Positions 1 to 33,984 of a stretch of 33,984 nt of DNA are shown piece by piece. The position numbers and the translations under genes were made by a program. Numbering within the stretch: position 1 is the stretch's first letter; each line of letters starts with the position of its first letter. The notes beneath the pieces were generated by a model that was given only the letters and a program-made list of their open reading frames with translations, was not told the DNA's origin and did not search any database. The DNA comes from Corynebacterium sp. (GTDB lineage: Bacteria > Actinomycetota > Actinomycetes > Mycobacteriales > Mycobacteriaceae): contig NZ_JAUNUG010000033.1 in NCBI RefSeq assembly GCF_030538285.1, forward strand, positions 1-33,984. The letters run 5' to 3'.

Positions 1-592
1 TGTCACGGTTGTCGCGGTTGTCGCGGTTATTGCGGTTTCCGCGCTACTGCTGGTTCTGATCCTGCTTCTGCTGACGCTGCTGGCCCTGCTGGTCCTGGTC
101 GTCAGACTGCTTGTCCTGCTGATCCGGGCCGGAATCCTGCTGATCCTGATCCTGGTCGCGCTGGTTGTGGCGGGCCCGGTTGCGGCGCGCGCGGCGGGCG
201 GCAGAACGGGACTCGTAGCGCGTTTCCTCGCTCGACTCGTCCTGCTCAGAGGCCTGCTGCTTATCGGCCTGCTCGGCGGCCTCCGGCGCCTGGGCGTTGC
301 GGCTGGCACGGCGGCGGGCCGGGCGCTCGTTGCTGTCCTTAGCGGGCTGATCCTCGGCCGTGTCGGCCTTCTCAGTCTTGTCCGCCGGGGCGGCGTCCTG
401 CGCAGCCGGATTCTCGGCGGCGGCGGCCCGAGCGCGGGGCGGCACGGTACCGGTTTGAATGGCGGTGATCAAATCGCCCTTACGCAGCCCGGAGACCCCC
501 TTGAGGCCCTTCTCCGCGGCGATCTTGCGCAGCTCGGTGAGCTTCAGCGACGCGAGGTCGGAAGGTGCTGCGTTGGTGTCCGTATCAGTCAC
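1..592 (-). CDS. rho: Transcription termination factor Rho, N-terminal part, with in-frame TAG; runs off window
   Basis: Rho is the hexameric RNA helicase that ends transcription. The first ~50 residues match the Rho N-terminal helical domain (LTELRKIAAEKGLKG..GLRKGDLITAIQ). They are followed by the low-complexity, Q/D/R-rich insertion typical of actinobacterial Rho. The start is GTG at 592-590, with AAAGGA five bases upstream. The frame is open for 182 codons and then meets TAG at 46-44. Past that codon the same frame continues as R-G-N-R-N-N-R-D-N-R-D-N-R-D to the window edge, exactly the kind of sequence Rho has there. The TAG sits in a run of CAG (Gln) codons, so one C-to-T change explains it. 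The RNA-binding and ATPase domains lie outside the window. Identity is fairly sure from sequence and position next to the Moco/nar region; whether the gene works is unknown. Confidence 0.8.
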
Positions 593-959
593 GGATGTCC
601 TTTCGTTGCTTCACCAGCCGCAGGTGGTCAGGTGCGTTGGGCACCGGGCTGGAAGCGTGTGTGGAGTTGGCGACTCAACATCGCCCGCATCGAGGCAGCA
701 CCAGACATTAACCAGGCTGCGCGGGAATGAGACGGGGGACGGAGCCGTACTTCAGTGGTTGATCAGACCGTGGACCGGACCGGTGGACCGCACTCCGAGT
801 TCCGCGTGACGCAAGGGCCGTGCGGATCAAAGGTGGAGGGGTGGACGCGTGGTCCGGGAGAACTGGGGCCACAGAAATCGTGGTGCCCCGCTGATCTCCG
901 AACAGTGTAGCGCATGCCGGTGCCCCGTATGCAGTGACCCGCCGGGCTAGAGTGAGTGC
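593..959. other. Intergenic region between divergent rho and acyl-CoA ligase
   Basis: About 370 bases without a convincing gene. Short open frames here have no ribosome binding site and no recognisable protein. The part next to 592 should be the rho leader; TAATGT on the minus strand (complement of 703-708) is a weak -10 candidate. The right end holds the ligase promoter at 948-953. I see no riboswitch or terminator. Confidence 0.5.
948..953 (+). promoter_or_regulatory. -10 hexamer TAGAGT, probable leaderless promoter of the acyl-CoA ligase
   Basis: TAGAGT fits the corynebacterial TAnAnT -10 consensus and is followed by six bases and then ATG at 960. Transcription would begin at or next to the A of the start codon. 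There is no purine-rich ribosome binding site. The same TAGAGT-N6-ATG arrangement occurs at 32580-32592. Confidence 0.5.
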
Positions 960-2699
960 ATGCTCTCCACCATGCAGAACGTGCCGCTGTCGATCTCCCG
1001 GATCCTGGAGTACGGAGCGACCGCCCACGCATCGACGAAGGTCACCACATGGCGCACCGACCATGCGGAGGAGGTCACCTACGAGGACATCCGGGCCCGT
1101 GCCTCGGCACTGGCGAATGCGCTGCGCGATGATCTCGGAATCACCGGGGACCAGCGGGTGGGATCATTCATGTATAACTGCGCGGAGCACCTGGAGGTCC
1201 AGTTCGGGGTCTCCAGCATGGGGGCGGTGTTTGCGCCGCTCAACAAGCAACTCATGACGGACCAGGTCCGGCACATCATCAACCATGCGGAGATCGAGGT
1301 TATTGTCTGCGATCCCCGCCTCGCCGGCCTGCTCGGCAAGGCCCTCGACGGCTGCCGCACGATGCGGGCGGTCGTGTTCACCGGACTTGAACCTCTCGGC
1401 CCCCTCGCCGAGAAGATCCCGGATCACCTGGAGGTCCACTCCTATGAGGCGCTTCTCGACGGCCGCTCCACCGTCTTCGACTGGCCCGTCCTCGATGAGA
1501 ACGCCACCGCCGCCATCTGCTATTCGACGGGCACCTCAGGCGCCCCGAAGGGCGTGGCCTATTCGCACCGTTCCATCTACCTGCAGGCGATGTCGCTGCG
1601 GGCCTCCGATTCCTTGGCCGTTTCCCACGGCGAGTCTTTCCTGTGCTGCGTGCCGATCTATCACGTCCTGTCCTGGGGCGTGCCTTATGCCGCCTTCATG
1701 TCGGGCACTCCCCTGGTGTTCCCGGATTCGGATGTCTCCGCCCCGACCCTGGCTCGTCTCATCGCGGCGATCCACCCCCGCGTCGCCCACGGCGTGCCCA
1801 CCTTGTGGATTCAGCTTATCGTCCACTACCTGCATAATCCGCCGGAGCGCATGTCGTTGACGGAGCTGTACGTCGGTGGTTCCCCGGCCCCGCCGATCCT
1901 CATCCAGTTGTGGGAGGAGCGCTACGGCGTCGACGTCGTCCACGTGTGGGGTATGACGGAGACATCCTCGGTGGGCACGGTCGCCCGGCCGCCTTCCGGC
2001 TCTTCCGGCGAGGCCCGCTGGGCCTACCGCGTCAGCCAGGGTCGGTTTTCCTCCCTGTTGGAGTACCGCGTGGTCAACGACGGTCAGGTGGTCTCCTCCA
2101 CCGACCGGAACCAGGGCGAGATCCAGGTGCGCGGCAACATTGTCACCGGCTCCTATTACCACTCACCGACCGAGGACGGCGACGGTTCCGCCAGCCAGTT
2201 CCGGGGCCGCGAGGTCGACGATGCCGAGGAGCTGTTCACCGCGGACGGGTGGCTGCGCACCGGCGATGTCGGTTCCGTCACCGCCGACGGTTTCCTCACC
2301 GTGTCCGACCGGGCGCGGGATGTCATCCGCTCCGGTGGTGAGTGGATCTATTCGGCGATGCTGGAGAATCTCATCATGAATGCCCCGGCAGTCGTCGAGT
2401 GTGCTGTCATCGGCTACCCGGACGATAAGTGGGGCGAGCGCCCCCTGGCGGTCACGGTGCTCCACGATGACGTGGAGCCGACGAAGGAAACTGCGGAGCA
2501 GCTGCGCGATGAGCTGCGCGCCTCCCTGCCGGGATGGATGCTGCCGGAGTACTGGACGTTCGTGTCTGACATTGACAAGACCTCTGTCGGCAAGTTCGAC
2601 AAGAAGGATCTGCGCAAGCATCTGGCCGAGGGGGACTTCGAGATCATCAAGCTCAAGGGCCCCGGCGAGAAGGACGTGCCCACCCCAGACGCCGACTAG
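960..2699 (+). CDS. Long-chain acyl-CoA synthetase (AMP-forming), FadD type
   Basis: This 579-residue enzyme of the adenylate-forming family would activate a fatty acid with ATP and CoA. The phosphate-binding motif YSTGTSGAPKG lies at about 188-198. The A5 motif WGMTETSS is near 328-335, GWLRTGD near 430, and DRARDVIRSGGEWI from about 450. The catalytic lysine of the C-terminal lid is probably Lys545 in SVGKFDKKDL. Length is normal for the family. ATG at 960 is preferred because a -10 element ends six bases before it; ATG at 972 (MQNVPL) is the alternative. It stands alone next to rho, as I recall for the equivalent C. glutamicum gene. Chain-length preference cannot be read from the sequence, and I see no functional link to the Moco genes downstream. 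Confidence 0.9.
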   Translation: MLSTMQNVPLSISRILEYGATAHASTKVTTWRTDHAEEVTYEDIRARASALANALRDDLGITGDQRVGSFMYNCAEHLEVQFGVSSMGAVFAPLNKQLMTDQVRHIINHAEIEVIVCDPRLAGLLGKALDGCRTMRAVVFTGLEPLGPLAEKIPDHLEVHSYEALLDGRSTVFDWPVLDENATAAICYSTGTSGAPKGVAYSHRSIYLQAMSLRASDSLAVSHGESFLCCVPIYHVLSWGVPYAAFMSGTPLVFPDSDVSAPTLARLIAAIHPRVAHGVPTLWIQLIVHYLHNPPERMSLTELYVGGSPAPPILIQLWEERYGVDVVHVWGMTETSSVGTVARPPSGSSGEARWAYRVSQGRFSSLLEYRVVNDGQVVSSTDRNQGEIQVRGNIVTGSYYHSPTEDGDGSASQFRGREVDDAEELFTADGWLRTGDVGSVTADGFLTVSDRARDVIRSGGEWIYSAMLENLIMNAPAVVECAVIGYPDDKWGERPLAVTVLHDDVEPTKETAEQLRDELRASLPGWMLPEYWTFVSDIDKTSVGKFDKKDLRKHLAEGDFEIIKLKGPGEKDVPTPDAD

Positions 2700-2742
2700 A
2701 TTTTCCACGGCCCTTTCATTGCTAATACCCTTCTGTGCTCAT

Positions 2743-2748
2743 TACGAT
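2743..2748 (+). promoter_or_regulatory. -10 hexamer TACGAT before moaA
   Basis: TACGAT ends nine bases before the moaA ATG at 2758. That places the transcription start a few bases from the start codon, so the message would be leaderless or nearly so. No clear ribosome binding site is present. It would serve the moaA-moeA-moaC-mobA unit. Confidence 0.4.
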
Positions 2749-2757
2749 GGTTGAGTA

Positions 2758-3825
2758 ATGGCCGAGAGACTGATCCTGCAGACCCCGCCGCGGCACACCG
2801 CCCCGGACGGTGCCCCCACCACGCTCACCGACCGCTTCGGCCGGACCGCCCGTGACCTGCGCGTCTCCCTCACCGACCGCTGCAACCTACGGTGCACCTA
2901 CTGCATGCCGGCCGAGGGTCTGGAATGGCTGCCCACCCAGGACACGCTCAGCGACGCCGAGGTCATCCGCCTGATCACCATCGCCGTGCGTGACCTGGGC
3001 ATCCGCCAGGTCCGCTTCACCGGTGGCGAGCCGCTGCTGCGCAAATCGCTGGCCGAGATCATTGCGACCACCACGCAGCTACGCACCGATGAGGGCCGCT
3101 CCCCCGCCACCGCCTTGACCACTAACGGCCTGGGCCTGGATAAACGCCTTGCAGAGCTTATCGACGCCGGCCTCCACCGCGTCAACATCTCCCTCGACAC
3201 CCTCGACCCCGAGCGCTACCTGCGCCTGACCCGCCGCGACCGCCTGCCCGATGTCCTGCGCTCCATCGACGCGGTCCTCGCCGCCGGTCTGCACCCCCTC
3301 AAGCTCAACACCGTCGTCATGCCCGGTGTCAACGAGGACGACATTCTGCCCCTGGCCCACTTTGCCCTCGACCGTGGCGCGCAGCTGCGGTTTATCGAGC
3401 AGATGCCCCTGGGTCCGCGCCACGAGTGGCAGCGCGGGGCCATGGTCACCGCCGATGACATCCTCGCCCGCCTGCGCACCGAGTTTGAACTCCGCCCCGC
3501 AGCAGAACCCCGCGGCGCGGCCCCGGCCGCCCTATGGACGGCGCGAAGCGGAAACACTGAGGGCAGTATCGGCGTCATCGCCTCGGTCACCAGGCCTTTT
3601 TGCGGCGACTGCGATCGCACGCGCCTGACCACCGACGGCGCGATGCGCACCTGCCTGTTCTCCCGCACCGAGACCTCCTTGCGGGACCTCCTGCGCGCCG
3701 GGGCTGACGATGCCACCCTCGCCGCCGCCTGGGCTGGCGCCATGTACGAGAAGAAGCCCGGCCACGGCATCGATGATCCCGGGTTCCTCCAGCCGGACCG
3801 CACGATGTCGGCAATCGGGGGCTGA
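2758..3825 (+). CDS. moaA: GTP 3',8-cyclase MoaA (radical SAM, molybdenum cofactor step 1)
   Basis: MoaA turns GTP into 3',8-cyclo-GTP, the first step of molybdopterin synthesis, with two [4Fe-4S] clusters. The radical-SAM cluster motif C-x3-C-x2-C is Cys42, Cys46 and Cys49 (DRCNLRCTYCMP), followed by FTGGEPLLR. The second, GTP-binding cluster motif C-x2-C-x13-C is Cys282, Cys285 and Cys299. The protein ends in the conserved double glycine (SAIGG) that MoaA needs for activity. At 355 residues it is full length. It is the first gene of a four-gene Moco unit; its TGA is followed after one base by the moeA ATG. The cofactor serves the NarG encoded in this window. Confidence 0.95.
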   Translation: MAERLILQTPPRHTAPDGAPTTLTDRFGRTARDLRVSLTDRCNLRCTYCMPAEGLEWLPTQDTLSDAEVIRLITIAVRDLGIRQVRFTGGEPLLRKSLAEIIATTTQLRTDEGRSPATALTTNGLGLDKRLAELIDAGLHRVNISLDTLDPERYLRLTRRDRLPDVLRSIDAVLAAGLHPLKLNTVVMPGVNEDDILPLAHFALDRGAQLRFIEQMPLGPRHEWQRGAMVTADDILARLRTEFELRPAAEPRGAAPAALWTARSGNTEGSIGVIASVTRPFCGDCDRTRLTTDGAMRTCLFSRTETSLRDLLRAGADDATLAAAWAGAMYEKKPGHGIDDPGFLQPDRTMSAIGG

Positions 3826-3826
3826 G

Positions 3827-5047
3827 ATGCGCACCATCGCCGAGCATCTCGCCGCGGTACTCGCCAACACCACGCCCCAGCCCCCGGTGCTTTGCGACGT
3901 CCGCGCCGCCCTCGGCCTCACCCTGGCCGCGGATATCCCGGCGCGCCTGCCGGTGCCGCCTTTCACCAACTCCGCGATGGACGGCTTCCTGGTGCATTCC
4001 GCCGACCTGGAGGGTGCCGCTCCGTGGACCTTGCCGGTGGCCGGGGATGTCCCCGCCGGCGCCCCACCCCGCGCGCTGGCACGGGGCACGGCGCTCCGCA
4101 TCATGACGGGCGCGCCCATTGCCAGCGACCCGGAGAAACTACGCGTCATCCCGGTGGAAGATACTGACGTTGCACCGGGTCCGGGGGCGCTGCCGACGTC
4201 GATAAGTATCCACCGGATCAGCCCGGAGCGCCGCCACATCCGCCGCGCCGGGGAGAACATCGCGGTCGGAGACACGGCCTTGGCGGCCGGAACGGTGCTG
4301 GATGCCGGGGGTGTGGCGGCGGCCGTGTCCTGCGGGATCACGCAGGTCCAGGCCCATCCACGCCCGCGGGTGGCGGTGATCTCCTCCGGTGATGAGCTGC
4401 TCGAGCCCGGTGTCATGCCCGGGCCGGGCCAGCTGCCGGATTCCAACCGGGTGATGCTGGCGGCACTGCTCGCCGAGCACGGCATCACCGGGGTCACCGA
4501 CTACCACTGCGGTGACGGCGCGGGCTCTTTCCGGGCGCTGCTGGATGAGCTCAGCGCCACCCATGACCTGGTGATCACCACCGGCGGGATCTCTGTCGGC
4601 GCTTTTGATGTGGTCCGGGAGGTGACGGCGCCGCACGGCGTGTGGTTCGGCACCGTGGCGCAGCGCCCCGGCCAGCATCAGGGCGCGGGCACGTGGAACG
4701 GGGTGCCCTTGGTGTGCCTGCCGGGCAATCCGGTGGCGGCGTTTGTCTCCTTCCTCCTCTATATCCCGCCGTTGTTGCAGGCCCTGGCCGGGCGCGAACC
4801 GCAGCGCCCGCAGGTGTCCGCACTGCTCACCGGCGACGGGTTGCCCGCGCGCCCCGCGCGGACCGTGCTCGCCCCGGTGCGCCTGATGTACTCGGACGTC
4901 GGGATCATGGCCACTCCTTTCCACCGGCATGGTGGTTCGCATCTGGTGGCCTCTCTGGCTGACACCCACGGTCTGGCGGTCGTGCCGCCGGGCGAGGAGC
5001 GGCTGGTGGCCGGCGATCCCGTCCGTGTTCTGCTCCGGCTAGGTTAG
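3827..5047 (+). CDS. moeA: Molybdopterin molybdenumtransferase MoeA
   Basis: MoeA inserts molybdate into adenylylated molybdopterin, following the Mog step. The 406-residue protein has FTNSAMDGF (46-54), IMTGAP, RRAGENI, the MoCF-domain motif TTGGISVGAFD (251-261) and PGNP (299-302), all family hallmarks, and a C-terminal beta domain. The start is ATG at 3827, one base after the moaA stop. The frame is also open upstream into moaA, but nothing there resembles MoeA. moaC follows six bases after the stop. The partner enzyme Mog is encoded separately at 11073-11552. Corynebacteria often carry several moeA copies; which paralogue this is cannot be told here. Confidence 0.93.
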   Translation: MRTIAEHLAAVLANTTPQPPVLCDVRAALGLTLAADIPARLPVPPFTNSAMDGFLVHSADLEGAAPWTLPVAGDVPAGAPPRALARGTALRIMTGAPIASDPEKLRVIPVEDTDVAPGPGALPTSISIHRISPERRHIRRAGENIAVGDTALAAGTVLDAGGVAAAVSCGITQVQAHPRPRVAVISSGDELLEPGVMPGPGQLPDSNRVMLAALLAEHGITGVTDYHCGDGAGSFRALLDELSATHDLVITTGGISVGAFDVVREVTAPHGVWFGTVAQRPGQHQGAGTWNGVPLVCLPGNPVAAFVSFLLYIPPLLQALAGREPQRPQVSALLTGDGLPARPARTVLAPVRLMYSDVGIMATPFHRHGGSHLVASLADTHGLAVVPPGEERLVAGDPVRVLLRLG

Positions 5048-5053
5048 GAAGAT

Positions 5054-5518
5054 ATGAAGTTCACTCATCTTGATAGCGCCGGTGCCGCCTACATGGTCGA
5101 TGTCACCGACAAACAGCCCACGGTGCGTTCAGCCACCGCGCGGGGCGAGGTCGCCTGCTCCCCCGAGGTGCTCGCCGCCCTGCGCGATGGCACGGTGCCC
5201 AAGGGCGATGTGCTGGCTGTGGCGCGTATCGCCGGGATCTCTGCGGCGAAGAAGGTCCCGGACCTGCTGCCCCTGGCCCACACCATCGGGGTCCACGGGT
5301 GCGTGGTGGAGCTGGAGATCCGCGAGGATCACGTCGCCATCGAGGCCACCGTGCGCACCGCCGATCGCACCGGCGTGGAGATGGAGGCCCTGACGGCCGT
5401 CACCGTCGCCGCGCTGTCGGTGGTCGACATGGTCAAGGGTGTGGACCGTTCCGCTGAGATCCGCTCGTGCCTGATCACCGCCAAGTCGGGCGGGCGTTCC
5501 GGGGACTGGTCGCGCTGA
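5054..5518 (+). CDS. moaC: Cyclic pyranopterin monophosphate synthase MoaC
   Basis: MoaC converts 3',8-cyclo-GTP, the product of MoaA, into cyclic pyranopterin monophosphate. The 154-residue protein carries the family blocks KGDVLAVARIAGI, DLLPLAHTI, TGVEMEALTAV and VDMVKGVDR, and ends with the KSGGRSGDW tail. The start ATG follows AGGAAGAT, a usable ribosome binding site. It overlaps the mobA frame at its 3' end. moaD and moaE, needed for the next step, are not in the window and must lie elsewhere. Confidence 0.95.
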   Translation: MKFTHLDSAGAAYMVDVTDKQPTVRSATARGEVACSPEVLAALRDGTVPKGDVLAVARIAGISAAKKVPDLLPLAHTIGVHGCVVELEIREDHVAIEATVRTADRTGVEMEALTAVTVAALSVVDMVKGVDRSAEIRSCLITAKSGGRSGDWSR

Positions 5519-6069
5519 TCGAGACGATCATCCTCGCCGGGGGCCGCGGCCAGCGCATGGGCGGGGTGGATAAGGCGAGCGTGCTCCTCAACGGCCGCCG
5601 CCTTATCGATCACCTCCTCGCTGCCGTGCCCGGGCCGATCATCGTGGTCAGCCCCCATGACCTCCCGCTTCCCGCCGGTGTGCGCCGCGTCAGCGAAGAC
5701 CCGCCCTTTGGTGGCCCCGTCGCCGGCATCGCCGCCGCCGCGGCCCTCACCAGCGCAGAGCTAGTGGCGGTACTCTCCGTCGATGCCCCCGACTCCCCCG
5801 CCCTGATCCCCCTGCTTATCGACGCCCTGCACACCAGCCCCACGGCCGATGTCGCCGTCGCGCGCGCGGACGACGGGTGGGTGCAGCCGTTGTGCGCGGT
5901 GTGGCGTCGTCACGCATTGTTGTCGGCACTGGATGCCCTGCCCCGCCAGCGCGACATCGCCGCGAAGAAACTCTTGGCGCAGGCCGCGGCCGTGGAGGTG
6001 CCCGGGGTGGGCCTGGATACCGACTACGACACCCTCGCCGAGCTGGCTACCCGCGGTGAGCTCAGCTGA
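5467..6069 (+). CDS. mobA: Molybdenum cofactor guanylyltransferase MobA
   Basis: MobA attaches GMP to Mo-molybdopterin to form the guanine dinucleotide cofactor that nitrate reductase uses. The nucleotide-binding signature LAGGRGQRMGGVDK sits near the N-terminus, followed by EDPPFGGPVAGI and the metal-binding VDAPDSP. No ATG exists in this frame before the signature. I give the GTG at 5467, which overlaps moaC by 52 bases. However, CTG at 5515 (sharing bases with the moaC TGA, as CTGA) would place LAGG four residues from the start, as in other MobA proteins, so the true start may be there. The 3' end overlaps nirK tail-to-tail by eight bases. Confidence 0.88.
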   Translation: MPDHRQVGRAFRGLVALIETIILAGGRGQRMGGVDKASVLLNGRRLIDHLLAAVPGPIIVVSPHDLPLPAGVRRVSEDPPFGGPVAGIAAAAALTSAELVAVLSVDAPDSPALIPLLIDALHTSPTADVAVARADDGWVQPLCAVWRRHALLSALDALPRQRDIAAKKLLAQAAAVEVPGVGLDTDYDTLAELATRGELS

Positions 6070-7330
6070 CGACGATCTGCCCGCGCTGGCCTTTCTCGGC
6101 GTCAGTCATGACGTGGTTGACGAAGGTATAGGTGCCCGGTTCATCGAAGGTGACCTCGACGAACCCGCCCTGCGCCGGGAGCAACGGGAGGACCTGCGCG
6201 CCGGTGTCCTCGGCGTCGCGGATGAGGTACTGCCCCTCACTGAAGACGGTGTCGAAGATCTCCCCGACGAGGTGGAAACTCACCGGGTTGTCCGGGCCGA
6301 CGTCGAGTATCCAGAAGCGGACGGTGTCGCCGACGCGCGCTTGTAGCGGGCTGGTGATGTACTGGTGCGGGAAGCCATTGAAGGCCGTGTGATCATGGTC
6401 ACCGTCCTTCTCCCCTAACCATACGGCCGAGGCGATGAGCGAATACTCAGCGGTGACCGGTGTGAGATCCGGCGGATCAATGATGACGGCGCCGAACATG
6501 CCCTTGGCGATGTGCAGGCTCATCGGCGCGGTGGCGCAGTGATACATCCAGATGCCGGAGCGGTGGGCGACAAACTCATAGACAAGGGACTCTCCGGGAT
6601 TGATGGTGCGCATCGGCGTGTCAGGGCTGACCTCCCCGGCGTGGAAGTCGACGCTGTGGCCCATGGTGCCGTCATTGATGAGGGTCAGGCGGAACGTGTC
6701 GCCGACCCGGCCGCGCAGCGTCGGGCCGGGGGCCTGGCCGTCGAAAAGCCACACCACCTGCTCATGCCCGGGGGCCACCTCCCGCATCTCCTCGGTGACA
6801 GTCCACTCCACTTCGTGGACTGCACCCGCCGGAGCAGGAGGTAAAGTCGCGTCCTGTGCCAACGAGTCTGTGGACACGGGACCGCCGCCCGCGCCGACCA
6901 CGACATCGAGCGCCATCCCCAGCGCCTTATGCCCAGCGACGGTGCACCACCCCTGTATGTCCTGTGTGATTACCCCGGCGTCGAAAGTAGTGGTGTTGCC
7001 GGGGGCCAGCAGCGTCGAGCGCTTGTCGGCGAGCTGAAGGTCATGGTTCATGTCATCGTCGTTGCGCAGCTCGATAAGCAGGTGGGTGCCGGCGGGAACC
7101 TCGATGACATTCGGGTGGTAGTTCATGTCCCGCATGCTCACCTCGACGGTCATAGGCTCCCCCGAGACAGCCGGGGCGGGGCCGTCGGGGGCGGTGGTAC
7201 TCAACGTGACTCCCAGGACGATCGCCGCGGCCACGGACAGGCCGACGAGCAACCACGCGGCCCAGCTCACGGATGGCTCATCCTCCGGGGTGGAGGGACG
7301 TGCGGGACTACTTCCCAGGGGCAGCGTCAT
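6062..7330 (-). CDS. nirK: Copper nitrite reductase (NO-forming), AniA-like, with extra N-terminal cupredoxin domain
   Basis: It would reduce nitrite to nitric oxide outside the membrane. The 422-residue protein has a membrane anchor (about 24-44). An extra cupredoxin domain follows, with a complete type 1 copper set, His96, Cys129, His134 and Met139. Then comes a two-domain nitrite reductase. There the type 1 ligands are His225, Cys265, His273 and Met278; the type 2 ligands are His230, His264 and His353; and Asp228 is the catalytic aspartate (GHSVDFH, YHCATAPMSLH, SFHLVGEIFD). The Cys-x7-His-x4-Met spacing matches AniA, the short-loop class. ATG at 7330 overlaps the TGA of the upstream membrane protein as ATGA. 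The frame stays open for 209 codons upstream, but that is a shadow of the neighbour. A general multicopper oxidase is the alternative, but the ligand set favours nitrite reductase. Confidence 0.87.
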   Translation of the reverse strand: MTLPLGSSPARPSTPEDEPSVSWAAWLLVGLSVAAAIVLGVTLSTTAPDGPAPAVSGEPMTVEVSMRDMNYHPNVIEVPAGTHLLIELRNDDDMNHDLQLADKRSTLLAPGNTTTFDAGVITQDIQGWCTVAGHKALGMALDVVVGAGGGPVSTDSLAQDATLPPAPAGAVHEVEWTVTEEMREVAPGHEQVVWLFDGQAPGPTLRGRVGDTFRLTLINDGTMGHSVDFHAGEVSPDTPMRTINPGESLVYEFVAHRSGIWMYHCATAPMSLHIAKGMFGAVIIDPPDLTPVTAEYSLIASAVWLGEKDGDHDHTAFNGFPHQYITSPLQARVGDTVRFWILDVGPDNPVSFHLVGEIFDTVFSEGQYLIRDAEDTGAQVLPLLPAQGGFVEVTFDEPGTYTFVNHVMTDAEKGQRGQIVVS

Positions 7331-8511
7331 GAGGGTTCCTTCCGGTTTCTGGGTACGACGGCGGCGACCAGCGCCCCGCCCTGCAAGAGCAGACCAAGCG
7401 CCATGAGGATCAACCCCGCCGGCCCCGGTGAGATAAGCGTGGCGATACCGCCGAGATTGATGAGGACCAAGCGGGCCACCCCGCCCCGATCGGCCCGGGG
7501 TGGGCCAGCGCCAGCGAGGATGGGCAGGAGATGCAGCAGAACGGAGGTGACCAGTTGCAGTAGCCCCGCACCGAGCAAAGCGGGAACCAATATCCGGATC
7601 GTCTCCCGGGGGTCGACACCGCGGGCCAGAGCCACCGCATCCATCGTCGACAAAGCGATCATCCAGAGGACTCCGGCGCTCACCCCTATTCCGGAGGTGC
7701 GCCAGCGGGAACCATGCAGGGCGGCGCCCAGAATGGGCTGGACAAGCAGGACAGCTGCCACCACCGTGAGCAGGAGGGGGAGGGCGGCGAGGCGGGCGTC
7801 GATAAGCAGGAGGACCATGGCACCCACCACTCCGAGCGAATGAACAACCAGTGAGCGGGTGCAGCGGGCGCGGGCACGGGCAGAGATCTGTGCGCCGCTG
7901 AGCGTGGGCAGGAGGCTGACGATCGTGCCGAGCACGGTCAACCAGGTAAAACCCCACACGGTGGCACGTGAATGGGCGGCGATCAGCGGGTCATAGGAGC
8001 CCACTCCCCTGCCGGCCGCCCACGCGAACACCACCGCGAGAACGAGGAATCCCGCGGCGACCAGATAGAAAGGCACCGTGACCACGACACTGCCCGCCAG
8101 TGAGCCTCGCAACCGCCGCCACAGGGCCACCCCGTGCCACAACGACACGACGATGACGGCTGCCGCACCGGCGTCAGCGAGCGGCGACCAGGCAGGCCCG
8201 GCATCGCCGAGCAGGAGCAGCAGGATCCCGGCCTGCAATACCAGGACGCGGGCTGCCACCGGCCCACAGGAAGCTGCCGGAGTGCGGGTGAGTGCCTCGG
8301 TGAAGTGGGTGGAGTAGACGATGACGGCGGTGGTCAACCCGCCGAGTGTGAAGGGGTGCACGATCGCCCACCAGGTGACGGCCACACCTGCCGCGCTCGC
8401 GAGGAGCAGACCAAAGCCGGTCAACGCCCAGACGGCGATGAGGACAGCGGCAAACAAGTGCCAGGTGGCGCGCCGGCGCTGGGAAATATCGGATAAGGCG
8501 AGCGTGCTCAT
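7327..8511 (-). CDS. Polytopic membrane protein coupled to nitrite reductase
   Basis: This 394-residue protein has roughly ten or more hydrophobic segments and no soluble domain. Histidines lie at or near helix ends: WH (His18), VHPFTLGG (His52), THF (His69), and later WHG, AAHSR, VVHSLG and LLHLL. This invites comparison with haem- or copper-binding membrane proteins of the NnrS/haem-copper-oxidase kind. As I recall, a similar membrane domain (..HP..LG....I...S.HF..AL.R) is fused to the N-terminus of multicopper oxidases in other actinobacteria. Here the two are separate genes joined by ATGA. The start ATG at 8511 overlaps the preceding TGA in the same way. A role in passing quinol electrons to NirK, or in NO handling, is inference only. 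Confidence 0.8.
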   Translation of the reverse strand: MSTLALSDISQRRRATWHLFAAVLIAVWALTGFGLLLASAAGVAVTWWAIVHPFTLGGLTTAVIVYSTHFTEALTRTPAASCGPVAARVLVLQAGILLLLLGDAGPAWSPLADAGAAAVIVVSLWHGVALWRRLRGSLAGSVVVTVPFYLVAAGFLVLAVVFAWAAGRGVGSYDPLIAAHSRATVWGFTWLTVLGTIVSLLPTLSGAQISARARARCTRSLVVHSLGVVGAMVLLLIDARLAALPLLLTVVAAVLLVQPILGAALHGSRWRTSGIGVSAGVLWMIALSTMDAVALARGVDPRETIRILVPALLGAGLLQLVTSVLLHLLPILAGAGPPRADRGGVARLVLINLGGIATLISPGPAGLILMALGLLLQGGALVAAVVPRNRKEPS

Positions 8512-9587
8512 CGACGGGCCTTCCTGCGGGCCGCCCGCGCGCTGAGGGTCACGCCGGTGAGCACAAACGCGACAACAGCGACGACGTTGATAATCCCGCC
8601 GATCTGCCACCAGGTGACCGCTGCGCGGGCGTCACCGAGTAGACGCAACGCCAGTCCGCCGTGCAGCAGCGCGACCGCGACATACATCACGGGGTGGTAC
8701 GGCAGGGGACGGCGGATGACAGCGGTGAGAATGATCGGGGCGTGCGCGAAGATCATGGAGATGACGAAGCCGAGGAAGATGGCATGCACCGCGGCGTCGT
8801 AGGCGAAACCGGTGGTGCTGCGCGGGACGACCACCCACAGCAGGCCTGCCAGTGCCAGCCAGAGATAGCCGGCGAGCATGCACACCGCGCTGAAACGGGG
8901 CAGTCCGCGCGCGCGGACGAGGCGGCGCGCCACGTCCACCCGGGCGGTCACCACCGCGATTGCCACCAGCAGCAGGCCCATGAGCGGGTAGCCGAAATCC
9001 GGGTTGAGCACGAAAAGGATCCCAGCAGCGCTCAATGCCAGGACGAGGCCGGTGATCAGCGGTTCGGGGTTAGCGGACGTGACGGGCAGGCGCGCGAGCT
9101 CCAGCCTTTCGCCGATGATGGTCGCAACGACGAAAACGACCGCTGGGGGCATCGCGAGCGCGAAACCGCCGCCCCCGAAGCCCCAGAGGAGCGTGGCGCT
9201 GACTGCTCCGATGACTCCGGTGGCTTGCGCGATAACTGCGGCGGTGGGTTGGCGGCGGTGGACCGTGGCGTAGATCGCCCCGAGCACGAGGAAACTGCCC
9301 GTGAACGCAAGGGCGGGGACGGCGACCGGCAGGCCTGCGAGCAAGCTGACAACGCCGAGAGAACTCAGTGTCGGCCCCGTCCACGCCCAGCGGGTGCGTA
9401 CCGCGACGGTGCGTTCCAGTCCGATGGCGCCGCCGACGAAACCGAAGATCATCAGGGGGCCGTGGTCGACGGCGAGGCTGGCCGCGCGGGTGCCGCCGAG
9501 GTAGCCGAGGAGTGCTAGGGCCGCGGTGAGACCAGTGATCAACGAGATCCCGGCGCAGGCCAGGAAGAAGAATCGATGCCAGATCAC
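8508..9587 (-). CDS. NnrS-like polytopic membrane protein, first gene of nitrite reductase unit
   Basis: About 359 residues and about 12 hydrophobic segments. The opening WHRFFFLACAG, the pattern DHGPLMIFGFVGGAIGLERTVAV and the late HAIFLGFVISMIFAHAPIIL resemble NnrS, a haem/copper membrane protein linked to nitric oxide stress and denitrification; the match is by pattern, not strong identity. I choose GTG at 9587 because AAAAGGG lies six bases upstream. GTG at 9605, seven bases after a TACGAT -10 on this strand (complement of 9613-9618), would be a leaderless alternative, and GTG at 9647 is less likely. Its TGA overlaps the ATG of the next gene, so the three genes are translationally coupled. 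Confidence 0.75.
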   Translation of the reverse strand: MIWHRFFFLACAGISLITGLTAALALLGYLGGTRAASLAVDHGPLMIFGFVGGAIGLERTVAVRTRWAWTGPTLSSLGVVSLLAGLPVAVPALAFTGSFLVLGAIYATVHRRQPTAAVIAQATGVIGAVSATLLWGFGGGGFALAMPPAVVFVVATIIGERLELARLPVTSANPEPLITGLVLALSAAGILFVLNPDFGYPLMGLLLVAIAVVTARVDVARRLVRARGLPRFSAVCMLAGYLWLALAGLLWVVVPRSTTGFAYDAAVHAIFLGFVISMIFAHAPIILTAVIRRPLPYHPVMYVAVALLHGGLALRLLGDARAAVTWWQIGGIINVVAVVAFVLTGVTLSARAARRKARR

Positions 9588-9612
9588 CGTCTGCCCTTTT
9601 TTCACGGACTTA

Positions 9613-9632
9613 ATCGTACTAAATTGGGTTAG
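9613..9632. promoter_or_regulatory. Divergent promoter region between nirK unit and DUF2249 gene
   Basis: The 77-base gap is AT-rich at its centre. On the minus strand TACGAT (complement of 9613-9618) could be the -10 of the nitrite reductase unit. On the plus strand TAAATT at 9620-9625 could serve the DUF2249 gene. A small inverted repeat CTAA-N6-TTAG spans 9619-9632 and overlaps both, so one regulator could control both directions. This is inference from motif shape only. Confidence 0.35.
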
Positions 9633-9664
9633 CAGGTGAAAGACCACTCACGACAGGAGTCAAC

Positions 9665-9928
9665 ATGGACCTCGAGCTCCCCCTCATCCCCCACCAGCCC
9701 ACCCCGGACCCCATCCTCATCGCCGCCGCCATCCCCCACCGCCTGCGCCACGGCGCCATCCACGGCGCGCTGGGCACGCTCGACGTCGGCGAGTCGATGA
9801 TCCTGGTCGCACCCCACAACCCCCTGCCGCTCCTCGCCGAAATCGATGAGCGCGCCGAGACCTTCGACATCAGCTACCTCACCGAAGGCCCCGACACCTG
9901 GCGCCTCCGCCTGGCACGGACGTCCTAG
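9665..9928 (+). CDS. DUF2249 domain protein
   Basis: An 87-residue soluble protein matching the DUF2249 pattern: an early P-H-R (AAIPHRLRHGAIHGAL), the central VGESMILVAPHNPLPLL, and a final LTEGPDTWRLRLAR. The family is frequent near nitrate, nitrite and nitric oxide genes in many bacteria. Its biochemical role is not settled; the histidines have led to ideas of metal or haem binding. The ATG follows a good AGGAGT ribosome binding site five bases upstream. It is transcribed away from the nitrite reductase unit across a short shared promoter region, which supports a role in the same process. Its stop TAG lies just before the promoter of the methyltransferase gene. Confidence 0.85.
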   Translation: MDLELPLIPHQPTPDPILIAAAIPHRLRHGAIHGALGTLDVGESMILVAPHNPLPLLAEIDERAETFDISYLTEGPDTWRLRLARTS

Positions 9929-9931
9929 GCC

Positions 9932-9937
9932 TAGAAT
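9932..9937 (+). promoter_or_regulatory. -10 hexamer TAGAAT, probable leaderless promoter of the methyltransferase
   Basis: TAGAAT is a perfect TAnAnT and is followed by eight bases and ATG at 9946. There is no good ribosome binding site. It suggests the methyltransferase has its own promoter and is not simply the second gene of a DUF2249 operon. Confidence 0.5.
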
Positions 9938-9945
9938 GGGCAGAC

Positions 9946-11076
9946 ATGGCGCCGGACAATCTACTCATCCAGGGTGAGAACCTCCACGCCCTGCGTGAGC
10001 TGCACGGCCAAGTCAAAAACGTCCGGCTCATCTACATCGACCCGCCGTACAACACCGGCAGCGCCGACTACCTCTACGCCGACGCCATGCCGCGCGAGCA
10101 GTGGTTGCGGTTCATGGTCGAGCGCCTGGAGGCTGCCCGCACCCTGCTTATCGACGACGCCGTGGTAGCCATCCAATGTTCCTTCCACCAGTCCGCCCAC
10201 CTGGAGGTCACCCTCGACGGGCTCGACTGGTTGCACAAGGTCATGGTCTTCCACGTCCTGGTACGTCACCCCGATCGCGCCTTGACCGCCGACAAGCAGT
10301 TCAACGATGTCATGGAGCAGATCCTCATCTACTCCCCCGATCCGCGCTTCCGCATGCCGCGCCGCGAAAAGGAACGTGACCTGACCGACTACCGCTGGGA
10401 GGTGGCTCTGGACGGACCCGGCTCTCCCGCCTTGTTCGGCGGGCGGGAGTGCCGCCTCTACCCACCGGAGCAGTGGCGCAAAGTAGAAACCGCACCGGGT
10501 GAAGGAACGTTTCGCACCCATTCCATCCGCGGCAGCCTGCGGGAGAAGAATTCCTCGGGGCGCTTCTGGGTCGCTCACCTGGAAGCACTCGACCTGCCCG
10601 CGTTGACACTGATCCAGGTGCCGGGCATCGGTGACGACGGGCTGGGCCACCGCTTCTTCCACTCCCCCAAGGCCGGCAACCGCAACGGTTCCTACTTCCA
10701 GGGGGTGCCGCAATCCTCGACCGTCACGCGCCTGCCGTACCCGAATTTCCTCGACTTCCACGCCGAGTTCAACCAGGTCGCCGGCGAAGGTGGAGTGAGC
10801 TTCCGCAACGGCAAGAAACCGGAAGCCCTGCTGCGCTTGCTCATGGAGATGTTCACCGCACCAGGCGATCTTGTCCTCGACTACCATCTCGGCTCCGGCA
10901 CGACCGCCGCGGTGGCATTGAAGCTCGGCCGGAGGTTTATCGGCATTGAGCGCGAAGACTTCGCCGAAACAGTGGCGTTGGCCCGCCTTCAGGCTGTGGT
11001 CGCCGGGGAGCAGTCGGGAATCTCGTCGGAGGTCGGCTGGTCGGGCGGCGGGGCGGTGACTTTCCGGAAGATCTAA
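9946..11076 (+). CDS. Orphan beta-class DNA methyltransferase (type III Mod-like)
   Basis: A 376-residue SAM-dependent amino-methyltransferase expected to methylate adenine N6 (or cytosine N4). The catalytic motif DPPYNTG is at 32-38. The SAM-binding motif LDYHLGSGTTAA is near 311-322, followed by LGRRFIGIERE. The order catalytic motif, long middle region, SAM motif is that of the beta class, as in type III Mod subunits. It is much shorter than typical Mod proteins (around 600 residues), and no restriction (Res) gene is adjacent. The ~270 residues between the motifs would hold the target-recognition part. The start is set by DPPYNTG near the N-terminus and by the -10 at 9932. Its TAA overlaps the mog TAG on the other strand. 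Why it sits in a nitrate-respiration region is unclear. Confidence 0.85.
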   Translation: MAPDNLLIQGENLHALRELHGQVKNVRLIYIDPPYNTGSADYLYADAMPREQWLRFMVERLEAARTLLIDDAVVAIQCSFHQSAHLEVTLDGLDWLHKVMVFHVLVRHPDRALTADKQFNDVMEQILIYSPDPRFRMPRREKERDLTDYRWEVALDGPGSPALFGGRECRLYPPEQWRKVETAPGEGTFRTHSIRGSLREKNSSGRFWVAHLEALDLPALTLIQVPGIGDDGLGHRFFHSPKAGNRNGSYFQGVPQSSTVTRLPYPNFLDFHAEFNQVAGEGGVSFRNGKKPEALLRLLMEMFTAPGDLVLDYHLGSGTTAAVALKLGRRFIGIEREDFAETVALARLQAVVAGEQSGISSEVGWSGGGAVTFRKI

Positions 11077-11552
11077 TCCAGCCGCTCGAAGATATTCGGC
11101 AGCAGCGGGCACACCACCCCGAGGGCATCTTTCACCCCGCCACGCGAGGAGGGCGTGTTAACGATCAGCGCATCCTCCGCTCCCCGCCCCGTCAGACCAA
11201 TAAGCCCCCGGGACAGACCCGCCTGATTCGTGTTGCCCAAACCCGCGATGAGTACCTGCATCATCAGGCCGGTCAGTTCCACCGCCACGTGCGGAGCCGT
11301 TGCCTCCGGGGTGAGGTTGCGCGGCCCCAGGCCGGTGCCACCGACGGTGACGATGACGCGGTGTCCGGCGGCGCGGGCATGTGCGAGCGCTTGCGACACA
11401 GCCTCCTGTCCCTCGGGGACGATGAGGGGCCCGGTGACGTGCAGTCCGGCGTCGCAAAGCAGACGCGCGGCGAGATCGCCGGCCGCATTGTCGTGCTCGC
11501 CGGCTATAACCCGGTCGCTGACCACGATGACGCTAGCTTTTTTCACTTTCAT
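11073..11552 (-). CDS. mog: Molybdopterin adenylyltransferase, Mog/MoaB family
   Basis: Mog adenylylates molybdopterin before MoeA inserts molybdenum. The 159-residue protein has the MoCF-domain motifs VIVTVGGTGLGPRNLTPEA and GRGAED, and ends with ..GVVCPLLPNIFERL. ATG at 11552 (MKVKKASVIVVSDR) follows GGAGAGGGAGA, a strong ribosome binding site; the frame runs 24 codons further upstream, but those residues look unlike Mog. The gene is divergent from narK and shares the 233-base control region with it. Tail-to-tail it overlaps the methyltransferase stop by four bases. It is separated from the other Moco genes by the nitrite reductase cluster. Confidence 0.92.
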   Translation of the reverse strand: MKVKKASVIVVSDRVIAGEHDNAAGDLAARLLCDAGLHVTGPLIVPEGQEAVSQALAHARAAGHRVIVTVGGTGLGPRNLTPEATAPHVAVELTGLMMQVLIAGLGNTNQAGLSRGLIGLTGRGAEDALIVNTPSSRGGVKDALGVVCPLLPNIFERLD

Positions 11553-11581
11553 TCTCCCTCTCCGGCTACCCCAGAGAATAC

Positions 11582-11595
11582 GTCTGTGGACAGAC
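11582..11595. promoter_or_regulatory. Short inverted repeat GTCTG-N4-CAGAC in the mog leader
   Basis: A perfect five-base-pair dyad around TGGA, 30 bases upstream of the mog start. It could be an operator or a small RNA hairpin. No known factor is assigned. Confidence 0.3.
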
Positions 11596-11607
11596 CACCT
11601 GCACTGA

Positions 11608-11623
11608 TGTGTTCTACCGCACA
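11608..11623. promoter_or_regulatory. GlxR (CRP-family) type site upstream of narK and mog
   Basis: TGTG-N8-CACA matches the outer halves of the corynebacterial GlxR consensus TGTGA-N6-TCACA, and the dyad extends one base on each side to ATGTG..CACAT. GlxR is the cAMP-binding global regulator. The site is about 60 bases upstream of the probable narK -10, a place suited to activation, and may act on both divergent genes. Confidence 0.55.
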
Positions 11624-11624
11624 T

Positions 11625-11648
11625 TTAGACAACACACATGTTGCCTAA
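11625..11648. promoter_or_regulatory. 24-base imperfect palindrome upstream of narK, candidate operator
   Basis: TTAGACAACA-N4-TGTTGCCTAA pairs at nine of ten positions, with a CACA spacer. It directly follows the GlxR-type site and ends about 20 bases before the likely narK -10, overlapping the -35 area. This position suits a repressor or redox activator. The ArnR-like regulator at 22562-23248 is the obvious candidate from context, but the pairing is inference. Confidence 0.5.
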
Positions 11649-11667
11649 TTATGTTCGAGCTTTTCCG

Positions 11668-11677
11668 TATAAAGTAT
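11668..11677 (+). promoter_or_regulatory. Probable narK -10 region
   Basis: TATAAAGTAT contains two overlapping -10 candidates, TATAAA (11668-11673) and TAAAGT (11670-11675). It is the most AT-rich stretch before narK and leaves a leader of about 105 bases. No good -35 is visible, which fits an activator-dependent promoter. Confidence 0.4.
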
Positions 11678-11785
11678 GGCAATAGTACTTAAACCAGGGT
11701 AAACCTGTAGATAACAACCAAAACGGGCGGAATTCTTCCGGCACGCCTGGCCCGGACCATTCGGCCCCTGTCAAGTGAGGTTTGC

Positions 11786-13120
11786 ATGAGCTCAGCTCTC
11801 AACACCGACGGACGAGTCCTCCACGGATGGGACCCGGAAAACGAGGAGACCTGGGATTCCGCCATAGCCTGGCGGACCCTGTGGATCACCACTATCACGC
11901 TGTTCATGGCGTTCTGCACCTGGTACCTGGTGGCCGCCATCGCCCCCGTCCTCAACCAGATCGGCTTCGACCTATCCACCTCCCAGCTCTACTGGCTGAC
12001 CTCCCTGCCCGGCCTCGCCGGCGGCCTGCTGCGCCTGGTGTTCATGTTCCTGCCCGCCATCATGGGCACCCGCAAGCTCGTGGCCATGTCCTCCCTGCTC
12101 TTCGTCATCCCGATGATGGGCTGGTTCTTCGCCGTCCAGAACACCGACACCCCCTTCTGGTGGCTGCTCGTCCTCGCCTTCCTCACCGGCATCGGCGGCG
12201 GCGTCTTCTCCGGCTTCATGCCCTCCACCGGCTTCTTCTTCCCCAAGCGCCTCTCCGGCACCGCACTCGGCCTGCAAGCCGGCCTGGGTAACTTCGGCGT
12301 CTCCTTCATCCTGCTGGTCGCCCCGTGGCTCATGGGCATGACCCTGCTGGGCATAGGCTTCGTCGCCCCGCAGCGCGGCGAGGACGGAGACCTGTTTGTT
12401 CACAACCCCGCCATCGTCCTCGTACCTTGGGCCATCGTCATGGCCGTTGTCGCCTGGATCTTCCTCAAGGATGTACCCGTCAAGGCCAACTTCCGCCAGC
12501 AGATCGACATCTTCGGCAACAAGAACACCTGGATCCTCACCATCGCCTACCTGATGACCTTCGGCGCCTTCTCCGGCTTCGCCGCCCAACTGGCCCTGAT
12601 CATCAACAACGTCTACGGCGCCAACTCCGACTTCGCCGCCACCTACGCCGTCGACGACCTGCCCAAGGGTGCCGCCTTCGCCTTCCTCGGCCCCTTCATC
12701 GGCTCCCTCGTCCGCGCCGCCTGGGGCCCACTGTGCGACCGCTTCGGCGGCGCCATCTGGACCTTCGTCTCCGGCGTCGGCATGACCCTCTCCACCATCG
12801 TCGCCGCCCTGTTCCTCACCCCCGACAACCCCGACCAGTTCTGGTGGTTCCTCGGCGCGATGCTCTTCCTGTTCTTCTTCTCCGGCATCGGCAACGCCAG
12901 CACCTTCAAGCAGATGCCCATGATCCTGCCCAAGCGCCAGGCCGGCGGCGTCATCGGCTGGACCGGCGCCATCGCCGCCTTCGGCCCCTTCATCGTCGGC
13001 GTCCTGCTGTCCATGATGGCCCCGCACGTCTTCTTCTGGGGCTGCGTCGTCTTCTTCGCCTTCGCCACCGCCCTCGTGTGGATCTACTACGCCCGCCCCA
13101 ACGCCCCCTTCCCCGGCTGA
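11786..13120 (+). CDS. narK: Nitrate/nitrite transporter NarK
   Basis: A 444-residue major facilitator protein with about 12 membrane helices that would import nitrate and export nitrite. Two glycine-rich nitrate-signature segments are visible: GLQAGLGNFGVSF in the first half and FFSGIGNASTFKQMP in the second, as in NarK/NRT transporters. The FFPKRLSGTALG loop precedes the first. ATG at 11786 follows AGTGAGG five bases upstream. narG begins 14 bases after the stop. It is the first gene of narKGHJI, the corynebacterial order. It lies downstream of a GlxR-type site and a large palindrome. Whether it is a symporter or an antiporter cannot be decided here. Confidence 0.94.
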   Translation: MSSALNTDGRVLHGWDPENEETWDSAIAWRTLWITTITLFMAFCTWYLVAAIAPVLNQIGFDLSTSQLYWLTSLPGLAGGLLRLVFMFLPAIMGTRKLVAMSSLLFVIPMMGWFFAVQNTDTPFWWLLVLAFLTGIGGGVFSGFMPSTGFFFPKRLSGTALGLQAGLGNFGVSFILLVAPWLMGMTLLGIGFVAPQRGEDGDLFVHNPAIVLVPWAIVMAVVAWIFLKDVPVKANFRQQIDIFGNKNTWILTIAYLMTFGAFSGFAAQLALIINNVYGANSDFAATYAVDDLPKGAAFAFLGPFIGSLVRAAWGPLCDRFGGAIWTFVSGVGMTLSTIVAALFLTPDNPDQFWWFLGAMLFLFFFSGIGNASTFKQMPMILPKRQAGGVIGWTGAIAAFGPFIVGVLLSMMAPHVFFWGCVVFFAFATALVWIYYARPNAPFPG

Positions 13121-13134
13121 CCAAAAGGACCTCC

Positions 13135-16100
13135 ATGACCACCACCAGCTCAGTCAACCCCCTGTTCAAATTCGGCAGCTACCTGCGCAAGGGCCAGGTC
13201 ACCGACTCCGGCCAGCAACTCTTCCTCAAGGGCGGGCGCCAGGCAGACATTTTCTACCGCAACCGCTGGTCCTTCGACAAGATGGTGCGCTCCACCCATG
13301 GAGTGAACTGCACCGGCTCCTGCTCCTGGAAGGTCTACGTCAAAGACGGCGTGATCACCTGGGAATCCCAGGCCGTCGACTACCCCACCACCGGCCCCGA
13401 CATGCCGGACTACGAGCCCCGCGGCTGCCCCCGCGGCGCCTCCTTTTCCTGGTACACCTACTCGCCGACCCGCATCCGCTACCCCTACGCCCGCGGCGTG
13501 CTTGTCGACATGTACCGCGAGGCCAAGGAGCGCCACGGCGACCCGGTGCTCGCCTGGCGCGAGATCGTCGAAACGCCTGAGAAGCGCCACGCCTACGTAT
13601 CCCAGCGCGGCAAGGGCGGGCTGATCCGCATCCCCTACGACGAGGCCATCGAGATCGCCGCCGCCGCCCACGTCTACACCATCCGCCAACACGGCCCCGA
13701 CCGCATTGCCGGCTTCACCGTCATCCCGGCCATGTCCCAGGTCTCCTACGGCGCCGGCACCCGCTTCCTGCAGATGATCGGCGGCGTCGCCCTGTCCTTC
13801 TACGACTGGTACGCCGACCTGCCGCCCGCCTCCCCGCAAACCTTCGGCGACCAGACCGACGTGCCCGAGTCCGGCGACTGGTACAACTCCAGCTACCTCA
13901 TGATGTGGGGCTCCAACATCCCCGTCACCCGCACCCCGGACGCCCACTTCATGGTCGAATCCCGCTACAAGGGCACCAAGGTCGTCGTCGTCTCCCCCGA
14001 CTTCGCCGACAACACCCGCTTCGCCGACGAGTGGCTGCGCATCAACCCCGGCACCGACGCTGCGCTCGCCTTCGCCATGGGCCATGTCATCCTCTCCGAG
14101 TTCCATGTCGGCGAGCAGACCCCGTACTTCCTCAACTACATGCGCAAGTACACCGACTCGCCCTTCCTCATCGCCCTCGACGAACGCGAGGACGGCACAC
14201 TCACCCCGGGCAAGTTCCTCACCGCCAGCCAGCTCGACGATTCCCACGCCGAGCTGCGCGACAGCGCGAACGCCACCCACCGCCTCATGGTGATGCAGGA
14301 AGACGGCTCCGTCGTCGACCCGGGCGGCACCGTCGCCGACCGTTGGGGCGAGGACGGTGTGGGCAAGTGGAACCTGCGTCTCGACGACGTCGACCCCATC
14401 ATGTCCATCGCCGAGACCGGCGAGTACGGCACCGCCGAAGTGCTCTTCCCACGCTTTGACCTCGACGCCGACCCCGCCGACATCGACGGCGACGGCCCCA
14501 TCGGCGCCGGCGTGGTCCACCGCGGCGTGCCCTACCGCGAGGTCGACGGCCACAAGGTGACCACCGTCTTCGACGTCATGCTCGCCCACTACGGTGTGGC
14601 CCGGCCCGAGCTCGGGCTGCCCGGCGAGTGGCCGGCTGACTTCCATGACGCCTCCACCCCGGGCACCCCGGCGTGGCAGGAGGAGCTCACCGGCGTGCCT
14701 GCCAACGCCGCCATCCGCATCGGCCGCGAGTTCGCCCGCAACGCCGAGCAGTCACAGGGCCGTTCCCAGATCATCATGGGTGCCGGCGTCAACCACTACT
14801 TCCACGCCGACAACATCTACCGCACCTTCCTGGCCCTGACCTCGATGTGCGGCACCCAGGGAGTCAACGGCGGCGGCTGGGCCCACTACGTCGGCCAGGA
14901 GAAGCTGCGCCCGATGAACGGCTGGTCGCAGTACGCCTTCGCGCTCGACTGGCAGCGCCCGGCGCGCCAGATGATCACCACCGGCTTCTACTACCTCACC
15001 ACCGACCAGTGGCGCTACGACAACTCCAAGGCCTCCCGCCTGGCCTCGCCCCTGGCCAACCGCGGCACGGTCGGCGACAAGCACCTGTCCGACACGCTCA
15101 TCGAGTCGATGAAGCGCGGCTGGATGCCCGCCTACCCGCAGTTCAACCGCAACCCCCTCCTGCTGGCCGACGAGGCCGAGACCAAGGGCATGTCCATCCA
15201 GGAGCACGTCGCCGACGAGCTGAACTCCGGGCGCATGCAGTTTGCCGCCGAGGACCCGGATGCCCCGGAGAACTGGCCGCGCATCCTGCTCAACTGGCGC
15301 ACCAACCTCATGGGCTCTTCGGCGAAGGGCACCGAGTTCTTCCTGCGCCACATGCTCGGCGTCGACTCCGATGCCACCGCCGTCGAACTGGGACCGGAGG
15401 AGCGCCCGGAATCGATCAAGTGGCGGGACGAGGCGCCCGTCGGCAAGCTCGATCTGATGCTGACCACGGACTTCCGCAACACCTCCACCACCCTGGTCTC
15501 CGACATCGTCCTACCCGCCGCCACCTGGTACGAGAAGAACGACCTGTCCACCACGGACATGCACCCGTTCATCCACTCCTTCAACGCGGCGATCAACCCG
15601 CCGTGGGAGGCCCGCACCGACTTCGAGGTCTTCCGCGACCTGTCGAAGTCCTTCTCGGCGCAAGCCGGCCGCTGGCTGGGCACCCAGACCGACCTCATCA
15701 CCTCACCGCTGGCCCACGACTCCGCAGATGAGCTGTCCATGCCCAACGGCATCGTCCCCGACCTCGCCGCCGAGGGCTATGTGCCGGGCAAGACGATGGC
15801 CAAGCTCATCCCCGTCGAACGTGACTACACCAAGGTCTACGAGAAGTGGACCCACCTCGGCCCGCTGACCGCCGAGAAGGGCACCGGCGTCCACGGCACG
15901 GCCTACAACGTGGCCAAGCAGGTCGAGGAGCTGGCGCTGATGAACGGCACCTCGGAGACCTCCTCCGGTGAGCGCCCCGACCTGGACACCGCGACGAAGG
16001 TCATCGAGATGATCCTCCACCTGTCGGGTGTCTCCAACGGCGAGGTCGCCGCCGAGGGCTTCCGCAACCAGGGAGCACGTGTCGGCGCCGACATGATGGA

Positions 16101-16866
16101 CCTCATCGCCGGCAACGAGAACGACCGCATCGGCTGGGACATGGTCAAGGAACGCCCCGCGGAGGTCATCACCTCCCCGGAGTGGACCGGCTCGAAGAAG
16201 AACGGGCGCCGCTACACCGCGTTCTCCATCAACATCGAGTACGACAAGCCCTTCCACACCCTGTCGGGCCGCATGCACTACTACCTCGACCACGACTGGT
16301 TCCTCGACTACGGCGAAGCCCTACCCGTCTTCCGCCCACCGCTGGACCGCCTCCACCTCAACGGCGAGACCAACCCCGGCGAGCTGGTGCGCGGCGAGGA
16401 CGGCAACCCCGAGGTCACCGTCCGTTACCTCACCCCGCACAATAAGTGGTCGATCCACTCCCAGTACTTCGACAACCTGCACGTGCTGTCCATCTCCCGC
16501 GGTGGCCAGGTGGTGTGGATGTCGGACAAGGACGCCGCGAAGATCGGCGTCGCCGACAACGAGTGGATCGAGGTCTACAACCGCAACGGCATCGTCTCCG
16601 CCCGCGCGATCGTCTCCCACCGCATCCCGGAGGGCACGGCGATCATGAACCACGCGCAGGAACGCACCGTCGGCACCCCGCTCAACGAGAACACCGGCCG
16701 CCGCGGCGGCACCCACAACTCGCTCACAAGAATCATGATCAAACCGGTGCATGTGGCAGGCGGCTACGGCCATCTGACCTACGGCTTCAACTACATCGGC
16801 CCCACCGGCAACAACCGCGACGAGGTCACCCGCATCCGTCGCCGCTCCCAGGAGGTGCAGTTCTGA
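13135..16866 (+). CDS. narG: Respiratory nitrate reductase alpha subunit NarG
   Basis: The catalytic subunit reduces nitrate to nitrite at a molybdenum bis-MGD centre on the inner side of the membrane. It has 1243 residues, normal for NarG. The [4Fe-4S] ligands are His55, Cys59, Cys63 and Cys98 (THGVNCTGSCSW..RGCPRG). The molybdenum ligand is Asp228 in WYADLPPASPQ. Each is exactly six residues later than the E. coli ligands His49, Cys53, Cys57, Cys92 and Asp222, which fixes the assignment. ATG at 13135 follows AAAAGGA. The frame is open for another 270 codons into narK, but that part is a shadow. There is no twin-arginine export motif, as usual for NarG. The stop overlaps narH as TGATG. Confidence 0.97.
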   Translation: MTTTSSVNPLFKFGSYLRKGQVTDSGQQLFLKGGRQADIFYRNRWSFDKMVRSTHGVNCTGSCSWKVYVKDGVITWESQAVDYPTTGPDMPDYEPRGCPRGASFSWYTYSPTRIRYPYARGVLVDMYREAKERHGDPVLAWREIVETPEKRHAYVSQRGKGGLIRIPYDEAIEIAAAAHVYTIRQHGPDRIAGFTVIPAMSQVSYGAGTRFLQMIGGVALSFYDWYADLPPASPQTFGDQTDVPESGDWYNSSYLMMWGSNIPVTRTPDAHFMVESRYKGTKVVVVSPDFADNTRFADEWLRINPGTDAALAFAMGHVILSEFHVGEQTPYFLNYMRKYTDSPFLIALDEREDGTLTPGKFLTASQLDDSHAELRDSANATHRLMVMQEDGSVVDPGGTVADRWGEDGVGKWNLRLDDVDPIMSIAETGEYGTAEVLFPRFDLDADPADIDGDGPIGAGVVHRGVPYREVDGHKVTTVFDVMLAHYGVARPELGLPGEWPADFHDASTPGTPAWQEELTGVPANAAIRIGREFARNAEQSQGRSQIIMGAGVNHYFHADNIYRTFLALTSMCGTQGVNGGGWAHYVGQEKLRPMNGWSQYAFALDWQRPARQMITTGFYYLTTDQWRYDNSKASRLASPLANRGTVGDKHLSDTLIESMKRGWMPAYPQFNRNPLLLADEAETKGMSIQEHVADELNSGRMQFAAEDPDAPENWPRILLNWRTNLMGSSAKGTEFFLRHMLGVDSDATAVELGPEERPESIKWRDEAPVGKLDLMLTTDFRNTSTTLVSDIVLPAATWYEKNDLSTTDMHPFIHSFNAAINPPWEARTDFEVFRDLSKSFSAQAGRWLGTQTDLITSPLAHDSADELSMPNGIVPDLAAEGYVPGKTMAKLIPVERDYTKVYEKWTHLGPLTAEKGTGVHGTAYNVAKQVEELALMNGTSETSSGERPDLDTATKVIEMILHLSGVSNGEVAAEGFRNQGARVGADMMDLIAGNENDRIGWDMVKERPAEVITSPEWTGSKKNGRRYTAFSINIEYDKPFHTLSGRMHYYLDHDWFLDYGEALPVFRPPLDRLHLNGETNPGELVRGEDGNPEVTVRYLTPHNKWSIHSQYFDNLHVLSISRGGQVVWMSDKDAAKIGVADNEWIEVYNRNGIVSARAIVSHRIPEGTAIMNHAQERTVGTPLNENTGRRGGTHNSLTRIMIKPVHVAGGYGHLTYGFNYIGPTGNNRDEVTRIRRRSQEVQF

Positions 16867-18500
16867 TGAAGGTTATGGCTCAGATCGCCATGGTGATGAA
16901 CCTGGACAAGTGCATCGGATGCCACACCTGTTCCGTGACCTGCAAGCAGGCATGGACCAACCGTGAAGGTACCGAGTACATCTGGTTCAACAACGTCGAA
17001 ACCCGACCCGGCGTGGGCTACCCGCGCGGCTGGGAGGACCAGGACAAGTGGGAGGGCGGCTGGGTCCGCACCTCCTCCGGCAAGCTCAAGCCGAAGGCGG
17101 GTGGCCGCCTGCGGAAGCTGGCGACCATCTTCCACAACCCGAAGCTGCCGACCATCCACGACTACTACGAGCCGTGGACCTACGAGTACGACAAGCTCCT
17201 GTCCACCCCCGCCAACCAGAACACCCAGCCGACGGCCCGCCCGGTCTCCCAGATTGACGGCCGCGAGATCGACACCATCTCCTGGTCCTCGAACTGGGAC
17301 GACAACCTCGGCGGCTCCACCGCCACCATGGATGAGGATCCGGTTCTGCACCAGATGAACCTCACCGTGCAGAAGGAGATCGAGGACTCCTTCATGTTCT
17401 GGCTGCCGCGCATCTGCGAGCACTGCCTCAACCCGACGTGCGTGTCCTCCTGCCCCTCCGGCGCGATGTACAAGCGCACCGAGGACGGCATCGTTCTCGT
17501 CGACCAGGATCACTGCCGCGGCTGGCGCATGTGTGTCTCCGGCTGCCCGTACAAGAAGGTCTACTTCAACCACAAGTCCGGCAAGGCCGAGAAATGTACG
17601 CTGTGCTACCCGCGCCTGGAGGTCGGCCAGCCCACGGTTTGTTCCGAAACGTGTGTGGGCCGCCTGCGCTACCTCGGCGTCCTGCTTTACGACGCCGACC
17701 GCGTCGCCGAAGCCGCCGCCACCGAAAACCCCCAGGACCTCTACCAGGCGCAGAAGGACATCCTGTTAGACCCGCATGACCCGCGCGTCGTCGACGCCGC
17801 CGTCAAGGCCGGTATCCCGCACTCGTGGATCGACGCCGCCCAGCAGTCTCCCATCTGGGACCTCATTTTCACCTACGACGTCGCCCTGCCGCTGCACCCG
17901 GAGTACCGCACCCTGCCGATGGTCTGGTACATCCCGCCGCTGTCCCCGGTCGTCGACGCCGTCACCGCCTCCGGCAACGACGGCGAGGACCACAAGGTCC
18001 TGCTCACAGCCTTATCGACGATGCGCATCCCCCTCGAATACCTCGCCGGACTGTTCACCGCCGGGGATACCGCGCCCGTCGAGAAGTCGCTGCGCCGCCT
18101 GGCCGCCATGCGTTCTTACATGCGCGACATCAACCTCGGCAACGAACCGCAGGAGGAGATCGCCGAGTCCGTCGGCATGAGCGGCAAGGCGATCCAGAAA
18201 ATGTACAAGCTCCTCGGCATCGCCAAGTACGACGACCGCTACGTCATCCCCACCGCCTCCCCGGAGTCCGCCCGCGGCATCACCTCCCTCGACCCCTTCG
18301 GCGACACCGACCCCGCCCAGGCTTTCGCCGACCTCGGCATGGGCGCGCCTGCCGCCTGCCACGAAGAGGCCGCCCCCACAGGCAAGGTGTCCCTGCTCAG
18401 CTGGGACGGCGATCGCCCGGACGCCATGTTCCCCGACCGGATCGGTGCGCCCGACGGCACCCAGGCACCCGGTGCCTCCATCAGGAGGGATGAGATGTGA
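16866..18500 (+). CDS. narH: Respiratory nitrate reductase beta subunit NarH
   Basis: NarH carries four iron-sulfur clusters that pass electrons from NarI to NarG. The 544-residue protein shows the ferredoxin-like cysteine groups: CIGCHTCSVTC near the N-terminus, then CEHCLNPTCVSSCPSG, CRGWRMCVSGCPYKK and KCTLCYPRL. The tryptophan in CRGWRMC replaces the fourth cysteine and makes that centre [3Fe-4S], as in E. coli NarH. The start shares the A of the narG TGA. The gene ends ATG-TGA, overlapping the GTG start of narJ. A longer open frame upstream lies over narG and is not coding. Confidence 0.97.
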   Translation: MKVMAQIAMVMNLDKCIGCHTCSVTCKQAWTNREGTEYIWFNNVETRPGVGYPRGWEDQDKWEGGWVRTSSGKLKPKAGGRLRKLATIFHNPKLPTIHDYYEPWTYEYDKLLSTPANQNTQPTARPVSQIDGREIDTISWSSNWDDNLGGSTATMDEDPVLHQMNLTVQKEIEDSFMFWLPRICEHCLNPTCVSSCPSGAMYKRTEDGIVLVDQDHCRGWRMCVSGCPYKKVYFNHKSGKAEKCTLCYPRLEVGQPTVCSETCVGRLRYLGVLLYDADRVAEAAATENPQDLYQAQKDILLDPHDPRVVDAAVKAGIPHSWIDAAQQSPIWDLIFTYDVALPLHPEYRTLPMVWYIPPLSPVVDAVTASGNDGEDHKVLLTALSTMRIPLEYLAGLFTAGDTAPVEKSLRRLAAMRSYMRDINLGNEPQEEIAESVGMSGKAIQKMYKLLGIAKYDDRYVIPTASPESARGITSLDPFGDTDPAQAFADLGMGAPAACHEEAAPTGKVSLLSWDGDRPDAMFPDRIGAPDGTQAPGASIRRDEM

Positions 18501-19189
18501 GAAGCGACAAACGCCTGCCCACCGGCAAGGTCCCCGATACCCTCACCCGCCCCGTGGCCGTCAGCGACGAGCAGCGCCGCATCATCGCCATGGCTACCTC
18601 CCTGCTGCTCGACTACCCGGGCGATGACTTCGGCGGGCGCCTCGAGGCCGTCGATAAGCACACCGGCGACCTGCCCCTGCCTATCGACGCCGAACTCGCC
18701 GCCTTCCTCGACGCCGCCCGCGCCCTCGGACTGCGCGGCATGCAGGAACACTACGTCGAGACCTTCGACCAGAAACGCCGCTGCTCTTTGTTCCTGTCCT
18801 ACTACTCCGTCGGCGACACCCGCCAGCGCGGCACCGCCATCCTCGCCTTCCGCCAAGCCCTCGAACAACTCGGTTTTGAGGAGCTCAGCGACGAACTCCC
18901 CGACCACCTCTGCGTCGTCCTCGAGGCCGTCGCCCACTCCGAGGGGGAACAGCACGCCCAGACCGTCGAGATGCTCGCCGCCCACCGCGACGGCCTGGAA
19001 GTACTGCGCACCGCCCTCGACGGAATAGGCTCGCCCTACGCGCATCTCATCACCGCGATCGCCATGGCCCTGCCCGAAATCGATGCCGAGACCACCCACA
19101 ACTACCTCGACCTCATCCGCTCCGGCCCGCCGGCCGAGCTCGTCGGCATCGGAACCCCGCTGCCGTTTCCCACCGCCCACAAGGACTGA
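18497..19189 (+). CDS. narJ: Nitrate reductase assembly chaperone NarJ
   Basis: NarJ binds NarG before cofactor insertion and membrane attachment and is not part of the final enzyme. This 230-residue acidic helical protein has the family core LLLDYPGDDF, HYVETFDQKRRCSLFLSYY, GDTRQRG and LPDHLCVVLE. The start is GTG at 18497, overlapping the narH stop as GTGA, with GGAGGG seven bases upstream. narI follows after two bases. Identity is secure from sequence and position. Confidence 0.94.
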   Translation: MRSDKRLPTGKVPDTLTRPVAVSDEQRRIIAMATSLLLDYPGDDFGGRLEAVDKHTGDLPLPIDAELAAFLDAARALGLRGMQEHYVETFDQKRRCSLFLSYYSVGDTRQRGTAILAFRQALEQLGFEELSDELPDHLCVVLEAVAHSEGEQHAQTVEMLAAHRDGLEVLRTALDGIGSPYAHLITAIAMALPEIDAETTHNYLDLIRSGPPAELVGIGTPLPFPTAHKD

Positions 19190-19191
19190 TC

Positions 19192-19977
19192 ATGACTGAT
19201 TTCGACACCTTCCTCTGGGTTGCCTTCCCCTGGCTGGCGATCGCCGCCTTCGTCATCGGCATGATCTGGCGATGGCGCACCGACCAGTTCGGATGGACCA
19301 CCCACTCCACCCAGATCTACGAATCCAAACTCCTGCGCCTGTCCTCCCCTCTCTTCCACTACGGCATGCTCTTCGTGATCATCGGCCACGTCATGGGCCT
19401 GGCCATCCCGAAGTCCTGGACCCGGGCCGTGGGTATTTCCGACGGCGTGTACCACCTCATCGCCACCTACCCCGGAGTCATCGCCGGCATTGCCGCCGTG
19501 CTCGGCCTCATCGGGCTGCTCTACCGACGCATCGTCAACCGCTCCGTCTTCCTCGCCACCTCCACCTCCGACAAAGTGATGTACCTCTTCCTCGGCGCAG
19601 CGATCCTCTCCGGCTTCATCGCCACCGTATCCCTGCAGCTGTTCGGCGGGCCCCACGGTTACGACTACCGCGAAACCATCTCCCCCTGGCTGCGCGAACT
19701 GCTGATCTTCCAGGCCCGCCCAGAACTCATGGTCGATGTCCCCTGGCAGTTCCAGGTCCACGTCCTCGCCGGCTTCACCATCCTCGCCGTGTGGCCCTTC
19801 ACCCGCCTCGTGCACGCTTTCTCCGCCCCCGTCGGCTACACCACCCGCCCGTATGTGGTCTACCGCTCCCGCGACACCCGCACCGGCCCCGTCAAGGAGC
19901 ATGTGGCCTGGGAACCGATCCGCTCCCACACCGGTGAACTCGACGAGCGCAAGGAAACCCCCTCCCGGGGTGCCTGA
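19192..19977 (+). CDS. narI: Respiratory nitrate reductase gamma subunit NarI
   Basis: NarI is the membrane cytochrome b that oxidises quinol and passes electrons to NarH. The 261-residue protein has five hydrophobic helices. The four haem ligands are visible as His56 and His66 (HYGMLFVIIGHVMG) and His190 and His208 (VHVLAG..RLVHAF); E. coli NarI has 56, 66, 187 and 205. The C-terminal tail after the last helix is rich in charged residues and faces the NarGH side. The stop overlaps the modA ATG as TGATG, which ties molybdate uptake to nitrate reductase translation. Confidence 0.96.
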   Translation: MTDFDTFLWVAFPWLAIAAFVIGMIWRWRTDQFGWTTHSTQIYESKLLRLSSPLFHYGMLFVIIGHVMGLAIPKSWTRAVGISDGVYHLIATYPGVIAGIAAVLGLIGLLYRRIVNRSVFLATSTSDKVMYLFLGAAILSGFIATVSLQLFGGPHGYDYRETISPWLRELLIFQARPELMVDVPWQFQVHVLAGFTILAVWPFTRLVHAFSAPVGYTTRPYVVYRSRDTRTGPVKEHVAWEPIRSHTGELDERKETPSRGA

Positions 19978-20687
19978 TGCGTATCGCCGCAGCCCTCGCC
20001 GCCGCCTGTCTGCTCAGCGCCTGCGGCACCACCGATGATCTGACGGTGCTGGGGGCGGCGTCGACACGCGTACTCAACGAATCGCTGGCGGAGAAGTCCC
20101 CCACCTCGCTGGAATTCATCAACGCCGGCTCCTCCACCCTCGTCCAACAGCTCGCCGAGGGCTCGCCCGGCGATGTCCTTATCACCGCCGACCAGGCGAC
20201 AATGGATGCGGCGATCGCCCAGGGCCTCGTCGAGGACCCCCACGTCGTCGCCACCAACACCATGGTCATGGTGGTGCCACAAGGTAATCCGGCGGGGATC
20301 CGCGGCGTGGAGGATCTCGGCCCCGACACCGCGCTGGTGCTGTGCGATGAGCAGGTCCCCTGCGGCGCCATCTCGCACCAGCTTATCGACGCCGCCAACT
20401 GGGACGTCCACCCCGTCTCCCTCGAACACGCCGTCTCCGACGTACTAGGCAAAGTCGTCTCCGGGGAAGCCGACGCCGGGTGGGTCTACCGCTCCGACGC
20501 CGCCGCTGCGGGTGAGGCCGTCGAGGTCATCGAGCTGCCCGGCGCCGCCGATCACCCCAACTCCCTCGTCGCCGCGGTGACCACCTCGGCGGCCGTCGAG
20601 GAGGAGGCGCGCGCGTTCGTCGAGCTCCTACGATCCGTGGAGATGCGCCCAGTCTGGGCCGAGCACGGCTTCACCCCGGCCCGCTAG
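19977..20687 (+). CDS. modA: Molybdate-binding lipoprotein ModA
   Basis: The extracellular binding protein of a molybdate ABC transporter. The lipoprotein signal ends in LLSAC, with Cys16 as the lipid-attached residue. The mature part has the ModA pattern: LTVLGAASTRVLNESL, the oxyanion-binding INAGSSTLVQQLAEGSPGDVLITAD, the LGPDTALVLCDEQVPCG segment and a late GEADAGWVYRSDA. At 236 residues it is of normal length. The start ATG overlaps the narI TGA. Position inside the nar unit supports molybdate rather than sulfate or tungstate, though tungstate cannot be excluded from sequence. Confidence 0.92.
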   Translation: MRIAAALAAACLLSACGTTDDLTVLGAASTRVLNESLAEKSPTSLEFINAGSSTLVQQLAEGSPGDVLITADQATMDAAIAQGLVEDPHVVATNTMVMVVPQGNPAGIRGVEDLGPDTALVLCDEQVPCGAISHQLIDAANWDVHPVSLEHAVSDVLGKVVSGEADAGWVYRSDAAAAGEAVEVIELPGAADHPNSLVAAVTTSAAVEEEARAFVELLRSVEMRPVWAEHGFTPAR

Positions 20688-20697
20688 TCTGATCGAC

Positions 20698-22551
20698 ATG
20701 CCTACACCCCGTCCCGCCCCGCCCCGACCCCCACTGGTGGTGGCGGGACTCGGTGTCATCGGCCTGGTGTTCATCCTCGGTCCCGTCCTGGCGTTAGGGG
20801 TGCGCGTGCCGTGGGGGCGCGTCGAGGGGGTTCTCGCCGAACCTGCCACCCATGATCTCCTGCGCATCACCCTGGGGGCCGGGCTGTGGACCACCCTGCT
20901 GACAACCCTCCTCGGGGTTCCCCTGGCCCTGTGGATCCAACACCTGCGCCGCGGCGCCAGGCTCGTCCGCCTCCTGGTCCTTCTGCCCCTGGCCATGCCG
21001 CCGGTCGTAGCCGGCCTGGCACTCTCTGCGGCGCTGGGACGCCGCGGGCTGACAGCACCGCTTCTCGACGCCACCGGTCTCCAGTTCGCCTTCGCCTTCC
21101 CCGGCGTCATCCTCGCCCACACCTTCATCGCCCTGCCCTTTGTCGTCGTCACCGTCGACGCCGCGCTGCGGCAGATCGACCCAGAGATTCCCTCCTCTGC
21201 CGCCTCGGTGGGGCTGAAACCAGGTGAAGTGCTGCGCAAGGTGACGTTGCCAGCGGTGGCCCCGGCGCTGGCCACCGGCGCGGGCCTGGCTTTCGCCCGC
21301 TCCCTCGGCGAGTTCGGCACCACCCTTACCTTCGCCGGCTCCATGCCGGGTGTCACCCGCACCATGCCGCTGGGCATCTACCTGGAGCGGGAGACCGACC
21401 CCGGCCGCGCCTACGTCCTCGGCGCACTGTTGATCACCCTCGCCGTGGTGGTGTTGCTGCTTGCCGCACTGCCCGGACTCCTACGCCGCGAGTACCAGCC
21501 CCGCGCGCGTTCCCTGCACTCCCTTGACACCACCCGCCTGCGCGAGCTGACCGCCCCACCCGGCGGCGGGGTGCCCGTGCACGTGGGCGAACACACGCTG
21601 CCCGCTAACCGGGTCACCGCCGTGGTCGGGCCGAATGGTTCCGGCAAGACGACTCTCATGCGCCAGATCGGTAGTCCTCATCTCCCCGTCGAGGGGAAGG
21701 TGGTCCTGCTCACCCAGCGCCCCGGCTTGCCTACCACCACCACTGCCGCGGGTGCTGTGAGCATGGTGACCCGTTGCACTACCCGCACCCGTGAGCTTCT
21801 CGACGCCGCCGGCCTCACCCCCCTCCACGACGTGCCCGTCCCCGCACTGTCTGGTGGGCAGGCCGCCCAGGTGGCCCTCGTCCGGGCCTTGGCCGCGCGA
21901 CCTGCCGTGTTAATCCTCGACGAGCCGCTGGCCGCCATCGACATTGCCTCGACGACTGCCTGGCGTGGTCTCCTGCATGCCGCCGCCCGGGATCGCACCA
22001 CTATCCTGGTGACACATGACCCGCTGGAGGTGGCCGGGCTCTCCGATTACCTCCTCGTGCTGGAAGGCGGAGACATCACTGCGGCGGGTTCTACAAGTGA
22101 GTTGCTCGCGGTGCCGCCGAATAGTTTCGTCTCCTCGCTGGCGGGGCTGAACCGCATGGAGGGTTCCGTTGTCGAGAAGACACTTGATACAGTGACCATA
22201 AGAAATGGGAAACTACTGATCACCGGTATCTCTGCCGAGGAGGCTGGTGATCAAGCGGTGGCAACGTTTCCTCCAGAAGCCACGACGTTGCGGCTGCCTG
22301 CCCCATCCGGGGGGCGTACCGATTCGGCGCGCAATCTCTGGCCGGGCACAATTGAATCCATTGAGTCCGCATCTGGTCGTTCTACCGCGGTGGTCACTGT
22401 GTCACTGCTCGGTGAGGCTGGTCCCGTGACTGTCTCGGTGCCGGTGACTCGACGTTCGATTCTTGATCTGGGGTTGGCGCCCGGGACGATCGTTGATTGC
22501 GTGACTAAGGCCACCGCTGTAACTGTTCATCCGCATCACCCACGCTCTTAA
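20698..22551 (+). CDS. modBC: Fused molybdate ABC transporter, ModB permease plus ModC ATPase
   Basis: One 617-residue chain holds what are usually two proteins. Residues 1 to about 270 are a ModB-type permease with five or six helices and the EAA-type loop SSAASVGLKPGEVLRKVTLP. Residues from about 290 are a ModC-type ATPase: Walker A GPNGSGKTT (311-319), signature LSGGQ (384-388), Walker B VLILDEP (404-410) and switch His440. The end (about 480-617) is a TOBE/MOP-like molybdate-sensing domain. The reading frame runs through the junction without interruption. It starts 10 bases after modA. A dimer would supply both permease and both ATPase halves. The ATPase part is compact, with a short stretch between Walker A and the signature. 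Confidence 0.92.
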   Translation: MPTPRPAPPRPPLVVAGLGVIGLVFILGPVLALGVRVPWGRVEGVLAEPATHDLLRITLGAGLWTTLLTTLLGVPLALWIQHLRRGARLVRLLVLLPLAMPPVVAGLALSAALGRRGLTAPLLDATGLQFAFAFPGVILAHTFIALPFVVVTVDAALRQIDPEIPSSAASVGLKPGEVLRKVTLPAVAPALATGAGLAFARSLGEFGTTLTFAGSMPGVTRTMPLGIYLERETDPGRAYVLGALLITLAVVVLLLAALPGLLRREYQPRARSLHSLDTTRLRELTAPPGGGVPVHVGEHTLPANRVTAVVGPNGSGKTTLMRQIGSPHLPVEGKVVLLTQRPGLPTTTTAAGAVSMVTRCTTRTRELLDAAGLTPLHDVPVPALSGGQAAQVALVRALAARPAVLILDEPLAAIDIASTTAWRGLLHAAARDRTTILVTHDPLEVAGLSDYLLVLEGGDITAAGSTSELLAVPPNSFVSSLAGLNRMEGSVVEKTLDTVTIRNGKLLITGISAEEAGDQAVATFPPEATTLRLPAPSGGRTDSARNLWPGTIESIESASGRSTAVVTVSLLGEAGPVTVSVPVTRRSILDLGLAPGTIVDCVTKATAVTVHPHHPRS

Positions 22552-22561
22552 GGAGTGATCC

Positions 22562-23248
22562 ATGACCCCCCGGCCCGCCTCCGAACTCTTTCCCGAGGCA
22601 CTCCAACTCAGCTCAAAGCAGCGCGAGGTCCTCGATCAGCTGCAGACACACCCGGGGGGCGCGCGTTCCGTTGATTTGGCGAAGCAATTGGGCATGCACG
22701 TCAATACGGTGCGCGGTCATCTCGACGAGCTCATTGCCCGTGGTGCCGTGCGCACCACTACCGCCCCGGCGCAGGGGCGAGGCCGCCCGTCCCTGATTTT
22801 CCAGGTTCGGGTGCCTGATAATCGCGTGATCGCCGAGGAGTATGTCTCCCTCGTCGAGGTCCTCACGGACATGCTTATCGACGCCACCTCCCCCACCGCC
22901 CTCGACCAGGCCCGGGAGATCGGACGTGCGTGGGCTCGGCGCATGACTGGCACGGGATCGGCGTCGACGGTGCCGGAAGCTCTTGACCTGCTTATGGCTC
23001 ATTTGCGGGAGCTGGGTTTCGATCCGGCCTTGCTTAGTGTTGATGGCTCCGACAACGTGGATATCCATCTGCAGTCATGCCCGTTTGTCACCACGGGTGG
23101 TCGCCCCTCGCCGGCGGTGTGTGCCATGCATGAGGGTTATCTGCAGGAGGCGGTGGGCTCTGCACCGGTGACTCTCACCCTCAAACCCTTCTATCCGGCG
23201 GGGGCGTGCACGGTGACCTCCCATGATGCCTCTGCCGACGCGGGATGA
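22562..23248 (+). CDS. ArnR-like helix-turn-helix regulator with three conserved-type cysteines
   Basis: A 228-residue winged-helix regulator. Residues about 17-70 form the DNA-binding part (QREVLDQLQTHPGGARSVDLAKQLGMHVNTVRGHL), followed by a basic wing. Near the C-terminus are Cys173 (SCPF), Cys187 (VCAMH, with His190) and Cys216 (GACTV). This C-x13-C-x28-C spacing is reminiscent of SufR-type regulators that bind an iron-sulfur cluster. C. glutamicum encodes ArnR, an NO-responsive repressor of narKGHJI, just downstream of that operon, so this is probably its functional counterpart; I place it by position and cysteines, not by alignment. ATG at 22562 follows AAGGAGT. It lies 10 bases after modBC, so it may regulate the unit it belongs to. 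Confidence 0.72.
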   Translation: MTPRPASELFPEALQLSSKQREVLDQLQTHPGGARSVDLAKQLGMHVNTVRGHLDELIARGAVRTTTAPAQGRGRPSLIFQVRVPDNRVIAEEYVSLVEVLTDMLIDATSPTALDQAREIGRAWARRMTGTGSASTVPEALDLLMAHLRELGFDPALLSVDGSDNVDIHLQSCPFVTTGGRPSPAVCAMHEGYLQEAVGSAPVTLTLKPFYPAGACTVTSHDASADAG

Positions 23249-23252
23249 GGGT

Positions 23253-24392
23253 TTAGGCGTCGGCGAGCAGCCCCATCGCGGAGAGTTTCCGGATCGGGTG
23301 ACGGTTCACACGCGGCGGCCCACCATCGGGCGGGATGAACACCACCCCACCGGGCTGCCGTTCCAGCCGGCCGAATTTCGGCGGGGCGTTCGGATCATCA
23401 TCGTTGCGCCCGTTGTGTACCTTGCACGCGATCGTCATGTTCGGCAGGTTTGTCTCCCCGCCCTTCGACCACGGCTTGATGTGGTGCACCTGGGATAGAT
23501 CCGCCGGGGTCGTACATTCCGGCGTTGGGCATACCAAAGTCTCCGCTGCCAACAACAACCGTTGTTTCTCGTTGGCGAAGCGCTCCTGGCGGTAGGCGTT
23601 GATCCCGCCCTCCAATGGGCTGAAGATCCCGAAGTAGGCGTCCTCCGCCATCCCCTGCGCCGCCAACTCCGCACCGGTCATCGTCGTGCCGTCCGACAGG
23701 CCGAAGATGGTCTCGTCCCCCTCCTGGCGCAGTATCTCCACGTACTTGTTCTTCGGGATCAGCACGAAAGGACGCGGCAGCGGCGGGGAGGGCACACCCT
23801 CGCCCACTGCCCCCACTAGCTGACGGTAGGCGGCGATGCCCTTCGCTTCCTCATACCCCAAGGTGGCATCCGAGTCGCGCAGCTGTTTGATAATCGGATC
23901 CAGGTGCGCGTTGACGTGGGCGGCTTCCCGCTCCAGCAGCGTCAAAGAAAAGGTCCGTGTCCCAAAAGGATCGGTGTTCTTGCCGCCCTTCATCGATCGC
24001 AAACGCCAGCCATCATCCTCGCCGGGGGCCTGCCGGTTGTATGCCGCCACCCGCGCCGCCGCTTCCTGGTCAATCTCAGCGACGGTACCGCGCAACTCGC
24101 ACAGCTCCACCCGCACCTCCATCGGCGTGACGGCAGCCTTCGGTGAGAGCTTGCGTAGGTGCTTTTCGATCACCGCCACCGCGTCCGGTGACAACGGTGC
24201 CGCCGCTTCACGGGCCGCGGCCTGCAGTTTTTTGTATCGGGTCGGCCCGAAATAGATCTGCGACATCCGCTCCCACAGACCCGCGTCCCGGATACCGCAC
24301 TCATCCAGATGCGCGCGTGTGAGCGCACCGGCAGCGATATCGCCGAATACGCGCATGGCCCGGAGGGCTGCCAACGCTTGAAGAGTGTCCAT
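23253..24392 (-). CDS. HNH endonuclease domain protein (DUF222-like)
   Basis: A 379-residue protein of the large actinobacterial group with a helical N-terminal region and a C-terminal HNH nuclease. The zinc and catalytic pattern is C-x4-C, then VHHIKPWSKGGETNLPNMTIAC, then VHNGRND, within about 305-345. The His-His pair, the Asn and the last His-Asn are present, so the site looks intact. I use ATG at 24392 (MDTLQAL); TTG at 24434 would add 14 residues. Such genes are often present in many copies and are thought to be mobile or prophage-derived. Here it is inserted between the nar regulator and thrB, tail-to-tail with the regulator. A perfect palindrome of two DnaA boxes lies 53 bases upstream of the start. 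Confidence 0.82.
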   Translation of the reverse strand: MDTLQALAALRAMRVFGDIAAGALTRAHLDECGIRDAGLWERMSQIYFGPTRYKKLQAAAREAAAPLSPDAVAVIEKHLRKLSPKAAVTPMEVRVELCELRGTVAEIDQEAAARVAAYNRQAPGEDDGWRLRSMKGGKNTDPFGTRTFSLTLLEREAAHVNAHLDPIIKQLRDSDATLGYEEAKGIAAYRQLVGAVGEGVPSPPLPRPFVLIPKNKYVEILRQEGDETIFGLSDGTTMTGAELAAQGMAEDAYFGIFSPLEGGINAYRQERFANEKQRLLLAAETLVCPTPECTTPADLSQVHHIKPWSKGGETNLPNMTIACKVHNGRNDDDPNAPPKFGRLERQPGGVVFIPPDGGPPRVNRHPIRKLSAMGLLADA

Positions 24393-24444
24393 GCCTCGGA
24401 CGATAAACGACACCACGGAAGCGTCGATAAGCAATCGCCCCGGC

Positions 24445-24471
24445 CTGTGGATAACTACCAGTTATCCACAG
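24445..24471. repeat. Perfect 12-base inverted repeat made of two facing DnaA boxes
   Basis: CTGTGGATAACT-N3-AGTTATCCACAG is fully palindromic. Each arm contains the consensus DnaA box TTATCCACA, one on each strand. It lies between thrB and the HNH gene, which point the same way. In RNA it would form a 12-pair stem with a three-base loop, but no run of U follows in either direction, so it does not look like an intrinsic terminator. It could be a DnaA-controlled promoter element, a DnaA-binding locus, or part of the HNH element. Confidence 0.8.
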
Positions 24472-24520
24472 AAACATACCGAACATCTGCTCGGAGCATT
24501 GACAGCGCCCTCGCCGGCGA

Positions 24521-25447
24521 CTAAGCGCGGGAAACCTCGACGTTGACGGGGCCCGCGACATCGAGTTCGATGACACGCAAGCCACCGGCGCGGGCTTCGT
24601 CGAGGATCTTCGGGTCGACCGGGTCGACGGACAGCACCATGCAGGTCGGGCCGGCGCCGGAGAGGTAGGCGGCGTAACCACGGTTGCGCAGGCGGTTGAC
24701 CCACTCGGCGGTCACGGGCAGGACATCAGCGCGGTACGGCTGGTGCAGGCGGTCGCGGGTACCCTCCCACAACAACTCGGGGTGATTCTGCAGTGCCACG
24801 GTCATAACAGCGGTGCGCGAAACGTTGAAACGCGCGTCCGTGTGGGTGACGTGGCTCGGCAAGACGCGGCGCACGGCCTGGGTGGAGGCCTGGAATTCCG
24901 GAACCAGGGCGGTCGCGCGGATGCGCGGATCCACCGGCACGGCGACGGCCCTGTAGCCCGGCTGGGAGCCGTCGACGGGGGTGGTCGTCCAGGAGACGAC
25001 CGCTGAGCCGAGCACCGAGGCGGCCGCGTTATCCGGGTGGCCCTCGAAGGCGGAGGACAGTTGAACGACCTGCGCCTCGTCGAGGGGGAAACCGGCCAGC
25101 GCATTCGCCGCGACGACACCGGCGACCGCCGCCGCGGCAGAGGATCCCAGGCCGCGGGACTGCGGGATGTTGTTGGTGCACACCACGCGCAGCCCGGGGG
25201 CCTCGGCCTGCGCGGCGTTCAGCCCGGAGCGGATGGCCTTGACCACGAGGTGGGAGGAGTCGCGGGGCAGATCTTCTGCTCCCTCGCCGAAGACTTCGAC
25301 CTCCAGTCCGGAGTCGGTGACTTCCACCTCGACGGTGTCGTAGATGCCGACGGCCAAGCCGAGGGTGTCGAAGCCCGGCCCCAGGTTCGCCGAGGAGCCG
25401 GGGACGGTGACGGTCGCTTTAGTGCCGACCTCAAGCTGGATGCTCAA
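24521..25447 (-). CDS. thrB: Homoserine kinase
   Basis: ThrB phosphorylates homoserine in threonine synthesis. This 308-residue GHMP-family kinase has [16 protein letters not shown] at the N-terminus, the ATP-binding [12 protein letters not shown] at about 95-106, and the late [13 protein letters not shown]. Length and sequence are close to C. glutamicum ThrB (309 residues). The start appears to be TTG at 25447 (MSIQLEVG), 13 bases after the hom stop and preceded by GGAAGG; no ATG or GTG fits better. It is the second gene of hom-thrB. No obvious terminator follows; the DnaA-box palindrome lies about 50 bases downstream. Confidence 0.95.
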
Positions 25448-25460
25448 TCGACAGACCTTC

Positions 25461-26792
25461 CTAGATCAGACGCAGCACGGAGTCGACGGCCTTGACGGCC
25501 GGGGCCTGCTTGAGGTCATCGACGGTGGCGGCCAGGTCGGATTCGCGGGCGGAGTGGGTGACCACGATGAGGCGGGCGTGGTCGCCGGACTCCTCCTGGC
25601 GGACAGTCTTGAGGGAGATGTCGCGGGAGGCGAAGATAGCGGAGAGCTCGGCGAGAACGCCGGTGCGGTCCTCGACCTCCATGTCGATGTGGTAGCGGGT
25701 GCGCACATCTCCCAGGTCCGCGACGGGCAGGTTGGCGTAGGTGTTCTCACCGGGGGCACGGCCACCGTGGACCTTGTTGCGGGCCGCGCCGACGAGGTCA
25801 CCGAGGACGGCGGAGGCGGTCGGGGCACCGCCGGCGCCGTTGCCGTAGAACATGAGGCGGCCAGCGGCTTCGGCCTCGACGAAGATGGCGTTGTAGGACT
25901 CGTTGACGGAGGCCAGCGGGTGGTCGACCGGCACGAGGGTCGGGTGGACGCGGGAGGCGACGGCCTCGTTGCCGTCGTGGTCGGTGATGCGCTCGCAGAT
26001 GGCCAGTAGTTTGATCACGTAGCCGGCGTCGCGGGCGGCGGCGATGTCCTCGGCGGTGACCTGGGAGATGCCCTCGCAGGAGACGTCGTCGAACTTGACG
26101 CGGGTGTGGAAGCCCAGGGAGGCGAGGATGGCGGCCTTGGAGGCGGCATCATGGCCCTCGACGTCGGCGGTGGGATCGGCTTCGGCGTAGCCCAGGCGGG
26201 TGGCCTCGGCGAGGGCGTCGTCGTAGGTGGCGCCGGTGGATTCCATGGCGTCGAGGATGAAGTTGGTGGTGCCGTTGACGATGCCGGAGATGCGCAGGAT
26301 GTTGTCTCCGGCCAGGGAGCGGCGCAGCATACCTACGACGGGGATGGCGGCGGCGACGGCGGCCTCGAAGTAGAGGTCGACGTTGGCGGCGTCGGCGGCT
26401 TCGGCCAGCTCATCGGCGTGGGCGGCGACGAGCGCCTTGTTTGCGGTGACCACGGACTTTCCGGCGCGCAGGGCGGCGAGGACGAGTTCGCGGGGGTAGT
26501 CGATGCCGCCGATGACCTCGACGACGATGTCGACGTCCGCGCGGTTGATCAGCGACATGGCGTCGTCGGTGAGCAGCTGCTTATCGACGCCCGCGCGCGG
26601 CTTCGACAGGTCAGACACAGCGACACCCTTCAGTTCCAGCGGGCCACCGATGCGGTGGGCCAGCGCGTCGGAGTATTCGCCCATGAGGCGCAGCACCTCC
26701 GAACCGACGGTGCCGTGGCCGAGAATGGCGATACCGACCGGCTCACCGGCTCCCTTGCCGGGGTTGTAGCTGGGCTGGGTGTTCTCGCTCAT
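25461..26792 (-). CDS. hom: Homoserine dehydrogenase
   Basis: This NAD(P)-dependent enzyme reduces aspartate semialdehyde to homoserine, the branch point towards threonine, methionine and isoleucine. The 443 residues comprise a Rossmann part ([14 protein letters not shown]), the catalytic domain ([28 protein letters not shown]) and a C-terminal ACT domain ([17 protein letters not shown]) that gives threonine feedback inhibition in corynebacteria. Length fits C. glutamicum Hom (445). ATG at 26792 follows AGGAG. TAGGCT on this strand (complement of 26831-26836) is a plausible -10. A longer open frame upstream has no support. It is co-transcribed with thrB. Confidence 0.95.
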
Positions 26793-26868
26793 GGTGCTCC
26801 TGGGTGTTGTGGTGACGCTAAACGTGCACCAGCCTACCGGGGGCGGGCCATTTCCACAGTCAACGGGG

Positions 26869-26874
26869 TAGGAT
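26869..26874 (+). promoter_or_regulatory. -10 hexamer TAGGAT, probable leaderless promoter of secreted protein gene
   Basis: TAGGAT is followed by six bases and ATG at 26881. The arrangement supports the ATG over the GTG at 26875, which would lie upstream of the expected transcription start. The region is shared with the divergent hom promoter. Confidence 0.4.
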
Positions 26875-26880
26875 GTGGCC

Positions 26881-27573
26881 ATGTTCAGACGCGCTTTCGC
26901 AGGCGCGCTGCTTGCCGCCGCGCTCCTGCCGGTCACCGCCACTGCCTCTGCCACCGAGGTCACGGTCCTCGGCCCTTCGTGCACATTTGTGTCCACGGAG
27001 GCGGAGCTGGAGGATTCTCTGGCGTTGTACGGGGTGTTCGCGGCGAATTGGTCGGCGGAGATTCTGCGGGATGTTCCGGGTGCGGCGGAGGATATGGCAC
27101 TGGCGCGGGCGTGGTTCGCCGATAAGACGGCCGCCGAGGAGCCGCCGGCGGAAATCTCCGCGGCGCTGGAGCGTATTGACGTCGCCGGGCACCGCGTCGG
27201 CTACCAGGGCCAGGAGGCCAGTGCGCCGCTGCGGGTGCTGGTGGATCGCAATGAGCGTCGGCAGTCTGCCCAGCGTTGGCGGGTTATGCCGCGGGTGGAG
27301 GCGCGGGAGCGGCTTACCGCCCACCAGGACACCCCCCTGCATGGTTATCGCGCGGGGTTGTCCGTGGCGGCGGCCGAGTCCTGGGAGCGGGCGTGGGCGC
27401 GCACGCCGGGCGCGGAGGCCGCGGCCCGGGCCGGTCGGGCCGAGTTCTCCCAATGCACCGCCGGGGTGTCAGGCAAGGCCGCGCCGCCGCCACTGCCCGG
27501 GGCGCACATCGGCGCGCTCTATCCCTCCTTGGTGATGGCGCTGCTGGAGGATGTCGGGCAGCTCAAGCCTTAA
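26881..27573 (+). CDS. Secreted protein of unknown function
   Basis: A 230-residue protein that I do not recognise. It opens with a clear signal peptide (MFRRAFAGALLAAALLPVTATASA), with cleavage likely near residue 24. The mature part is mostly helical in character, rich in Ala, Glu and Arg, and has two cysteines (PSCTF near the mature N-terminus and SQCTAG near the C-terminus) that could form a disulfide outside the cell. The segment AGLSVAAAESWERAWAR suggests a long helix. There is no membrane segment after the signal. The start is chosen from the -10 at 26869. It is divergent from hom and tail-to-tail with lysA, with 17 bases between stops. Nothing in the context suggests a function; a Corynebacterium-restricted protein is likely. 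Confidence 0.75.
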   Translation: MFRRAFAGALLAAALLPVTATASATEVTVLGPSCTFVSTEAELEDSLALYGVFAANWSAEILRDVPGAAEDMALARAWFADKTAAEEPPAEISAALERIDVAGHRVGYQGQEASAPLRVLVDRNERRQSAQRWRVMPRVEARERLTAHQDTPLHGYRAGLSVAAAESWERAWARTPGAEAAARAGRAEFSQCTAGVSGKAAPPPLPGAHIGALYPSLVMALLEDVGQLKP

Positions 27574-27590
27574 ATGCTGGGGCGTGTGCC

Positions 27591-28922
27591 TTAACCCTCC
27601 AGCGCGAGGATATCCTCGACGGTTTCGCGGCGCAGCATGAGCTTGGTTTTCCCGGCGCGTACGGCGACCACGGGCGGGCGGCCGAAGGCGTTGTAGCGCG
27701 AGGACATGGCGTAGGCGTAGGCGCCGGTCGCCGCGACGGCCACGAGGTCCCCCACCGCAATGTCGTCCGGGTACGACGCATCGCGGACGAGGATGTCGCC
27801 GGACTCGCAGTGCGAGCCGACGAGGCGCGAGGCCACCGCTGAACCTTCGGTGAAACGGTTGACGAGGCGGGCGTCGTAAAGCGAGCCGTAGAGCGCGGGG
27901 CGGATGTTGTCGGACATGCCGCCGTCGACGGAAATGTAGCGGCGCTTGGCGTCCTCGGAGATGGTGACGTCCTTGACGGTGCCCACCTCGTAGACGGTGA
28001 CGGTGCCGGGGCCGGCGATGGCGCGGCCGGGTTCGACGAGGACGACGGGGGGTTCGATGCCCAGCTCGGCGGCGGTTTTGGCTACGGCCGTGAGGAGGTC
28101 GTGCGCTACCTCGTCGACGTTGAGGGGCTGCTCGTCCTCGGTGTAGGCGATGCCGTAGCCGCCGCCGAGGTCGAGCTCCGGCAGCTGGACGCCGAGCTCG
28201 CGGTGGATCTGCGAGTACAGGCCCAGGACGCGGTCGGCGGCCATGGTGAAGCCCTCGGCGTCGAAGACCTGGGAACCGACGTGGCAGTGCAGCCCCACCA
28301 GCTCGAGGTTTTCGGCGCGCACGGCCGCTTCGGCGGCGCGGTAGGCGGAACCAGAAGCGAGGGAGAAGCCGAACTTCTGGTCCTCGTGGGAGGTGGCGAT
28401 TGCCTCGTGGGTGTGGGCCTCGATACCGGGCTTGACGCGGATCATCACCTTCTGGATGCGGTCCTGGCCGGCGGCGATGGCGTCGAGAAGCTCGAGTTCG
28501 GACTCGGAGTCCAGCACGACGTGGCCGACTCCCTCCGCCACGCACGCCCGCAGGAAGCTGGCGCCCTTGTTGTTGCCGTGCGCGGTCATGCGTTCGGCGG
28601 GGAAAGAAGCGGCCAGCGCGATTTTCAGCTCATTGAGGGAGGCGACGTCCAGCGAGAGGCCCTCCTCATCAACCCAACGCGCGATGGTGCGGGTGAGGAA
28701 TGCCTTGGAGGCATAGTGGACGTTCTCGGCACCACCGAAAGCGCGCGCCATGTCCTGGCAGCGGGAGCGGAAGTCATCCTCGTCGACGACGAAGACGGGG
28801 GTGCCGTACTCCTCGGCGATCTCCGGCAACGGCACACCGGCGATGGTGACCACGCCGTCTTCCTGGCGCGCGGCGTTGCGCGGCCAGACGTGGGCGGGCA
28901 GCTCGTTGAAATCAGAGCTCAT
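27591..28922 (-). CDS. lysA: Diaminopimelate decarboxylase
   Basis: LysA removes CO2 from meso-diaminopimelate to give lysine, using pyridoxal phosphate. The 443-residue protein has the PLP lysine Lys73 in VHYASKAF, the phosphate-binding [11 protein letters not shown] and VLVEPGRAI, and the substrate-binding Cys in GSHCESGD. Length matches the C. glutamicum enzyme (445). The start is ATG at 28922 ([14 protein letters not shown]), four bases after the argS TAA. The frame is open for another 64 codons over the end of argS, but that has no LysA character. argS-lysA is an operon in C. glutamicum as well. Confidence 0.96.
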
Positions 28923-28926
28923 GCGC

Positions 28927-30573
28927 TTACATCCTCTCCGGGGCGGTGACACCGACCAGGCCAAGCGCGTTGGCCAGGGTCTGGCGGGTGGCGGCGGCCA
29001 GCGCCAGGCGGGCAGTGTGGATCTCTGCGGCGTCCTCGCTGGCCTTCGGCAGGATCTGGCAGTTGTCGTAGAAGCGGTGGAAGACGCCAGCCAATTCCTC
29101 AGCGTATCGGGCAATGCGGTGGGGCTCGCGGAGTTCCGCTGCGGCCTTGACCACAGTGGGGAACTCGCCGAGGGTGCGGATGAGGTCGCCTTCCCGCTCG
29201 TGGGTGAGCAGCGACAGATCAGGGTTGTCGACGGTGACGCCCAGCTCGGCGGCCTTGCGCGCGATGGAGCACAGGCGGGCGTGACCGTACTGCACGTAGT
29301 AGACGGGGTTGTCCGAGGACTGGGAGGCCCACAGCGCCAGGTCGATGTCCAGGGAGGAGTCGACAGATGAGCGGATGAGGGAATAGCGGGCGGCGTCGAT
29401 GCCGATGGCCTCGACGAGGTCGTCGAGGGTGATCACGGTGCCGGCGCGCTTGGACATGCGCACGGCCTCGCCGTCGCGGACGAGATTGACCATCTGGCCG
29501 ATCATGACCTCGACCTGGTCAGCGTTGTAGCCGAGGGCGGCCGCGGCGGCCTTGAGGCGGGCGACATAGCCGTGGTGGTCGGCGCCGAGCATGTAGATGC
29601 ACAGGTTGTGGCCACGGTCGATCTTGTCGGCGACGTAGGCGATGTCGCCGGCGATGTAGGCGGCCTCGCCGTCGGACTTGATGACGACGCGGTCCTTGTC
29701 ATCGCCGAAGTCGGTGGAGCGCAGCCACCAGGCGCCCTCGGATTCGTAGAGGTTGCCGTTGTCCTTCAGCGTCTGCACGGCCCGGTCAACAGCGCCGGAC
29801 TCGAAGAGCGAGTTCTCGTGGAAGTAGACGTCGAAGTCGGTGCCGAACTCGTGCAACGAGGACTTGATGTGGTTGAACATCATCTCCACGCCGGCGGCGC
29901 GGAAGGTCTCCTGGACGTCCGCCGCCTCCAGCGCCCCGGGATGCTTATCGACGATCCGCTGCGCAATCTCCCCGATATAGTCACCGCCGTAGCCGTCCTC
30001 CGGGGTCGGCTCACCCTTCGCCGCAGCCACCAGGGAGCGGGCGAAACGGTCGATCTGGCCACCGTGGTCGTTGAAATAGTACTCGCGGGTGACCTGCGCG
30101 CCCGCAGCGTTAAGCACGCGGCCCAGGGAATCGCCGACGGCCGCCCAGCGGGTACCACCCAGGTGGATGGGGCCGGTCGGGTTCGCGGAGACGAACTCCA
30201 GGTTGATCTTGGTGCCCTCGTAGATGTCCAGATGACCGTACTCGGCGCCCGCGGCGAGGATCTTCGCCACGATCTCGCCCTGCGCAGCCGCCGCCAGGCG
30301 GATATTAAGGAAACCCGGGCCCGCGATCTCGGCCTCGTCGATGGCGGGGTCAGCGGAGAGGGTGTCGGCAAGTAACGTGGCCAGCTCGCGCGGATTCATG
30401 CCGACCTTCTTGGCCACCTGCAGGGCCAGGTTGGTGGCGTAATCACCGTGCTCCGGATTACGGGGACGCTCGACGACGACCGGGTCCGGCAGCACAGAGG
30501 TGTCGAGGCCACGGGAGGCCAGCACGCCAGCGGCGGTCTCCCGGATGAGGGACGCAAGATCAGCAGGTGTCAT
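28927..30573 (-). CDS. argS: Arginyl-tRNA synthetase
   Basis: This class I synthetase charges tRNA-Arg. The 548-residue protein has the N-terminal additional domain, the HIGH-type motif PTGPIHLGG (HLGG at 137-140), the YYFNDHGGQ segment, the KMSKS-type motif RMSKRAGT and an anticodon-binding C-terminus ([13 protein letters not shown]). Length is normal. ATG at 30573 lies eight bases after a TAGACT -10 on this strand (complement of 30582-30587), so the message is probably leaderless. It is the first gene of argS-lysA. Confidence 0.96.
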
Positions 30574-30581
30574 GGGCGGAT

Positions 30582-30587
30582 AGTCTA
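30582..30587 (-). promoter_or_regulatory. -10 hexamer TAGACT, probable leaderless promoter of argS-lysA
   Basis: Read on the minus strand, TAGACT fits TAnAnT and is followed by eight bases and the argS ATG. The same strand shows short direct repeats of ACTAG just upstream. The 69-base gap also holds the promoter of the divergent hydrolase gene. Confidence 0.5.
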
Positions 30588-30629
30588 GTCCACCTAGTTA
30601 TATGTCTCCCACTGAGCCTGGTGGCGGGT

Positions 30630-30635
30630 TAAGAT
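30630..30635 (+). promoter_or_regulatory. -10-like hexamer TAAGAT before hydrolase gene
   Basis: TAAGAT ends seven bases before ATG at 30643. It includes the first bases of the upstream ATG at 30634, so if it is the -10, translation must start at 30643. It is weaker than the other -10 elements because position four is G. Confidence 0.35.
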
Positions 30636-30642
30636 GCCATCT

Positions 30643-32196
30643 ATGCGTCTATCCCCCCGTACTTTCGCCGCCGCCGCGACGCTCGCCCTGCTGCCGCTTT
30701 CCGTGCCGCTTGCCCACGCCGCCCCCGCCATCACCTGGGAGGACTGCCCCGCGCAGGTCACCGACCCCAGCGCGCAGTGCGGGCGTATCGACGTCCCCAT
30801 GTACCACTCCGACCCCTCTGGCGAGAAGATCTCCGTCGGCTTCGTCCGCGTGCCCGCCGCCTCCGGCACCGCGCGTGGCACGATCTTCGGCAACCCGGGC
30901 GGCCCGGGCGGCGACGCTTACTCCTACTTCGGCAACACCGAGATGTTTGGCTGGTCTGCCGGTCTCACCGATGAGTGGGAGCGCGTCGCCGTCCAGCCGC
31001 GCGGCCTGCCCGGCTCCACCCCCGTCGACTGCTTCGAGGCAGTCAACCAGGGCGGCATGATGGACATGCTCACCAACCAGGGTGGTTTCATCCGCCAGGC
31101 CTGCGAGAACGCCCACCCCGGCTACACCGCGTCCCTCACCACCGACAACACCGCCAACGACTGGGAATGGGTCCGCCAGGCCCTTGGCCGCGAGCAGATC
31201 TCCATCCTCGGCCTGTCCTACGGCACCTACCTCGGCTCCGTCTACGCCACCCGCTACCCGCAGCACACCGACCGCGTCGTCCTCGACTCCGCCATGGACC
31301 CCAAGCTCGCCTGGAACGGCATCATGGGCACCCAGCAGGCCGGCTACGAAAACACCATCCACGAGTTCATGTCCTGGGTCGCCGCCCGCAACGACATCTA
31401 CGGCCTCGGCGACACCCCGCTCGCCGTGTACCAGGCCTGGTCCGCCCGCGTCGTCGCCGAGACCGGCACCAACCCGACGCTCGTCCCGCCGCCCGCCCAG
31501 GTCGGCGACCTGCCCCCGGGCCTCGGCTCCTCCGGCGAGGGTGGCGCACAGGCCATGACCGCCGTCAACCCCTTCGTCGTCTCCTCCCAGGGATTGAGCT
31601 CCCAGGCTGTCAGCGGTGGCGGCAACCAGGCCAACTCCCCCACCCTCCAGATCACCCGCGCCATGGTGCCCTTCACCGGCGAATGGGACACCCTCGCCCG
31701 CATGATCAACGGCTCCGAGCCCCTGCCCGATCCGGCCGCCGTTGAGGTTCCTGAAAGCGCCCTTATCGAAGCCGCCAACGCCCAGCTCATGCAGCGCCTG
31801 ATCATGTGCAACGAGAACTCCTACCCCGCCAACCCGGCCGACTACCCCAAGTACGCGTGGTCCAACTTCGTCACCGGTGACATCTTCACCGCCCCGAACG
31901 CCATGTTCACCTCCGGCGCCGCGTGCGCTGGTGCCGCACCAGTTGCCGGGCTGCCGGGCGTGTCCGGGGATGCGCTCGACGTGCGCCCGCTGCTCATCCA
32001 GGCGACCCACGACCCGCAGACCCCCTACGGCACGCACCACACGCTTGCCGACGCCATGGGTGCCCACGTCATCACCGTCAACGGTGCTGGCCACGGCCAC
32101 GTCGGCCTGGGCAACACCGCGGTTGACGACGCCGTCGTCGAGTACCTGCGCACCGGTACCACCGCAGTGACCGAGGTGCCGGGACTTAACCGCTAG
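30643..32196 (+). CDS. Secreted alpha/beta hydrolase, tripeptidyl-aminopeptidase type
   Basis: A 517-residue exported hydrolase of the family that holds actinobacterial tripeptidyl and prolyl aminopeptidases. The signal peptide is MRLSPRTFAAAATLALLPLSVPLAHA. The oxyanion region is GNPGGPGGD. The nucleophile is Ser192 in GLSYGTYLG, the acid is probably Asp457 (QATHDPQTPY) and the base His484 (GAGHGHVG), so the triad is complete. Cysteine pairs in the mature part fit an extracellular enzyme. The C-terminal family domain with the acid and His is present, so the gene is full length. I prefer ATG at 30643; ATG at 30634 adds three residues. It stands alone, divergent from argS. Substrate cannot be predicted; peptide or ester are both possible. 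Confidence 0.85.
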   Translation: MRLSPRTFAAAATLALLPLSVPLAHAAPAITWEDCPAQVTDPSAQCGRIDVPMYHSDPSGEKISVGFVRVPAASGTARGTIFGNPGGPGGDAYSYFGNTEMFGWSAGLTDEWERVAVQPRGLPGSTPVDCFEAVNQGGMMDMLTNQGGFIRQACENAHPGYTASLTTDNTANDWEWVRQALGREQISILGLSYGTYLGSVYATRYPQHTDRVVLDSAMDPKLAWNGIMGTQQAGYENTIHEFMSWVAARNDIYGLGDTPLAVYQAWSARVVAETGTNPTLVPPPAQVGDLPPGLGSSGEGGAQAMTAVNPFVVSSQGLSSQAVSGGGNQANSPTLQITRAMVPFTGEWDTLARMINGSEPLPDPAAVEVPESALIEAANAQLMQRLIMCNENSYPANPADYPKYAWSNFVTGDIFTAPNAMFTSGAACAGAAPVAGLPGVSGDALDVRPLLIQATHDPQTPYGTHHTLADAMGAHVITVNGAGHGHVGLGNTAVDDAVVEYLRTGTTAVTEVPGLNR

Positions 32197-32201
32197 GTGG
32201 A

Positions 32202-32231
32202 TTGGGTCGCCCCCGGCAGGGGTGCTAGACT
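32202..32231 (+). promoter_or_regulatory. tRNA-Arg promoter
   Basis: TTGGGT (32202-32207), an 18-base spacer and TAGACT (32226-32231) form a vegetative promoter. Transcription would start near 32238, about 30 bases before the mature tRNA 5' end. Confidence 0.55.
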
Positions 32232-32267
32232 TTCACCGTTGTCATCCCCAGGCGGGATGGCAGCGAT

Positions 32268-32340
32268 GTCTCCGTAGCTCAGTGGATAGAGCATTGGTTT
32301 CCGGTACCAAAGGTCGCAGGTTCGAATCCTGTCGGGGACA
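32268..32340 (+). tRNA. tRNA-Arg (anticodon CCG)
   Basis: A complete 73-base cloverleaf. The acceptor stem GTCTCCG pairs with CGGGGAC, with one G-U pair. The D-arm is GCTC..GAGC, the anticodon stem TTGGT/ACCAA encloses loop TTCCGGT with anticodon CCG (reads CGG), and the T-arm is CAGG-TTCGAAT-CCTG. The discriminator base is A at 32340, and no CCA is encoded. A promoter precedes it and a terminator follows. Its antisense strand yields a well-known false protein (see rejected items). Confidence 0.96.
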
Positions 32341-32352
32341 CGAATGACCTGA

Positions 32353-32391
32353 GGCCCCGATCGAGAGCACCCGCTCCCGGTCGGGGCCTTT
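32353..32391 (+). terminator. Intrinsic terminator after tRNA-Arg
   Basis: GGCCCCGA pairs perfectly with TCGGGGCC across a loop of about 20 bases that can itself pair partly, and TTT follows. It starts 12 bases after the tRNA 3' end. The rest of the gap to 32579 shows no gene. Confidence 0.75.
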
Positions 32392-32579
32392 CCCGCGCTC
32401 GTCGTGCGCGACGCGGGAATTCGGGTGGCACGAACGCCCTAGAATCCCCGATTTCGGTCCGTTCCTGCCATGCGAAGGAACGCGGTGGTTCATTGCACAC
32501 CAGTTCGCCGGAAAAAATACCCGTCGGAGCCACTAACTGGCGTACAAAGCGCCACCTGCACGACACCGCCACCCACCAC

Positions 32580-32585
32580 TAGAGT
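32580..32585 (+). promoter_or_regulatory. -10 hexamer TAGAGT, probable leaderless promoter of DUF937 gene
   Basis: TAGAGT is followed by six bases and ATG at 32592, the same spacing and hexamer as before the acyl-CoA ligase gene. No ribosome binding site is present. Confidence 0.5.
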
Positions 32586-32591
32586 GGCGCC

Positions 32592-33170
32592 ATGACGAAC
32601 AACATCAATCAGCTCCTGTCCAGCCTGCCCATTGACCGCATCGCGAAGCAGCTAGGGGAAGACCCGACCCAGGTGCGCCAGGCCGCCGAGAACGTCCTCC
32701 CGGCACTGCTCATGGGCATGGGTGCCAACGCGAAGGATCCGGCCGGCCGGGATTCCCTCGCCAGCGCCGTCGATCAGCATGACCCGTCGCTTGTGGAGGG
32801 CGAGGTGGATGTTGACGCCATCGACACGAACGAGGGCCAGAAGATCGCCCACCACGTGTTCGGCGCCCAGGAGGATCAGGTGGTCAGCCAGCTCGGTGGT
32901 CTGGGCGGCGGCAGCTCGCTGGTGCGCAAGCTCCTGCCGATCCTGGCACCGATCGTGATGTCCTGGCTCGCCGGTCAGCTGCAGCAGCGGACGGGCGGGA
33001 CGAAGCCGCAGACGCAGCAGACGCCGACGCCGTCGTCGAAGGGCGGGCTGCTGGAGCAGATCCTCGGCCAGGTCCTCGGTGGAGGCGGCGGTGCCCAGGA
33101 GCAGTCGCCGGGCACGGGTGGCATCTTCGGTGAGCTGCTCGGGGGCCTGCTGGGCGGCGGGCGCCGCTAG
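32592..33170 (+). CDS. DUF937 family protein
   Basis: A 192-residue protein. The N-terminal ~110 residues fit DUF937 (IDRIAKQLGEDPTQVRQAAENVLPALLMGM..DP..SL, then HHVFG). The C-terminal part has a short hydrophobic helix (LLPILAPIVMSWLAG), a Gln/Thr/Pro-rich linker and glycine-rich amphipathic segments (LLEQILGQVLGGGGG, GELLGGLLGGGRR). DUF937 proteins are widespread and have no settled function. No signal peptide is seen, so it is probably cytoplasmic or membrane-associated. It has its own leaderless promoter and is closed by a very strong hairpin. Confidence 0.85.
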   Translation: MTNNINQLLSSLPIDRIAKQLGEDPTQVRQAAENVLPALLMGMGANAKDPAGRDSLASAVDQHDPSLVEGEVDVDAIDTNEGQKIAHHVFGAQEDQVVSQLGGLGGGSSLVRKLLPILAPIVMSWLAGQLQQRTGGTKPQTQQTPTPSSKGGLLEQILGQVLGGGGGAQEQSPGTGGIFGELLGGLLGGGRR

Positions 33171-33178
33171 CAGAAAAC

Positions 33179-33226
33179 ACGACAACCGGGCCCGGGGATC
33201 ACGTCCCCGGGCCCGGCTCGTCGTTT
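33179..33226. terminator. Bidirectional terminator between convergent genes
   Basis: CCGGGCCCGGGGA pairs perfectly with TCCCCGGGCCCGG around a five-base loop. An outer ACGAC/GTCGT stem follows, then TTT on the plus strand and an A-rich flank that becomes T-rich on the minus strand. It serves the DUF937 gene and the convergent small gene, whose stop lies in its right edge. Confidence 0.85.
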
Positions 33227-33467
33227 AGCAGGCGCTTGTGTCGTGCAGGCCGCACTGCGGGATGCCGAGGATGTACGAGGAGAACATCGACGAGAACAAC
33301 GTGGGGAACAGAATGGCTCCGAAGAGGTAGTCCTCGGGTGCCCAGTTGGAGGAGTGGGAACTGGTGCTGCTGACCTCCTGGGCAGTTGCGGGGGCAGCTG
33401 TCCCACCCACGAGCAGGGCGACGCTGGCGACGCTGGCGAGGGTGAGACGAGTCATTCGACGGAGCAT
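33225..33467 (-). CDS. Small secreted protein of unknown function
   Basis: An 80-residue protein with a clear signal peptide (from MTRLTLASVASVALLVGGTAAPATA, cleavage probably before QEVSS). The mature peptide of about 50 residues has a Ser/Thr-rich start. A hydrophobic aromatic middle follows (DYLFGAILFPTLFSSMFSSYILG), which may insert in or lie on a membrane. The tail is PQCGLHDTSAC, whose two cysteines could form a disulfide. ATG at 33467 follows AAAGGG seven bases upstream; ATG at 33455 is a possible shorter start. On this strand TTGACC (complement of 33534-33539) and TATCGA (complement of 33509-33514) may be promoter elements, with a long 19-base spacer. I do not recognise the family. 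Confidence 0.72.
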   Translation of the reverse strand: MLRRMTRLTLASVASVALLVGGTAAPATAQEVSSTSSHSSNWAPEDYLFGAILFPTLFSSMFSSYILGIPQCGLHDTSAC

Positions 33468-33657
33468 GGTGGAACCCTTTCACTTGGTTGGCCTATGAGA
33501 CTTGTTAGTCGATACTTTCCCGCCTGCCAAGGGGGTCAACCCACAGGCTCCGCACGGGAATACCCCGAATCACCAGGCCACAGGCATATAGAACAATTCG
33601 GTAACCGTCGCCGGTATGGTGGTCGGGGAACGTACTCAACAACCGAAAGGCCACGCA

Positions 33658-33897
33658 ATGCTGTTTCTCGCCCGCATGGATGTCTCCTTCCCCGAGTCCT
33701 TGACCCCCGAGCAGGTCACCGATTTCCAGGCCAGGGAGAAGGAGTACTCCGGCAACCTGCAGAAGTCCGGGAAGATGAAGGGTATCTGGCGCGTGGTCGG
33801 CGAGTACTCGAACTACTCCATCTATGACGTGGAGAGCAATGACGAGCTGCAGGAGGTGCTGTCCAGCTTACCGATGTACAAGTACATGAACATCTAG
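33658..33897 (+). CDS. Muconolactone delta-isomerase family protein, C-terminally truncated by TAG
   Basis: A 79-residue protein matching the CatC family: MLFLARMDVSFPE, FQAREKEYSGNLQKSGK, the IWRVVGEYSNYSIYDVES core and LSSLPMYKYMNI. CatC isomerises muconolactone in the catechol branch of the beta-ketoadipate pathway, but small relatives have other or unknown roles, and no other catechol genes are nearby. Usual length is about 92-97. Here TAG at 33895-33897 falls where the family continues with an acidic residue and V-T-P-L-x-x-H-P. The same frame after the stop does read VTPLAQHPNATRD, so the natural C-terminus seems lost by one nonsense change. ATG at 33658 follows GAAAGG; TATGGT at 33615-33620 is a possible -10. 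Confidence 0.75.
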   Translation: MLFLARMDVSFPESLTPEQVTDFQAREKEYSGNLQKSGKMKGIWRVVGEYSNYSIYDVESNDELQEVLSSLPMYKYMNI

Positions 33898-33984
33898 GTC
33901 ACCCCGCTGGCGCAGCACCCGAACGCCACCCGAGACTTCTTCTCGCTAAGAGACAGACAGCGAACCGGCCCGTTTCCCACGGTG
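33898..33984 (+). pseudogene. Relic of the isomerase C-terminus downstream of its TAG
   Basis: In frame with the preceding gene this stretch begins VTPLAQHPNATRD, which fits the normal CatC C-terminus. It then stays open to the window end as FFSLRDRQRTG.., which does not resemble the family. Either the original stop has also been lost or the sequence has decayed. No other gene is seen here. Confidence 0.5.

Follow-up and report, generated by a model that had tools for sequence, protein, structure and literature searches.

A spaced word in Corynebacterium genomes as a probable DNA uptake sequence with at least two dialects

What accounts for the repeated occurrence of the 10-mer CTTATCGACG in this stretch of a Corynebacterium genome (33,984 nucleotides, hereafter the window)? 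Twelve exact copies, eight on the plus and four on the minus strand, lie between positions 3157 and 29953, while 100 dinucleotide shuffles of the window gave a mean of 0.03 copies and at most 1. The over-representation reported by the first-pass annotation therefore holds on recounting. Among its candidates for the word were an uptake signal, which the evidence favours, and a segregation or recombination signal, which is disfavoured. We argue below that the full unit, GCTT-NN-CGACG, is probably a DNA uptake sequence in a competent, Tad-pilus-using actinobacterial genus.

The word and its placement in genes and on strands

The 10-mer is over-represented, as had been proposed, but the true unit is longer. 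A leading G precedes 10 of the 12 window copies of CTTATCGACG, GCTTNNCGACG occurs 21 times in the window, and the whole is best written as a spaced word. The copies in the window are as follows.

1451..1461, plus strand: copy of GCTTCTCGACG
3156..3166, plus strand: copy of GCTTATCGACG, inside the moaA ORF (assigned by ORF and Pfam)
3889..3899, plus strand: copy of GCTTTGCGACG
4197..4206, minus strand: CTTATCGACG without the leading G
5814..5824, plus strand: copy of GCTTATCGACG
6739..6749, minus strand: copy of GCTTTTCGACG
7797..7807, minus strand: copy of GCTTATCGACG
10146..10156, plus strand: copy of GCTTATCGACG, inside a DNA methylase ORF (assigned by Pfam)
11450..11460, minus strand: copy of GCTTTGCGACG
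15438..15448, minus strand: copy of GCTTGCCGACG
17684..17694, plus strand: copy of GCTTTACGACG
18011..18020, plus strand: CTTATCGACG without the leading G
18649..18659, minus strand: copy of GCTTATCGACG
20381..20391, plus strand: copy of GCTTATCGACG
21060..21070, plus strand: copy of GCTTCTCGACG
21795..21805, plus strand: copy of GCTTCTCGACG
22873..22883, plus strand: copy of GCTTATCGACG
24422..24432, minus strand: copy of GCTTATCGACG
26579..26589, plus strand: copy of GCTTATCGACG
27872..27882, minus strand: copy of GCTTTACGACG
28481..28491, minus strand: copy of GCTTCTCGACG
29943..29953, plus strand: copy of GCTTATCGACG
32043..32053, plus strand: copy of GCTTGCCGACG

The enrichment extends well beyond the window. 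A genome-wide count, suggested earlier as a check, finds 863 copies of CTTATCGACG (436 + 427) in the 2.95 Mb genome, as against 1 + 1 = 2 for the reversed pattern; the spaced word GCTT-NN-CGACG reaches 1964 copies against 64 for its reversed control. Within 377 kb of sampled sequence, GCTTATCGACG is found 110 times where a third-order Markov model expects 0.44. Such a copy number, far above expectation, is as in uptake sequences. One-letter variants of GCTTATCGACG are scarce in the same sample, with the spacer as the exception and, to a small degree, letter three. In other species a loose spacer takes up letters five and six, which are AT in the 11-mer here, and in other clades letter ten is T rather than C. 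The likeness to a DnaA box, noted at first, falls away because of this variation at letters five, six and ten, which is at odds with a fixed TTATCCACA-like core.

GCTT-NN-CGACG is present in all sampled stretches, at 0.71 and 0.56 copies per kb. Its spacing in the window's genome (G000) is evener than random, with a CV as low in 9 of 500 random placements, and in a complete relative (G149) it is less even, with a CV as low or lower in 495 of 500. Since the two genomes deviate in opposite senses, we draw no conclusion from spacing. Close inverted pairs of the word show no excess over expectation, and a reading as inverted-pair terminators is thus unsupported.

The word is not explained by what the genes encode. 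Among the genes in the 377 kb sample of the window's genome, 98 in-gene copies of CTTATCGACG are observed, and synonymous shuffling leaves 4.4 (maximum 8 in 60 shuffles); sampled genes of a second species give 65 versus 3.9. The copies had been said to force the leucine codon CTT, and CTT is indeed part of the commonest reading, the sense frame CTT-ATC-GAC, which accounts for 49 of the 98 gene-internal copies. Four other frames are used as well. The word is thus held in genes against codon preference and in several frames, as uptake sequences are. Between genes, 24 copies are seen where 17.4 are expected, close to the intergenic share or a little over it; counts by genome are 41 against 37.4 expected in G000 and 43 against 49.8 in G149. 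That the word is a by-product of protein motifs, or of codon or oligonucleotide bias, is next to inconceivable: although the main sense frame spells Leu-x-Asp, the codon shuffles in two species rule out a codon or protein origin in the sampled genes, and the five frames, the intergenic copies and the near-zero reversed control point the same way. The first-pass view that protein sequence alone does not explain the copies thus survives the codon-aware expectation: codon usage does not account for the word, and the genome-wide counts place it far outside the window as well.

Chi sites and KOPS are likewise over-represented asymmetric words, and their copies favour one replication strand. A signal of this kind for recombination or segregation, read one way by RecBCD/AddAB/AdnAB or by FtsK, would suit the high copy number, the asymmetry of the word and the location of most copies within genes. 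The orientations, however, are about equal. In G149, 20 stretches hold 91 copies; with the halves of the chromosome set by GC skew, forward and reverse copies number 26 and 22 in one half and 21 and 22 in the other. Across the contigs of the window's genome taken together, the spaced word stands at 980/984. Both strands are used with no replication-strand bias, as in uptake sequences. Inspected by eye, the counts of 20 stretches showed no rise in copies towards the terminus, a KOPS trait. Runs of plus sites in G149, G179 and G099 had given an appearance of strand bias; the G149 stretches show both strands equally, and we take the runs, checked on G149, as a listing artefact. Because strand bias is lacking in this one complete relative, the segregation or recombination signal put forward at first is very improbable.

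Distribution and dialects

The word is widespread in the genus. GCTT-NN-CGACG is high in 139 of 201 Corynebacterium genomes (280–1964 copies each); a look at related species had been suggested earlier as a check. A second spelling, GCTT-NN-CGATG, is high in 11 of the 201 (625–1337 copies), and one genome belongs to both sets. Either word is carried by 149 genomes, about three quarters, including C. striatum and C. tuberculostearicum, and neither is at a high level in the remaining 52, about a quarter, whose counts are at background. In sampled genomes of other genera the counts are near background.

The two spellings are nearly exclusive among Corynebacterium species, and related species differ in dialect, as in uptake sequences. 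A LepA tree of 77 loci shows at least three switches of spelling. Two sister groups were aligned over 28 site positions; at 7 of these, one group reads CGACG and its sister CGATG, although some strains depart from this. The CGACG group also has four positions with CGATG, so that exclusiveness is incomplete.

An uptake model and the remaining explanations

The counts, codon independence, strand neutrality, dialects and repeated spelling changes are hallmarks of dialect-bearing uptake sequences. We infer from them sequence-dependent uptake, a receptor and a drive behind the accumulation. Competent Corynebacterium cells would capture free DNA with a surface receptor specific for GCTT-NN-CGACG; candidates are ComEA or, within the Tad/Flp pilus, a minor pilin such as the TadE- or TadG-like protein. 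The Tad pilus would deliver the DNA to ComEA, ComEC would pass one strand inward, and this strand would recombine. Copies of the word would arise by mutation. Because word-bearing DNA would be taken up more often, biased uptake and recombination would then spread and preserve them, and they would accumulate on either strand, within genes and between them. If the receptor changed, the preferred word would change with it and the genome would follow, giving the dialects CGACG and CGATG, which would limit exchange between species.

A methylation or restriction mark, an epigenetic sign of self that a methylase would write into the word and a nuclease or an uptake step would read, would fit a word that is asymmetric, bipartite and spaced. 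The window does contain a DNA methylase gene (9946–11076, Pfam PF01555); nothing ties it to the word. The spacers of type I sites are longer than two bases, and restriction sites tend to be avoided in genomes rather than gathered. Being kept against codon usage, a word of four plus five letters around two spacer bases would be behaving unusually for a restriction site, and we regard this explanation as quite improbable.

The word could also be a binding site, set along both strands of the chromosome, for a nucleoid or chromosome-organising protein unconnected with uptake. Its presence in all sampled stretches without an excess of close pairs would suit such a site, as would the positions common to species, and the presence of ComEC and Tad does not cleanly separate bearers from non-bearers. 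Nucleoid proteins, however, usually require less than a strict nine-letter word, here in some two thousand copies held against codon usage. Background counts in 52 of the 201 genomes and the repeated changes of spelling are hard to reconcile with a housekeeping protein, and the copies follow no strand pattern. Overall, this explanation is unlikely.

If the word is an uptake sequence, natural competence with self-recognition would extend to a large genus that counts commensals, opportunists and industrial relatives among its members. This would predict which species exchange genes, open the way to genetic tools for species that resist transformation, and provide an evolutionary replicate, outside the Gram-negative groups, for why uptake sequences exist. 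The dialect changes at orthologous positions would make co-evolution of receptor and genome directly testable.

To our knowledge, uptake sequences have so far come from a few Gram-negative groups, and we know of none in an actinobacterium. Among the matches listed in the open-licence literature (titles and abstract starts), there was no report of this word or of an uptake sequence in Corynebacterium. With a little more reserve than for the uptake reading itself, we think it likely that this is a third, independently evolved system. It would be the first known to us from an actinobacterium, with a Tad/Flp-type pilus reading the word across the mycolate envelope; it would occur in about three quarters of the species examined, with at least two dialects and several changes between them, and would split the genus into partly closed gene pools. 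Neisseria has a type IVa pilus, and Corynebacterium a mycolate outer layer.

In the available part of PMC3630211, the DUS of Neisseriaceae is a short asymmetric word in thousands of copies per genome, with eight dialects in line with phylogeny and some genomes of the family without any. It was found through over-represented 10-mers, as the Corynebacterium word was. The latter, spaced GCTT-N2-CGAYG, is unrelated to the DUS and belongs to another phylum with Tad/Flp pilus genes; no counterpart of the ComP receptor was found, and the role of the word in uptake is putative. The available text of PMC2346458 describes the USS of Pasteurellaceae on both strands without general orientation bias, one orientation being commoner in reading frames. 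The same holds in Corynebacterium genes: the sense orientation accounts for 147 of 222 copies in G000 and for 121 of 180 in G149. The clear intergenic enrichment and terminator pairs reported for the Haemophilus USS were not seen for our word, which is unrelated to it in letters. As far as their available parts extend, PMC5217627 has Corynebacterium passages that concern CRISPR, and PMC6370729 does not mention Corynebacterium.

The uptake machinery

The genes that the model calls for are present. The window's genome has open comEA-comEC and an open Tad locus, and ComEC is found in 200 of the 201 genus genomes (matched in two pieces in the high-copy genomes G001, G112 and G114), so that its presence does not separate word bearers from non-bearers. 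TadA predicts the word in one direction only, as 16 of 41 motif-lacking genomes have it at a cut of 159 bits.

The type of Tad locus is associated with the word. In all 27 motif-bearing genomes with a Tad locus read, TadA is of the class found alongside separate TadB and TadC, although in one of them (G138) TadB and TadC lie on one open frame. Where a genome lacks the motif and its TadA match is weak, a diverged TadA goes together with a fused TadBC in 21 of the 22 loci read; the profiles had been built from loci of the class with separate TadB and TadC. This association may perhaps reflect one event in one clade. According to the available part of PMC4322843, Micrococcus luteus likewise carries an actinobacterial comEA-comEC and two tad clusters, in which TadB and TadC are separate in one case and fused in the other. 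Both clusters are required for natural transformation; 'uptake sequence' occurs 0 times in that part. In contrast to M. luteus with both types, the best TadA locus of each examined Corynebacterium genome is of one type only.

No other over-represented word stood out in 80–100 kb sampled from each of six motif-lacking genomes with a good TadA (G014, G152, G133, G120, G039 and G163), nor in the motif-lacking G148 with its diverged TadA. Repeats resembling CRISPR were seen in G152. Across seven Tad proteins from 27 genomes (1326 columns), a few columns follow dialect and none is set apart from chance or relatedness. The best, in a CpaE-like protein, has Glu in 11 of 11 CGATG genomes and 1 of 16 CGACG genomes; we do not call it a finding because the tree has four changes and 1326 columns were compared. 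Finally, in the one mobile element compared, a 20.0 kb insert holds 1 copy of the word and its 21.6 kb of flanks hold 9.

A spaced word over-represented throughout the genome

The 10-mer CTTATCGACG occurs in the window 12 times (8 plus, 4 minus), at the positions reported by the first-pass annotation, and its estimate of well under one expected copy agrees with 100 dinucleotide shuffles of the window (mean 0.03, maximum 1). The annotation had also proposed genome-wide, Markov, codon-shuffle and related-species comparisons; the excess holds in the whole-genome count, in the Markov and codon-shuffle comparisons of sampled sequence, and in most genomes of the genus. Across the genome of the window, G000 (94 contigs totalling 2,953,577 bases; completeness 96%, contamination 6.7%), 436 + 427 copies are found, compared with 1 + 1 for the reversed word; the window is thus ordinary for its genome, and it is the genome that is extraordinary. 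In a 377,475-base sample of G000 that includes the window, a third-order Markov model predicts 0.44 copies of the word extended by a leading G, GCTTATCGACG, while 110 are observed. One-letter variants of this 11-mer in the sample reveal that letter five is loose (A 110, C 58, T 16, G 7) and that letter three shows a trace of tolerance (G 15); the remaining variants have 0 to 5 copies each. In G149, a second species sampled over 400 kb, 84 copies of GCTTATCGACG are seen against 0.28 expected, and letters five and six are both variable. The unit is therefore GCTT-NN-CGACG (GCTTNNCGACG), present in 21 copies in the window alongside two 10-mers with no G in front. We also collected titled ComEC-bearing loci (the best 80 of 271 in a ComEC profile search, 13.8 to 21.9 kb, C. 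pollutisoli appearing twice). All sixteen spacers are present among 578 copies in the 53 of these loci with at least six copies, and spacer preferences differ from clade to clade.

Judged from the sequences, the word is probably best explained as a DNA uptake sequence, which was among the candidates of the first-pass annotation. A segregation or recombination signal of the Chi or KOPS type, also proposed there, is disfavoured by strand balance. G149 is a single 2.52 Mb contig, sampled in 20 stretches, with GC skew mostly positive over the first ten and mostly negative over the last ten; the 10-mer counts, forward/reverse, are 26/22 and 21/22, respectively. The spaced word in G000 divides 980 to 984 by strand, across 94 contigs of unknown orientation. 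Within genes, the sense orientation is in the majority (147/222 copies in G000, 121/180 in G149). Likewise, PMC2346458 describes Pasteurellaceae and Neisseria uptake sequences as having no general genomic orientation bias and a preferred orientation in reading frames. By its anatomy the Corynebacterium word resembles the uptake sequences of Neisseriaceae and Pasteurellaceae, as a candidate member of the class rather than a proven one. Among the matches listed in open-licence literature (titles and abstract beginnings), none described the word or a Corynebacterium uptake sequence.

A codon origin is ruled out in the sampled genes of G000 and G149 by their excess over synonymous shuffles (60, preserving proteins and codon use; genes predicted by a purpose-made simple gene finder). 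The 298 genes in the G000 sample contain 98 10-mers against 4.4 after shuffling (sd 1.7, maximum 8) and 222 copies of the spaced word against 21; in G149 the 10-mer stands at 65 versus 3.9 (maximum 10) and the spaced word at 180 versus 13.6. Gene-internal copies use five reading frames, and intergenic 10-mers equal or slightly exceed the non-coding share (24 vs 17.4 expected in G000, 25 vs 20.1 in G149).

Distribution and change of spelling

The over-representation is real and comes in dialects, and three in four of the genomes examined from the genus show it. By table count, the CGACG spelling has 280 to 1964 copies in 139 of 201 genus genomes and 134 or fewer in 62. A search for alternative words in four low-count genomes showed that G006 and G111 carry GCTT-NN-CGATG (GCTTNNCGATG) in its place; in G148 and G163 no comparable alternative stood out. 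The CGATG spelling reaches 625 to 1337 copies in 11 of the 201 genomes, ten of them low in CGACG, the exception being G143 with 352 CGACG copies too. Neither spelling is at a high level in 52, among which G073, G084 and G200 have weakly raised CGATG (159 to 213).

Beyond Corynebacterium the word is near background: 140 family genomes have 0 to 25 copies of the 10-mer, and in 113 family and 196 class genomes (sets partly overlapping) the 11-mer count stays near that of the reversed word used as control, the highest ratio noticed being 373 to 143 (G297). A simple threshold on the few copies per locus types 57 of the 80 titled loci as CGACG (e.g., C. striatum, C. tuberculostearicum, C. aurimucosum, C. 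propinquum), seven as CGATG (C. macginleyi, KPL1814, MSK130, ACRPS, an uncultured isolate, C. phoceense, J010B-136) and 16 as neither; among these 16 are some short loci and the element-bearing C. pollutisoli locus L202. For comparison, PMC3630211 describes eight dialects of Neisseriaceae uptake sequences, with thousands of copies, whose distribution follows phylogeny and which some family members lack.

A quick LepA tree of 77 loci (53 CGACG, 9 CGATG, 15 none) requires at least three changes between spellings and eight between presence and absence, counts that are blind to gain versus loss; a joined TadA, TadB and TadC tree of 27 other loci requires four changes of spelling. We aligned orthologues from five C. 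tuberculostearicum-group loci and five C. macginleyi-type loci, which we take to be the C. accolens group (the pair L178 and L174 is 72.5% identical overall). The word is held by at least one of the ten loci at 28 positions. At seven of these, CGACG stands in most C. tuberculostearicum-group loci and CGATG in one to five C. macginleyi-type loci; such a one-letter switch at shared positions is the effect that a change of reader would cause. The other 21 are confined to one group, four being CGATG sites within the mainly CGACG C. tuberculostearicum group.

Uptake and pilus genes

In G000 the comEA (208 aa, helix-hairpin-helix PF12836) and comEC (533 aa, PF03772) frames are open, overlap by four bases and are flanked by frames read as degV and holA. 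The Tad locus, of the kind with separate TadB and TadC, adjoins frames read as cspA and topA and contains:

CpaE-like (not run against Pfam)
TadA (PF00437)
TadB (not run against Pfam)
TadC (not run against Pfam)
Flp-like pilin (PF14029, DUF4244)
TadE-like protein (unmatched in Pfam; name given from its position)
TadG-like protein (PF13400)

ComEC is present in 200 of 201 genus genomes and so does not separate bearers of the word from non-bearers. It was not found in G200 (90% complete; CGATG count 211) and has an in-frame TGA in G194 (CGACG count 102), and the weakly raised counts of these two look as if decaying. ComEC matched in two pieces in G001, G112 and G114, genomes rich in the word (1618, 495 and 1152 copies).

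TadA is present in all 80 genomes searched, in two kinds. The loci read in motif-bearing genomes (27 of 27) have the first, high-scoring kind with separate TadB and TadC; in motif-bearing G138, TadB and TadC lie on a single open frame. Among 22 loci read in motif-lacking genomes whose TadA match is weak (weak loci G147, G158 and G166 being outside this set), 21 have a diverged TadA and a fused TadBC, and G129 has the first kind, as do six further motif-lacking genomes. Since all bearers read and some non-bearers have it, the first kind may be needed for the word, yet is not enough. The split could be a single event in one clade, and the match between uptake machinery and word is imperfect. Of the two kinds, noted in G030, G148, G003, G010 and others, the fused-TadBC one was seen only in word-less genomes. 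PMC4322843 reports that Micrococcus luteus transformation requires two tad clusters, in one of which TadB/TadC are fused, and that tad genes with comEA/comEC are frequent in actinobacteria.

An element in comEC and other features

The comEC of C. pollutisoli VDS11 is cut by an element of ~37.7 kb, as sized from locus coordinates. Its ends in comEC (NZ_FXAR01000001.1) are covered by:

L202:10619-20618
L131:1-10000

A large serine recombinase (PF00239, PF07508) lies at one junction. In this single case, the word has one copy in 20.0 kb of insert ends versus nine in 21.6 kb of chromosomal sides, which fits foreign DNA without the word. The arrangement recalls the prophage in Listeria comK. Other frames of the element read as a phage-like DNA polymerase, an IS-type transposase and apparent type I restriction genes.

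Two further genes of the window are:

9946-11076, plus strand, DNA methylase, 376 aa (PF01555)
6062-7957, minus strand, open frame of 631 aa (Pfam domains: multicopper oxidase, cupredoxin)

The methylase gene contains one copy of the word. The 631-aa frame, near molybdenum-cofactor genes, is within its predicted limits possibly a nitrite-reductase-like fusion. Aside from the uptake-like word, the over-represented k-mers of the G149 and G152 samples come mainly from CRISPR-array-like long repeats.
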